A DNA stretch of 64,000 nucleotides from Leucosporidium creatinivorum (taxonomy: Eukaryota > Basidiomycota > Microbotryomycetes > Leucosporidiales > Leucosporidiaceae): positions 453,323 to 517,322 of the forward strand of contig BCKL01000010.1 in assembly GCA_001600635.1 (NCBI GenBank), written 5' to 3'. The notes beneath the pieces were generated by a model. The model was given only the letters and a program-made list of their open reading frames with translations, did no database searches and was not told where the DNA came from. Position 1 is the stretch's first letter. Each line of letters starts with the position of its first letter. Shown one piece after another: positions 1 through 64,000 of the stretch. Made by a program: the position numbers and the translations under genes.

Positions 1-523
1 AACTCACGTTGCCCCAAGTCTTCTCGTAGTCGTCCAACGAGTACTGGTTGAGGATCTTGCCCGTCTTCCACTCGCGCATAACGAGCTTCATCAGCTGGAT
101 GGGACGTCCCGAGGCGATGTCGACTCCCCATTCACGAAGCCACTGCGAGACGAGCGCCGATAGTCAGCTCTACTCCCCTGCAGCTCCGCGAGCAGTCACA
201 CACCTGAGTACCGTTGGCTGCGCAGGAGATGGAAGCTCCCACTTCGAGCTTGAAGTCACGACGTTCATAGATGGAGACTGTGGCGAGTGAGAGATGGGGT
301 CAGCCAAAGCCGAAGGAGAGAGTCCTTCCGGGCGCACCGAGATGACCAGCACGACGAAGAGCGATGGCAGCGGAGAGACCACCGAGTCCACCGCCGACGA
401 CTGTACGATTTGGAGGAGGCTTTCAGCTTCCGCTTCCTCTCTGCGAGTCCGGCGCAGGCAAGGAGGAGAGCGAAACTCACTGGCGACCTTGAGCTGCTTG
501 AAGGGAGGAGGTGCGGGCGACAT
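1..523 (-). CDS. FAD-dependent monooxygenase, salicylate hydroxylase-like (5' part)
   Basis: Four exons can be read on the minus strand: 523-481, 400-338, 277-204 and 142-8. The last donor (GTGAGTT) touches the window edge, so the rest of the gene lies to the left. The joined N-terminus begins MSPAPPPFKQLKVA and runs into the dinucleotide-binding fold IVGGGLGGLSAAIALRRAGH, then VSIYERRDFKLEVGASI, where the E would bind the ADP ribose, and AANGTQWLREWGVD. This order is typical of class A flavoprotein hydroxylases such as salicylate hydroxylase, which use NAD(P)H and O2 to hydroxylate aromatic compounds. The substrate cannot be told from this part. The start at 523 is the ATG closest to the Rossmann motif; an upstream in-frame extension exists but looks like leader sequence. 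Confidence 0.85.
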
Positions 524-1102
524 GGTGCTGTAGTAGTGTAGAGAGGGAACGAGTGCAGTGCAGAAGCTCAAGCGTCGTTTAAGCCGCCTTTGAAGCGCTC
601 TCCACGCCCTCAGAGGCCGACGAGACGGAGACGGAAGGGCGCGGCCGAGCGTCGAGCTCGTGCTGGAAAGTCGACCGTCGAGGCCGAAGTTGACGCTCAT
701 CGTGAGAGCTCGGCACGGCTGCACGTGATGAGATGCGATGCAAGAGTCGAGAAGAGAAGGCAGCGTGAACAAGCGCAGGCGTTGGGAACGAGGAAGGGGG
801 AGCGCCGAGCGTCGGAGTCATGACCAAGTCGGCAGCCATCTCGCGCCAACCACGACTGGCGCTGTAGCAGAAAGAGCAGATGGCGAAGTCAGGCTACAGG
901 CTCGTTCGCCGAAGAAGCTCAGCTCTCGAACTCTCCCTTCCGCACGAAGCCTCCGAGGGATCGTACAACAAATATCGCGGGCAGGCGTAGCTTGGTATTA
1001 GCACACACCCATCCCACATCCCGGGGTCCTAACTCCAACAACAAAATGCCGCCGGGGCTGCCCTAGATCCTGAACCAAATCGACTCGGTGGTGGAGGTCG
1101 AT
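524..1102. other. Intergenic region
   Basis: Lies between the 5' end of the monooxygenase and the 3' end of RPL38. It should hold the monooxygenase promoter and the RPL38 3' UTR. It is GC-rich with short frames on both strands; I see no recognisable gene, RNA or repeat in it. Confidence 0.5.
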
Positions 1103-1799
1103 TTACTTCTTGGACTTGGAGGCGCCATCAACGTCCTTGACGGTGAGGGTAGGGGGGAGCGACTGGCGAAGCTTCTCGGCCTTGTCGGCGTCACCGAGGC
1201 AGAAGGTGTACAAGTAGCGCGAGCAGCGGATCTTGAACTTGTACTTGGTGACCGAGACGCCGGAGGCTCCGACCTTGCGGGAGACCGACTTCTTGATGGT
1301 CGCGGCTGTGGTGGAAAGACTAGGTCAGCTTTGCTGTGCTGTAGTAGAGGTGCAGCATCACAACTCACACTGGGCGTCCTTTCGGCGAGCAATCTCGAGG
1401 AAGGTCTTGATCTCCTTGATCTCCTTAGGCTGTTGAAAGAGGGATGGCACCCGGGGTCAGCTACACCGTCTCTCCCGTACCGAAGCACGGCAATGGATTG
1501 TCGCGAGCCCCCCATCGTGGGAAGGGCTGCACCGCGGCGAGAGGACCTAAGTCTCTGCCGTCTCATCCGCCGGCGAGAGGAAAGAGTAGTACACCATGGT
1601 GACCCTCGTAGTCCATCTCCCTGCCTTCGTCTGACCTTTCCCCTGCTGCTCTGTAGCCTTCCCATTACTCCATCCAGGCGAGTTGGCGAACGCAAGCGCA
1701 AATTTGTCCCAGCGGTCGGCGTAAAGACGTGGTTGTTGTGTAGTCGAGTAGAAGAAACAGGCGGGCTCAGGAATCCGTGTAGGAGAGTAAGCTGACCAT
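1103..1799 (-). CDS. RPL38: 60S ribosomal protein L38 (eL38)
   Basis: Three exons on the minus strand. The first is just the start codon at 1799-1797, followed by a donor GTCAGC; the second is 1429-1369 and the third 1305-1103. The product, about 88 residues, reads [18 protein letters not shown], then [13 protein letters not shown] and [14 protein letters not shown], matching eL38 along its whole length, with a short lysine-rich tail ending KSKK. It is a structural protein of the large ribosomal subunit. The first intron (364 nt) is long for this window. An alternative start codon near 1596 is also followed by GT, but the 1799 site matches the arrangement in the RPL18 gene here (ATG directly followed by GTCAG). 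It may share a promoter region with the divergent gene starting near 1899. Confidence 0.93.
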
Positions 1800-1898
1800 C
1801 TTTAGTGAAGTAGGTGGACGGGTCGGAAACCAAGCCTTGCGGCCAGCCAAAGCCTGAAAGAGTCGATTTGCTCGACTCCGCAGGGGCAACTTCGTCTC

Positions 1899-4332
1899 TT
1901 GCGCTTCTACACCTTGTCGACTGTCCTCGAATCGCATCTCGGCTGCTCAGCAACAGGACTCTGCTCATGGGCGACATGGAACAGGCTTAAGGTGAGCAGC
2001 TCTCTCTACCCCTGCTCGCTCAGCTTCCCCCCTGGTCTTCACCGAAAGCTCACCTTTCCCCCCCACTTCAACGCGTCCTCAGCACGTCGCGCCTGCACCT
2101 GTCCACGTCTGGAAGGGCAGTTTACCGCTCTCGAGGCTCAGATCACCGCTCTGGGTAGACTACAGCCAGCCTCGGTCGCCTCGGACGGCCCCAGCTCCCT
2201 CACTTCCTCTCTGAGCGCCGCGCTGAGGCCACCCTGGCCGATGCTCTTGGAAGCTCTCAAGCACTACTTTGGCGGGCTCGAGTCCATGGACGTCAGCAAA
2301 ATCGAACTCGCTACGCTGCGGACGCTGCTCGTCTGGATGAAGGAGACGATGATCGCCGAGCACGAGGTGACTTCCTTGCGGCTGTGGCTTTCGGCGCTTA
2401 CGCATGCGGCGAGCGATTGCGTGTGAGTCTCGAGTACAATTGCAGAGCTACGAATTCAGGTGACTGACTCCTCAGCTCGAGCAGAATCGCTAGCCAACCA
2501 AGGTCGGCTGCCCCTCATCTCTCGGCGTCAGTCGCGCCTGCTGTCGGGCCAGAATTGGAGATGGAAGGCGCCGAGGATGACGAAGCGATAGCAGCTGAAG
2601 CTCCGGTCAAGCTGTACGTTGCCTCTCTCATTCCCGCTGCTTCTCGGCGCTGACTTTTGCCGATGATCCAGCGAGCTGCGAGTCGAGCCGTCAGCAAACC
2701 TGGACGACACCTCGCCCTCCTCTTATCTAACGCCGGTGTCAGAACTCGACGCCAAGCTTGAAGAGTCTCGAGTACAGCAGCCTCGACCGCCGTTCGTCTT
2801 CCTGGCTCTCTGACCTCGGCGCCCTCGCTGACCGTACATTCTCGTCCACCGTCAACAGCTCAACGAGCACGTCAATGCTGCCTCGCCTTGACGACCCACG
2901 CACCACCTCGACGCCCACACCCGACGTCGACAGTCCTCGACACGCTGGCCCATCGCCCGAGGGAAAGCCCGGTGCGAAGAAGCGCGCTCGAGTCGTCGAG
3001 CAACCTTCCACCGCGACATCAGAGAGCCCAAGAAGTACCCCCGCTCGGTCGGCAAAGCGCCAAGCTGCATCTACCTCTGCTGCTCGCCCTCGGTGAGCTG
3101 GGTTCCCAACTGAAAACCGCGCCGAGCTGACCTTAATCCGCCTTCGCAGCGATACCACGTCGGATGGCGCCACTCCCGGTCCCTCCAAGTCTCGACAATC
3201 CCTCCAAAACCGCACTGTCGCCGCCCTTCGCTATCCCAGCATGTCCCTTCCCTCGACGACGCCTCAGAGCACTCCACCTCCGCCCGCTCAAGATCCCACG
3301 CAAGACGATGAGGCCGCTTGGGTACGCCGCAGCTCAAGAGGCAGACATCCCAAAGCCTTCTTTGATGGTACTCCTGCGCCTTCGTTGTCGCTGCAGTCGA
3401 CGCCGGCGCCCTCGCCGCCGCTTCCCTCGCCTGCAGCGGTCGAGCGCAAAGTCAAGTCGCCGAGGTTGCCTTCGCCAGAGAGGCCGCCACTTCCGCCTGC
3501 GCTAGATGTTCCTCTTGTCGAGGTGAGCACGGTTGACTACTTGCCCTCTCTGTACCGCCTGACGCTGACTACGCTTCTCACACAGAACGACACCGCCTTC
3601 GCCGCCCTCATTCGCCGAACTCTACATATCCCTGCCCACATCTACCTCGCCAATCTTCTTCACAATGAGCCTCACTACTCTCACCTCCTCGCTCTCGACT
3701 CAGTCGGCTACACACGCAAAAACATGGGCGGTCAGCCTCAACCTTGCATCAACCTCGGCACCTCGAAGGCGATCTACACCCCATCCAAGCGCCATCTTTC
3801 GCTCCAGCCCGGCCCAAACTTCGTACGCTATCGCATCGACCCTTCCAACGAGTACGAGGGCATAGTCGAGGCGGGCGAACCTCTCGTCTTCGTCTCGCAC
3901 ACCGAGCGCATAACCGACACGCTCAAATGTGCGCGAACGGAGCACGCCGACCGTCCTCGAGGCATCAACATCTTCGTCTGCCACGGGACGAACAACTGGC
4001 AGTACAAAGGTCGATACGAGGTCGCTTACGAGGGCTCAACACCGCCGGGAGCTTTCGCCGAGCTGGACCAGGAGCAGACGTCGTTGCTGGAAGCGGTTGT
4101 CGCAGGACAGGCCGAGCTGCAGAGGAAGGATGTGGACTGGCTCGAGACGATCCGAGTGGACTGGAACGTAAGGCTCAAGCCGATGGAGCTGGCGATGAAG
4201 GACTTTCGGACCAAGGAGGAAGCGACGATGCGGTTCTTTGTGCTGCGATGCGTGGGATGGGACGAGGACAGCGTGAAAGTGTGGAACAGGGCCGCAGGGC
4301 TCAAAGATTTGCAGCCGCTAGCTGACTTGTAA
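1899..4332 (+). CDS. Unrecognised protein with conserved-looking C-terminal domain
   Basis: A multi-exon gene whose 3' half is clear and whose 5' half is tentative. The first supported coding stretch (about 2100-2425) encodes a helical region containing MLLEALKHYFGGLESMDVSK. A Ser/Pro/Thr-rich linker follows, with a basic patch (AKKRARVV) that could be a nuclear signal. The last exons, from about 3140, carry an ordered domain of roughly 240 residues with GYTRKNMGGQPQPCINLG, NIFVCHGTNNWQYKGRYEV and a C-terminal helix ending FFVLRCVGWDEDSVKVWN. A likely 63-nt intron at 3523-3585 keeps the frame open. Two arrangements fit around 2613-2860, so the exon junctions there are uncertain, as is the start at 1899. 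I do not recognise the family; the WQYKGRYE segment is the best handle for a profile search. Confidence 0.6.
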
Positions 4333-4648
4333 CCGTATCTCTTCGTGGATCGACCGAACCTCGGGCGAGCTTCTCTCAGGGGGTCGGCTCGGCTTCTCCT
4401 TCTTCGATTCATCGCGTCTTGGACGCGTCGTAGACAATGTAACACAGCCTTGAGCGTATTCTGCCATTGTATACAGCCCCCTCCGAGTGAATGAACGGCG
4501 CAAGTTCGCCGACGGCGCCATCTCGGCAGCCCAAGGCGTGTGAGGGCCGGGGTCTCCCTCCTACTTTCTCGCTCGTTTCTCGTCTTCGGCTCTCGACTCA
4601 CGGTTACAGCTCATCGAAAACTACCAGCTCGTCCACGCTACGCCCACC
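4333..4648. promoter_or_regulatory. Intergenic region upstream of the dehydrogenase
   Basis: Contains the 3' UTR of the upstream gene and, from about 4550, a pyrimidine-rich stretch typical of the region just before start codons in this window. No distinct motif recognised. Confidence 0.35.
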
Positions 4649-6116
4649 ATGACCCGCCTGCTCATCCTACAGCACGTCTCGCCGCTTTCCCTCGTCGACG
4701 AGCTGCGCGCCGATCCGCTCTTCTCGGAGGTCATCTACAAGCCCAGCTCGCCTTTCAACCCACAACCCGAGGACGAGTTTCCTACTGAGGAGGAGCTCGA
4801 GAAGGCAGAGGTCATCTTCTCGTTTGTAGCGCCCAAAGGAGTGGATTCCGCTGAGAAGACGCCGAACTTGAAGCTGTTCCAGGTGAGTTGGGGCTTTGCT
4901 GGAGCGCAGAGATGTAGCTGACTGAAAGATGGACTGCAGGGACTGTCGGCTGGCTACTCTCATGTCACCGACACGGCGTACTTCAAGTCTATTCCCGAGG
5001 ATCGCGACCTCACCTTCGCCAACGCCAGTGGTATCCATGTGTAGGTCACCAGGCGGAATGCTCTGTGCATTTAACATCTACCCCTGCTGACTCACGCCTT
5101 CTCGACGCCCCGCAGATCCACCATCGGCGAGCATGTCATCTGCACGACCCAAATGCTCCTCCACCGCCTGCACACCATCACCTACAAGCTTCGCGCCGAC
5201 CAGCAGTGGTTCAAAGCCGAAGCTGCATGGGGATCCTACATCCGCGAGGTGAGCTACATCGCCGCTCCCTTTTCTCGGGCCGCCCGAGCTGACCTCTCCA
5301 CCCCTTCTTCGGCGTGTACTAGCTCCGCGACCTCACCGTAGGGATCATCGGCTACGGGCACATTGGGCGGGAGACCGCTCGCCTCGCCGCAGGAGCTGGA
5401 TCTCGGATCATAGCTCTCAACCGAGCTGGCGCCGCTTCGCCCGAATCAGGCTATATCATCCCTGGTACAGGCGACCCCGACGGCTCCTTGCCGGAGAAGT
5501 ACTACTCGACTACCTCCCCATCCGAGACTCTCGCATTCTTCTCGGCATGTGATGTGGTCGTGTCTACTCTGCCAGATTCGGCGGCGACGAGGGGTTTCGT
5601 GGGAGAGGAGGAGTTGAGGGCTATGAAGGGGGATGCGGTGTTTGTGAATATTGGAAGGGGGACGACGGTTGTGCAGCAGAAGTTGGTGGAGGCGTTACAG
5701 GGTCTAAAGGGGGAGGGGGAGGAGGAAGGAGCGACGGGGACGTTGAGGATTGGAGGTGCGAGTCTTGAGTGAGTCGATCCACCCTACACGTTCGCTGAAG
5801 ACAAAGCACTGACTCTCTTCTCATCCATCTTTACCACCTCTTGCCTCACTCCCTCCCTCGTTTCCTCCTGGCCCCCTCGCTTCACCTCGGCGCTCCCCCC
5901 TGCCCTGACCTCTCTCCCTACACCAGCGTGACCGACCCTGAGCCCCTCCCCGCCGGTCACGATCTCTACACCCTCGAGAACGTCGTCCTCACACCTCATA
6001 TGTCAGGCCTCTCCCGCTCCTACTACATCCGCGCCGCCGACTTGTTGCGGACCAACGTCCGAAGGCTGGGCGAGGGGAAGGGCGCGTTGAATTGCTATAG
6101 GGGGAAGGGGGAGTAG
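4649..6116 (+). CDS. D-isomer specific 2-hydroxyacid dehydrogenase
   Basis: About five exons. The N-terminal catalytic part starts MTRLLILQHVSP and contains ASGIHV followed after an intron by STIGEHV. The NAD-binding domain has the Rossmann motif VGIIGYGHIGRETARLA. Further on are STLPDSAATRGFVGEE and AVFVNIGRGT, which carries the conserved arginine. The last exon carries VTDPEPLP (the conserved acid) and ENVVLTPHMSG (the catalytic histidine). Enzymes of this family reduce 2-oxoacids to D-2-hydroxyacids with NAD(P)H, for example glyoxylate/hydroxypyruvate reductases. The substrate cannot be assigned here. The start at 4649 sits in a good context (CCACCATG). A low-complexity GEGEEEG insert lies before the last intron. 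Confidence 0.9.
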
Positions 6117-6402
6117 ATGCTGGTGGGTAGAAGATGCTAGAGAGCGAGTGAGGAATGATGATAGAGTCGAAGGTGGTAACGGTCGAAAGGAGCGCCGAGC
6201 CGTCGCTGCGAAGGAGAGCTCGGCTCTGAACTCGCTCTTCTCCCTCCTGCTCTGTAGCCTCGCCAATCTGCTCTCCAGAGCGCAGCACTCTTAAAACATC
6301 TCTCATACATCTTACCTCAACTTTGACCCCTCACTGACAGCTCCCCCTCCCCACCTTCCGGCTCTCGCTCTCTCCGCCTCCCGCCTTTGAACACTTCGGC
6401 TC

Positions 6403-8265
6403 ATGCCCTCTCCTTCGCTCTTCCTCAGCCTCTTACCACTTCTGCGACGTCCAGCAACCCTCCTTCAACTCCATTTCCGACACTTCACCAGCACCATGAG
6501 CTCACGACGCGGGCTAAACGCTGCTCCCTCCGCCGCTCCCTCCGCTGCCAGTACAGAGGGCGCACCAGCACCGAGGAATAGACAGAGGGATGCCATTCGA
6601 CCAGGGGACCCTGTTAGCAAGCCGAGTCCTAGTGCTAGGTGAGTGAAGGGGATACTGCTGAGGGAGAGGTGGGGCGTGTTGTGAGGGCTGCGAGAGCGGG
6701 CTGCAGAGGAGGCGGAAGCTGGGGCGGGCGCTGATCAGGTAGATCAGCGCTCGTTCGAGCTTTCTTCGTCTTCTGCTCGGCCGTTCAACGCGTCAAGCCA
6801 GCTCCTACTCTCGGCTCGACTCTCGCAGCCTCTCTTTCCCTTCCAGCTGCATCAGTCCCTCGCTAATCAGCTCTCTCTGACTCCAGTCTCGTCCTCCTCT
6901 CCCCTCTCGCCGAGCGCACAGCCGACGGGTTCAACTACCGCGTCCTCCTCCTCAAGCGCAACGCTCGGAGCACCACCTTCTTCTCGGCGCACGTCTTTCC
7001 CGGTATGCTTTCCTTTCTCCCCTCTCTGCTCTCTGCTACCCTACCCCTCCTACCTGCTGACTCCTCCTCCGACTGATGCGCTTGCGCAGGCGGCAACCTC
7101 GACCCCATCGACTCGGACTTCTCGGTGTGGGAGCCTTACTTCCCCTCGGCGTCGGGCGAGGAGAGGACGGCCGAGGAGAGGAAGATGCAGAGTGTCAAGC
7201 TATGTGCCGCGAGGGAGACGTTTGAGGAGTGCGGGATTCTGTTGTTGGAGGGTGGGAAGGAGGGGAAGGGAAGGGAGAGATGGGCGGGGATGAGTGAGGG
7301 GGAGAGGAAGCGGTGGAGGGATAAGGTGAGTTTTGCTCGGGTGAGGAGAAGAGAAGAGAGCTGATCCGCGCTCTGGGATAGGTGCACGATGATGGCAAGC
7401 AGTTTGTCGAGCTGATGAAGGTGCTCGGCGATGGCGAGGTGGGAGCCGATAGGATTCGGCCGGGGTTGAGCTCGTTGCAGTTCAGGGCTAACTGGATGTG
7501 AGTCTTGTCCCCCGCCTTCTGCTTCATCAAACTCGCGCTAACCCTCCTGCACCGAACAGCACCCCCGCCAACATGAAGCGCCGCTACGACACGTCGTTCT
7601 TCCTCACGATCCTTCCTCCTCCCTCTGCACCCTCATCTCCCGCCTCATCATCCGCACCAGCGCATTCGGACCACATTGCAACAGCCGACAACGGCGAGAC
7701 CATCTCAGCCGACTGGCTCACTCCCCTCGAAGCCATCCGCCGAACGATCCTTCACACCACCTCCCTCCAATCCTCCTCCTCCTCCTCTACTCCAACCCCG
7801 CCCAAGGAATCCATCATCCTCTTCCCACCCCAGTTCTACCTCCTAGCCGAGCTCTCCACCACGAAATCCTGGGAATCCGTCCTCTCCTCCTCGCAGCTCG
7901 ACCTCTCGGGCCGCCCTCTCGCCCGCCCCCGGTCCATCACGCCCTTCGAGCCCGAAATCACTGGCGTGACCGATTCCTCGGGCGCATTCCGCGCGGCAAC
8001 AGTGCTCGTCGGCGACCCTGCGCACAGTAAGACCGATCCCAAGAGAGCGAGGGAGGGAGACAGGCATAGGACGTATGTGTTGTTGCCTGCTAAGCCGAAG
8101 GATGAGGATGAGAAGGAGAAGTGGAGGAAGAATCCGCCGTTGGGGTTGACTGTGATGGGCGTTGAACGGCAGGGCATGGATAGATTGTTCGGCGAGGGGT
8201 GGGAGGAGATGAGGGTCGGCGATTGTGGTGAGGAGGGGGAGGGGGGAGGCAAGAGCAAGTTGTAG
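6403..8265 (+). CDS. Nudix hydrolase, NUDT19-like
   Basis: About five exons. The first encodes an Arg/Leu/Ser-rich leader (LPLLRRPATLLQLHFRHFTS) that could be a mitochondrial targeting signal; an internal ATG at 6496 (MSSRRG) would give a cytosolic or peroxisomal form. The second exon has FNYRVLLLKRNARSTTFFSA and ends HVFPG, continued by GNLDP. The Nudix box core CAARETFEECGILL has the REx2EExG residues that bind the metal. Charged inserts separate the usual elements, and near the C-terminus is ILFPPQFYLLAELS, a segment characteristic of the NUDT19 group of acyl-CoA diphosphatases. It probably cleaves CoA or acyl-CoA esters, which is inferred from family only. The end is at TAG 8263-8265. The start choice between 6403 and 6496 is open. 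Confidence 0.85.
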
Positions 8266-8439
8266 TAGATGCATTGTCCATCAGTTATGTATTGATACAA
8301 GTCGAGAGTGCGAGAGAAGCGAGCGCTCGACCGAGAATCGTCCGCAGCCCCTTCAGCGCTTCAGCTTCCGCCGAGATTCGAACTTCGCTTCGCGCGGCCA
8401 AGTCCTCTCTCTCTCCTCCCCTCACCTCGTCTCTGCGCA

Positions 8440-11400
8440 ATGGCGCCCAAGCTCCAAAAATCCCTCCCACCAGCCGTCTCTTCAGCAGACTTACGCTCCG
8501 GCACACTGCCCGCCTCTCCCTCGTTCAAGAACCACGGCAAGCTCTCGCTCACGCTCCTGCTCCAGCGGGAGGAGCACCTCCCCTGGCTGGCGGGAGAGAC
8601 GGTGAGAGGATGGTTGGAGGTGGGAGTTAGTTCGGCGGAGTTGTGGCTTGGTGAGGTGGGAGTCGAACTGTGTGGGTTTGAAGGTGAGTCTTGTAGTGCT
8701 GCGATAGGAAGGAGGGAGGGAGAGAGGAGGGAGAGGCGGACGCGCGCAGAGGAGGGGAGAGACGGGACAGAGGAGAGGTGCAAGAGGGATGTAGGAGGTT
8801 AATGGGTTGTAGCAGAGTGAGACGACGCGGTGGATGTGCTACAGAAGTAGCTAGAGGAGGCTACAGCGATGAGGAGAGGGCGATCATCAGTCAACAGTCC
8901 TTCGTCGGCGGACGGCAGTCGGTAGTGGCGTGTCTCCCGGTGGCAGAAGGGCTACATTCGCTTCAAAGATCGAGCCTGGTCGCGCTGCTGCTGCTGCACC
9001 TCGATAGCAGCGCTCACTCGGAAGGCTCCAGCTCATGCACGCGCCTCTATTGCCGTTCGCTCTCCTTGCTGACTCTCTTCCTCCCTACAAACCCTCACAA
9101 TCTCTTATCTACAACACCAGAACTCCGCTCCCACTCGCACACCTCCACCCGCCGTCTCCTCACCTCCCGCGTCGACTTTCAAGGGCCCTCCCTCCCCCCC
9201 TCCAACGCCGTCATCCAATCCGCCCAGCCCCGAGCAGGCTACTACCCGGCCCTACGAGGAAAGACTCGATTCCCTTTCGCTTTCAAGCTGCCGAAAGATC
9301 TGCCGAGTTCGAGCGCACTGGGAAGCAATGCGACGACGAGGTATGAGCTTCGGGCGTTTGCTAGTTCGATGCTGGGGGAGGAGGTGGAGGTTAAGAGTGA
9401 GAAGAAGGGGATTAGAGTTGTTGAGCGATGGGCGGATTGGGCGGGGGAGTCAGTCGGGGAGGAAGGGGAGATGAGCGAATGGACGAAAGGGTGCGAGAAG
9501 CGGTCGGCCGAGAAGTTGAGGTTTGCGGGGGATGGACAGTTGGGCTTGACGGTGGCGGTGGGGAAGGATGATTGGAGCGAGACGCCGTTGAGGCTGTTTT
9601 GGAGGGGTGAGAGGGAGATGGGGTGGGGCGGGAAGGGGAGGGTCGAGGTGAGGGCGAGGGTCAAGAACGCTTCGCAGAAGCATGTGAGTTGGGTTCGGTC
9701 TCTATCTACTGGTGTTTAGATCACTGACCTCCCCCTCGCCTACAGGTCTCGGGCCTCAAGTTCTCCCTCATCCGTCGCCTCCGAATCCTCTACCCCCGAG
9801 GGCAGCAACCCGTCGTCGCTCCTCCCGCCATCACCGCCACCATCGTTTCGCAGAACTTCCATGGCGCAGGATTCGAGTTCCCCGCTGGAGAGGAGAGGGA
9901 GGTCATCCTTCATCTCGAGCTGCCGCCGAGGGACGAGTGCTGGACGAAGAGGAAGGGAGTGCTGTTTGAGTTGGATGTGCTCGCGAGGGTGGAGGTCGAT
10001 TGCGGGTTTCTGTCGTGCGTTGCTCTTCACTCTCTGCAGCGCAGCCGAGAGCTGACCCCCCTCGCGGAATTTACAGGAAGGATCTCGCCGTCGAGATACC
10101 CATCTACGTCGCCCATCCGACGTCCCTCCCTCCCGCCGCACACGAGCACATCGCCAACCAACTCCAGTCCATCGCGCCTCTTCCTACCTTCCCTTCTACT
10201 CCCTTTTACCCCGTCTCCTCCCCATCACCGGCAACCTACCTCAACCCCTACGCCCCCTCACCAGTGGAGCAGCACGCCGACTTCGCTCCCCATGGGATGT
10301 ACTCGCCCGCCAGTACCTCTACCAGCTCGAGCGTCGGTCAAGGAGGACACTCGATGAGCTCTTCCTCGAGCCACGGCGCTCCACTCTACCATCGCCCTTC
10401 CGTCTCGTCGGCAGCTACTTCGCCGAACCCCTACTTTGCTCCTCCTCCCTCTGCGCCAGTCGAGCTCGGCTACGGCCACCAACAGCAACAGCAGCAGTAC
10501 ATCGCTTTCGACCCCAACGCGCCCGATCTCACGCAGTCGCACTTCCTCCAAAGCCTCCAACACCATCAGCCGGCGCAGGCGTACGTCCCTCCAAACTCGA
10601 GCATGAGCATCGGGCTGGGTAACCCTTCGCCTGCAAGTACGAGAAGTAACTCGCCCAACTCAGCTACGGAGCAGACGATGCAGATGCACTACTCGCATGG
10701 TCATGTCACGTTCGCTCCTCCGCCGCCGCCACCGCCGATCCTCTCCCCTCCGCCCCCAGGGAGTGCGGCGAGCCAGAGCTTCGCGCCCGAGCCTCCGACT
10801 ACCTCGCATGCTACTCATGCTGGCATCTCACCTGTCGCCTACACGCCCTACACCCTCCAGCACTCGGCTTTCCCCCCTCCTCCTTCCACCTCCCCCGCTC
10901 CGATGTCCCCCACCGACTTCGCTCAATACGCTCACAATGTCGGGCCCATCGAAGGCTACACGGCTTCCACTCGAGCGGGAGCGAGAGGGAGGACCGAGTC
11001 GACCCCTCCTGCGGTCTGCCACCCTCACCCCCACGAGCAGCAACAGCAGCAACCTCCTCCTCCCTCCCCTTCCCCAGCGCCAATGCACCGCTCCCACTCG
11101 GCATCCTCCATCACCCGACACGGAGGGCGGGAGATGCGTACCCCTCCACCGCCCAGCCCGAGCGCCGGAACCAGTCGTTTTACAGCGTCGCCCTCGGTCG
11201 GTGGAGTCGCGGACAATTTCGTCGGCATCGTCGGCTTGGGAGGAGTGGACGCCAACCTCCTCGAGACGATTGGCGAGGATGGTGAAAGCCAGGCGGGGAC
11301 GGCGAGGAGCGTGCAGGCTGCGCTGAGGGAGGCGTTGAAGATCGTCGAGGAGGGGAGCGAGGACCCGCATGTTCTGGCGAGGGCGATGGAGGACGGGGAG

Positions 11401-13517
11401 ATGGTGAAGAGCCCGAAGGCGAGTATTCGCCCGGCGTTCGCGAGTAGGACCTCGGCGCAGAGCTTGGAGGATTGGGTTGCTGAGGCTGAGGAGGGAGGGA
11501 AGACGTTGCCCTCTCCGCCTGTTCCTTCGGCGAGGACGAAGCCCTCCTCCACGCAGTCGCCGAGGGCGCAGGACGTCTTCTCCCCTCCCCCTCCCCCTCC
11601 CGCCAACACAGTCGCTCCGGCGCCAGCAAGATCCCTCTCCACCTCCCCTTCGAAACTCTCCCTCCCCTCACGAGCGGAAGGCGGCCTCTCGGCCCTCGAA
11701 GCGCGCCTCAGTCGCCCCTCCACTCCCGACCTCTCTCGCTCGCCTTCGCCGACCAAACCTACCTTCACCTCTAACGCTCTTTCGGCATCTCCTACGAAGA
11801 GTGAGAGTCTGCCGCTGCCTCCGGCCACGGGAGGGCTGTTGGCGAGGAGTCTGAGTCGCGCGAGCTCGATGAGGCAGTTGAGGGAGGAGCGGGAGAAGGA
11901 GGAGGAGGAGAGGAGGAGGGTGGAGGAGAAGAGGGAGAGGGGAAGGAGGGCGGAGAAGGCGATGACGAGGAAGGCTGAGGTTAAGAAGATGGAGAAGGAG
12001 CAGGAGCAGGAGGGGCCCGTCGTCGCTTTCGCCAAGCCTACGACCGCCAGACCGATCTTCACGGCGAAGAGGAAGGCTGTACCGTCGTTCGACGCTCCTT
12101 CGACTTCTACGATTATCGCTACCTCGGCCACCTCTCCCATCCCATCGCCGACCGAACCGCCTTTCTCTCCTCCCCTCGCCTCCCCCGCCTCCACACCCCT
12201 CCGGCTCTCTACCTCCCCCTCCCTACCCGCCCCCAACGTCCAAACGCTCCACACTCCCGTCCCCTCCACCTCACCCCTCACCTCCCCCACCATCCTGAAC
12301 GGCCGCAAAGTCGTCGACGTCGCCGAAGTCAAGGGATTGAAGAAGGAAGCAGTCGGTCGGATCGCCGATTGGCTCAAGAGCGATGAGTCGGCTGCCGTTG
12401 TTGGATCGAATCAGAAGGGCGAGAAGGCGGTGAGGAGGAGGACGACGGATCTCTCGTTCGGGAGGGTCGCGCCTGCGCCGCCGAGCGGCGAGAATGTCGA
12501 GGTTGTGGGAGCAAGAGCTCTACCGCTCAGAGCGACGCCGATGAGCTCGTCGCCTTCGCCTTGGAGTGCTAGGAGGACGCCGGTATCGAGGAGTGGATCC
12601 GCCTCGCCCGTCAAGGATCTCGCCACTCCCCTCCCCTCGTCCGCCTCGCTCGCGTCCCTCCCCACCGACTCTTCTCCTCCTCCTCCAGCACCCGTAGCCG
12701 CCCCTCGTCGAACACACAAGTACACCCAATCTCTCCCCGCCAACACCATCACCAAGCCCAAGTCCTCCGCCGAACGGACCATGGCCGAGCTGCTCGCCGA
12801 GGAGGACAAGTCCGCCGTCGGCTCGATGGCATCGACTTCTTCTGCATCGGACGTGAGGAGAGCGTTTGGAAGGTCGGGGTTGAGCGCTAGTCCGAGTTGG
12901 AAGACTGTGGGTGACCAGAGGGAGGGGGAGACGAAGTATGATGTGAGGTCGGCGAGGGGAGGACAAGGAGGAATCGTGGCGAGTAGGGCGGATCGGTGGA
13001 AGGAGATGATTGAGGGGGAGGAGGTGAGCTGTCACTCCCTTTTCTCTTTGAGCCGAGCGTCGAGCTGACCCGTTCTGCGATACAGCGCGAGCGCACCAAG
13101 TCGCCACCCCCTCCCCTCTCTCCTCCCAAAGCTCTGAAGCTGAAGTCAACGCCCTTCGACTCCCCCTCATCTCGCCCTCTCTCACCCATCAGCAACCTCC
13201 GTTCCGCTCGCTCTTCCTCCCCCGCCATCTCCCCCATCGCTGCCAAACGCTCGTCCGCCGCCGCCACCCCGGCGCCGACGTTCCTCAACACGACGATGGG
13301 CAAGCCAGCCGTGCTTTCGGGGGCGGTGAGAAATGTGCCGTCGACGATGATGAGAGGAAGTGTCAGCTCGCCGGCGTTGGGCTCTCCTTCGGCCTCGGCA
13401 GGAGGAGCGAGGCAGGGAGCAGCTTCGCCGAGTGGAGCAGGAGGAGGCGGGAGGATGGTCAAGGAGTTGTTGGAGAGGTATACGTCTCAGGTGGAGGCGC
13501 AGAAGGTCCGAGGTTGA
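8440..13517 (+). CDS. Alpha-arrestin-like protein with very long disordered tail
   Basis: Large protein of roughly 1,400 residues. Exon 1 (from ATG 8440) has the arrestin-N features KLSLTLLLQREEHLPWLAG, ETVRGWLEVGV and VELCGFE. A 437-nt intron (8683-9119) then joins in frame to ELRSHSHTS. Next come GKTRFPFAFKLPKDLPSS and, after an intron ending near 9745, the arrestin-C part with SGLKFSLIRRLRILYP and KDLAVEIPIYVAHP. From about 10200 the protein is Pro/Ser/Thr-rich and low in complexity, with Gln runs (near 10480 and 11040), a charged EKEEEERRR helix near 11900 and a final exon 13086-13517 ending LLERYTSQVEAQKVRG. Alpha-arrestins recruit Rsp5-type ubiquitin ligases to membrane transporters. 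I did not find a clear PPxY motif by eye, so ligase recruitment is unproven. Confidence 0.8.
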
Positions 13518-13925
13518 CTTCTTGGTCTCACTACATACGCATAGCTCGCCATTCTCTCGGTCTTAGTCCTCCTTTCCCCCTCTCTTGTTAATTTTCGCTC
13601 GCTCGCATACGAACATTTACTTCAGCTTTACGATATTGTCATACAACTTTTTGCTTACACATCTACAGCCTCGGCCAGGGACCCAATTGGTCAGGTGCAT
13701 CGCATCCGTCGGCGAGGAGCCGGACCTTCCCTTGAGTAAGCGATGGCGAAATCTTTGGCGATCTCTTGCACAGTTCTCCGTTTTCCCTCTTTCCTTCCTA
13801 CATCTTTGTTTCGACACAGCAGCACTCGACTTTGCAGCACTACAGCCCTCGTCGTCGACCAGCAACCCTCAGATCTCCCCGCCTTTCGCAACCTTCGCCT
13901 CACTCGCTCACCTTACCTCAGCAAG
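13518..13925. promoter_or_regulatory. Promoter/5' UTR of cystathionine gamma-lyase
   Basis: Relatively AT-rich and pyrimidine-rich compared with its surroundings. It holds an upstream in-frame ATG at 13743 that would add a 61-residue Arg/Ser-rich N-terminus to the lyase; this could be a mitochondrial leader or untranslated sequence. Confidence 0.4.
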
Positions 13926-15844
13926 ATGTCGCCCGTCCAGATCCCTCCTACGCCTCCCAACGGCCACGTCCAAGCTCCTGTAGCTCATGGACCATCCATC
14001 GACTCCCTTTCCTTCTCTACCAGGGCTCTGCACGTCGGCAGCGAGCCCTCACTTTCCGCGTCAAACGCCGTCGTCCCTTCGCTTGACCTTTCCACGACTT
14101 ATCAGCAGTCGTCGGTCGGGGTCCATCGTGGATTCGAGTACACTCGCTCAGCCAATCCGACCAGGCTCGCTCTGGAGCGCCAACTCGCTACATTGGAAGG
14201 CAACGCCGACCGCCTGCTCGAGGAGAACCTCGCCGCCGAGGGGTTGACTGAAGGATGGGAGGCAGGACCGGCCGCCTTGGCGTTCGCCAGCGGTAGTGCA
14301 GCTACTGCTACTGTTATCTCTGGTCTTGCTGGCAGGGGCGGACACATCGTTTCGTGAGCCTCTCATTGCGCCTTCGCCGCTGCTCTGGGCGATCCGACGG
14401 CTGACCGAGATTCTTGCTTTGCTGGCGCTCATCGCTGTTCACAGAGTCGGTGATGTGTACGGTGGAACATCGAGGTACATGCTCAAGGTCGCGCAAGATA
14501 TTCATGGCAGCGAGACGACCTTTGTAGACCTCTCCTACAGCCTCGACCAGGGGAGGCGCATTTCCAAGGGCGAGACGGAGGAGCAGAAGAGGGAGCAGGA
14601 TGAGAAGGATGATGCCGAGATCGTGGATAGGCTGGAAGGAGTCATCAGGGAGGATACCAAGGTGAGCCCTCGCATTCGATCCGCCCGAGAGCCGAGCCAT
14701 CCGCCCGAGAGCCGAGCCGAGCTGACCGCTTCTTCGCCGAACAGGTCATCTGGGTCGAGACGCCTACCAACCCTATGCTCTCCCTCGTACCTATTCCCCT
14801 CATCGCTCGGGTAGCCAAGAAGCACGGCATTCCTCTCGTCGTCGACAAGTGAGCCCCGCTTTCTCGCCCCTACCGCTGCCCGACTTCTCGCTGACCTTCC
14901 TCTCTCATCTCTTCCTCTCTCCTCACAGCACCTTCTCGAATCCCTACTACCAAAACCCCCTCGTCCTCGGCGCCTCGGTGGTCGTTCATTCCGCAACAAA
15001 GTACCTCGGCGGCCACTCGGATGTCCTCGGCGGCGTCGTCGTCACCCCCATCCCCGCTCTCCTCTCCCGCTTCCGCTTCCTCCAAAACGCCAACGGCAAC
15101 GTCCCCTCCCCCTTCGACTGCTGGCTCCTCATCCGCTCCATCAAGACCCTCACCATCCGCTCGCGCGAGCATGGCCTCAACGGTCTTCGCGTAGCTCGAT
15201 GGCTGCAGGAGGTCGGCGTTCCCGCTGGACTGGTCCGCGATGTACGCTACCCTGGACTCAAGCGCGCTGTCGAGAGCCGTGGAGAGCGCAGGGAGAGGGA
15301 GCTGGCGTGGGAGCACCTCAGCGCCGAAGCTAGGAAGTGGATCGTCAAGCAGGGCTTTAGCGCTGAGTCGGAGGGAGGCTTCCCCAGCGGAGGCATGGTC
15401 AGCTTCCACATCCGCTCCGAGGAGGAGGGCAGTCAGACCAACTCGGCCGCTGCTGAGCGTTTCTTGGAGGGACTCGAGCTCTTTGCCCGTGAGTCGGCTG
15501 TTCTGTCGCCCTTCTCAACTGCCACTCCCTCGCTTCTATGAGTACCTGCAGAGTTCGTGCTAACTTACTACTTGCATCAACAGTCGCCGAGTCTCTTGGA
15601 GGAGTCGAGTCACTCGCCGAGCTTCCCCTCAAGATGACCCACGCCGGAGTCGCGCCCGAACGCCGAGCTCAACTTGGCATCAACGGCGAGCTCGTTCGTC
15701 TCTCGGTCGGCATCGTATGTTCTCCCATCACACAGAAGAGTCTGCTGCACTCACTGACCGCTCTTATTCCCGGGCCTACAGGAGGATGGAGATGATCTCG
15801 CTGCTGATGTCGAGCGCTCGCTGAGGGCGGCCATTGAGCTTTAG
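13926..15844 (+). CDS. CYS3: Cystathionine gamma-lyase
   Basis: PLP-dependent enzyme of the Cys/Met metabolism family that splits cystathionine into cysteine, 2-oxobutyrate and ammonia, the last step of transsulfuration. Visible landmarks are STRALHVGSEPS, the substrate/PLP region GFEYTRSANPTR, the phosphate-binding FASGSAATATV, VGDVYGGTSRY, WVETPTNPML, and the PLP lysine in HSATKYLGGHSDVLGG. The C-terminal ESLGGVESLAELPLKMTH and LSVGIEDGDDL are characteristic of gamma-lyases. At least five introns interrupt the gene, one within the DN of VVDN|TFSNPY and one holding a 20-bp tandem duplication. A charged insert (KGETEEQKREQDEKDDAE) lies before WVETP. The start at 13926 (AAGATGTCG) is preferred; 13743 is in frame upstream. 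Stop TAG is at 15842-15844. Confidence 0.93.
14679..14718 (+). repeat. 20-bp tandem duplication inside an intron
   Basis: The 20-bp unit at 14679-14698 is repeated exactly at 14699-14718, inside an intron of the cystathionine gamma-lyase gene, just before the branch-point-like GCTGACC. Confidence 0.9.
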
Positions 15845-16294
15845 ATGAGGACACAGAGGAAGGTAGATAGACGGACATACTACTGTACCACTTTAATACA
15901 GCTTCCACTTGCCGAGATCGAGCTGTCGGCCATTGCACGCCTAGCGACACCTCGCCACTTGATCGCCGAGCTCGAGTTCGAGGTATGGCGGCGCCTGTGC
16001 GCTGCGTCGTAGCCAATGAGACAGTAGTGACCTGGTGACAGGAGTGTGCTGCAGCTCCTCGAGAGCCCATCTCCCGCAAGGGAGGAGCCAAATTGCTCCG
16101 CTGAACCACCTCGGGGTTTGTCCAACCTCGGACTCTTTTTGGAGCTCTCTGTGCCCTCTACTTCTCGCAGAATCTTTCCAGACGTCTAATCTGCCTTAAA
16201 GACCACTTTCCTTTCAATGCACCTTGCTACCCTGTCCTACCTCAAGGCGCCGCCCTCGGTCTCCAGATGCATCCAGCTCCCGCCTGCCACAACC
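15845..16294. other. Intergenic region
   Basis: 3' flank of the lyase and upstream region of the first PMP3 gene. The last 100 bases are pyrimidine-rich. An in-frame upstream ATG (16217) precedes the PMP3 start. Nothing else recognised. Confidence 0.4.
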
Positions 16295-16811
16295 ATGGCC
16301 GAACGGGCGCCCTCGCTCGGTCCAACTGGCAGAGACCTTGCTCTCGGAATATTGGCGGTCGTGCTACCTTTTGCTGCCGTAGGGCTCAAACGCGGCTTGG
16401 ACGGTGAGTCTCTCACCTCGGTGCTTGACCTTCGACTCAGACGCGTAGCTCTGCGACCCTAAGCTGATTTGTTCCGAACCATCCTACAGCTCATTTCTGG
16501 CTCTGCTTCCTCCTCACCTGCCTAGGGTATTTCCCTGGAGGTCAGTTGTAGCTCGAGCGTCGCGGCGGTTGCTCGGCGCTGCCTTCGTGGTTTCTTCCCT
16601 TCGCCGCAATCGTCTCTTGGCGTCCTCCACAGTCGTTCATGCTAGCTATATTGTATGGTCACAAGGCGCCGCAGAGCCTCAGCAACCGCAAGCCCCCAAC
16701 GTCCTTTCGCATCAGCGCCTCAAACTCGCCGAGCCCCTTCCCCCTCCCTACCTCCGGCACGAGATCGACTTGGAGGCGTCTCACGTTCAGCATCTGAGCA
16801 TCAAGAGCTAG
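16295..16811 (+). CDS. PMP3/UPF0057 family small membrane protein, C-terminally extended
   Basis: Three exons. The product starts MAERAPSLGPTGRDLALGIL, with a first membrane helix LALGILAVVLPFAAVGLKRG. After an intron it continues HFWLCFLLTCLGYFPG and then VVHASYIVWSQG. The pattern AVxLKRG...LLTxLGYxPGVxHA is that of PMP3 proteolipids, which sit in the plasma membrane and affect membrane potential and cation tolerance. Unlike normal family members of about 55 residues, it goes on for about 45 hydrophilic residues rich in Pro, His and acidic residues. The donor of intron 2 is GTCAGT. A second PMP3 gene follows 500 bp downstream in the same orientation. Confidence 0.88.
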
Positions 16812-17308
16812 CGCAGATTACGTTTACTAGTTGACACCGGAAGGGGGTGAGGTCAAGGTGGATGCAGAGCGTCAGAAGCTTGGCAGGGCAGCATGTAGGG
16901 GTGTAGCTAGATTGTAAGAGTTCAAGGGTGAGCAGACACTTCCTAGCGCGAGCTTAATCTCGTGATAGAGTGCATCGACTCGCTTGAAGCTTCTCTCCGC
17001 GTTCGCATGTGAAGGCCCGAGCGCCGAGAACACAGGGGTCAGGGCTTCAAATCGTTTTTCAGCAGCAATCTCGGGGTCTGCTCGGCGGCTGATAAGGTAC
17101 AGCAGTGATCTATGACCCACTCGTCATACTTCTGAGCCCAGAGCTGCACAGCGCTTGCAGCGCCTCGCCTAAGGAGCTGACGCAAAGGTTGAGTTCGTAT
17201 CTTCTCTTCCTGATCCCCACTGCTCGTTCTCACCTACGCTCTACCAGCTCGAATCGCCCTCTCGCATCACCCTCGACCTCCAACTACCCATCTCAACAAG
17301 CACACTCA
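16812..17308. other. Region between the two PMP3 genes
   Basis: 3' flank of the first and promoter of the second PMP3 gene. A minus-strand open frame (17120-16872, 82 codons) contains FKRVDALYHEIKLAL, which vaguely resembles the first domain of the helical family described below. It has no second domain and no clear splice path, so I do not call it a gene. Confidence 0.35.
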
Positions 17309-17742
17309 ATGGGCCGCCGCGACGCTCCCTCCTCCAACTCGGACGTTCTGCTGTACCTCCTGGCGATTCTCCTCCCGCCGGTCTCGGTGTTCTTGAAGCG
17401 AGGATGTGCTGGTGAGTCTCTCGTCCAGTCCAGTAGAGCCGTCGTCGCTTTGTTCCAGCTCAGAGCTGTCGCTTCGACTCTGCACGGGAAACGGTGGTCT
17501 AGGAGGACGTGAGAGCAGCACGTCGAACAGATGCTAACCAGCATCTCATGACCCACAGCCGACTTTTGGATCAACATCTGCCTTTCAATCCTCGGCTGGA
17601 TCCCGGGGTAAGTTCGGCGCTCGTTTGCTTGCTTAACACTCGCTGATGCTCTCTTCGGACCTCTGAAAGGGTAATCCACGCATGGTGGATCATCAGCAAG
17701 CACGAGAGGCGCCCCGTCGTCGTCGCTCGCCCAGTCTACTAG
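17309..17742 (+). CDS. PMP3: PMP3/UPF0057 family small membrane protein
   Basis: Three exons encoding a short proteolipid with two membrane helices: LLYLLAILLPPVSVFLKRG, then DFWINICLSILGWIPG and VIHAWWIISKHERRPV. This is a textbook PMP3 pattern (VFLKRGC..DFWINI.L.ILGWIPGVIHAWW). Intron positions match those of the gene at 16295, after the LKRG helix and between IPG and V(I)HA. The two are therefore tandem duplicates of one ancestral gene, this one keeping the standard size. The short C-terminal tail ends VVARPVY. Start ATG 17309; stop TAG 17740-17742. Confidence 0.93.
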
Positions 17743-18186
17743 GCGCCAGGACCCTCGCCGAACGGCAAAGATACCCCTTCCTTGTCGTTCAAGCCGCGCG
17801 AGACGGTTGAAGGAGTTAAGGAAGAGTTAAGATGTACCTAGAAGCTGTTTGGAGGCGAGGACGTAATGCTGTTGGTCCATCTGCGCTCGTTCTATGGCTT
17901 CGTGAGCGGTTCGGCGAGCGGTTCGGCGAGCGGTTCGGCGCAGATCGAAACGAACGGAGGGTGACTTTTAGTCTCTCCTACTCTCAACAGCTGAAGAGGA
18001 CCTTCAAATCCATCTCATCACTTGACTTCTGCCCGCTCTAACAAATTCTCAGCCCTCCGCCCCCCTCACCTCTCAAACGCCGAGCTGATCGACTCGTTCG
18101 CCGGCCTGTTCTAGAGGTATTGAGGTGGCGCGAAATGAGGGACAATATGTGTAGACGTGTACTGCTATCGCTCAAGTGATAGGGGG
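17743..18186. other. Intergenic region between convergent genes
   Basis: Lies between the 3' ends of PMP3 and the ABCF gene. It contains a 12-bp tandem repeat (listed separately) and otherwise nothing recognised. Confidence 0.5.
17904..17939 (+). repeat. 12-bp tandem repeat, three exact copies
   Basis: Unit GAGCGGTTCGGC repeated three times without gaps. The unit contains the TTCGGC hexamer that recurs across introns and flanks of this window. Confidence 0.95.
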
Positions 18187-21047
18187 TCACTTTGATCCCG
18201 CTGTCGCCGCCTCGCGCTTCCGCCGAGCCAGCTTCCTCTCGACGATGCCCACATAGCCGGCCATTCCCTTCTCCATCAGCTTCAGTTTCCCTCCTCCCAC
18301 TCGCCAAGTCATCCCCTTCTTGCCCACACCCTCATCCTCACTCTCGCTGCTGTCCTCCTCTTCATCCTCAATCCCCGACGCCGCTCGGAAAGACTCATTC
18401 TCGACGACGACTCGGCTGAAGAAGCGGTCGTGCGTGATGAGGACTATACTGCCGGTGTACGACTTGAGAGCGAGGGCGAGGGCTTTGATGGTGGGTGCGT
18501 CGACATGGGTGGTGACTTCGTCGAGTAGGAGGAGAGGCGGGGGGTGGAAGACGATGAGAGCGAAGGCAAGGCGTACCTGTGGAGTTGGGAAGAAGATCAG
18601 CAAATGGCCAATCAGGGAGAGAGAGGAGCTAAACCACCTTCTGTCCTCCACTCAGCTGCGCGAGAGGCGTTCGGGCTGCTGTATCGCCCTGCAAGCCAAG
18701 CGAGCCGAGCAAAGTTCGCGCCTCCTGCTCGAGCACCTTCTCTCCCTTGGCCTCGAAGTGGTCAAGGAAGTAGGACAGAGCGGTGACGGTAGTGTTGTTG
18801 AGCGAAAGAGAGGCGAGCGGAACGGAGAGCTCCTCCACCGAGTGCTGAGAGAAGTGGCCAATCCGGAGAAGCGGGTGTCGGATAATCTTGCCCTTGGTGG
18901 GCTGTAGCTCCCCGATGATAAGCTTGGCGAGCGTCGTCTTTCCCTGCCCGTTCGCGCCCACCAAGGCAATTCGATGACTACCTTGCTCGATGGTGAAGGT
19001 GACGTCGGCGAGAAGGGGCGTTTTGGCCTTGGGGAAGCTGTACTGAACGTTGTCGAAGTGGACGAGGTCGCCGATGGTTCTGAGCTTCTCGGGCTGCGGG
19101 AGGTTGATCTTGACGCGGCCTTCTCGCTCCTCGACACCGAGCTCAGCGCGATTGGAGAGGTGGAAGCCGGCCATGTCGCGGTTGAGCTTGAAGCGCGTCC
19201 CTTTGGCTGACGTCTCGACTCCGAAGCGCTCGTCCAGCTTCCGTTGTCGAGACTTGACCATGCGTTGCCTGAGGGAGGGGTCAGCGAGTGAGCTCAGTGC
19301 AAAACAGCGACAAACGAACCGGTTCTCATCACCAGTCTTCTTTGCCGAGGCAATACCTTGTATGAAGGGATCGGTCAGTCAGTCAATGTAGCTGGGAGGG
19401 CTGACGGGAGCTTCGGAGCGAGGCTCGGCGATGGAGGTCCGAGCTGCGCGCTCTTCTACATACCTTGCTGTATCGACTTCTCGATCTGCATAAGGGAGAG
19501 AAGGTTAGATATTGTAGCGAGCCGCACGCAGGACCGCTAAGGCTCACATGATCCCGCTTCTTGTCCATTGCCTCCTTGGCGCCGAGCAGCCGCTTGCTCT
19601 CTTTGCGCTCATTGACCTCGAAAGCGGTTGGGGTACCCTCGAAGTAGCGTAGAGTAGAGTTGCGAAGGATGATGGTTTCCTCCACGACGGAGGAGAGGAA
19701 GGACTGATCGTGAGAGACGACCAAAAGCGTTCGACCCGTTCGCTCGACAAGGAATTGCTCGAGCCTGTGGGCGAAACGGGTCAGTGAAAGGTGTTACACC
19801 GAAGTAGAGGATGTATTACCAGATGGTAGCTTCGAGATCTGAGGGATCGCAATCAGGGGTCAGCCGATCCCAGCGCAAAACGCGGGAAGGCGGCGGGACG
19901 AACCGAGGAAATTGGTCACCTCATCCAGCAGCACGAGATCCGACTGCACCAGCAACGCAGTAGCGAGCGAGCATCTTGATCTCCAACCTCCTGAGAGCGC
20001 CGAGTAGCGACCGTCCATCATTTCTTGCGAGAAGCCGAGACCGTGAAGGATCGTTGCTGCTCGAGCGTCGGCGGTCGAAGTTTCCAGCTGCCGGGAGGAC
20101 TGAGAGTCAGCGAGAGCGTGTTTCAAGCCTTCCCCATCGGCGCTCACCAGCTCGAGAGTAGCCTGCACGTCGTTAAGCATGTCGGTGGCGGTCGAGATGA
20201 TCTCCGAGTCGGGCTCGGCGGCGCCGACCTTCTCGAGCCTATGAGCAAATCCATCAGTGCTGGGCTTAGCGTAAGAGAGTGTCAGCGGGACCTACTTCTC
20301 CTCAGCCTCCTGTACCCTCGCCTCAGCCTTCAGCTCTTCGTCTCGAGCCTCCTTGCCCCTCGTGCCCGACCTCCTCGAAGCCGTAAGCTGCGCCTGCACC
20401 AATTCGGCTCGCCGGTCCTCGAGCTGAAGGGTGTAGACTAAACGCTCTGTCTTGACGAGAGATGTGGCCTCGACAGCCGCGAGAAGAGCTGCAAAGCGAA
20501 GAGAGGTCAGCTCGGTGACGAGGGGACTCAAAGAAGGACCGACCCTCTTGCCGCTTGACCGCGATGAAGCGCTGCTTGTCGCCACGAACTACATGCTCCA
20601 GTACCGAGGTCGTCTCGTCCTGGCTTGCTCGCGTCGAGTCGTCGACTTGAGAGAGCAGAAGGATCTGTAGCGAGGGGTTGAGGCCCGGTATGAGCTTCTC
20701 GGAGATGGCGGTGAGCAGTGAGCTCTTCCCTGAGCCGTTACTGCGATGCATTCGAGTCAGCGAGTTTCCCTTCGAGTCCCAGCGCTTCAGAGGAGAAGTG
20801 AAGGCGCTCACCGACCGACAAGCCCATACCGCACACCATGCTTGAGCCTCAAATGACTACTAGTCACCAGATCCTTCTCTCCCACCGAAATCGTGAGGTC
20901 TTTGATGTCCACTTCTGTCGTCGTGTCGAGAGTAGCGCTGTGGAAGCGGCTCTGTTGCGCGCTGCACTTGATGTGGTTCGTTGAGGAGGAGGCTGTAGCT
21001 GAAGCAGCAGCAGCAGCTTTCTTGGCTGCCACCTTCTTAAGGACCAT
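18187..21047 (-). CDS. ABC-F family ATPase (twin ABC domains, no membrane part)
   Basis: Multi-exon gene on the minus strand, starting MVLKKVAAKKAAAAA at 21047. The first ABC domain has the Walker A region NGSGKSSLLTAISEKL, signature LSGGWRSRCSLATALL, and Walker B LVLLDEVTNFLD followed by LLVVSHDQSFLSSVV. A charged linker follows (KRLLGAKEAMDKKRDH; KSRQRKLDERFGV). The second domain has ALVGANGQGKTTLAKLI, LAQLSGGQKVRLAFAL, LLLLDEVTTHVDAPT and IVLITHDRFFSRVV. Between Walker A and the signature of domain 1 is a coiled-coil insert (RRAELVQAQLTASRR; ELKAEARVQEAEEK). The C-terminus is acidic, then basic. ABC-F proteins act on ribosomes, for example in translation or ribosome export. Which subfamily this is cannot be settled by eye; Arb1/ABCF2-like and GCN20-like are both possible. 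Confidence 0.88.
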
Positions 21048-21326
21048 CGTTGTTGGAGGAGAAAGACGAGCAGAGACGTAGGAAGGGAAGGAGCGGCGAA
21101 GGTCGACTCATTCGAATGGCGTGGGGCGGGAGAGTCAACTTAGATGAAAGGAGAGTAGCTCACAGCTACTTCACTGCTCTGCTGTAGCTCAAGCAGACCT
21201 TTCCCCGCTAAGCCTCCTAAATCTCGGCGCTCGCCTGCTCGGCGCCTAAGCCAGCTTCACTGAGAAAATCGAAGCTTCGTATCATGCGAACAGATCAGAA
21301 AAGCAAGCTCAAGCGTATCGTCCACC

Positions 21327-23790
21327 TCACTCCTCATCATCTTCCCAGAACCTCAACTCGACCCCTCCCGTCGTCTCACAGAACTCCACCGCCCACTGCT
21401 CCTCCCTCTTCTTCTGCCACTTTCCGAGCGCCAGCTTCGCGCTATCGACGATCCCTTGAGGCGCCGCAGGACGGGGGAGCGGTCCCTTCTTGTTGTTGCC
21501 GGCTCCTCCTCCAGTTGCGACCGAGGGAGTGGGCGAAGCGGCGAGGTTGATCACTTCCTGCTTTACGACCGGGAAGGCGAGGCTGTTGGGAGGGTCGTTG
21601 AGAGTGAGGGTGGTGGTGAGTTGAGAGACTTGGGTAGGAGAGAGGGAGAGAAGGAGGGTGCGGAGATCGTTGCGAAGGGTGAGGAGCGTCGGCTCGGGCG
21701 AGGGCTCGTCTGTCGGGTCGGCGGAAGTGGGGTCAGCTCGGCGCTTCTCAGCCCCGAGAGACAGAGAGAGCTCACCAGTCACCATCACCAGCTTCCACAC
21801 CGCCAGCCAACGCGACAACTGCGCCGAGTTGCTGTTCCTCAGCCTGCTCGCCAACCTCGCCAGCGCCGGCAGCGTGACCCTCGTCCCTCCTCCCGCCTGC
21901 ACGTCGAGGTACTTGAGGTTCGGCACGAGGACATGCAGCCTATCGATCACCGAATCGGTCGCCGCGTAGCCAAGGAAGAGTTTGGAAAGGCTGGTGTTGG
22001 CGTTCGGCAGAGTGGTGAAGAGCATCTCGGGCGTGACGTTGGTTCCGGCGAGGTCGAGCTCGACGAGGGAAGGCGAGTCGCGGAAGAAGGTCGACAATCC
22101 TTCAATCGTCAACGTCTGGTATCCCTCGGAATCCCCGACTCCCTCCTCGCCAGCCCACTCCTCGTCGAAATGTCCTTGCTGGCCGAAATCGACCTTCTTG
22201 AGCGAGAAGGCTTCGACGAGGAAGTTGGAGGTCGTGAGAGTGGCGGCGGTCCACAGGAAGGGCGTTTGATAGCCGCAAAGGGAGAGCTCGGTGAGGTAAG
22301 GGAGGTGCAGCGCGGGAGGGAGATCCTTCGTCTGTCCCTCGGGAGGAGTAGGTTGGAAGTTGATGGCGGGGTTGGAGCGGATCTGTTGAAGACCGAGCGT
22401 CTCGAGGGTACCAGCACATTTGGAGAGCAGGCCGTAGAGGTTGCAGACTTGCGTGTCGCTGCGTAGCGAAGAGCGACGGTCAGCGGCGAAGCTCGGCGAT
22501 GGGCAGCGTACGCAAAGATGGGGGGATAGGGCTTACTAGAGGTCGAGCATCTTGAGGTGAGGAAACGAGGGGAAAGTAGCGTCCATGAGCGAGGGCCCTA
22601 GGTAGCTTGAGTGTCAGCTAGGTCTCGTCTTGAGCACTCATCGCTTGACTCACCCGACAAGGTGAGCTTGCGCAACGCCGAGGTGGTGATTTGAGTGTCC
22701 TGGAGGACGAGATGTCAGAGCTTCGACGGTGGGAGATTCACGTTCACCCACCTGGATCGTAGCCGATGTGCTGAAGAAGTCGGGCAATCTTGACTCGGCG
22801 AACGGCTCCTCGGTGCGAGAGGTGAGGGTGAGCTCCTGCGGTTTGGACAAAAGCGTCAGCCCTCCTCTATAGGCCCATACTGTCGAACGACGATTCCTCA
22901 CCTCGAGTGAAGGCATCGCGGCGAAGAAGGGCGCTCCTCCGGGGTAGCGACGGATGCGAGTCTCGATGGTGAGTCTGCAGATTCGAATCGGTGAGGTCTT
23001 GAGCACAAGAGATGCAGAACGACGTCTTTACTTTGTGATGTTGACCGCCGAGAACTCGAGGAACTGTGCGGTACATCGGTCAGCTCCCGAACGCGTCTTC
23101 CCTCATCGCCGAGGGCGACGAGAACAAGACGAGAGATCGTGGTCATCTTGATGTAGTGCAGTACGGCAAAACTCACCTGCGCAGCCACAACAATGGCCGA
23201 ATACGCCGGCTCGATATCGTCCACATCGCAGTACGCCTTCAAATCCATCGACAGCTCCCTCAAGGCCCTTCCTCCGTCCTTTTGAGCAATCTCGTGCAGC
23301 ACTTGGCGGAGAATCGAGACGACGGGCATAACCTCGAGGGCGCGCTCGCCGGAGAGGTTGAAGCCGAGGTGCAGGGCTTTGAGAGCGCCCTTCGACCGAG
23401 CCGCTACAGCTCGGACCCTCTCCACCGATTCGAAGCTGGCCACCTCCACCGCGTCACTGCCGTCCAGCCTGTCCCAGAGGCTCGAGGCGGCGAGGATCAG
23501 AGTCCTCCACTTCACACAGACGTGAGTGAGGGGGACCAAGTCGTCCGTCTGCTCTCGCTCAGCTCGTTAGCTCGCCTACAGCTCAATTGAGAGAGAATAG
23601 AGCTCACACAGTACCCCGCTACCTCCAGAAACAGCTCGCCAGGCAGCTTGCCTCCGCCTCCGCCTCCGAAGAAGAGCCCATTGACCCCCTCGTGCTGCTC
23701 TCCATTGACGACGGCCTTGAGGCGTTGAGTGTGAGCGTCGAGGGTGGTCTGCACAGAGGCTTGTGGTGCTGGCGAAGAGGAGGGTGGCAT
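21327..23790 (-). CDS. F-box and leucine-rich-repeat-like protein
   Basis: About eight exons. The start is ATG at 23790 (MPPSSSPAPQASVQ). The F-box starts KLPGELFLEVAGYC at the end of exon 1 (to 23608) and continues in exon 2 (23547-23177) with DLVPLTHVCVKWRTLI and ASSLWDRLDG. Later exons hold LRR-like beta-strand/helix units: LTIETRIRRYPGGAPFFAA, ELTLTSRTEEPF, TSALRKLTLSG, LPYLTELSLCGYQTP, PSLVELDLAGTNVTPEM and VPNLKYLDVQAGG. The last exon ends ELRFWEDDEE. F-box proteins link substrates to SCF ubiquitin ligases; the substrate is unknown. Exon 3 is very short (about 28 nt, FLEFSAVNITK). The gene lies just upstream of the A-D helical gene cluster. Small-exon boundaries are tentative. Confidence 0.8.
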
Positions 23791-24384
23791 CTCTTGCTCG
23801 ATCTGGTGCGCTGCAGAGGGAGAGAGCAAGGAGCTGTGATGGTCGAACGCGTCAGTCTTGAGCTCAAGCTGCTGCCTTGCTCGGCGAGTAGCTGCAGAAG
23901 ACTAGTGAGCAGACGTACAGGAGAGAGGAAGCTGTCTGCCCCAGCTTGTGCTGTACCGAGTCTGTTGAGAATCGGCGGAGATGTGGCAGGAGTGAGAGAC
24001 GCGTTTTTGGACGCTCGGACCCCCTTCGCCTCATCCGTCGAACCGAGGGGAGGGAGACAAATGCTGTAGCTGAGTAGATGGCGAGCTATCGAATGTTATA
24101 TTATCTCTTGACAATCACACTATACCAACTGCTAGCGAGGAGAAGCATGTGCGCCGCCCGCCGAGTGCCGAACCCTTCGCCGAGCAGCTCTTTCTTCGCC
24201 TTTTCGCCGCCGAGCTCGCTAACCGGCTGACCTCAAATCGCTGCAATTCGCTAAGCATTTTGATATGTTCTCTGGTTTCCTGGACAGCTACTCGAGCTAT
24301 TGCATCCCATCCCCTCACACTTCGGCGCAGCCCCAACCCCCCTCTCATCCTAGTTTCGAGCCCTGCATCCCCTGTAATCTAGGC
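23791..24384. other. Intergenic region
   Basis: Upstream region of the F-box gene and 3' flank of helical gene A. Short open frames only. No gene, RNA or repeat recognised; the strip at 24080-24130 is AT-rich for this window. Confidence 0.45.
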
Positions 24385-25149
24385 CTAGCCCAAGCTATAT
24401 CTCTGTGCCGTCCGAGTCGTAATGTAGGCGTTGTGGCTCTCCGGGCCACTCCCAGCCACGGCGATCTGGACCTCTCGGCGCTCGGCTTTGGCGAGGGAGT
24501 GGTGATGCGGCGAGGCGTGCTGGAGGGCGAATGAACCGTCAGCAAAGTAGCTTAAACTCTTGATATCATGAAACAAGCACAGGTGAGGTCGGACGACGAG
24601 GATGGACGACGGTCATCAGCCGAAGGAGAGCTTGAGACGACTTGGCAGCTTCACGCGTGGTCTGGATGATATCCAAGGCGCTGAGCCCATCGAAGCCATC
24701 CGGGTCTCGTAAGACCTCGCCGCATGCTGTTTTGAACGCTGGCGAGCCGTTGTGCCCGTGAATTTGGAGGTCTAGGTGGCTGAGAAGCTGCTGCTTCCCG
24801 TGGATCGCCTGCTGTCGGTACTCTGATTCAGCAAGGTGGTGAGCTGGATTATTGGAGAGTTGTCGGCGGGGCAAAGCGGACTGGTCACCGCTTCCTCAAT
24901 CTCTTTTCTGAACAGCTTGATCTCGTCGCGGATCGCCTTGCGAATGCGGAGACGCTCTTCGGACGTCTCCGCTTCTGCTGCCTCCTCGAAAAACCTGTTG
25001 CAGTCGTTACGGATGTGGTGCAGGCTCTCTTGAAGCTCCCGTAGCTCTGCAGGGTCCAAGATATCGTTCGGCGTGAGCCTCTCGGCAATCTCGGTGAGCT
25101 GCTTTTGAGCCGCAGCGGTGGCACCGTCTTCAGGCTGAGCGGGCGGCAT
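24385..25149 (-). CDS. Helical family protein A (unrecognised family)
   Basis: Three exons: 25149-24882, 24822-24581 and 24519-24385, about 215 residues. Domain 1 (residues about 15-90) is helical, with LTEIAERLTPNDILDPAELR and IKLFRKEIEEAV. Domain 2 has YRQQAIHGKQQLLSHLDLQI, KTACGEVLRDPDGFDGLSAL and SSQALLRLMTVV. Exon 3 encodes a tail SLAKAERREVQIAV...SHNAYITTRTAQRY. It matches gene B (26315-27118) along the whole length, including both intron positions, and shares the tail with E and G. To keep frame, intron 1 must use the unusual donor GTCCGC; the better-looking GTGACC five bases upstream breaks the frame. No signal peptide or membrane segment. I recognise no known family; domain 1 recalls a three-helix bundle such as BAG, which is only an impression. 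Confidence 0.7.
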
Positions 25150-25409
25150 AGAGCTGAGAGAAAAGCTGAGAAAGAGACGAAGAGACGAAGGAGTCAGGGA
25201 GCACATTATGATCGGAATTGCGGCACCGCCGAGCACAGCAGGAGTGCCCCTCCTCGGTGTTTGGCTGTCCTGCCTCCTTGGGGCGGAGAAACGAAGGATT
25301 CCCTGCTTTCTGTTTTTACAGATCAGCCTTTCACATCTCAACTACCACTTCCGCCCACCACTCCCTCGTCTAAGCTTTCGCCGAGCTTGACTTGTCGCCG
25401 CGCGCAACG
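25150..25409. promoter_or_regulatory. Divergent promoter between helical genes A and C
   Basis: 260 bp between start codons of A (minus) and C (plus). It corresponds in position to the 275-bp interval between B and D. Near both starts are pyrimidine-rich (in sense direction) stretches; no clear shared box could be picked out by eye. Confidence 0.45.
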
Positions 25410-26025
25410 ATGGCAACGATCACCGAAGAGATTTCCGCGGCCCATCAAGGTCTCCTGGGCATGTTGGGCAAAATGCATGCGCTGAAGCCCGACGTGCAGG
25501 CCACCTCGAAAGCGACGTGGAAAGACTTTGGCAATATGCCCGACCTCAGGCAATGCAGATCAGTCAGCTGGAGCCAGGTCCTAGTAAGGAGGAGCGTGGG
25601 AGCGTGCTCTTGGGGGACTTTGAGTGGTTGAAGCAGAAGATTATGGAGTTCATTCATGGTGAGTCTCGCTCTGCTTGTCGCCGGAGAGTTCCTGCTTACT
25701 AATCTTCTCACCTTATATCACAGCTCGTTATATCGAGGTGCACCAGGAGTACACCAACGCTCGCATTGCCTGCAACCGTCTCATCGACGCCCGGCACGTG
25801 AGCGCCGAGATTAAGGAGGCGGCGAAGGCGGTGGTGCCCGCCTTACCTAGCGAGATCTATCTCACGAACACCTCTATACTGTGGCACACAAAAGATGTTC
25901 AGCGTAAGGGACGGGTGAGTCTGCTGCCCAGCTTGCGCATCCTAGACGTGAACGCCGAGCTGACGGTTTACATGTTGAAGGTCTTGTTGCAAGTCTTGAT
26001 CATGGTGGAGAAGGGTGCGCACTGA
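25410..26025 (+). CDS. Helical family protein C, reading frame apparently broken
   Basis: Start ATG 25410. Domain 1 begins MATITEEISAAHQGLLGMLG and HALKPDVQATSKAT. It then continues in another frame as VERLWQYARPQAMQIS...KEERGSVLLGDFEWLKQKI. The change of frame falls near 25515 and no plausible intron spans it, so this is a pseudogene, a sequencing error or an unspotted splice. After an intron, domain 2 reads RYIEVHQEYTNARIACNRLI, EIKEAAKAVVPALP and DVQRKGR, and the last exon LLQVLIMVEKGAH. The intron after RKG(R/Q) and the ending LLxVLIxxEKG are the same as in D (27394-28203), its closest relative here. The tail found in A, B, E and G is absent. Function unknown. Confidence 0.6.
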
Positions 26026-26314
26026 AATCAGACGTGCTGTTTGGTTACAGAGCTGTCATATCAGCCAAGAGAGCTTCCGCTTGAGCAAGTGCTTGAGCGC
26101 CGAAGCTTTCCCAAGCACTCCTCCCGCATTTGCCTCGTTGCAAAGATTGCCATAAGGCGAGATCACAGCACAGCAATTAGATTCAATTTGCACCTTCGAG
26201 GTTCATACGCGACTCATGCGAACCCGCAAATCCCTTACCTCGCCCCTCGGCGCACCTTCTCCTCGACGATCTCATCGCACCCTAACCTCGCGTTCCACAT
26301 CTCAAGCTGCACCC

Positions 26315-27118
26315 TCAGCACCATTCATATCTCTGAGCTGTCCGACGGGTAACATAGGCGTCGTGGCTCCCCGCATGATTGCCCTCGACGGCAACGAGCA
26401 CATCTCGGCGTTCGGCTTTGGCGAGAGATTGACGGTGCAGGGGGGTTTGCTATGCGGAAGGGAGAGCAAGAAGGTCAGAAAACACAGTCTACAGAACCAG
26501 CCGGCCAAGAGACCGAGAGAGAAGAACACACCCGACTCACCGAGCTCGAACGGCGCCGAGGGCCAGACTTGACGATACAGTCCATGAGGTGTAGGAGGGC
26601 CCGACTCGATTCAGCGGCGAGCATAGTGTGGAGTTTGATATCTCGAGCAGTGAGCTTAGTGTCGAAGCCCGGCGGGTCCTGTAAGACCTCCTTGCAAGCC
26701 TGCTTGAGCGCCGAGGATCCTTTGTGACCGTCAATTTGGGCGTTCAGGGCTTCGAGGAGGGCTCGTTGTCCTCTGAGAGCCGTGTCGCGGTACGCTGCAT
26801 TCCAAAGGGAGTTAGTACAGCTCGTTGGGAACCAAGGAAGTCGAGCTCACCCTTGATAGCTTCGACCACCTCCCTTTTCAGCCTATCGATCTCACGGCCA
26901 ATCTGAGCGTGTTTCCGAGCACGATCGAGCGGGCTCTCCAACGCGGCAGTTGCCATGAGCCTCTCGCCGCAGCTGTTGTGAAAGGCTACCAGCCTCTCCG
27001 TCAAGTCCGCCAGCTCTCTCGGTGGCAGGTCGCCCGGATCGAGCATGTCCCGGATTTGAAGGATGCGGTCGTCAAAGTTTTGTACGCTGTCGGTAGGATT
27101 GACGATGATTTGGCTCAT
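26315..27118 (-). CDS. Helical family protein B (paralogue of A)
   Basis: Three exons: 27118 to about 26853, about 26795 to 26558, and 26449-26315. Domain 1 includes DRILQIRDMLDPGDLPPREL and IDRLKREVVEAIK. Domain 2 has AYRDTALRGQRALLEALNAQ, KQACKEVLQDPPGFDTKLTA and ESSRALLHLMDCIV. The tail encoded by exon 3 has SLAKAERRDVLVAVEG and SHDAYVTRRTAQRY, ending EWC. Colinear with gene A in domains, tail and splice sites; intron 1 here uses a standard donor GTGAGC. B and D are divergently arranged, as are A and C, so the four genes look like a duplicated pair. No signal peptide, no membrane helix, no cysteine pattern. Family and function not recognised. Confidence 0.72.
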
Positions 27119-27393
27119 GGCGAGCGGTTTGAGATGGTGGTGAGAGGGAAAGATAAAGGAAGGAGAGAGCAAGGAGAGGGCCTCGGCGATGCCTCGGACT
27201 TGCATGTGACTCCTCACTGTCAGCTGCACGGAGCGAGAGGCTCTTCTCCTTCTCTGTCTTGGAATCTCTGCACCCTTCTCCTGCACCCTTCTCTTGGCCT
27301 CTGCCACCGGCTCCCACGCCGCCCTCTCGAGTCCACCCCATCGCCGACCTTCCGACCTCACTCTCTCGCCGTCTCGTTGGCTCCCTTGCGACA
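27119..27393. promoter_or_regulatory. Divergent promoter between helical genes B and D
   Basis: 275 bp between the start codons of B (minus) and D (plus). Equivalent in position to the A/C interval. CT-rich toward the D start. Confidence 0.45.
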
Positions 27394-28203
27394 ATGTCTA
27401 CCATGGCCTACTCTACTCGCGACGCCGTGCACGACGACATGGCCTCAATCACCGAACGCCTGCGCGACATCCTCTCCTCGGGCCATGCCTTAACGCCGAA
27501 GGTCGAGAACGAGCTGCACAATGCTGTGGGCAAGCTGTTCAAGGAGGTTGACGCCGAATGGAAGCGATTGGAAGGGCGCGATGATGTGAGGGTGGAGCAG
27601 GAGAAGCGGGAGATGCTGCAGAGGTTGAAGGATATGCAGAGGAGGGTGATGAAGGCGATTGAAGGTGAGGCTCTACTGAAGGACGCGGTACAGGGTTTTT
27701 GGCTGACTCGGACGTCGAGGCAGAGCGTTACAAAGAGTTATGGAAGCAGTACAGCGAAGCTCGACGGGCTTTTCATCTTGTGAGTCGGTGCTGTCCGCCC
27801 TGCCAGTCTCCCTTCGCCGAGCCTCTCCGGCGGGGACCAGCGAGCGCGCAAGGTCCACGAGGATGTGCAGAGCGGCGCTTCCATGCTCTATGGCTTCTTA
27901 CAGAGTCTCCGATGAAAACACTCAATCACCAGCTGACCCCTACGACGACGTTCGCGCTTTGCAGGCCATCGATCGCCGAGCTCTGCCCCACGATATCAAG
28001 AACGCAGCGAAGGCTGTATTCCCTTCACTTCCAGCGGGGAGCGAGATTATCAATACCTTTCTCGCGGCGCTCATTGCCGATACCCAGCGCAAGGGACAAG
28101 TGAGTCCCTTCCTTCGAGTCGGCGCCGAGCTCGAGCTGATCGTCTTGAGCCCGTGTAGGCCATCTTACGCGTGCTGATTATCGCGGAGAAGGGCAAGCAA
28201 TGA
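27394..28203 (+). CDS. Helical family protein D (best preserved short-form member)
   Basis: Four exons: 27394-27664, 27724-27779, 27965-28099 and 28159-28203, giving about 168 residues with a clean frame. Domain 1 is ITERLRDILSSGHALTPKVE...KLFKEVDAEWKRLEGRDD...MLQRLKDMQRRVMKAIE. Domain 2 is RYKELWKQYSEARRAFHL, then AIDRRALPHDIKNAAKAVFP and ADTQRKGQ. The last exon gives AILRVLIIAEKGKQ. The protein is rich in charged heptad-like helices and has no signal peptide or membrane segment, so it is probably cytosolic or nuclear. Closest relative in the window is C. Intron 2 (185 nt) contains the branch-like GCTGACC. A BAG-like helical bundle is conceivable for each domain but unproven. Confidence 0.75.
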
Positions 28204-28449
28204 TTGAACTCACTCGATATACCAGTGAACAGGCGAGGGTGGAGCGAGCTGCGAACGCGAATGCGAGCCTTCGCCGAGCTCCGAACCTCTCGCTCCCTGT
28301 CCTCATCATCTCGCCACCATCTCGCAAACCGAAAACGAAAGAACTCGCTCAATCAATGCAACAAAGTGTCCATCGCACATTCTCCCTCGCACCTTCTCCC
28401 TTTCCCCCCCCTCCCTCCCCGCCCTCCCTCCCTCCCTCGCTCCAGCACT
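28204..28449. other. Convergent intergenic region with pyrimidine tract
   Basis: Between D and the sphingolipid desaturase. At 28387-28445 the plus strand is almost pure C/T (C runs up to nine and CCTCC repeats), immediately downstream of the desaturase stop codon. Confidence 0.6.
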
Positions 28450-30208
28450 CTACTCATCCTTCAACCCCCCCGCGTCCCTCACCGCGTCCCTCCCTCCAAG
28501 CTCGCCTCCCCCACCATTATCAGCGTGCGAGGAACCCGTGCGGGACGGTCGTTTCAGTCGGGACCACATGCCAATGTTGGGATCTGTTTGCGCGCGTTAT
28601 CGTCAGCTCGGCGTGGGCGGCGGAGGCGGAGGGGGGAAAGGAAGGGCAACGTACCAGTGATGAACTTCCAAGTCACCCCCGGCCAACTCTTATGCTGGGG
28701 CAAGGGGTCGTAAAACTCGTGCGCCATCTGGTGCAGAGCGGGCAGCTTGGTCCAGGCGATGGAGGGGAAATCGTGGTGCTCGTTGTGGTAGCCGACCTGT
28801 GCGGTGCGGGTGCGCGGGGGGGAGGGGCAGGGAGGGGCAGGGAGAAAGTTAGTGGAGGGCAGGGAGACGAGGCAGGGGAAGGGGAGGAGAGCGCACGTTG
28901 TAGGCGAGGATGTTGAGCGGACCGTAATAGCTCCACGTCTCTTGGTCATGGCCGTCGAATACTGAAACGGGCCGCCGAGAGGGAGGGGGAGGGCGAGGTC
29001 AGCGCTCGCCGAGCGTCAAACCCCCCTCGGGAAATACTCACGATAATGCTCCGCAATAAAGTGGCCCGCGCAGGGATGCAAACTCCCCGCCATATGACTG
29101 CTCAAAAGCAAGTACAGCATCGAGTGCCATCCCCAGTACTTGACGATGGCGGCGTTGAAGGAGAGTTGGACGATCCAGTTCAAGGCGATCCATCGGGTCG
29201 GCGAGTGTTGGCGCACGAAACCGGGGCGGAGGGCGTAGAAGAAGATTTGGAAGGCGCTGTTGGGGGTTGGTGGAGAAGGGAGAGGGAGAGGGAAGGAGGG
29301 AGTCAGAGAGAGAGAGGGAGGGAGGGAGGAGAAGAGGAAGATGGGGAGACGAACGCGAAGAACGTCTTGCCCAATACGGTCTTGAGTACGAGGAGCTCGA
29401 ATTTGGTCGGCACGTCCGTGTCCATGCCATCCTCGCCGAGGAACTATTGGTGGGTGGGCCGAGGTCAGCTCTCGGCTCGGTCCTCGAGTCGTCGTTTCTC
29501 TGCGGCGACCGAGTAGCAAGAAACACACCTTATGATGCTCGATATGATACTTTTTGAACATCATCGCAAACGGCACACCAATGGGCACATTCGCCGCAAT
29601 CGCAAACAGACGATTCGCCTTTACGCCCCGAAAGGCGAGGTTATGGGTAATCTCGTGCACCGCGAGAAAGGTGTTTTGGTTGGCGGTGCCGCCGATGATG
29701 TAGGCGAGGAAGAAGAAGGTGAGGGAGAAGAAGGGGGTCGACCGCAGGGAGTAGGCGGTGAGGAGTTGGATCAGGGTCACGAGAAGGACGATGTACTTTG
29801 TGAGGGGCTCGTAGCCCATTAATTTGCGGATCTGGTGTTATAGTAGGAGAGCCGCATTAGCCTTCCTTCTGTGCAGGGCCGAGAAGAGCGAAAGAGCGCG
29901 AGGATGGGACGCACCTCGGGGTGAGCCTTGAGGATGGCCTTTCTCCTAGTCCTATGTGGCTCCTCGGTCATCATCCATAAGAAATCATCATGACTCTGCT
30001 CTGGGACGACTTTATTGGGCGCCCACGCTTGTCCCGCTAGTCTCTGCTCCTGCTGCTCGTGTTCATCGTCGGAAGCTGAAGCTGAGGATGAAGAAGCGAG
30101 TGAGGTGGAGTAAGATGGAGGGAGGGTTTCTGCTCCTGCGCTGAGGTCGAATGGGAAGGTTGTAGGGGAGAGAGCGTGGCGGTAAAGTGAGGAGGAGGGA
30201 GCGGTCAT
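28450..30208 (-). CDS. Sphingolipid delta-4 desaturase
   Basis: Introduces the 4,5-trans double bond into dihydroceramide in the ER membrane. Minus strand; starts MTAPSSSLYRHALSP at 30208. The N-terminus has the family signature DDFLWMMTEEPHRTRRKAIL and, after an intron, IRKLMGYEP. Membrane helices follow (YIVLLVTLIQLLTAYSL; SLTFFFLAYIIGG). The three histidine boxes that hold the di-iron centre are visible: HEITH, KKYHIEHHK and GYHNEHHDFPSI. Between them are WIALNWIVQLSFNAAIVKYW and HPCAGHFIAEHY. The last exon, after an intron at FIT|D, encodes DPNIGMWSRLKRP and a Gly/Arg-rich tail ending GGLKDE, stop at 28450. A variable N-terminal extension of about 60 residues precedes the conserved part. 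Confidence 0.95.
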
Positions 30209-30851
30209 TGCTGGCGGTTGCTGTAGCCTTGTAGCTGCTGTCTAGAGAAGGGGAAGAAAGACGGTCTAATACTGCTGAATTTGTAGCGTAGTCGAAGAAG
30301 CGAGATGAAGAGCGAAGAGTGAAGAGGGAGAGGGAAAGCCTGAGCGCGACGGAGACGCGTGGAGGGGGGGGGGTCTGGGGTGAGGGTGCAAGATGTAGCT
30401 CGATATAGAGTAGCAGAGACTGTCGGAGCGTATGAAAGGAGCAGAACAAGCTCCAGAATTATCCCATTAGTTGAGCTACAGCCACGAGCGAGATCGAGCG
30501 CCGAGCTGCTGCGCCTGCTAGGATGAGCTGTTCGCCGAAAGTTGTAGCTCATCAGCTGAGCTTTGATTTGGCGGTGAAAGAACATCTGAGCTACTTAACT
30601 ATTATTGCTTGACCAACTCTGCACCTCAATCGCACCCTATCGCACCTCCCCTATCCCCCTCAGCCAACAGCTGCTCGTGGCTCTCCCGCCCTCTCCTCTG
30701 CCTCTGCCACACCTGACCTCGTCTCCCCATCTCTTCTCGCCTCGGCCAGCGTCCCAACCCTACAAGGCTACATCCCCACCACCTGCTCCACCTGCTGGGC
30801 CTTCACCCTCCTCTCCCTCCACCTCCTCAGCCCTCCAACGAACGAGGCCCA
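30209..30851. promoter_or_regulatory. Divergent intergenic region, desaturase / AP-1 gamma
   Basis: About 640 bp between two divergent genes. It holds a G-run of ten near 30365, a locally AT-rich strip around 30590, and CT-rich leader sequence before the AP-1 gamma start. No coding sequence recognised. Confidence 0.5.
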
Positions 30852-33800
30852 ATGGTCTTCTACAACCTCAAAGCGCTCATCAAAGCCATCCGAGCGACCA
30901 AGACGATCGCAGATGAGAGAGCTCTAATCGTCAAAGAGAGTGCAGTCATCAGGACTAGCTTCAAGGAGGAAGGTGAGTTGGACGTCGAGTCGAGGTGGTG
31001 TGCGCTTCGGCTGCAACTGGAGGGGGGAGAGCTCGGCGAGGAGGGCTGGGCAAGGGTGGGTGGGAGGAGACGGAAGGCTGCAGTGCAGAGGAAGACAGCA
31101 GACGCTGGATGAGGTGCAGCTGCTAGACAGACCGACGAACCCCCGTCAACACGGCGCGTCAGCACCATCTCGCCAGCTCGGTGAGGTGAGGCGGGCGCTG
31201 GCAGTTGTTGGACAGAGGTGGTTTACCAAAGCTGGAGTGTGGTGAAGCCACACCCGATGCAGAAGCAGCTCGCACCAAGCGGCAGCAGCACCTCGAGCAC
31301 GACGCAAGGGCGCGTGCGGTCTCCCTTTCCCTGAAGGGCGGGCTGTGGCTCCCTGGCTTGTGGGTTTGAAGAGGCTGCGCAAGGTTGCTTGGAACTCGAA
31401 GCCTCTCTCGTGTCGTGGCCTCGTGCTCAGGCAGGCAGCTCCTCGCGACTCCCGCTGGCGCTCCGATTCGCTCTGGCGCTCGTAGAGCACTGGGGCTCGT
31501 CGGCTTTCTGGCGACTTCATACAGCTGTTGGACATTCTGAGGCTTGTGCTGTGTGGGGTCGAAGAGACCGACTGCAGCTGGACTTGGCTGAAGCGGCTGT
31601 CGAGTTCGAGGGTTCGGCGTCCCCTTCCGCTCGTCAAGAGTGGGAAGGGAGCTGATACACACTCTTCGCTGAGCCGCTTGTGGATCTGGAATGTCGTAGT
31701 GTCTTGCCGCTGCGGGGAGCTTCGCGACCTTCTGTTAAGCAGTGCTGGAGCGGTGATCGCCTTTCGTCTGGCCCTTTCGCTCCTCACGGGAGTGAAGGGG
31801 CGGTTGTGGTTAAAGAGCATCCCGCTCCGCTGAATATGACCCGCCGCTGTTCTCGGGGCGCTCAGAGCCCGAGCTCGAAGCCGAGAGCTCGACTCGGGCA
31901 GCGCCGTCTCGGCGCTTGCGGAGCTGCCCATCGCTCACTCAACGAGTGGTTGGTAGCTCTGCTCCAAACGTCGAGGAAGGTGCTATGCTCGAGATACCCA
32001 TTTCCCGCCCGCCCGACTTGACCCTCCACTTGGCCCAGCTCGGCCGTCCGGTTCGAACGAGCGGCGTTGCTCGGCCTTTGCGGACTAGCCGCGCCTCGAA
32101 GTGAGGCGTCGGCGTGTTCGCTGGTCGGCTGAGAGATTGGCCTGTCTTGCTCGAGAAGGCGTGGCTGTGATTTCCGACTCCTGGCTCGCGCCGAGAGCTC
32201 CAACGTTGCCGACGTGAGGCTCCCCTCCTCGCTCATGCTACATCGAGTCGGGAGGCTAGCCTTGACGTTCTCTTCGGCGACGGCACGGGCTCAGTGCGAT
32301 GCCCCCCCCCCTTGGTTCGAAGTTCAGCCGAGTGGAGTGTTCCTGCATGGGCTGCATCCTCCCACACTTGGCCTCTCGCTCCGAACACCCTTCTTCAAAC
32401 CTCCCTCACGTCTAATCGAATCCTCACTAACCACAACTCCCTCCCCTTCCCACTCCTTCGACCAAACAGACTCCTTCACCCGCCACCACAATGTCGCCAA
32501 ACTGCTCTACATCCACATGCTCGGCTATCCGGCGCACTTTGGGCAGATCGAGTGTCTGAAATTGGTCGCTAGTCCGAGGTGAGTTGGGGCGCTTTCGATG
32601 TGATTGACGAGGAGGGAGCAGGGAGGAAGAGAGAAGAGGAAGGCGGGAGGGAGGGGAGAGGAAGCGAGAACGAGGGGGAGGGGGAGAGGAAGAGGCGAAA
32701 GGACGACTGAGGTTCTTTGGTTGGCCTCTTGAGCGGTGCTCGAGGGCTGGCAGAGATACTCCAGGGAGACATCCTCGCCTGCGGCCAGATCCTTGCTGTT
32801 TACGGTCCAGAGCACTCGAGATCTCGTCTGGTCGGACGTCGTCTCGGCGGCGGTCATCGCTGCCCGCCTTGACCCTCCCGAATGATTCGGGAGAGGCTCT
32901 CGGCAAGATTGACAATGCTGAGCGCGTGAAGAAGACAGCACTGACCCCCTCTCCACCCTCCCTCCTCTCCATTCTCCTCTGGCCCCGTCTCGCCTCACCC
33001 TCTCGCGACCCTCGCCCATCACCACAGGTTCACTGACAAGCGCCTAGGATACCTCGGCATCATGCTCCTCCTCGACGAGAATCAGGAGGTCTTGACGCTC
33101 GTCACCAACTCGTTGAAGAAGTGAGTCGCTTATCGCGGACCGTCGCGTCGCCTTCGCCGAGCGAGAGCTGATCTCGCTTTTCGCCCTCTTTCTCTCCTCG
33201 CCCACCCTTCCTTTCTCACGCGCTCACCCGTTCGTTTCGCTGCATTCTTTCCCTGCCCTTCGTTCCTGCGACCCTCGTCGTCAAACAGCGACATGAACCA
33301 CTCGAACGCCTCGACCGTCTCTCTCGCCCTCTGCACCTTCGCCAACATCTCCTCCGAGGAAATGGCTCGCGACCTCGTAACCGAAGTCGAGCGTTGCCTC
33401 GGCTCCGGAAACGCCTATATCCGGAAGAAAGCAGCCCTCGCCGCGTTGAGGTGTCTGTACAAGGTGCCCGAACTAGTTGATCATTTTGAAGGGAGGGCGA
33501 TGGGACTGTTGGGGGATAGGAATCATGGGGTGTTGTTGACGGGGGTTACTTTGGTCACGGAGATGTGTAGGTTGGTTGGGGGGGAGCCGTTCAGGCAGGT
33601 GAGTCGAGCTGAGCGAGGTGAAGAGGGAGCCGTGCTGAGCTGAGCTGAGCTGAACTGAGCGCGATTTTTGAAAGGCCGTTCCGATCCTCGTACGACACCT
33701 CAAGGCGCTCGTTACCACTGGCTATAGCCCCGAGCACGACGTTAGCGGGATTACCGACCCGTTCTTGCAGGTGAGCGTCGCCACTCGACACCATGGACGG

Positions 33801-36096
33801 CGAGCTGGAGCTGACCCGGCGCTTGCGATTACAGGTCAAGATTCTGCGGCTGTTGAGGATGCTTGGAAAGGATGATGCTGAGGCGAGCGAGGCGATGAAC
33901 GATATTCTGGCTCAGGTGAGGGTTAACGGCGCTCAGCGCGATTGGAGGAGCGGAGCTGACCCTCGCTTCTCCTCTTCCCTTTCTCCTACTCGCTCTGTCG
34001 CTCGTCGTCCTCGAACAACAGGTCGCGACCAATACCGAGTCGGCCAAGAACGTCGGCAATTCGATCCTCTATGAGACGGTCCTCACCATCCTCGAGATTG
34101 AGGCCGAGTCGGGACTTCGCGTCATGGCCATCAACATTCTCGGAAAGTTCCTCGGCAACAGGGACAACAACATCCGGTGAGCTTGCCTTCTCGCCAACCC
34201 TCGCCGTCCTGCGCTGAGCAGGTGGAAGCTGACCTCTTCGCCTCCTGCTCCCCAACAGCTACGTCGCCCTCAACACCCTCAACAAGGTCGTCGCCATGGA
34301 CACCAACGCCGTCCAACGCCACCGCTCCATCATCCTCGACTGCCTCCGCGACGGCGACATTTCGATCCGTCGGCGTGCCCTCGAGCTCTCCTACGCCCTC
34401 ATCAACGAGTCCAACGTCCGCGTCCTCACGCGCGAGCTGCTCGCTTTCCTCGAGGTCGCAGATAACGAGTTTAAGCTCGGCATGACTACTCAGGTCTGTG
34501 CTGCTGCTGAGAGGTTCGCGCCGAACCGGAGGTGGCATATCGATACGGTGCTGAGGGTGCTGAAGCTGGTGCGCGGCTCTGTTCGTTCGTCTGTAAGACA
34601 TAGCTGACCCTCGACATCTCACAGGCCGGCAACTTTGTCCGTGAGGAGGTCCTCTCGGGCTTCATCCGCCTCATCGCCCACACGGTCGACCTCCAATCCT
34701 ACACCGTCTTCAAGCTCTACACCTCCCTCCGCGCCGACGTCTCGCAAGAGTCGCTCACCCTCGCTGGAGTATGGGTCATCGGAGAGTTCGGCGACGTCCT
34801 TCTCCAGGGTGGAACGACCGCGGGGGGCGAGGATGAGGAGGCGACGGCTACTACGAGCGACGCTGTGAGCGAGAAGGACGTCCTCGATCTGATGGAGAAC
34901 ATTCTCCTCTCGCCCTACACCAACAACAATATCCGCGGATTCGTCCTCACCGCCCTCACCAAGCTTTCGACGCGCTTCTCGGACCCGACGCAGCTGGCGA
35001 GGATCAGGAAGGCGCTCAAGGGCTTTGAGACGAGCATTGAGTTGGAGTTGCAGCAGAGGAGTATCGAGTTTGGCACGCTGCTCGGTATGGATGGCATCAA
35101 GGGAGGTGTGCTGGAGCGGATGCCGCCGCCGGAAATTAAGGCGACGGTTATGGGCACGGTTAGCGAGAAAAGGCCGGTCGGCTCGTTGAGGCGGGACAAG
35201 GATGTGAGTTCGCTCGAGGGTGCGACAGGCGAGACGAGGCTGACCTTTCTTCTCCCCTTCGCAGGCGCTGCTCGACCTCATGGGCGACGAGGCCAGCTCT
35301 CCTACAACGGCAGCTCCATCGGCCGCCAAGCAGCAGACGACTCAAGATCTTCTCGCCGATATCTTTGGCTCCAACGACGAGATGCCCTCCGCCGCGCCCT
35401 CCGCCCCTGCCCCTTCCGCCACTTCGGCCGTCGACGACATCATGGGCCTCTTCGGCCAAACCTCCCTCTCTCCCCAACCCACCGGCGCTTCCTCCTCCTC
35501 CTACTCGGCACCACCATCCGCCTCGGCCGACCTCTTCTCCTCGCTCACATCCTCTCCCGCCCCCGTCGCTGCTACTCCCCCACCAGCGCCCACCCCAGCA
35601 GCGTCAGCAGCACCACAACAGCTCGAGGCGTACAACAGTAATGGGCTCAAGATTACCCTTACGCCGCAGAGGGATAGCTCCAACAAGCTTGTCGTCAACA
35701 TCTTGGCTCGCTTCACGGCTACTCAGGCGGTGCAGAGCGTCAACTTCCAGGCCGCCGTTCCCAAGGTAGGTTCAACGCTTCGAGCTGTTGACGAGCGAAC
35801 TGAAGCTGATTTCGCCCTTCGCTCTGACCTCCTACAGACTCAAAAGCTGCAGATGCTCGCCATGTCCAAGACGGACGTCTCGCCCGGCGCGACCGAGACT
35901 CAACAGCTTCGCGTCATGGTCGCCGCTCCTGGTGTACGTTCTTCTTGCCTTGTCCTACACGAAGCGCTCGCTGATCTCGTCTCGATAATTCTCGCAGGCT
36001 CTCGTTCGACTACGACTCCGAATCGCCTACTCGCTCAACGGCGCTGCTCAGCAGGACCAGACCGACTTTAGTTTCCCCGCCGGTCTCATGGCTTGA
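30852..36096 (+). CDS. AP-1 complex subunit gamma (gamma-adaptin)
   Basis: Large subunit of the trans-Golgi/endosome clathrin adaptor AP-1. Exon 1 (30852-30972) encodes [20 protein letters not shown] and VIRTSFKEE. After a 1,497-nt intron, exon 2 (from 32470) reads [20 protein letters not shown]. The armadillo-like trunk continues with [71 protein letters not shown] and [18 protein letters not shown] hinge with LLDLMGDE (similar to a clathrin box), Ala/Pro/Ser-rich, leads to the ear: [47 protein letters not shown] and [10 protein letters not shown]. At least nine introns; intron 2 (about 450 nt) and intron 1 are far longer than the rest. Stop TGA 36094-36096. Its partner type, GGA, lies at the right edge. 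Confidence 0.95.
33636..33660 (+). repeat. 5-bp tandem repeat in an intron
   Basis: Unit GCTGA repeated five times (last copy ACTGA) inside an AP-1 gamma intron. The unit equals the core of the branch-point sequence, so the intron offers several tandem branch-point candidates. Confidence 0.9.
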
Positions 36097-36268
36097 GCTC
36101 TCTTAGGCCGCGCTCTCGTTGTTATAGATACCTCTTCGTTTCCCCTTCTTTCCTGTCTCTGCAACGACCCTAACGAAGCAATTCTCGGCCAAGCCAAAGT
36201 AGCGAGATGGGTTCCAGGAGATCTATAGGAGCTAGCGAGCTTTTCTGAGCACTCTCGACCACACCTTG

Positions 36269-38222
36269 CTAGTTGCCGTGGGCATCATCGTCGAAAGAAA
36301 ACAATCCTGCTCGCCCTTCGCCGTGCGAAGGCCTGAGCTCACGCTTCCGCTTCTTGCGGTGGTCCTCCTCGTCCGAAGAGCTGTGCTCGCTCCAAGGCGT
36401 ACCCTGTACTCCAAGAGCGTCAGTACTGATCCGAGCGAGCTCAAGACGAGCTCGGCGATGAAGCCAGACTGACCTGTCCGAACAGCTGACTCGTTTCGCC
36501 GCGGGCACTAGCAGAGAATGCAGGACCCGAGCCTCGTGTCGGAGGTCGAGGTGAGAAACCGCTGGAGCTGTACGACGAGCGGGAACCGGTTCGAGAGTGC
36601 CCCCTCGGGCCGAGAGGAACTTGGAGCCCTCCGACGTTAGGGCGATGGACTCCTTCAGGGTCATAGTCCGACTCGTCCTGCGGTATGAAGAAAGTCAGTA
36701 ACTGCCTTTGCGTCATCAGCAGAGAGACCTCACCCATTCGAGCGAGTCCGTGCCGTGAACTCCTAGGTTGCCGAGCCGCGCCGAAGCGAGTGACTTTTTG
36801 CTCTCCATGAGGGGCAGTGTCGAGCTCCAGTTGAGCCCATGTCCAGGAGGACCAAATCGGTCCAACGCCTCCGCCATCCGAGCGTAAGAAGAGCGGTGAC
36901 CATGCTCAGTGAGGCCCTGGGGATGAGCGAGTCGGTTTCGAGTGCTCTTGAGCTTCTTGAGTTCGGAGGGGTGGTGAACGAGTCGGAGGAGCTGACTTGC
37001 GAGCGCTATTGGCGCTATGTGTTGGTAGTGGTCACTAGCCGAGGGTATCCTATGCGACTCACCTGGCGAGAGGATAGGATCGGGCCCTCCGGCGAGCGCC
37101 ATGATTTGGTGCTCGGTGGGCTCGGGGTTCTTGCTGGCGTTGAGCAGGCGAGGGCTACCGTGGTTGGCGATGGCGGAAAGTAGTGGTAGCAACAAGATCG
37201 GCGTCACGGTCTCGGTGTACTCGTGCTGAGAAGTGAAGTGTCAGTTCGAAGGTGCGCCGAAAGCTCGGCGATGGGTAGGAGCTGATCTTACGGCAGCTTC
37301 ATCCCTCTCGTCTTTCATCTGCAAGAGCTCTGCTCTAAGTTGAACACACTTTGCCTGTGATAAGGAGGTGTCGCTGCGTCAGCAGAGCTCTGCCTTGCTG
37401 GGCGCCGAACGCTGAGGGCGATTGTCAGTCGAACTCACCTGCTCTGCGCGTGTCGCCTCTCCACTGTGCTGTAGCCCTCTGACGTCCTCAAGTAGCTTGA
37501 CGTACTTCTCCTGCATGACAATGAAAGGGACCGAAGTCAGTAGTGCACCTTCCTCGTCTCGCTGCAATTTGTGCAAAGGTGGCGCAAACGGGCTCACATG
37601 CTCGGTTTTGTGCGTGTCCTTTGCCTCCTTCAAATCTTTCTCGAGTGCGGAAGTCCTAGCCGAAGTTTGTTCGGCGTCGACGGTGTTGCGTTTGATGAAG
37701 CCGACATCCCTCGTCGCCTTGTCCAGCGCCGTCTGCCAGTCAGGTCAGCGCGGTCGTTCCGTCGCTCGACACGTATCTCCTCTCCACTTACCTGAGCCAG
37801 CTTCACCTTTTCTAGCTTCCGACTCCTTGAGGGTGAACCTTCTGTGGACGCCTCTTCGAGTAGAGAGCGAACCCCTGCGATATGCCTCAGCAAGGCATCC
37901 AAGTCCCGCTCCCTCTTGGTCTGCGCGGGAGGTGGGCTGGACGTGGCGGTCGAGTACAAGCAAAGACGGTTCAGAAGCGAAGCCAAGAGGCGAAGCAAGA
38001 AAGTCTTGGAGTCAGGCTGCTCCGCGGACTGCATCGCCGAGCACTCTTTTCCTCCGTGAATCGTGTTCCATACAGACCTGACACTCTCACTTCAGGGTTC
38101 TTCTCAACCGGGTCATATTGATGAAAGAGCTGCTCGACTGACTGATTTCGTACAGAGCAAGTCGAGAAACGGCGCCGACTCGGAGCTGCGAAATCGTCCG
38201 CCGAGAACGCCGACAATAGCAT
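36269..38222 (-). CDS. Unrecognised protein with coiled coil and basic/acidic C-terminus
   Basis: Six or more exons on the minus strand. Exon 1 from ATG 38222 gives MLLSAFSADDFAAPSRRRF, then VEQLFHQYDPVEKNPE, joined to TKRERDLDALLRHIAGVRSL. Coiled-coil exons follow (SRKLEKVKLAQ; KATRDVGFIKRNTVDAEQTS; EKYVKLLEDVRGLQHSGEAT), then VQLRAELLQMKDERDEAAHE and ETVTPILLLPLLSAIANHG. Later segments include LASQLLRLVHHPSELKKLKS and ESKKSLASARLGN. The C-terminus is Ser/Arg-rich, ending DEEDHRKKRKRELRPSHGEG and SFDDDAHGN. No membrane helix or catalytic motif seen. The LLPLLSAIANHG segment is the most distinctive. Function not recognised; a scaffold or nuclear role is only a guess from the composition. Confidence 0.65.
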
Positions 38223-38426
38223 GTAGCGGTGCAGTGGGAGGTCGAACAGACCCTCTGATACATTCTAAACTGTACTCTGCAGCCTTGAGCTTAGGCCAAC
38301 CCTCCTACAGAAATCGACCAGCTAATCTCAGCTAATCGACCTCGGACGAGGAGGTCAAACGAACGAGTCCACCGGCAAGCTTGCTCCTAGACCTCATTCT
38401 CTCGCTACAAGTCTTTCGACACCTCG

Positions 38427-39307
38427 ATGTCCGCTGCACCTGCCGATTCCAGCAAGGAGGCCACTACATCCGCCTCTGCCACCCCAGCAGCAGCAGCAGC
38501 AGTCAGTCCAGCGAAGCAAGCCGGGACAAACGGCGACAAGGCAGCAGGAGAGAAGGCGGGCGACGGCAAGGACGAAGAAGGCAAGGGCAAGGATAAGGAG
38601 GCTGCTGTACCCAAGCCACCACACCCTCTCGACGGCTTGAGCCAGGCAGAGCTGAGGAAGAAGCTCGAGGCGAGCAAGAAGGACTTGAGGGGCTACTTGG
38701 AGCGGAAGAAGAAGGTGGATCAAGATCTGGTGAGTTGTTTGCTGCTCTGCGCGACGTCGGCGTGACAGCGCACACTACAGCGCCTGCACGGGCGTGTGTT
38801 GACCCGCTCGCTGGCTCCCTTTGCAGACTGGCTTGGAGGCTTCCATCTACGCGTTCGAGGGCTCGTACCTCTCCGACGCTCTTCTACCCGCTTCGGCCGC
38901 CCCCTCCACCGGTGCAGCGCAGTTCGGAAACATCATCAAGGGCTGTAAGTTCGCGCTCCGCTTGCGGATGCTTCTCGGGGCTCCTACAGTTCTATCTGGA
39001 CTGAATGACTGACTCTCGCTACTCTGCACTGTACAGACGACTCGTACCTCAAGGCTCCTGCTGCTGGATCCGACAGGAAGCGAGGACGCGGCGCCGACGA
39101 GCCTCGGGCGGGTGATCGCATGTTCAGTATGAGCAGCGCAACGTACCAGAAGGTTCGTACTCCCTTCAGATATGTCGACCGAGCTCCGCTGACGCCCTCC
39201 TACTCCCACAGGCCGTCGAGATGCGCACCGCCGAGCAGGGAGCCGAGAGCGCCAGCGAGGAGGAGTCGACTTCCTCGGCCAACAGGCGCAAGAGGAACCG
39301 CCACTGA
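38427..39307 (+). CDS. EAF6: Chromatin modification protein EAF6 (NuA4 subunit)
   Basis: Four or five exons. A low-complexity N-terminus (Ala/Thr/Lys/Asp-rich) leads into the conserved coiled coil LSQAELRKKLEASKKDLRGY and LERKKKVDQDL. This is followed by TGLEASIYAFEGSYL, GNIIKG and DDSYLK. The pattern of a leucine-rich coiled coil followed by LExxIYxxExxYL and GNIIKGFDxYxK defines EAF6, a small subunit of the NuA4 and related histone acetyltransferases. The C-terminus is basic (RKRGRG; RRKRNRH) and disordered. Start ATG 38427, stop TGA 39305-39307. The neighbour downstream is 140 bp away on the same strand. Confidence 0.92.
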
Positions 39308-39448
39308 TGTGGAGGAATAGTAGGGATCTGTCTGGGAGCCTTGTTGTAGCCTGGTGAGCTCTTGTACTCCACTCAGTTCGAATAAACAACCTCGTCACGA
39401 GTTGCGAACCGGCTCCTTGCCTCCGCTCTCATCGCTCGCTCTTCAGCC

Positions 39449-42187
39449 ATGGCACTACGAACAGCTCGGACACGGTCAAGAGGCTGCTCGCTTACACCAA
39501 GACCTTTCTCCACCATCGCCCTCGCTCCCTCGACTCGTCCTCGCGTTGCTTCGATGAACGGAGCCTGTCCTGCGCCGCTCTCACCATCGTCGGTCGGGGG
39601 CGCTCGTACGGATCGACAGCTCGAGCCGAGGTCTCTACCGAGCTACGGCGCACGCAGGACCCTGTTCGGCATTGGCGAGATTCTGGGCGTCATCACCAAC
39701 CCGGGCGAGGTGCTTCGCTCGCTGGCGGAGAGCAAGAAGCTGCTGGAGGAGGCTAGGCAGGAAATGCAGGAGAACAATGAGAAGAAGCAGAGTGAGCTCA
39801 TCTGCGTTCAATCCACCAGCTTCGCCTCGTAGCTGACCTCGCCGACACCACTCGTTCCGCTCAGTCCCCGTTTCGCACACATTCTCACCATTACCAGGCT
39901 TCTACCCTCGACCGAACGAGCTGAAAGCTTTGGAGCGTGCGCTCGGAGCTGTTCCGGTACGTCTCCCTCCCTCCCGGCCTTCTCGGCGCACGTCCCGAGC
40001 TCACCCTCCTCCTTCCTGTAGAGCTTCACGGTCCTCTTCGGGGCTTCCTCCGTTGGCAAGACTGCACTCTGCCGCCAAGTCCTCTCCTCCGATCAATTTC
40101 ACTGCATCCACTTCGACCTCCGACTGGCAGGCTTCGCCGACCTCTCTTCGCTCTACTTCTCGCTCGCTCAGCAGATGGAGGGCTACTTCGCTTCTCTTCC
40201 CGAGCTTATGGGAGAGGAGTGGGGGTGGGGTGCGTTCACGCTGGAGAGCTACGCGTTCAAGCATTTCCGGCTGGATGTCGAGAAGCGTATCAAGGATGGA
40301 GGAGCGGTCAAGACGGCTGATATCGCCAGGCTGATGGAGCTTTTCCAGGTGAGCGGGTCATCTGCTATCTTCCAATGGTCTGTCTAGCAGCTTCCTAACG
40401 CTCCTGCTGTTTCGCAGTCGGCTTTGCTCAAGTATTGGCAGTTCGAGCCTATGACCGAAGGTGCTCGCAAGGCCCAGGAAGCCGAGCTCCTCGCCAAGAA
40501 GGAAGGAGGCGCATCAGCTGAATCAGACGACGCTACTCCCATTCACCAACACCATCGCGACCCGACGGAGGCGACGATGCGGCAAGGCGCTGTCCCTTCG
40601 CCGAGCAAGGAGAAGGAGATCGATCTGCTGGCGGCGAGGACGCTCAAGGACAAGTCCGCTGAGGAAGCAGAGGATGGGAAGAACGAAAGCGCTGGGCGAG
40701 ATCCGAAGCCGATGGACGAGAAGAAGGCGGCGGAGAAGAAAAAGGAAGAGCAGAAGAAGGAGCCTACGCCACCGCCGAAGAAGGTCCCCGTCTTCTTCCT
40801 CGACGAGGCGCACAAGGCTCGTTTACCGCTCGCTCCCCCTCCGCTTCCTTTCGGGTATTCAGCAGCTGACCTCGCTTCGCCTTCAGCTTCCCGCCCTCAT
40901 CCAGGCCGAGGACGCCATGAAGACCCTCCTCGACTCCATGCTCGTCCTCACCAAGCAGGATCGGCTCTGCCATGTTATCCATGCGACTAGCGATCCTTTC
41001 TACATGTGAGTGCGCTCTGCTGTTTACTCAGCTCGCCTTAACTTACCCCGACCTCTCTCTTGTTCTCTTTCCCGTTCGCTCGGCTCTAAACCCCGCTCCT
41101 CATCTCGCCTTCCTTCTCTTCCCGGCCCTCTCACAGGCATTGGCTCCGTCAAATGAATGTCATGCAGCACGCCAACGTCATCTCCATCGGCGACTGCTCG
41201 AAGAAGGAGGCCCAACAGTACTTCGAGGAAGTGCTTGCGCCGCACGTTCCCGACAAGTTGAAGAGCAAGATCAGCTTTGAGGAGCTGTATAGCGTGTTTG
41301 GAGGCAAGCTGGCGCATCTGGCGGACTACAGTAAGTTGAGGAGCACTTCTTCGGCCGAACGGCGCTGACCTCGCTTTCACTTCTTTAAACAGCGAGCGAG
41401 TTTATCAACTCCGACGGCGACACCCATCGTGTGTACTTCTCCTTGCTACTTTTCGGGAAATTCGACTGACGTTCCTTCCCTCCCATCTCTCGCTGCCTCG
41501 CTCTCTCTCTTCCCTTCCACCTCCGCTTCCTCTGCAACAGCCCTCTCCTCCTCCCACTTCCTGCAAGCCCACTCCCTCCTCAACCTCCAACTCATCCACT
41601 CGGACCCCGCCCACCGCAGTCCAGGGTTTGAGATCTACTCCTCCCTCAAGCAGGTCTCTCCTCACGCCGCTCCATCTCCCTTCCACGCTGGCGGCAGCGA
41701 GGAGGAGGCCGAGGGAGAGGCCAACAAGTCGGACTTCTCGGCACGGGATCTGCTTCTCGTCATGAACCGACTCGCTTCTCCTCCCTCCGACGCTCCTTCA
41801 CCGACATCTCGGCCATCGTCCTTCGGCGCAAAGGACCCCTCCTCCTCCCCCTCGTCGCAGGCAGACGACAACCTCCCCCTCTCCCACCTCCAATACTTCC
41901 CCCTCTGCCGCGAGCTCGGCGCCCGCTCCGTAGACGGCATGGTACGCGGGCGAATCCTCGAGCTCCGCTGGTCTCGAACCGTCACTCCCGAAGGAGACGG
42001 CTCGGAGCGCCTACTCGGAGCAGAGAGCCGAGGTGTGCATGGTCCTGTTTTGGTGCCTACGACGCCGGTGGTGAGGAGGGCGATGAGGGAGGTGCTGCAG
42101 GAGTATGAGGAGGAGGGTTGGTTGTTGGAGGGGCTGGGGAAGAAGGAGAAGAAGGGCGGGAAGGAGACGGAGGAGGGGAAGAAGTAA
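39449..42187 (+). CDS. P-loop ATPase with probable mitochondrial targeting signal
   Basis: About eight exons. The N-terminus MALRTARTRSRGCSLTPRPF is basic and rich in Ser/Arg, as in mitochondrial leaders. Then come GIGEILGVITNPGEVLRSLA and a charged helix (SKKLLEEARQEMQENNEKKQ), and RPNELKALERAL. The ATPase core has Walker A TVLFGASSVGKTALCRQVL and Walker B PVFFLDEAHK, with HVIHATSDPFYMHWLRQMN after it, and ISIGDCSKKEAQQYFEEVL and FGGKLAHLADY in the lid region. Between Walker A and B lies a long Lys/Glu-rich insert of about 120 residues (near 40480-40780). The C-terminal third includes HSLLNLQLIHSDP and a Pro/Ser-rich stretch, ending in a Lys/Gly/Glu-rich tail. It looks like an AAA-related or STAND-like ATPase; the family is not certain. 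Confidence 0.72.
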
Positions 42188-42406
42188 GGTTTCTAACACG
42201 TCGTCTTATGTACATATACGATTTGAGACGTCTCTTTGAAAGCCCTGGCGAGATGAAGGCCGAGCGGACGAGAGCAGAGCTTGAGAGAGCTTCGTCGCGT
42301 TCGCCGCACGCCATCCTCCGCTCAGCTCGGCGCCGCCATATTGCGAAGTAAGGTGTCAACAATCACAGTAGAGCTACAGATGTCGTCCTATCTCCTCGCG
42401 TAGCCA

Positions 42407-43622
42407 TCAAGCTGCGAACTCCTCGTCGCATCCACCGCAAAGGATGATCGTGCCCGTGAAGCTCGTGTGAGAGAGGAGAGGGGGGTGACGCTGAGGGTCG
42501 TTACTGCGTACGGAGGAAAATGTCAGCTCAGGCTCGTAGGAGACCTTCCGAAGGGCAGAACGCACAGGTGATGCCCAGCAAAAGCGACCTCCAACGGCCT
42601 GAGCACCTCCATCGCGATCCTCCAACCACAGGCTTGACAACTCGCTCCCAGCTTCTCATCCCCCTTGATACATCCCTCCGTCGCGCGACAGCTCGGGCAG
42701 CTGGCTCCAAGCAACGCCTGCTCGAAGATGGCGATAGATTCGGCGCTCGGCGGTGGACGAGCTGTCGGCGTTGAAGAGTCTTGACTATCGCCCAAGTCGA
42801 CCTCCATGTCGGCGTCCATGTCGTCTGCTGAGGAGGAGGAGCCTGGGTCCGAGGCGAGAGAGGGTAGACGAGGGACGGAGATGGTGTGCGAGAGGGAGAG
42901 CAGAGGGTCGTCGCCTTCTTCGTAGAGCATGTCCATCGGTGGTTCTTCTGCATGGTCGCAAAGGGTCAGAAACCAAGCGAAATCGCCCCTCTGTACACCC
43001 ACTACGCACCTTCCAGCTCCTCAAACTCGGGTTCCTCCTGCAGGTCCCCGTCGCTGCTCGGCGCTCCTCCCAGATACCTCGCCCTCCACTCCCTCTTCGC
43101 CTTCCTCCCCTCCAATTCCAACCCCATTACCTCCTCCTCGGTCCACTCCTCCCACTCGCCATTCCTCATCCCTCCTGCACCATACGCTCCTACCTCGAAC
43201 GGATTGCCCGTCTCTCCTGCACTCAAATCCCTCGCGCTCTTCGGCGGCCTCCCAGCGCGCATGGAAGCTAGTCGTGCATTCTGATGGACGGTTGAGAGAG
43301 AAGTAGGTGATGAAGAGGAAGCGCCATTCGAGCCTTGTTGATGCCGGCTGGTGCTGCCTGCTGGTCGATTGCGAACGGAGGAGTGACTCTTGTGTGCTCG
43401 TGAAGGTGGTGGACGAGAGGAGGAGCGAGAAGCGTCGGATGCGAGGTAGAAGGAGCTCGTTGTGGGCGAGGAAGGGCCGTCGCTGGTGGTGGGAGGCGCG
43501 GGCGGAGTGTGTGTAGTAGGAGCGAGTTTCGAGGGCCTGAAGGTCCGGTTGGCGGTGACTGGGGCGAGATTGAATGGTACAGGCGCCATATACGGCGGTG
43601 GATTCGGCAGCGGACGCGACAT
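42407..43622 (-). CDS. RPA-interacting protein-like (C-terminal zinc-binding domain)
   Basis: Three exons. N-terminal two thirds: MSRPLPNPPPYMAPVPFNLA, Pro/Ser/Thr-rich disorder, then the conserved-looking segment EWEEWTEEEVMGLELEGRK. After a 62-nt intron the frame continues EEPPMDMLYEEGDDPLL and an acidic stretch (DDMDADMEVDLGDSQD). The C-terminal domain has ALLGASCPSCRATEGCI, ASCQACGW, and in the last exon HTSFTGTIILCGGCDEEFAA. The cysteine layout CxxC...CxxCGW...CxxCDE and the preceding HTSFTG match the C-terminal domain of RPA-interacting proteins, which carry replication protein A into the nucleus. The N-terminal part is not clearly like the animal proteins, so the assignment rests on the C-terminus. 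Start at 43622. Confidence 0.7.
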
Positions 43623-44111
43623 GGCTGGCAAGAAGTGAGACGAAGGAGGCGAAGAGAGAGACGCGTCTCCTGCGCCCTTTTGAGCGAGATGAAAGTGGGG
43701 CTAGGAGAGTGCAGGGAGCAGTGACAGCCATTCGAGAGTCTTTCATTTCCTCTCTGCTGCTCGCGCACAGATCTCGCATCGCCCGGCTCACTTCTGCTCC
43801 TCCGAGAAGTTCGGCGTTCGCACTGGCCCTTCACACTCGGTGCCGACCTCTCTCCGCAACCCCAGCTGAGCTCAGCACACACAGGTAGCCCGGATCCAAT
43901 AGCACATCAGGAACTAAGCAAGCAATCAGGCTAAGCAAGAGAAGCGGCCTCGACTGCCTTCGCAGACAGCGCCGAGGTCGAAGGGGCTAAGCGGTGACGG
44001 TGAGGGAGAGGTAGACAAGCGGTAGAAGAAGGAGAAAGTGTAGAATGGCGGTAGAAGGGTGAGGGGTAGCTGTGATGGGCTGTCGGTGGCTGACAAGGAT
44101 GGGGAGATGCT

Positions 44112-44131
44112 TCGGCGCTCGGCGCTCGGCG
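44112..44131. repeat. 7-bp tandem repeat TCGGCGC
   Basis: Two exact copies and a partial third, just downstream of the stop codon of the RBMS-like gene (minus strand). Same TCGGCG core as in many introns here. Confidence 0.8.
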
Positions 44132-44132
44132 A

Positions 44133-46569
44133 TCAAGGGAGCTGTCGTGAGCAAGACACGTTAGCCACCAGCGAGCTTCGACACAGCTCCATCAAACTCA
44201 CACTCTTCCTTGCCTCCAACCTCCTCAGCATCCAAGCCTCACTCCCCGGTCCATTGCCCTCCTTCTCAGGCTCTCCTCCTCCCAAGCCACCCAGACTCGC
44301 TCCTCGGTCCAGCCTCGCCAATCCCAACTTGCCCAACTCCCACTCATCTTCCTCATCATCATCCTCGCCAGCAAAGAAGCGAGTCTTCAGAGGTCCTGCA
44401 CTCATGCTCCCGCTCCCTCCTCCAGCGCTGCCACAGCAGCCGAAAGAGAAGGTCGAGTCCGACAGCGAGAGGGCCGAGTCGCCAACGGAGCGAGCGTCTT
44501 GAGGCTTGTAAGAACGCTTGAGGGAAGATCCCATGTCGACGTCACTCGGGGCGAAGGCGCAGGGTGCTGCTGCACGTGCTGATAGAACGCGGCCGTCTCT
44601 TGCTCGGCGAGGTGGGCGAAGTTGGGCGCGATGGGAGGGGAAGGGGCGGGGTAGTGAGCGAGGTGAGAGGTCTGGGAAGGGTCGGAGGTAGGTCGGAAGA
44701 AGCCCTGAGGGATGAAAGCGGGAGGAGGAGGAGGAGGAACGGCGCGGTCGAAGTAGCTCGGAGCTTGCGTGGTGGCCGCCGAGATCGAGGGCTTGAGAGG
44801 CGAGAGGTGCATCGACGAGGCGGGAGAGATCGTGGGCGTCCACTGCATCGCCGAAGCAGCGTTGCCGATCTTGCTGGGCGTGTTGACGAGGGAGGAGAGG
44901 GGAGTGTTGCCCCTTGAAGGCAAGTTGGCGGGGGAGTCGAAGCGGAAGCGGTCGAGAGGACCAGAGGCGCTGTAGGTGGAAGGAGTAGTCGGATATAGTG
45001 ATAGGATTGTATTAAAAAGCTCTGCACTTACGAAGGAGTCGAGAGACCGCTCTCGAGGCCCGAACTGCGCGAGCGACGAAGCGAGCCGACTTGTTCCTTG
45101 AGCTTGCGCTGCTCACGAGTATCGGCTGAGAGTGAGAGAGTGTCAACATACAGTCCAACACTGCTAATACTTGGTGCTCACCGTAGCGAACCCTCAAGGG
45201 AAGGAGAGCGCCGGGAAGCTGCACGCCGTTGAGCCTTGCGATCGCTTCGTCGGCCGTCTCGCGGTCCTCGAGCCTGTTGCGGGCATCGAAGGGTCAGCTT
45301 TGACCCCTTGCGAGGCTGCCAAGGCTCCATTTCCCGTCGACTCACCTCGCAAAACCAATCCCCTTCGACTTGCCTCCATCTCCACGCTCGGCGTTGGGCA
45401 GCGAATCGTTCTCGCGCAGGATGCGGACGGAGAGGACGGTTGCAGGTGCCAGAAGCTGGATGATGTCGTGGTCTTCGAAGTAGGAGGGGATCTACACGCC
45501 AATGGGTGAGCTCAGAGCTGCGGTACAGCAGCGAGACGACGAACGTTGGTGAGGTAGAGGTTGGTCGACGACTCGTCGGCGAGGCGGCGCAGCTTGAGCG
45601 AGACGGATTCCTTTCAAAGGTCGAGCTGTCAGCTTTGTTCTCTCTTTCCGCATAGCCACAGCTCACGCACCTTGGCAAAGCTCGCCTCGAACCCCTCAGC
45701 GTTGAGGCTTGCGACCGCCCTCTCGGCCTCATCAGGCGACTTGAAGAGAATGAAGCCGACGCCCTTGCACGTCTGCGTCTCCACAGGCTGTCCAGTGAAG
45801 GGATCCGCGACCATCGAAGTAGACGTCAATACGCGAACCGAGAGGACTTGGCCATAACGAGAGCCTAGGGCGTGGAGGTCGGAGTCGCGAGCTTCGGGAG
45901 GGAGGAGGCGGACCTGTAGGTGGGCAGAGAGGGTGAGATGTAGGCAGAAAGTTGGGACGAGATCAGAACGCACGTAGATGTTGGTGGCGTGGTCGACGCT
46001 GTGGTTGGGCGAAGCGAAAGATCAGCTCTCGCTCGCGCTGCTGTCAGGCCGAGCTCGGCGTCGAGGGAAACTCACTTCTCCAGCTTGACTTCACGCTGCT
46101 GACGGTATCCAGGCCACGGGGAGATGCTGTGAGAAGCACCTATGCTCGACGACCGAGCCCGTCAGCTTCCTCCTTCCAGCTCATCCGACCTTTCCTCGCT
46201 CGCCGACAACGACTCACCTGCACCGACAGCTCCTGCCCCCAAGTCGAGCTTCATCGGACTCGATCCTTCGCCTCCAGCGTGGCTGTAGTAGTGACTGCCC
46301 AACTGCTGGCGATGCAGGAGGAAACTCGACTGGCCATGCTGCTGCAGGTTTTGAGCGCCGAACGAGAGAGGCGGTTGAGGGAGAGGAAGCGGAAGGGGTG
46401 GAGGGAGGCTGTAGGGGTATTGGTAAGGTACAGAAGGGTGAGCATATGGCGAATGAGCTGTAAGCGAGTACTGCTGAGTCCAATGAGGCAATTGAGGTGA
46501 AAGGGAAGGGAAAAAGTTGGGCGGAGGAGGAGGGACAGGAAGCAAAGGAGCGAGAGGAAGTGGGTTCAT
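44133..46569 (-). CDS. RNA-binding protein with two RRMs, RBMS/MSSP-like
   Basis: About eight exons on the minus strand. The N-terminus is Pro/Tyr/Gln-rich (MNPLPLAPLLPVPPPPPNFF). Short exons lead to RRM1: ATNIYVRLLPPEARDSDLHA, GQVLSVRVLTSTSM, CKGVGFILFKSPDEAERAVA and ASLNAEGFEASFAK. RRM2 follows directly: TNLYLTNVPSYFEDHDIIQL, VLSVRILREN, SKGIGFARLEDRETADEAIA and RLNGVQLPG. The pair, including an RNP1 (KGVGF / KGIGFA) and the short linker, resembles metazoan RBMS/MSSP proteins that bind single-stranded RNA or DNA. After RRM2 comes REQRKLKEQVGSLRRSRSSG and a long disordered tail (DRFRFDSPANLPSRGN; FDRAVPPPPPPAF). The last junctions use a short intron after AFYQH and one after ARKS, ending LP-stop at 44133. 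The tail splicing is tentative. Confidence 0.85.
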
Positions 46570-47127
46570 CGACTAGATTGAGAGGGGTCAGAAGACTGTA
46601 GGGGATTAGGTCGAGCGCTAGGTAGTGGTAGGAGGTCAACCCTGCTCTCATCATCCTTCCCTCCACCTGCTCAAGCTCAGCTGAGAGGGATATCCCCTTG
46701 AGCCGAGTCGCCCTTTCGGCGGAGGAGGAGTGGCAGCTCAAGAGCTACAGATCGGCTGCACCTGCGAGAGAGCTAAGATTCGGTCTCCATCGGCTGAGGT
46801 GTGTACCGGGGTAGACCGTAGACGAACCAGAGATGAGAGATGAGAGAGGCGAGCTGCACGATCTTTCTCTTCTTCTTGCTCTCTCGCCTCGTCTTCAGCT
46901 CGCTTCTTTTAGCGAGTCTCTCGAGTACACCTTGATACTTCTCACGTTCATCTTCGACATGTCCTCCCCAGGCGCCGCTTCCTCGTCGCCGAGTCTTCGA
47001 ACCTGACTCCTGCGCCGAGCACCGCCAATGCGCCCCTCCGCGGCAAGCAGTCTTTTCTGTCTCTGCCCTCTCTTGTGCTCCTTCCTGTCAGATCGCTTGT
47101 TTTGTCCTTCAACACGTCCACAAGAGC
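46570..47127. promoter_or_regulatory. Divergent intergenic region, RBMS-like / helical gene E
   Basis: About 560 bp. It includes a possible 16-codon upstream ORF for gene E (ATG at 46959, MSSPGAASSSPSLRT) and CT-rich leader sequence. No other feature recognised. Confidence 0.4.
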
Positions 47128-48050
47128 ATGAGCGACCAGCAGATCGTCGATGCGGACGAAAGGGTGTCGAAGCTGCTCGCGAGGGTCAAGGGCGCCCATC
47201 TATCACAGGAGCGGGCTGGGAAAGTCTTGCGAGAGCTTCACGCGCTGAGACAGGAGCTTGACGACGCCATCTCCCTCCCTCAAGGCCAGCGGACCATGAT
47301 AGACGAAACAATGTACCAAGTCGATTTCATGGAGCGGGAACTAAACAGGGTGAGCCCTTCTCGTGTGTTTCGTATACAAAAAGAGCCTTGAATTAATTGA
47401 CCCTTTGCCGTGGTGTCGCAGCTCATTATTGGTAGGCTCTTTCTCGCTCCGGTGCCCATCGCCGAGGTTAAGCTTACCGCCCCGGCTCGATCGCTAACGC
47501 TGCTGCCAACCAGAGACTTGTATTACACTCGAGCAAGAGCATAAAGTCTACGTGGAGGAGATTGACAAGGAGATCGGGGAGGTGCAGAACGTCCCGACCG
47601 AGGTTCGCCGGCTGGCTCGCTCGGTGTTCAATGAGCCCACCAGCTTCCCCAGCCCTTTCTCCAACCGGGAGATCCAATTGTACTCGGACGAAATGCTTGA
47701 CGAGTCAGGAGTACGTTCTCACATGCCTTGCTGCCTCTACCCACGAGCTCGGCGCTGAGCCTTCCCCTTTGCAGCGTCTCGTCGACGTGCTCAAGGCAAT
47801 CGCTTCCCACCGTCCCCTTCGTCGTTCAGCAAGCCCTGTAGCCGTGAGCTTGTGCCTTATCCTGATCGATGAAGCTCTATCTCCGGCTGACTCGTCTGAT
47901 GATCGGCAGACGGACCGCAGAGCCGACTCGGAGCATGCTCGGCGAGAGCGGTCTCTCGCAAAGCTCGGAGTGCATCAAGTATTGGCAAGGCAGGAGGGTA
48001 CGAACTCTCCTGAGGTTTACACTGGTGATAGGAGAGCGATGAGATGGTAG
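47128..48050 (+). CDS. Helical family protein E
   Basis: Five exons: 47128-47349, a 10-nt microexon 47422-47431, 47514-47710, 47775-47843 and 47910-48050. Domain 1: DERVSKLLARVKGAHLSQER, GKVLRELHALRQELDDAI, QVDFMERELNR. The microexon supplies LII plus the first base of a codon. Domain 2: EQEHKVYVEEIDKEIGEV, VRRLARSVFNEP, then after an intron RLVDVLKAIASHR, equivalent to the LLRVLI strand of D. The last exon carries a tail RSLAKLGVHQVLARQEGTNS...VYTGDRRAMRW, a diverged version of the A/B tail. Fully in frame with the splice sites given. No targeting signal or membrane helix. It lies head to tail with gene F. Function unknown. Confidence 0.68.
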
Positions 48051-48209
48051 ACAAGTGTCTTGCATTGTCCTACAGCCCGCGTTTCCTTGGACCCCTCGGC
48101 GTTCGCTGTTCGTTGCTTTAGCCCCGCCTTCCTCTTCTTCTTCCTCCTGCAACCTCGTACTGAGGTTTTCAAGACCCTTCCGCTCACACACATCTCGCCA
48201 CACATCGCG

Positions 48210-48938
48210 ATGTCGCTCGTGTACTATCGCAAGCTCTGGGATGCCCTCCAACTTCTCAGCGCCGAGCACGACCTTTCGGCAGAGATGCACGGGGAGCTGG
48301 AGGCCGAAGGAAGGGAGCTGAGGCGGGAAACTGGAGTAGTGTCATCACTGAGCGGCTCGGTAGCTGTTCGGCCTCGTCAAGCTTTCATGCGCAAGTTGAA
48401 AGTGTTTCATGACCGAGTTGAGCAGGTGCGTTCGGCGATATCGAGGCCTGCAGCGGCGCCAAAGTCTTTCGCTGACATATCCGCTCATAGACAAATCTCC
48501 GTAAGCTGTTCACCTGGCACTGCCCCAGGCTTCAGAGACAGCACCGACATCTCTCCGCGACTTAAAAGCTCGCCGAGCGGACCGCCGAAAGATGACACGG
48601 CTGACCACACCTCATTTTCTCTCGCAGATCGTCGAAAGGAGGTCTTTGCTCAATACGGAGAAAATGCGCGAGCACTCATCGCGCTCATCGACCGCCACGA
48701 AGGCAGGCTAGCACCTGAAGTCCTCGCCGAGGCGCGCCAGGTGCTTATGCTGTCGATGACAAACCTCAACCAGCTCAGCACGGCATGCATCGCCACTCAT
48801 ATTGAGTACCGACAGAAGAAGGGGCAAGTAAGTCAAACGAGCGAGCTGGTGCAGAGCGCCTCGCCCAAGCTGACCTCGTGCCCTGGTCTCGCTTCGCAGA
48901 GTCTGCTTCGTATTCTCCTCGCGGCGGGGCGTGCTTGA
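48210..48938 (+). CDS. Helical family protein F
   Basis: Four exons: 48210-48425, a 10-nt microexon 48491-48500, 48628-48827 and 48900-48938. Domain 1: LVYYRKLWDALQLLSAEHDL, SAEMHGELEAEGRELRRET, RQAFMRKLKVFHDRVEQ. The microexon encodes TNL plus one base, at the same place and of the same length as in E. Domain 2: RRKEVFAQYGENARALIALI, RHEGRLAPEVLAEARQVLML, EYRQKKGQ, then the final exon SLLRILLAAGRA. As in C and D the protein ends shortly after this strand and has no SLAK tail. Without the microexon model the region also reads open through both introns, so cDNA is needed to decide; the match to E favours splicing. Function unknown. Confidence 0.66.
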   Translation: MSLVYYRKLWDALQLLSAEHDLSAEMHGELEAEGRELRRETGVVSSLSGSVAVRPRQAFMRKLKVFHDRVEQVRSAISRPAAAPKSFADISAHRQISVSCSPGTAPGFRDSTDISPRLKSSPSGPPKDDTADHTSFSLADRRKEVFAQYGENARALIALIDRHEGRLAPEVLAEARQVLMLSMTNLNQLSTACIATHIEYRQKKGQVSQTSELVQSASPKLTSCPGLASQSLLRILLAAGRA

Positions 48939-49082
48939 GTAGTGTGCTCGGCGACGAATGTTAGAGGTCGCTTGGTGTCCAACACCTGCATCTCTGCGAG
49001 CTCCAAGCTCGGTGCTCGCCTCGAAGTCGCCCATTTCCTCGGCGCGCAATAGACTGCTTGTTCCCGACCTCAGCTATCAACC

Positions 49083-50528
49083 CTAATACTCCTCGATCTC
49101 CTTCAGCTTGAAGATACCCTCCATCGCCTCCAGCACCTCTGGAATCTTCTCGACCTCGCCCATCGCCCTCATCCGCCCAAGCAGGTTCTGCATGAACCGC
49201 ATCCCCTCGACCGCCTGATCCGTAGCCACCCTGGTCAACTTTGTGCGAAAAGCTGTTGTAGATGTGGCGGGCGTGAAATGGAAATCGGCGGCGGGGAAGG
49301 GAGCCTCGCCGTGGCAGCGCACGACGAGCCGGTCGGTGCCGAAGCGTCGGAGGGAGTGAAGTAGCGTGTAAGAGCCTGGTGGCTGATGTGGGGCGTGGAA
49401 GTCCAGCAGCCGCAGATGCTCCCATCTTTCGAGGATCCTGGACACCTCTTCCATGTTCTCGGCCATGGAGAACTGAGTGGGGCGGATGGTGATGTGCTGA
49501 ATTGGGGAGGTCGCGAAGGAGGGGAGGATGGCGGGAAGGGAGTTGCCCGTTGAGGTGAGGGACAGATGGGCGAGGTGTGGGAAGGTTGTCGAGGTGGTGG
49601 GCGCCTCGGTCACCGCTGAGTCGATGCGGAGCGAGAGGGATTCGAGGGAAGGTGCGAAGGACGAGATGAAAGCCCAGTCTCGTTCCTCGAGACGGCCCAT
49701 ATCGAGTGTGAGTGACCGCAAAGTGGTAGTCGACACCCATTGGTGGTCTTAAACGACGTCGTCGAGGTTTCCAGCCGCGCGAGCGGGTCCTCCGTAGGTC
49801 GGCCGAAGGGCCAGATGGTGCAGCTGCATCTTGGAGAGAATCTCGACACCGGAGTCGTTGAGGAAGCCGGCCTCTCCTTCGATCTCGACTCTCCTGAGCG
49901 CCGGAAGACGGCTCAAGATGTTGATAGCTCGGTAATCTTGCGCCGCGCTGAGCGTGATGGATGTGATCCGTCCCGAGACGAGTCCAAGGGCATCTCTGAA
50001 GTCCGCTTCAAGAAGGCTTCGTTGAATCTGGGCGAGCGCGATGTCCGTGAAGTCGAGAGCCGTAACGTTACAGAGGAAGGGAAGGAGGGAGAGGGCGTGG
50101 ATGTTCTCGGCGGGATCGTGCGAGTCAAATGCGAGGTTTCTGAAGCTAGCGCCGTGGCGGGGAAGAACCCTAAACTTGAGCGTGAGATGTCCGGTGCGAG
50201 ATGACCTCAAATACTGTTTAACGGTAGCAGCGAGATCGAGGGCGTGAGCCACGGTCCCCCAGGGAGCCGCCGAAGTGACGGAGCGCTCAAAGCTCACCCT
50301 GAAGACGTAAATGCCGCAGAGCTTGTTCATGCTGCGATCCACCCGAGAGAGTGATGGGGTGTCCGGGGAGCGGGGCGTGTTGCTCATTTGGATGCGCCAA
50401 TCTCGAGGTTCGGCTCCTCGTAAGTCTCCCTCAGACACCATCTCAGCGATCCGAGCTTTGATATCCAGAGGTAGCGCGCTGAAGCCCGTGCTCGGAGGTG
50501 CAGCAACGGCAGCATCCTGGTCGTCCAT
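49083..50528 (-). pseudogene. F-box/LRR-like gene interrupted by an in-frame stop
   Basis: Starts MDDQDAAVAAPPSTGFSALP at 50528. The segment LPLDIKARIAEMVSEGD resembles an F-box start, followed by SLSRVDRSMNKLCGIYVFRV. LRR-like units follow: CNVTALDFTDIALAQI, RITSITLSAAQDYRAINI, LPALRRVEIEGEAGFLNDSG, LHHLALRPTYGG. A TAA at 49751-49749 ends this frame after 259 codons. The same frame then continues open for another 221 codons with matching LRR-like content (TLRSLTLDMGRLEERDWAFI; SLESLSLRIDS; HLRLLDFHAPHQP), ending KLKEIEEY. So either the gene carries a nonsense change, or a weak 72-nt intron (donor GTCGTT, acceptor CTCGAG) removes the stop. It lies convergent to helical gene F, 145 bp away. 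Confidence 0.6.
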
Positions 50529-50785
50529 CGAGAGCGTCGACGAGTGTTGAGTGAGTCGAGAGTCTGAAAGCGCGGGGAGATGGGTCAGCTCGGCTTACAG
50601 AACTATACTCACAGCTAGACGTACAGTCAACAGCTTCCCGGCGAACCAGCGAGCAGTCGAAGCGTAGACGAGGTGAGCGCGGGAGAGAAAGGGAGGGGGG
50701 ACCTTCTCGCGGCCAAGTGCAAGTAGTCGTCCAAAGGGGGCTCTTGCTCCGACCTCATCGCTCGATTCGCTGTCGACCTACAGCG

Positions 50786-52314
50786 ATGGTACTAGATGCT
50801 GCTTCCTTCAGCATCAACAAGCTAGGATCCAGCAAGGTCGTTCGCGCTTTCATCCCGCTCGCTTCGGCTTACGTTCTGCGCTCTTGGTCGGCGGGCTACG
50901 TCTGCACGGAGGATCGTAATATCCACAACAAGACCTACATCTTAGTCGTACGCTCTCCCTGCTCTAGCTCATCACTCTGTAGCTCTATACGCCAAGCTGC
51001 GCTGTCGACGCGCTCAGGCAGCTTTTGGAGCAGCATGAGCTGATCACCTACACATTCACAGGGCGCCTTCTCCGGTCCAGGGCTAGCTCTATTTCGAGCA
51101 CTAGCTGTACGAGGAGCGCAAATCATCGCACTGCACCCCAGTCCCTCCTCCGCCGACGTTCTTCAGCTCATCCTCCTCCTCCGGTCTTCCACCTCCAACG
51201 AACGACTCTATGCCGAGGAGTGCGATGTGAGGGATGTTGCTAGCTTGCGCAACTTTGCCAAGCGGTGGGAGAAGGATGGGCGGAGCGGCATGGTGCAGGA
51301 TCTCGAGGCTCGGATCGACGGACTCGTCTTCTGCGACGGCGAAGGGCTCGGCATGGAGGACACGGGCTACGGCGTAGAGCAGCACCTCGTACCGACAAGC
51401 ACGAAGGACGACTCGCTCGACCTCTACCATGCCTCTCTTCTCCTCTCCCGCCACGCCCTCGTTCAGCTCCTCCTCCCCGCCCTTCTTCGCTCGGCTACAA
51501 CCTCGTCAACTCCCATTCGCATCATCTCTCAAGCTTCACCGTTCTACTCGACCTGCCCCTCTCTCATCCTCAGCAACCTCGACTACGCCTCTTCCTCCTT
51601 CCCTTCCTCCTCCCCCTGGCTCGCCGAAGGTCAATCCTCCCTCGCCTCCATCCTCCTCTTCCGCGAGCTCCAAGACCGACTAAACGACCGCAACCTCCTC
51701 TTCGTATCGGTTTGCGCCGGTTTCACTCGTGCGTGGGTCTACCACACGATGCGCGCGACATGGGAGCACCCTCGATTCAGTTGGCTCGGCTACCTCATGA
51801 GCTGGCTGCTGTGGCCGCTGATCTGGTGCTTCACCAAAAGCGGGGATGCGGCCAGTCAAGGATTGCTAGCGGCGGTACTGGCGAGTACGAAGGCGGGACA
51901 GGTGCCGGTGGCGCAGGAGACGATGGAGGGAGACGAGAAGGCTCCACCGCCGAGACCTGAGCCTGAGCAGAAGGTCGACGAGGACAAGGAGAAGCACAAG
52001 ATTACGCTCGTTGGTGGAGCGCTGTATCGTGAGGGTCGGATCGTGAGGTGAGTTCTCGTCTCGGTCCTTCGGCGTCGTCGATCTCAGAGGCGCCTGCCCT
52101 TGTCAGGGCTCAGAGCTGACCTGCTCTCCTCCTACTTCACTAAAGGGTCGCGGCACTCGATGATGCTCCGTCAACCCTCGGCGCTGATCTCTGGGAGCTT
52201 GAAAGCGAGCGGGTCAAGATGCTCGTCACTCGCGCCGAAGCAGCGGAGAAGGCGGCCGAAGCGCTCAAGAAGGACGCTGCTGGCAACGGCGCGACGGCTG
52301 GACCGAGCGTCTGA
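50786..52314 (+). CDS. Short-chain dehydrogenase/reductase-like protein, catalytic residues apparently lost
   Basis: Three exons. Exon 1: MVLDAASFSINKLGSSKVVR, a hydrophobic stretch (VRAFIPLASAYVLRSW) that may be a membrane anchor, and NIHNKTYILV. Exon 2 opens with the cofactor loop GAFSGPGLALFRALAVRGAQ and IIALHPSPSS, then EECDVRDVASLRNFAKRW. The middle follows the SDR layout (YHASLLLSRHALVQLLLPAL; TPIRIISQASPFYS; ILLFRELQDRLNDRNLLFVS; VCAGFTRAWVYHTM). Where SDRs have YxxSK, this protein has EGQSS, so both the catalytic Tyr and Lys are missing, and the NAG motif is replaced by CDGEG. A second hydrophobic stretch (YLMSWLLWPLIWCF) follows. The C-terminus is a charged helix (LVTRAEAAEKAAEALKKDAA). 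It is probably a non-catalytic or altered SDR bound to a membrane. Confidence 0.75.
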
Positions 52315-52632
52315 TATCGATGAACGGACGATTGGCTTTGTACGATGCTGCTACATGGACGATCTGAATCGCCGAGGACGAGCTCGGTCGTGAGGTTGAG
52401 GCGAAGTGAGCGGGCTTTTCCTCGACGTCTTCGAAGTATGTACTATCATTCACTCTGAACATACATCTCGACAGAGTGCTGACCTGCTTCTGTAACAGAG
52501 CTCTTCTTTCTCTGTTTCTTGCCCCGCCTCGGTCCTTCCAGCGCCTTGACCCCCGACGGACGTTGTTGAGTGACAACATCTCTGCGCTCTTTCGCTTCCT
52601 CCCATTCACACATTCTCGCTACAAGAAGCTGC
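52315..52632. other. Intergenic region
   Basis: 3' flank of the SDR-like gene and leader of the M50B-like gene. CT-rich toward 52600. No feature recognised. Confidence 0.4.
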
Positions 52633-55049
52633 ATGATCATATCCAACTTGACGAGTTCAGTGTGGCTCAGCAGTCAACCTCCGCCCCTGGCCCTTCCCCC
52701 TCTCTCGGCCAACTCTTCGCTTCTCACCACGCACGCAAACTCGACGCAACTGTCAATCGCTCCGCCTGCAGTGCTCTACTACCGGGCAGAAGGGCAACAG
52801 GACTCAACCTCACTCCTTGATCACGCTGAACAGCAGCTGCTCTCCTCGCTCAGCCTGCCGTCGCCCAACATTCAACTCACAGCAGCGCCCATCGCTCGTT
52901 CGGCCTCCTCAACATCAATTTGGAGCTCGGATACAGCAACACGGCACTCTGTCAACTCGGTAGCATCTCCTCGAGCATCGCCCGGCTCGCCTCTCTTGTC
53001 CATCATCTCTCCTTCGCCGACGCCTGCGCCGTCATCTCGAGGGAACGCCTCAGGGAAGCTGGCTAAGCGGTGGGAGGGTGAGTAAACCGCTTCTGATGAC
53101 CATCGAGAGCGCCAAGCTGACTGTCTCGCTCTTCTCGGCGATGCATAGGCTGGGAGACCGAGACTTCGACCCTCTACGTTACCGCGTGAGTCCTCTCTCA
53201 TCTTGTCCGAAGCACAGCTGACCTTGTGGGGTGTACAGGACCGACGATGTACCAACAGCCATCACCGTTTGGGAGACCTTCGGCGAGTCGCCCGTCGTCG
53301 ATGGCGGAACGACGACCATCACCGAGTACAAGGGAGACGCGACGCTCACCGTCGCTGGACCGACCTACCTGACGCTCACCTTCTACCCTACGACCACGAC
53401 CTACCACACGGAGCGGACCACGATCCCTACGTCAACCAAGACCAAGACGAGCACTCAGCCGCCGAGGGCCACTCAGACGATCTGCTGGCCAGGGGACTCT
53501 TCGGTGCATGAGCGGACGGGTCTCAAACCTACTCATGATCAGAGCATTACCCTCTGTGAGCTTTGAGCGAGGAGGAGGGCTTACAGGATATCGGCTGACC
53601 TCGGCGTTCGCCCTTTCGCAGACGTTATCGCCATCTGTACGCTCTGCTCGCTCGTTCGAAAACCTTCTCAGGTATCTTCTCACACAGTCGTCACTGCAGA
53701 TCTCGTCGGCATCGGCATCGCTTGGAACCTCATCGGCTTTCGCGAGGTAAGTCGCCGAGATCCTCTGCGAGGCGGCCGTGCTGCTCATCAACTCGCTGAT
53801 CCTTCGCTGACATGTTGCTGCATCAACAGCTACTTTACCCGTACAAGTCGATGGTCATCGGCTTCCACGAGGTTGGGTGAGCATCTCCTCGTCAGATCTC
53901 GCATCGGCGACCCGGGCTGACCCACTCTTCTGCACTCAGCCACGTCCTCTCGCTCATTTGCCTCGGCGGGTCCATCGGAGAGTTTGTCATCTCGCCTGAC
54001 CCTGGAGGACAAACCCTCCTTTTCAACCTCGACGGCCCCCCACTGCCCCTTCCTATCGGCGCTCTTCCGCTTGGGTCGGTCTCCGAAAGCCAACTTTCGA
54101 AGAGCTGTTATCTGACTATTCGTCCACACAGGTACCTCTTCAACATCTTCATCGGCGGTCTCCTCACCTTCTGTGGATTCAACACGCTCGCGTCCAAAAT
54201 TGCTTCCTTCGTTCGGCGCTCTTTGGCGCTGGTCTCGTCGTGACGAGCCAAGCTGATGACTTTGTCTTCTCCAGATCCTTGCATTCTGCTGGATTGGTGT
54301 CTTCTTCGCATCAAGCGGCCTCGGCAAGGGAACCACGATCCTCGCCGCCGGATTAATGGTCGGCTTGTGGTGGGCTGACCACGCGTGGGGCCTGCGATTC
54401 TATGTGCTGTTCATCGGTGTGATGTCTTCTTTCTATGTGTGAGTAGTTGCAGCTCGTTTTCGATGTGTAGTGCTGACGCTCGCCGTTCGCAGGCTGTGGG
54501 ACGTGATCGTGCGCCGAGCTTCTCCCCTTCTGCCATCTCAGAGCTGACCTCTCGCCATTCGCAGGACGACGCCTTCTTTGCCAAGAAGAACCCATGCTGC
54601 CCGGCGCAGTTCACGCTCTGGATCCCTGCCATCAGTCCCGGCAGTAAGCTGGCTCGGCGTTCGGCTCGACTCGACAGGCGCTGACATGCGAACGCGCACA
54701 GTCTTCACCCTCATCTGGTTCATCATCTCGTTCATCTTCTTCATCGGCTTTGTTCTCGCTGGTCTGGCGACGTGGAAAGAGTCCCATCATGTACGTTTCT
54801 CGCTCTCGGCGTCGAAGACTTTCGCTGACTCCCCTTCGCCACGCGCAGGCCATGTACATATCTACGGGGTCCTCGACGTTCTCGCAGATCTTAGCTAACC
54901 TTTTTTTGTCATCTCCACAGGTTCTGCCAGGCGCAGGCCTTCCTTCCGTAAGTCGACTCAGTCTGTTTCCTCGGCGGGGCCGAACCTCGAACTTACCTTC
55001 TCGCTTTTTGCAGTACCTAACGCCACGAGGAATGCGAGCAGGTATCTGA
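52633..55049 (+). CDS. M50B-like membrane metallopeptidase-type protein with extended N-terminus
   Basis: Ten or more small exons. The membrane part, from about 53550, reads THDQSITLYVIAIF, then after an intron VVTADLVGIGIAWNLIGFRE, LLYPYKSMVIGFHEVG and, across an intron, HVLSLICLGGSIGEF. The spliced HEVGH is the HExxH zinc motif, at the place expected in M50B-like proteins. Further membrane helices follow (YLFNIFIGGLLTFCGFNT; ILAFCWIGVFFASSG; GLRFYVLFIGVMSSFYV; TVFTLIWFIISFIFFIGFV), with AKKNPCCPAQF between them. The first 900 bp encode a Ser/Thr/Pro-rich region with TLYVTA and TVWETFGESPVV, unlike the family's usual short N-terminus, so two genes could be fused in my model. An in-frame ATG close to the membrane part is not obvious. 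The 3' end (YLTPRGMRAGI) is tentative. Confidence 0.68.
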
Positions 55050-55420
55050 ACACATAGACGGACATCTTTATGACAAGTAACAAACATCATGCACCACTTC
55101 ACAGCCTCGCCCGAACATCACCGCTCGACGTTCACTTCGCTTCTCGTTCGGAACCGACCAATCGCAAACTCGAGCTCCTTCCCGCTCCAGACGAATACGA
55201 TAGGTGATCTCAGTAAGGAACGAATCACAAGACGTTGCCATCACGCGAGCGAAGTGAAGCCCGGCGCTCGGCGCGCGCTTCTTCGCACCGAATCAGGCTT
55301 CTTTTTGAATCTCGCGCGAACAGATGGCTCGTGGACAGCTTTCAGGGCGCTTTAATGTCTTCCCTCAGAGCTCACTGCGTTCCTCAGCTCTACACCTAGT
55401 ACGCCTAGCAAGGCAGGGCT
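55050..55420. other. Convergent intergenic region
   Basis: 3' flanks of the M50B-like gene and the F-box gene. No gene, repeat or RNA recognised. Confidence 0.5.
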
Positions 55421-56585
55421 CTACGAGTTGTAAAACGAGCCTCTGCATCTAAAGTTGAGTTTTAAGACCGGATCCTTTTCCCTCAGCTTTCTGGCAGCAA
55501 AGTCTATTCCATCTCGGTGACCATCAATCCACCAGTCCTCCAGCACGATGGTCTGCACCCGCCGTCGCGCGAGAATCGTGTCCAGCACGCCGTTCTCATG
55601 ATGCTCGAAGTCAGCCCACAGGCGCTCCTGCGCTGGGGATGCCCATCGCTGCTCCGACCACCTCTTCTGTTTGGGCGCCCAGGGGGTAAAATTGAGCCAG
55701 AGGTCGAGGCAGGGGAGCTCGGCTCGGTCGAAGGAAGTGGGGAGAGGCGACGGCGAAAGCTTGTAGTCGAAGACGAAGGACGTTCCGAAGCGGTTGAGGT
55801 GGGTGCCAATGGTGAGGACGTGCTGGACGAGTGAGAGGGGGATGCCACTCCCCATGCCGTTACCGAGAGTAAGGGCGACTAGTTGCGGCGCCATCGCGAC
55901 GACGAAACGAGCGATTGCTGCGTATCCAGCCTCGGTGTGCAGCGTGGTTTCTGTATAGAAGTCGACGCCAAGCCTCCTGAGGCTGGGGAAGGCTTCGCTG
56001 AACGTAGCGAGGTGTTGGGGGAGGGTGACCTCTCGGAGAGTGAGGGTTCGGAGGGAAGCAAATGTCGCCGAGAATATGGAGAAGTCGACGCAGATGACGT
56101 GCAGCGTGCGTAGCGAGGACTTGGCTGTGAAGTGGAGAGTTAGCAAACTTCCACGAAGGTTATATGTCGCTCCTCACCGACGACGGCATCCCAAGCGTTC
56201 GGCCACTGGCCATCCTTCCCGCGCATCTCCAGGACCTCCAAGTTGGAGCATCGACTGAGCACGTAGTAGTAGGTCCGTTTCCTCCAGGGTAAGGTTTCTC
56301 CGATGGGGTTCCAGCCCAACTCGAAGGACTTGACGAGCAGCGCCCAATCGGGGTGTAGGTCGAGCGTCCGCATGAACTTGTTGGCCCGCTTTCTGTGGTC
56401 GATGCAGACCGCGGCGTAGACATAGTTGCGCAAGACCTCCCTCCATACGTGGCTAACGAGCGCGAGCCGGCGCAAGAACCTGTTCGCCTCCCGGGCCGAA
56501 GATTGTGGGGGACTGTGAGCTCGGCGATGGCAAGCTCAATGATATGACGGAGTAGCTCCACTGGTAGGTGCTCTGCTGGATCCAT
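55421..56585 (-). pseudogene. F-box protein with apparent frameshift in the F-box
   Basis: Starts MDPAEHLPVELLRHIIELAI at 56585, a clear F-box beginning, and runs to AELTVP. The frame is then lost at a C5 run (plus-strand G run 56507-56511). One extra C would continue in the other frame as SSAREANRFLRRLALVSHVW and REVLRNYVYAAVCIDHRKR, the expected second half of the F-box. The rest is intact: NKFMRTLDLHPDWALLVKSF, YYVLSRCSNLEVLEMRGK, an intron at 56120-56175, then LRR-like SLRTLTLREVTLPQHLATFS, PSLRRLGVDFYTETTL and AMAPQLVALTLGNGM, ending FRCRGSFYNS. No intron fits the change. It is either a real frameshift or a homopolymer sequencing error. The start lies 425 bp from helical gene G. Confidence 0.65.
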
Positions 56586-57010
56586 GTCGAGCCGATTCGA
56601 GCGAGCGAAAGATGTGGGAGGAAAGAGAGAGACGCAAAATCGAGAGAAGCGGACCCAGCTCGTGCTTTCGAAGGGGCTCGGGCGTTGAGCAGCTGCGCGA
56701 GAGGAGGTGTTTGAGGCTGTAGACGAGTAACGTTGAGAAAGAGCAAGCGATGTACGAGCTTCCTCTGTGGATGAGGCTGAAAAGAGGGGAACCAGGAAGC
56801 AGCGACGAGGAAGCGAGAGAAGGTAGCTCGGCGCTCGGCGCTGGCTCTCGGTCGTCGGGACAGGATTCGCTTCGAGCTGACGAGTGGAGATGTTCCGAGA
56901 AGATGCAAAGCACCGGATGCACATCTCTTTTCCCTCCACAGCTCCTCGACCCGCCCATAGTGAGCCAGCCCGCGACCCCTCCCTTCCCTTCTCCCCTTCC
57001 TCCCACCGCC
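56586..57010. promoter_or_regulatory. Region between F-box gene and helical gene G
   Basis: Upstream region of the minus-strand F-box gene and 3' flank of gene G. Contains GCTCGGCGCTCGGCGCT near 56826, another cluster of the recurrent TCGGCG core. Confidence 0.45.
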
Positions 57011-57989
57011 TTATCCCCTCACTCCATACCGCCTCGCCTGCAGACTAGTCACATAAGCGACATGTCCACCTTCTCCTCGCTGCCCGCTAGTAAGTAGCAC
57101 CTCCCGTCTGTCACCTTTAGCAAGCGACGAAGCGTGGCCGGTGCGGGCGCGCTCCAAGCCGAACGGATCCTCGGCGTCCTGCAAAGTGAAGTCAGCAGTC
57201 TATAGCTGTATAAGCTGGAAACGGACATACCCAGGAATGTTTCTCGTGCTCCTGCTCTGCCTGTGGGCGTCAAATCGATCCGGATGAGCCTGCTATCGCG
57301 AAGAGGTCCTGCTCGGCGATGATTCAACTCACGTGCGCCGCTTCCAGGCGCTGCTCGAGACCCTGCAGCGAGTAGCCTTTGGTCAGCTACTCTCTGTCAA
57401 GCGCCAATCGAAACTAGGATTCACCTTCACAGCCTGCCGCCTCTCCTCCAAGCGCAAACGAAGCTTCTCCAGGCTCGGCTCCTTCCTTACTCGGTCGGCG
57501 TGTGCGTTGACCTTGGCAAGCTCAGCAGCCTTGACTTCTGGGGTGACGCTCGGAAAAATCAAAAGCAACTGGACGGCTCGGTGGTGCAGGGCTTCCCACT
57601 CGACTACTGTGAGGCGGGCGACGGAGCGGATCAGCTTCGGCGCCGAGCTGCGAGGACGGCGAGGCGACGAAAATCTTACGGATCTTAACGTGCTACAATT
57701 GCCGAGCAAGAGAGACATCAGCTTGGGTGTTCTCCCAGCTCATCCCTCTCCGAAACCGCCAGCTCACCTCCCTCAACTCCGTCTCCACTTCCTTCAATCC
57801 CCTCACCACAGCAATGTCCCTCCTCGCGCATGCCAGCGTCGTGCGATACTCCGTGTCCAGCCACTCATGCGTTCGAAGCAGCACTGCTTCCAACCCTGCG
57901 TGATCGCCGATGAGAGCGGGGTTCGTAGCCCATAGTTGACGGAAGGATGCGAGCCGAGCAAGAGCGGCTTCGTGAGAGAAGGGCGCCAT
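57011..57989 (-). CDS. Helical family protein G (with tail and microexons)
   Basis: Minus strand, start 57989 (MAPFSHEAALARLASFRQLW). Domain 1: HAGLEAVLLRTHEWLDTEY and RDIAVVRGLKEVETELRE. A 13-nt microexon (57692-57680) supplies HVKI and one base. Domain 2: EWEALHHRAVQLLLIFPSV, TPEVKAAELAKVNAHADRVR, LEKLRLRLEERRQAVK, then LTKGYSLQGLEQRLEAAH, a 30-nt exon (57260-57231) AEQEHEKHSW, and the last exon DAEDPFGLERARTGHASSLA...KGDRREVLLTS...HVAYVTSLQARRYGVRG, stop at 57011. The tail SLAK.DRREV...H.AY.T..A.RY matches A and B at protein level without close DNA similarity. All junctions used keep one frame. An alternative end near 57049 is possible but loses the tail. Function unknown. Confidence 0.66.
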
Positions 57990-58512
57990 GCTGCCGTAGG
58001 GTAGCAAGGCAGGAAGCTAAGTGGAAGAGAGGAAGCAGAGAGCCCAGGCTACAGATCAGAAGCGCCGCGGAGCAAGGCTTACAGGCAGACAATCACGTTG
58101 CGACCCATTGCCGGCGTCGCCGAGCAGGCGAGGGCGGGGAGACATGAGAGCTGTGCCGATGAGAGACATCGGTGAGAACAGCGACGGCCTGAGGATGTAA
58201 GCAGGTACGACTGGGCATCGCGAGCACGAAACGATTCGGCGACTGGAGGCCGCGCGCGACAAATCGCCGAACTCAGCCCTCTCTCGAGGTGAAGCCCTCT
58301 CTCGAGTTGACTCCCTGGCAAGCAGCGTCCAACCCGCCGTTCGCCGAAGCATCTCCTTCGTCTGCTCTGCTCTCCTCATCCTCAACCGCACGGAATGGGA
58401 ATCGACTTGAGCCGCAAGCACCGTTGCAGCGGTACTCGAGAGAAGCCCGTAATCCGACCAGCAACAACACACTGCGTATCTCCCTCCGACAAGAGAATAA
58501 CTCCAAGGCTGT
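57990..58512. promoter_or_regulatory. Intergenic region upstream of gene G
   Basis: Promoter of G and 3' flank of RPL18, both on the minus strand. Nothing specific recognised apart from an 18-bp imperfect duplication (CTCTCGAGGTGAAGCC / CTCTCGAGTTGACTCC) near 58281-58315. Confidence 0.4.
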
Positions 58513-59759
58513 TTAGACCTGTTTGTTTCGATTCGGTAAGCGAGAGGACCGAGGTGAGAGAGAGAACGAAAGCGTCGAACCTTGAATCCCTTGGAGCGCC
58601 TGCGTCCACGACCCTTCTCCTCCTTGCGTCCCTTGGAAATGGTGTAGGGCTTCTTGTTCTTGTGAGGTCCCATGCCTGTAGCGCAGAGTAGCAGCCGAAG
58701 TCAGTTCCCCAGCTCTCGGCGAACGAGCTCCGAGCAACGATCCAAACTCACCGAAGTGCTTGACGGACTCGCGAGCGTTCTTGGCACCACGGAGGAGGAG
58801 GGTTCCGGATCCAGTGGGCTTGCGAAGGGCGAGCTGATCAAGGGTGAGGCACTCTCCACCGGCAGCCTCGATGCGAGCACGGGCGGTGCGGGTGAAGCGG
58901 AGGGCGGCGATCGAGAGCTTGGGGACCTCGAGGAGACGGATGTCATCGGTCACGGTGGCGACGGCGACGACGGTCGAGGTGGGCTTGAACTCCGAGTTGG
59001 ACTTGGAGGCCTGGCGGGCGATGCGCGAGATGGAGAGAGGGGGGCGGTTGATCTTGGACATGTACAGGCGGCGAAGGACGACCTTGTTGAACTTGGAGTC
59101 GGTGCGGCGGGCCAAGAAGCGGTAAAGCTGTAGCGAAATAGAGGTTAGCTGATCCGCTGGGAGAGCTCAGGCGAGCGGAGAGCTAGCACGCACCTTAACA
59201 AGGAGGAGGAGGTAAGGGTCCTCCGAGCGAGGGGCCTCGCGGTTTCCCTTCTTGACGTGGTGGTGCTTGATGTCGATTCCCTGTTGCGGTGCAGAATGCC
59301 CAGTCAGCCCTCCGCTCTCCCAGCCTGAGCCTAAGCCCAGCAAAGCTCTGTGATCGTCTCGTGTGCCCTCCCCTCGACGACCAGCGGAACAGCAGGGTTG
59401 TAGCACAATACAGTCTGTCGGGTAGACCTTGGATGCTACGCCCCTGCTGTATCCGAGCAGAGGTTCCCCCTCCCTGGGCCATCTCGTCTCGACCTCGCTC
59501 GACTCGTCGTAGGCCCTCCTCGCTGATCTCATGCACCTTCCCCCGACGTGCGACCTGGTGCATCCTTCCCTCTGATACAGCATACACCGTTCCCTGCTGT
59601 CCTGCACCCTCTCGAGGTCCCCTGCAGGCTCCCCAGAGGACGCTTCAAAATCTTCTCGTCGAGGCATCGGTTTTGACCGGGAGGAGTTGGAGGTAGTTGG
59701 AGGGGTGATGGTGTGGATAGGCGGGTGCCGTAGCGCTGTAGGAATGTGTAACTGACCAT
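58513..59759 (-). CDS. RPL18: 60S ribosomal protein L18 (eL18)
   Basis: Minus strand. Exon 1 is only the start codon (59759-59757), followed by a GTCAGT donor and an intron of about 470 nt. Exon 2 gives [20 protein letters not shown] and DPYLLLLVK. Then come [78 protein letters not shown] and [20 protein letters not shown]. After another intron, [19 protein letters not shown] and RRRSKGFK. The last exon supplies only V and the stop (GTC TAA) at 58518-58513, after an intron with the unusual donor GTTCGA. The protein matches eL18 over its full length of about 188 residues. It is a structural large-subunit protein. Confidence 0.95.
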
Positions 59760-59954
59760 GCTGGCGAAGTTGGCAAGAAGTACAATTCCAAGAGAGGGAA
59801 GGCCGTCGAGTTGGGACTTGGCCCCGGGGCGAAATTGAACGATTAGGTTTCGCTTCTTACTCCGTCCTTACTCAATTTCTAGTGAATTTCTCGATTCTGC
59901 CCTTCCCACCACCAAGTCCTCGTCTCCCCCCTTGGCCTCTCCCACACTACAACG
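59760..59954. promoter_or_regulatory. Divergent promoter RPL18 / TRA2-like
   Basis: 195 bp between the divergent start codons of RPL18 and the TRA2-like gene. It is less GC-rich than the coding regions, with a T-rich strip at 59860-59890. No specific factor site recognised. Confidence 0.5.
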
Positions 59955-61220
59955 ATGGACTATCCTCCCGCTTCTGACGACGTACAGATGCAAGGAGCCA
60001 AAGTGGAGGACCCTCCTCTGCACCTCGATCAGCAGCAACCTCAAGAGGACTCTTACCAACGAGAGCGCTCTCCTCCCGCTGCTCCTGCTCCTGCTGGAGG
60101 AGACGACCGCGACTCTCACCGCGATCAGCGCGATTCCTACGATGACAGGGATCGCAGGGACTCGGCACCTCCCAGGGAGTGAGTACACTACAGCTTAGAG
60201 CAGCTCAAAGCAGAGCTACCCTGCGCTCCTCAGCTCTCAGAGTGATTCAACCGCTAACTTCCACCTCTCTGCATTACAGTGAGCGCCCTCGTCACGTCGA
60301 ACCTCCTCGTCGTCCCGCCGGTGCTCCCGTGAGTGCTCTCTCCATTTCCTTACAGCCCAATCTGAGCAACCAGAGCTGACTTGGCCTTCTCCTCTCTTCG
60401 CTACTTCTCTCTGCGCTCCAACAGGTCCCCACCCCTACCAACGTCCTCGGTGTCTTCGGCCTCTCCATTCGCACGAGGGAGAGGGATTTGGAGGAGGAGT
60501 TCGCTCGTTCGGGCAGGGTCGAGAAGGTCGTGATTGTTTATGATCAGAGGGTGGGTCTTCCTTGCTTCTCTCGCGCTGGGGCCGAGCTAATATGTTACAT
60601 GACAGTCCGAACGCTCCAGGGGCTTTGGATTCGTCACCATGGCCGACATCCCCGATGCTGAGCGAGCTATCGCCGACCTCAACGGAATGGTTCGTCTTCT
60701 TCGCTCCTTCTCCCGTGCTCCTCCTCGCTAACGCCTTGCTGTCAAACAGGACCTCCACGGCCGCCGTCTCCGCGTCGACTTCTCCGCCACCGTCCGCCCT
60801 CACGACCCCACTCCTGGAGCCTACAAGGGAATCAAGCGCGACGACGACTTCGGTCCCCGCGATTCTCGTGGAGGATACGGCGACCGTTGGGCTGGAGGAG
60901 GAGGAGGACGTGGTGGTGGATACGGTGGAGGAGGATATGGAGGAGGAGGAGATCGCTACGGCGGAGGAGGAGGAGCGCGCGGAGGAGGATATGGAGGAAG
61001 GGACGAATACCGTCGCGACGACCGCTACGGCGGAGGAGGAAGGGACGAGTACCGCAGGGACGACCGTTATGGCAGGGACGACCGTTACGGTGGTTCTTCG
61101 GGAGGACGGGACGAGTACAGGAGGGAGGAGAGGAGGTCGAGGAGCCCTTCGCCTAGGAGGGAGCGTCGCGCGAGTCCTGTCAGGGATGAGTATGGAGTGC
61201 CTCCTCCTAGGGATTGGTGA
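59955..61220 (+). CDS. TRA2-like SR splicing factor with one RRM and a Gly-rich tail
   Basis: About six exons. Start ATG 59955 (MDYPPASDDVQMQGAKVEDP). The N-terminus is rich in Asp/Arg/Ser (DRDSHRDQRDSYDDRDRRDS). The RRM has LGVFGLSIRTRERDLEEEFA, RVEKVVIVYDQR, SRGFGFVTMADIPDAERAIA and DLNGMDLHGRRLRVDFSAT, so RNP1 is RGFGFVTM and RNP2 LGVFGL. After it comes PHDPTPGAYKGI, the conserved linker of TRA2 proteins, then a tail of Gly-rich repeats with DRYGG, DEYRRDD and an SR patch (RRSRSPSPRRERR), ending PPPRDW. TRA2 proteins bind GAA-rich exonic enhancers and promote exon inclusion. This could bear on the many introns and microexons seen here, which is an inference. Stop TGA 61218-61220. Confidence 0.88.
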
Positions 61221-62101
61221 GCTCTCATGAAGGAGCGAGGAGACGAGCGGCCGAAGGAGGCGGGAGATCGACTCGGCGATGGCAGCTGAACCGCGGAGGC
61301 GCCTACCTTCTTCCTTCCACTCCTCTCCTCGCCACCCTCAGATCCACCAACCCTTCTTCAAGACCTTATCTTTTCCCCCACCTACAAGAACCCCTCAAAA
61401 AGTCAAATAGCTTCAAGAACTACCCGAGTGCAAATGATGTCGAACAACCGTCGAGGGCAACGAGCGGACGAGGACAAGCTACGCAACGAGCAAGAGCAAG
61501 CCACGCGCACCTGCACTCGTCGTGCCGAGAAGTCGTCCAAGCTCAAGTCCTGCTCAAGCTCGAGCGCAAGCTCGTCAACTCGCGCCGAATGGGGTCGGAT
61601 CGCGAAACCGCTCAAGCCCAAGTCCAAGCTTCTGATCCCGCTCAAGAGCTCGCTCGCGCTTCCATCGCAAGGATCGACACGCGCTCGCTTCAAGTAGCCC
61701 TCTCTTGTCGAGCGCCTCCCGAGGACGTCGACTGCTCAACGACGAGCCTCGGCGCCGAGCTTCCTCTCGCGCTTCACTGACCCCCCTACGGTTCTGAGGA
61801 CGAACAGACGACTCTGAAATGACTATTGATTGTTTCCAGCTGTCTCGTACACGCCTTGCTCGCCAGAAGCCTGGACTTTCGGCGAAAGGTCGGAGCTCGG
61901 CGCCGGCGAACGAACGGTGATGAGGTGCAGAGTCGACTCGGCTCGGTAAGGCAGATGTATGGGATAAAAATCTACTTTCGAGCCAGCCCGAGAAAGAGCA
62001 TCCACCTCACTGCTCGACCACTCACCCTCCGCCGACTTTAACTCGACCCGCTCGCCTCCCTTTCTCCCTCTGCCATCTCCTCGTCGCTCCTCAACTCGCC
62101 C
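61221..62101. other. Intergenic region, 880 bp
   Basis: 3' flank of the TRA2-like gene and promoter of GGA. An open frame at 61428-61697 has a monotonous Ser/Lys/Arg composition arising from CTCAAG/AGCTCG repetition, and I do not regard it as a gene. Around 61540-61650 the unit CTCAAG recurs several times. Confidence 0.45.
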
Positions 62102-64000
62102 ATGTCGTCTCATCAACGCCAGACCTGGGGTACAGGCTATGGTTCCACGAAAGAGACTCTAGTCAGCTACATCGGTGTGTAGCTTTCCCTCTGCTTCTCT
62201 CCAGCTCCAAGCTCACCCTTGGGCGTCTCCCGCTCGGCATGCTCCAACAGAACGAGCCTGCGACCCTTCACTGCATGAGCCGAATATGAGCTTGGATTTG
62301 GAGATTGCAGAGTTGATCAACAGCAAGAAGGCGAATACGTGAGTTGTGCGCTACAGAGCTTGAAGAAGCGGAAGCTGACACGCGGGGTTGCTTGCTCGGT
62401 TGATGGGGATCCAACAGGCCGAGGGAAGCAGCGGTGGAAGTAATGCGATTGGTCAACCACAGGCATACACACGTAGCTATGCTCGCTCTACACGTACGTC
62501 TCCCAGCGCCCTCTCCCGCCGCCTACCGCTGACGCGACTCCCTCCTCTCCCATCTACAGCTGCTCGACATCCTCGTCAAAAACTGCGGCTACCCCTTCCA
62601 CCTCCAAATCTCCACCAAAGACTTCCTCAACGAGCTCGTCCGTCGCTTCCCCGAGCGGCCGCCCACTTTCCCTCCGCCGCCCATGGCCAAGATCCTGGAA
62701 TTGATTCACGAGTGGAAGAATACGTTGTGTGTGCATTCCAAGCATAAGGAGGATTTGGTGCATATTCGGGATATGCATCGGTTGTTGAGTTATAAGGGTG
62801 AGTCGCGTTGTTTGTCGGAGGAGGGGAGAAAAGGTGGGGAGGAGAGCAGAAAGCTGATGCTTAAGCTACAGGATACCGGTTCCCCGATTACGACAAGAGG
62901 GCAGCGTCGGTGCTGAACCCTGCCGACGTGAGTTCTGAGCTCTATGACCCTCCCTCGGCGATCCCAAGCTCACCTGCTCCTTCGCACGCAACGACAGAAC
63001 CTCCAAACTCCCGAGGAGCTCGAAGAGGAGGATCGGGCAGCACAAGCGGCCGTATGCTCTCTCTCTTCACCGTACAAAGCCGAAGCCGAGTCTCTAACCC
63101 TTTCCGCCGACCACAGAAACTGCAAGAGCTCATCCGGCGGGGCACGCCAAAGGACCTCGCAGCGGCGCAGGAGCTGATGAAGATCATGTCTGGCGCTGTA
63201 CGTCTTCTCTCTTCGTCCTACCTTCTTCCGAGCGCAGAGCTGATGGGTGTTGAACGAACAGGAACCCGAGAAGAAGCCCGACTACGAGCAGCAGGTCCAG
63301 AAAGAGCTGGATCGGATACAGCAGCGCATCCTCCTCCTTAACGAGATGCTCAATAACGCCAAGCCGAAGGAGAGGTTCGTCGAGGGGGATGCCTTCGATG
63401 TGAGTAGTCGTCGTCGTCCGCGCCGAGCTGCCTTCGCCGAGCCGAAAGCTGACCCGCTCGACGTCCACAGCAAATCGCCCAGAAGTGCCGACACGTTCAG
63501 CCCAAGATCCAGAAGTGGATCGCCGAGAGCGCAGAGAACAACCCCGAGGCGATGGGTTAGTCCTGTCTGCGCCGTGTCGTCTTCGCCGAGCTGACCTTCC
63601 CTCGGCCCCCTCGCAGACCGTCTGCTACTCATGAATGATCTGATCAACAACATTGTCAAGCGCTACGAGTCGATCAAGGCAGGCGACCGATCCGCGACGG
63701 CCGAGATTGATCCTACGTTCGTTCATGCTCCCTACTGCCTCGTCGAGACGTTGTTCGCTGACCTCCGATGATGATACATCAGCTTCCAAACCAAGGAATC
63801 GACCTCCAAGGCCAAGAAGGCAGCCGAGCAAGTCAGTCTCATCGACTTTGACTTTGACGAGGTCGCTCCCGTCGCTGCTCCCTCAACCGCCTCAAACCCA
63901 ATGGACGACCTCTCGGCTCTCTCCTCTCTCGACCTCGGCGGAGCAGGACCTTCCCATCCTACTCCCAATCCCCCACCACAGCAGCAGCCGCGAGTAGACC
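62102..64000 (+). CDS. GGA-type clathrin adaptor (VHS and GAT domains), 3' end missing
   Basis: Monomeric adaptor that links ARF-GTP, ubiquitinated cargo and clathrin at the trans-Golgi. Start ATG 62102 (MSSHQRQTWGTGYGSTKETL). The VHS domain spans several exons: ACDPSLHEPNMSLDLEIAEL, INSKKANTPREAAVEVMRLV, NHRHTHVAMLALHLLDILVK, NCGYPFHLQISTKDFLNELV, AKILELIHEWKNTLC and DMHRLLSYKGYRFPDYD. The GAT domain follows: KLQELIRRGTPKDLAAAQEL, MKIMSGAEPEKKPDYEQQ, KELDRIQQRILLLNEML and MNDLINNIVKRYESIKAGD. The hinge begins SLIDFDFDE, similar to an acidic motif. The window ends in a Pro/Gln-rich stretch, so the gamma-ear lies beyond it. Introns are short with GTGAG and GTACG donors. Confidence 0.94.

Follow-up and report, generated by a model that had tools for sequence, protein, structure and literature searches.

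A putative two-subtype family of helical proteins predicted from seven paralogous genes in a 64-kb window

Seven genes, designated A to G, lie in three clusters within a 64-kb stretch of apparently fungal DNA (the window), and the question they raise is whether they form one family and what its members have in common. The initial annotation had proposed that all seven encode proteins with the same two helical domains. Judged from the sequence, A to G are with high confidence seven paralogous, intron-containing genes of one predicted family, which divides into two subtypes. A uniform two-domain layout was not borne out; two subtypes were found instead, and G fits through its tail and introns only.

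Gene models and shared introns

The predicted gene models, with GT...AG introns, fit the coordinates originally proposed for the seven genes (Table 1). Two splice sites are poor: the first donor of A (GTCCGC, weak but required) and the last acceptor of C (GAAG). Gene C may be a pseudogene. The stop codon of G lies at 57011. The earlier claim that intron sites agree among the members held for these models in both place and phase. A phase-1 intron at the junction of the two helical regions is present in 7/7 genes (through the weak donor in A and as read from the sequence in C), and its distance upstream of a conserved Ile is 20 residues for A, B, C, D, and F and 16 for E. Genes C, D, E, F, and G have a phase-0 intron immediately ahead of the last helix, and a microexon is present in E, F, and G. 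The intron after 327 nt in D is private to that gene and absent from the other members.

Profiles were searched against 1,703 translated segments of the window, each of at least 20 amino acids, and the family profiles found no further members within the 64 kb. Profiles built from small subsets picked up a frame antisense to D (E 0.0087); their other extra matches were at chance level, and for one of these profiles a reversed control equaled the best extra match (E 0.58 each).

Table 1. Predicted genes, putative subtypes, tail exons, and neighboring F-box-looking genes in the window
Feature	Position	Strand	Exons, product, or evidence
Gene A, type 1	24385..25149	-	24882-25149, 24581-24822, 24385-24519; 214 aa; last exon is SLAK tail
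Gene B, type 1	26315..27118	-	26851-27118, 26541-26794, 26315-26449; 218 aa; last exon is SLAK tail
Gene C, type 2	25410..26025	+	25410-25658 (reading-frame break), 25724-25914, 25981-26025
Gene D, type 2	27394..28203	+	27394-27664, 27724-27779, 27965-28099, 28159-28203; 168 aa
Gene E, type 1 with weak tail	47128..48050	+	47128-47349, 47422-47431 (10-nt microexon), 47514-47710, 47775-47843, 47910-48050; 212 aa
Gene F, type 2	48210..48938	+	48210-48425, 48491-48500 (10-nt microexon), 48628-48827, 48900-48938; 154 aa
Gene G, type 1 by tail	57011..57989	-	57768-57989, 57680-57692 (13-nt microexon), 57425-57606, 57333-57362, 57011-57178; 204 aa
SLAK tail exon of A	24388..24519	-	Tail comparison
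SLAK tail exon of B	26318..26449	-	Tail comparison
SLAK tail exon of G	57014..57178	-	A+B profile, E 2.6e-9
Possible SLAK tail exon of E	47910..48050	+	Shuffles, AB-E profile alignment
F-box-like gene adjoining cluster 1, non-member	22901..23901	-	Pfam F-box-like E 1.4e-6, 28.4 bits, cut-off 24.3 (hand-spliced protein)
F-box/LRR-looking gene adjoining E/F, by eye only	49086..50594	-	LRR_14 E 0.0025, 17.1 bits, cut-off 40
Possible F-box gene adjoining G (upper end by eye)	55424..56586	-	F-box-like E 0.0011, 19.1 bits, below 24.3 (hand-spliced)

A conserved tail and two subtypes

A conserved last exon, SLAKxxRR...HxAYVTxxxAxRY, which the initial annotation had not mentioned although it falls within the coordinates given there, is common to A, B, and G and perhaps weakly present in E. 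The tail comprises ~37 residues in an exon of its own after a phase-0 intron (A, B, E, and G). Its presence in these genes and its absence from C, D, and F imply two subtypes. Type 1, comprising A, B, G, and probably E, would encode proteins of 204 to 218 aa with a helical region followed by the conserved C-terminal tail; type 2, comprising C, D, and F, is predicted to encode proteins of about 154 to 168 aa with a helical region and no tail.

Tail comparisons gave z scores of 22.9 for A-B and 14.2 for both A-G and B-G, each reached by 0/2000 shuffles. Furthermore, a tail profile built from A and B alone recovered G (E 2.6e-9) among the 1,703 segments, with a best reversed control of 0.18. The E tail was weaker: of 2,000 shuffles, 5 reached the score of B-E, 95 that of A-E, and 178 that of E-G, and neither the A+B nor the A+B+G tail profile recovered it (E up to 5). 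The best of the extra tail matches, at 55058-55204 (+; E 0.12), was treated as noise.

Similarity in the helical regions

The second helical domain, originally assigned to all seven proteins, was retained for A to F, which are linked by 6 of 21 pairs scoring beyond all 500 shuffles, and was dropped for G, whose motif had a leave-one-out E of 100. The z scores of the six pairs, each reached by 0/500 shuffles, were as follows: A-B, 31.2; C-D, 27.2; D-F, 15.4; B-E, 8.8; B-C, 8.4; and C-F, 7.1. Leave-one-out profiles recovered A (E 6.6e-12), B (3.5e-16), C (6.6e-14), D (2.9e-14), and F (2.3e-7), with a best reversed control of 1.9; E was weak in this test (E 0.3) and strong in pairwise comparison with B. 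Similarity in the second region is clear for A, B, C, D, and F, is limited in E to the pairwise match with B, and is not seen in G. The A-F second-region profile ranked family-gene segments first among the 1,703, such matches of the A-F profiles being self-matches by construction; E was 0.36 for the next real match and 1.3 for the strongest reversed control. G showed no significant similarity to other members in either helical region, by pairwise comparison or by profiles, and the idea that its second region was copied from the first region of another member found no support (z at most 1.6).

The N-terminal region did not stand as a family-wide domain. Only 1 of 21 pairs (A-B) scored beyond all shuffles, and leave-one-out failed in 7/7 cases (E 0.074 to 170); with the A-F first-region profile, the next real match among the 1,703 segments had E 0.73 and the best reversed control 1.8. 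An internal duplication, in which the first region would resemble the second, found no support (P 0.23 between the profiles; z no higher than 3.3 in 49 cross pairs). The proposed boundary between the domains falls within a proline-free stretch of 49 to 83 residues in 7/7 proteins, a hint of a single unbroken helix. Helical moments of 0.15 to 0.56 were obtained across the junction, those of A and F being no higher than the strand-like moment.

Subsets of the family were also compared in ten profile-profile comparisons, for which the ten reversed controls all gave P of at least 0.12. The CD profile aligned with F over positions 24-163 (P 6.2e-8), and this alignment and that of AB with CD (P 0.0023) extend at full length into the N-terminal region. 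G was aligned in the tail alone by AB (P 6.2e-7) and by ABE (P 1.5e-5), and the AB-E alignment (P 3.6e-5) continues into and through the tail. Two further comparisons that crossed the subtypes gave P of 1.8e-4 (ABE-CDF) and 0.002 (AB-CDF). Three of the ten failed: AB-F (P 0.051), CDF-G (0.33), and CDF-E (0.47).

Pairing, duplication, and selection

The two subtypes adjoin as the pairs A/C, B/D, and E/F, and G is solitary. Pair orientation varies, A/C and B/D being divergent and E/F co-directional. The A/C and B/D pairs look like the products of one old tandem duplication. Between A and B, dS and dN were 0.86 and 0.26 in the tail and 1.16 and 0.41 in the second region; the second regions of C and D gave 1.57 and 0.47. 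For the A-G and B-G tails, dS was saturated and dN was 0.47 and 0.45, respectively. A/C and B/D look to be under purifying selection, with a dN/dS of 0.30 to 0.35 for A/B.

Library, fold, and literature searches

In keeping with the initial view that no described family was recognizable, A to G had no match above curated cut-offs in Pfam or NCBIfam, and no convincing match emerged from sequence searches of the PDB or among the fold matches listed. The first Pfam scan used roughly joined proteins without tails, with C as its second region alone; A, B, and G were rescanned in final form, and one library scan for named families covered six of the seven proteins (A, B, D, E, F, and G). The best weak family matches, all below cut-off, were Pecanex_C on E (E 0.002), Dynactin_p22 on D (E 0.0023), and TIGR02652 on D (E 0.0017). 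PDB profile matches to designed TPR (E 0.00088 and 0.00097) and designed LRR (E 0.0097) proteins over ~31-residue stretches were judged generic helical, and the best PDB sequence-profile match of the first region, RAD50 (E 0.063), was also set aside.

Two predicted helical models, built from six sequences each, had pLDDT 77.0 with pTM 0.41 and pLDDT 72.6 with pTM 0.51; given so few sequences and the low pTM, the fold, the continuous helix, and any dimer are to be taken as inferred. Fold searches with these low-pTM models gave best E values of 1.4 and 1.1 among the matches listed, and none of the top structural neighbors there (de novo bundles, syntaxin, Pex19, and talin segments) reached significance. 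The BAG-like bundle that had been suggested was not supported. The BAG domain is alike in having three helices and about 80-90 residues, but no BAG model appeared among the Pfam matches of the scanned proteins (E up to 1), and no BAG structure among the fold matches listed (50/50 for the second region and the best 50 of 124 for the first). Single-protein scans, sensitive to close relatives only, found no relative of B in viral contigs and none of D in prokaryote genomes. No description of the A-G family was found in the portions of the literature that the search covered, which does not establish absence.

Possible roles of the family

The best overall explanation, at about even confidence, is a two-subtype family of elongated helical adaptors in which type 1 carries a docking tail. 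The adaptor and heterodimer mechanism itself is a tentative model, the likeliest mechanism yet somewhat unlikely as specified: each protein would be an elongated all-helical adaptor made of two three-helix units with one long helix between them, contact between a type 1 protein and its type 2 neighbor would be made by the helical regions, and the type 1 tail, which is better conserved, would dock on a conserved partner as the helical part diverges. Spectrin-like tandem repeats, whose units are joined by a continuous helical linker, offer a comparison for how such proteins might work. The predicted three-helix units and the proline-free stretch over the join are alike; the differences are that there is no sequence match and that the predicted A-G units are shorter than a spectrin repeat. 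Plectin spectrin repeats appeared among the fold matches listed only at E 3.9.

It is also possible that A to G are ordinary housekeeping or structural helical proteins, e.g., cytoskeletal or membrane-trafficking adaptors, which arose as local duplicates and whose subtype pairing is accidental. The generic three-helix models with no significant structural neighbor among the matches listed, the unconserved orientation of the pairs, and the purifying selection are consistent with such a role, whereas the separate conserved tail exon, missing from one subtype, suggests a more specific one.

An improbable reading is that homology holds in subsets only, with type 2 plus A, B, and E as one family and G as an unrelated helical gene with a shuffled-in tail exon. 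G does resemble A and B in the tail alone, but its junction intron has the place and phase seen in E and F, and like those two genes it has a small microexon and a phase-0 intron ahead of the last helix, features that would not travel with a shuffled tail.

F-box-looking genes adjoin each of the three clusters. This setting, together with the tandem duplication, the strongly diverged helical regions, and the paired subtypes, would suit a self/non-self recognition or regulated-cell-death set, in which fast-diverging helical proteins in linked pairs are restrained by a partner, possibly via the F-box-like neighbors. Such a set is nevertheless quite unlikely: only one of the three neighbors passes the Pfam F-box cut-off of 24.3 (28.4 bits as a hand-spliced protein, 16.5 bits for its unspliced frame), one falls short, and one, the gene next to E/F, had no Pfam match up to E 1 in the scan that covered all three. 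In addition, no Pfam family, fungal death domains included, scored above cut-off in A to G, and the paralogue comparisons point to purifying selection. A to G themselves differ from the adjoining F-box-like (PF12937) genes in having no F-box match in Pfam scans, which for the rest of the window took in chosen open frames. Highly improbable is the further proposal that each type 1/type 2 pair encodes matched helical proteins that bind one another as linked partners in recognition, with the type 1 tail passing the complex to a conserved effector, e.g., an SCF ubiquitin ligase with the neighboring F-box-like proteins, so that mismatched inter-strain pairs would be detected.

If the two-subtype family were confirmed by expression and orthologues, an unnamed family would gain a usable definition for fungal genome searches, consisting of two subtypes, a diagnostic tail, and diagnostic introns, and the SLAK tail would be an immediate handle toward a binding partner. 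Unnamed families of this kind are common in fungi. A to G resemble lineage-specific fungal families in their lack of library matches, their tandem duplicates, and their lack of an assigned function; they differ in that their two subtypes form linked pairs and that the tail occupies an exon of its own. In Neurospora, lineage-specific genes are reported to cluster with HET-domain genes, which is a parallel only (PMC10684091).

Gene models and shared introns

The seven related genes (A to G) lie in three clusters, and the coordinates proposed for all of them in the initial annotation stood after translation and splice-site choice at each place. Models for A, B, D, E, F, and G are complete, with GT donors, AG acceptors, and correct phase in the translations and chosen splice sites, a non-consensus donor being required for the first intron of A. 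In exon 1 of gene C (25410-25658), the frame from the ATG hits a stop and the remainder of the exon is open in another frame, a reading-frame break relative to its family relatives; its last acceptor is poor. C may be a pseudogene, or the break may reflect an error in the sequence or an unresolved gene model. Gene F stays open in frame across its predicted introns, which would leave an unspliced transcript translatable too.

The proposed agreement in intron sites was likewise borne out. All seven genes have a phase-1 intron at the junction between the first (N-terminal) and second helical regions, located upstream of a conserved Ile by 20 residues in A, B, C, D, and F and by 16 in E (the distance covers A to F, G being without this anchor). 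A phase-0 intron precedes the last helix in C, D, E, F, and G, and another precedes the conserved C-terminal last exon, the SLAK tail, in A, B, E, and G. An additional phase-0 intron in E, F, and G creates a microexon of 10, 10, and 13 nt, respectively, and D has one further intron peculiar to it; the introns of C were taken by reading the sequence. Splice sites were picked with the family known, which makes the models partly dependent on the family hypothesis; despite this, intron agreement is the best argument for G as a whole-gene member. All evidence for the family was drawn from the 64-kb window.

Features of the window
Feature	Position	Strand	Basis
Gene A	24385-25149	-	
Gene B	26315-27118	-	
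Gene C	25410-26025	+	
Gene D	27394-28203	+	
Gene E	47128-48050	+	
Gene F	48210-48938	+	
Gene G	57011-57989	-	
F-box-like, cluster 1 (A-D)	22901-23901	-	
F-box-looking by eye, cluster 2 (E/F)	49086-50594	-	
Possible F-box, cluster 3 (G)	55424-56586	-	
401-aa open frame	21330-22532	-	
Weak tail match	55058-55204	+	Tail profile
L38e	1106-1324		Pfam
Cys/Met PLP enzyme	13740-15538		Pfam
ABC transporter	18632-20291		Pfam
Fatty acid desaturase match	29019-29837		Below Pfam cut-off
Adaptin	33125-36068		Pfam
RRM protein	45632-46021		Pfam
L18	58516-59856		Pfam
VHS domain	62533-62913		Pfam

Two types of family member

Genes A, B, and G are type 1, E is probably type 1, and C, D, and F are type 2. In a tblastx self-comparison of the window, G was joined to A and B through the last exons; a tail profile of A and B only picked up G at E 2.6e-9, and tails A-G and B-G both scored z 14.2, a level that none of 2000 shuffles attained. 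The last exon of E weakly resembles the tail (scores equalled by 5/2000 shuffles for B-E, 95/2000 for A-E, and 178/2000 for E-G) and was absent from the matches of the A+B and A+B+G tail profiles; the alignment of the A+B profile with E extends into the tail (P 3.6e-5). C, D, and F stop short of the tail, and the tail profiles matched nothing near them. One weak match elsewhere (E 0.12) is probably noise.

Ten full-length profile-profile comparisons, in which C was entered with its X, gave significant values for CD-F (P 6.2e-8), AB-G (6.2e-7), ABE-G (1.5e-5), and AB-E, and, between types 1 and 2, for ABE-CDF (1.8e-4), AB-CDF (0.002), and AB-CD (0.0023). The other three were not significant (AB-F, 0.051; CDF-G, 0.33; CDF-E, 0.47), and reversed controls gave P 0.12 to 0.72. 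Alignments involving G covered the tail only.

Pieces split at the junction were tested in 42 pairwise comparisons, 21 per region, with 500 shuffles each. The second helical domain, proposed for all seven proteins, held for six of 21 pairs beyond all shuffles (A-B, B-C, B-E, C-D, C-F, and D-F) but for none with G; leave-one-out profiles recovered A, B, C, D, and F, recovered E weakly (E 0.3), and did not recover G (E 100). The proposed common N-terminal domain failed, with A-B the only one of 21 pairs beyond all shuffles and none of the seven recovered by leave-one-out profiles (E 0.074 to 170). No convincing eighth member matched the profiles among 1,703 translated window segments.

A and C are neighbors in divergent orientation, as are B and D, and E and F are co-directional. 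Because A is nearest B and C nearest D, the sequences suggest that a single pair was copied as one unit to give A/C and B/D. In rough estimates from 34 to 44 codons each, dN was well under dS for A-B and C-D, and in the tail against G the silent sites were saturated and the protein conserved.

Structure, neighbors, and possible function

Models of the second region (B plus five window relatives) and the first (D plus five) were both three-helix arrangements of modest confidence; the top PDB fold matches had E 1.4 for the second (50 of 50 listed) and 1.1 for the first (best 50 of 124). A proline-free stretch of 49 to 83 residues spans the junction in all seven proteins, and a helical moment across it is clear in some of them only; to judge from sequence, a single long helix may run across the junction. 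Pfam and NCBIfam scans placed the proteins in no family above its cut-off, and the family is unnamed within the libraries searched (Pfam, NCBIfam, and PDB sequences and folds). Unnamed protein families are common in fungi.

Each cluster adjoins an F-box-looking gene. The Pfam F-box cut-off was passed by the cluster 1 neighbor only; the cluster 3 neighbor fell short, and the E/F neighbor had no match in the Pfam scan. F-box models matched none of the 37 other window open frames scanned (chosen frames only). Because the scan reached these 37 frames only and the genome may contain many F-box genes, the neighborhood could be due to chance. The mechanism that we judge likeliest, inferred throughout and given a fairly low probability, is that the family proteins would be adaptors, type 1 with a docking tail. 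The 401-aa frame downstream of the cluster 1 F-box-like gene has a high coding score but matched nothing in Pfam at E 0.01 or below, and is perhaps a continuation of that gene.

The window is intron-rich eukaryotic DNA (G+C 56-65 percent per 2 kb) that, judged by eye, resembles that of a basidiomycete fungus, and the L38e, PLP enzyme, ABC transporter, adaptin, RRM, L18, and VHS genes are ordinary neighbors. Under a second-order Markov model, on both strands window-wide, the heptamer CTCGGCG/CGCCGAG was strongly over-represented (139 versus 25.6 expected), as was CGCCGAGC (71 versus 8.4); by eye, copies of the heptamer lie in exonic, intronic, and intergenic sequence. AGCTGACC, perhaps an intron branch-point signal, was also over-represented window-wide (29 versus 3.7 expected).
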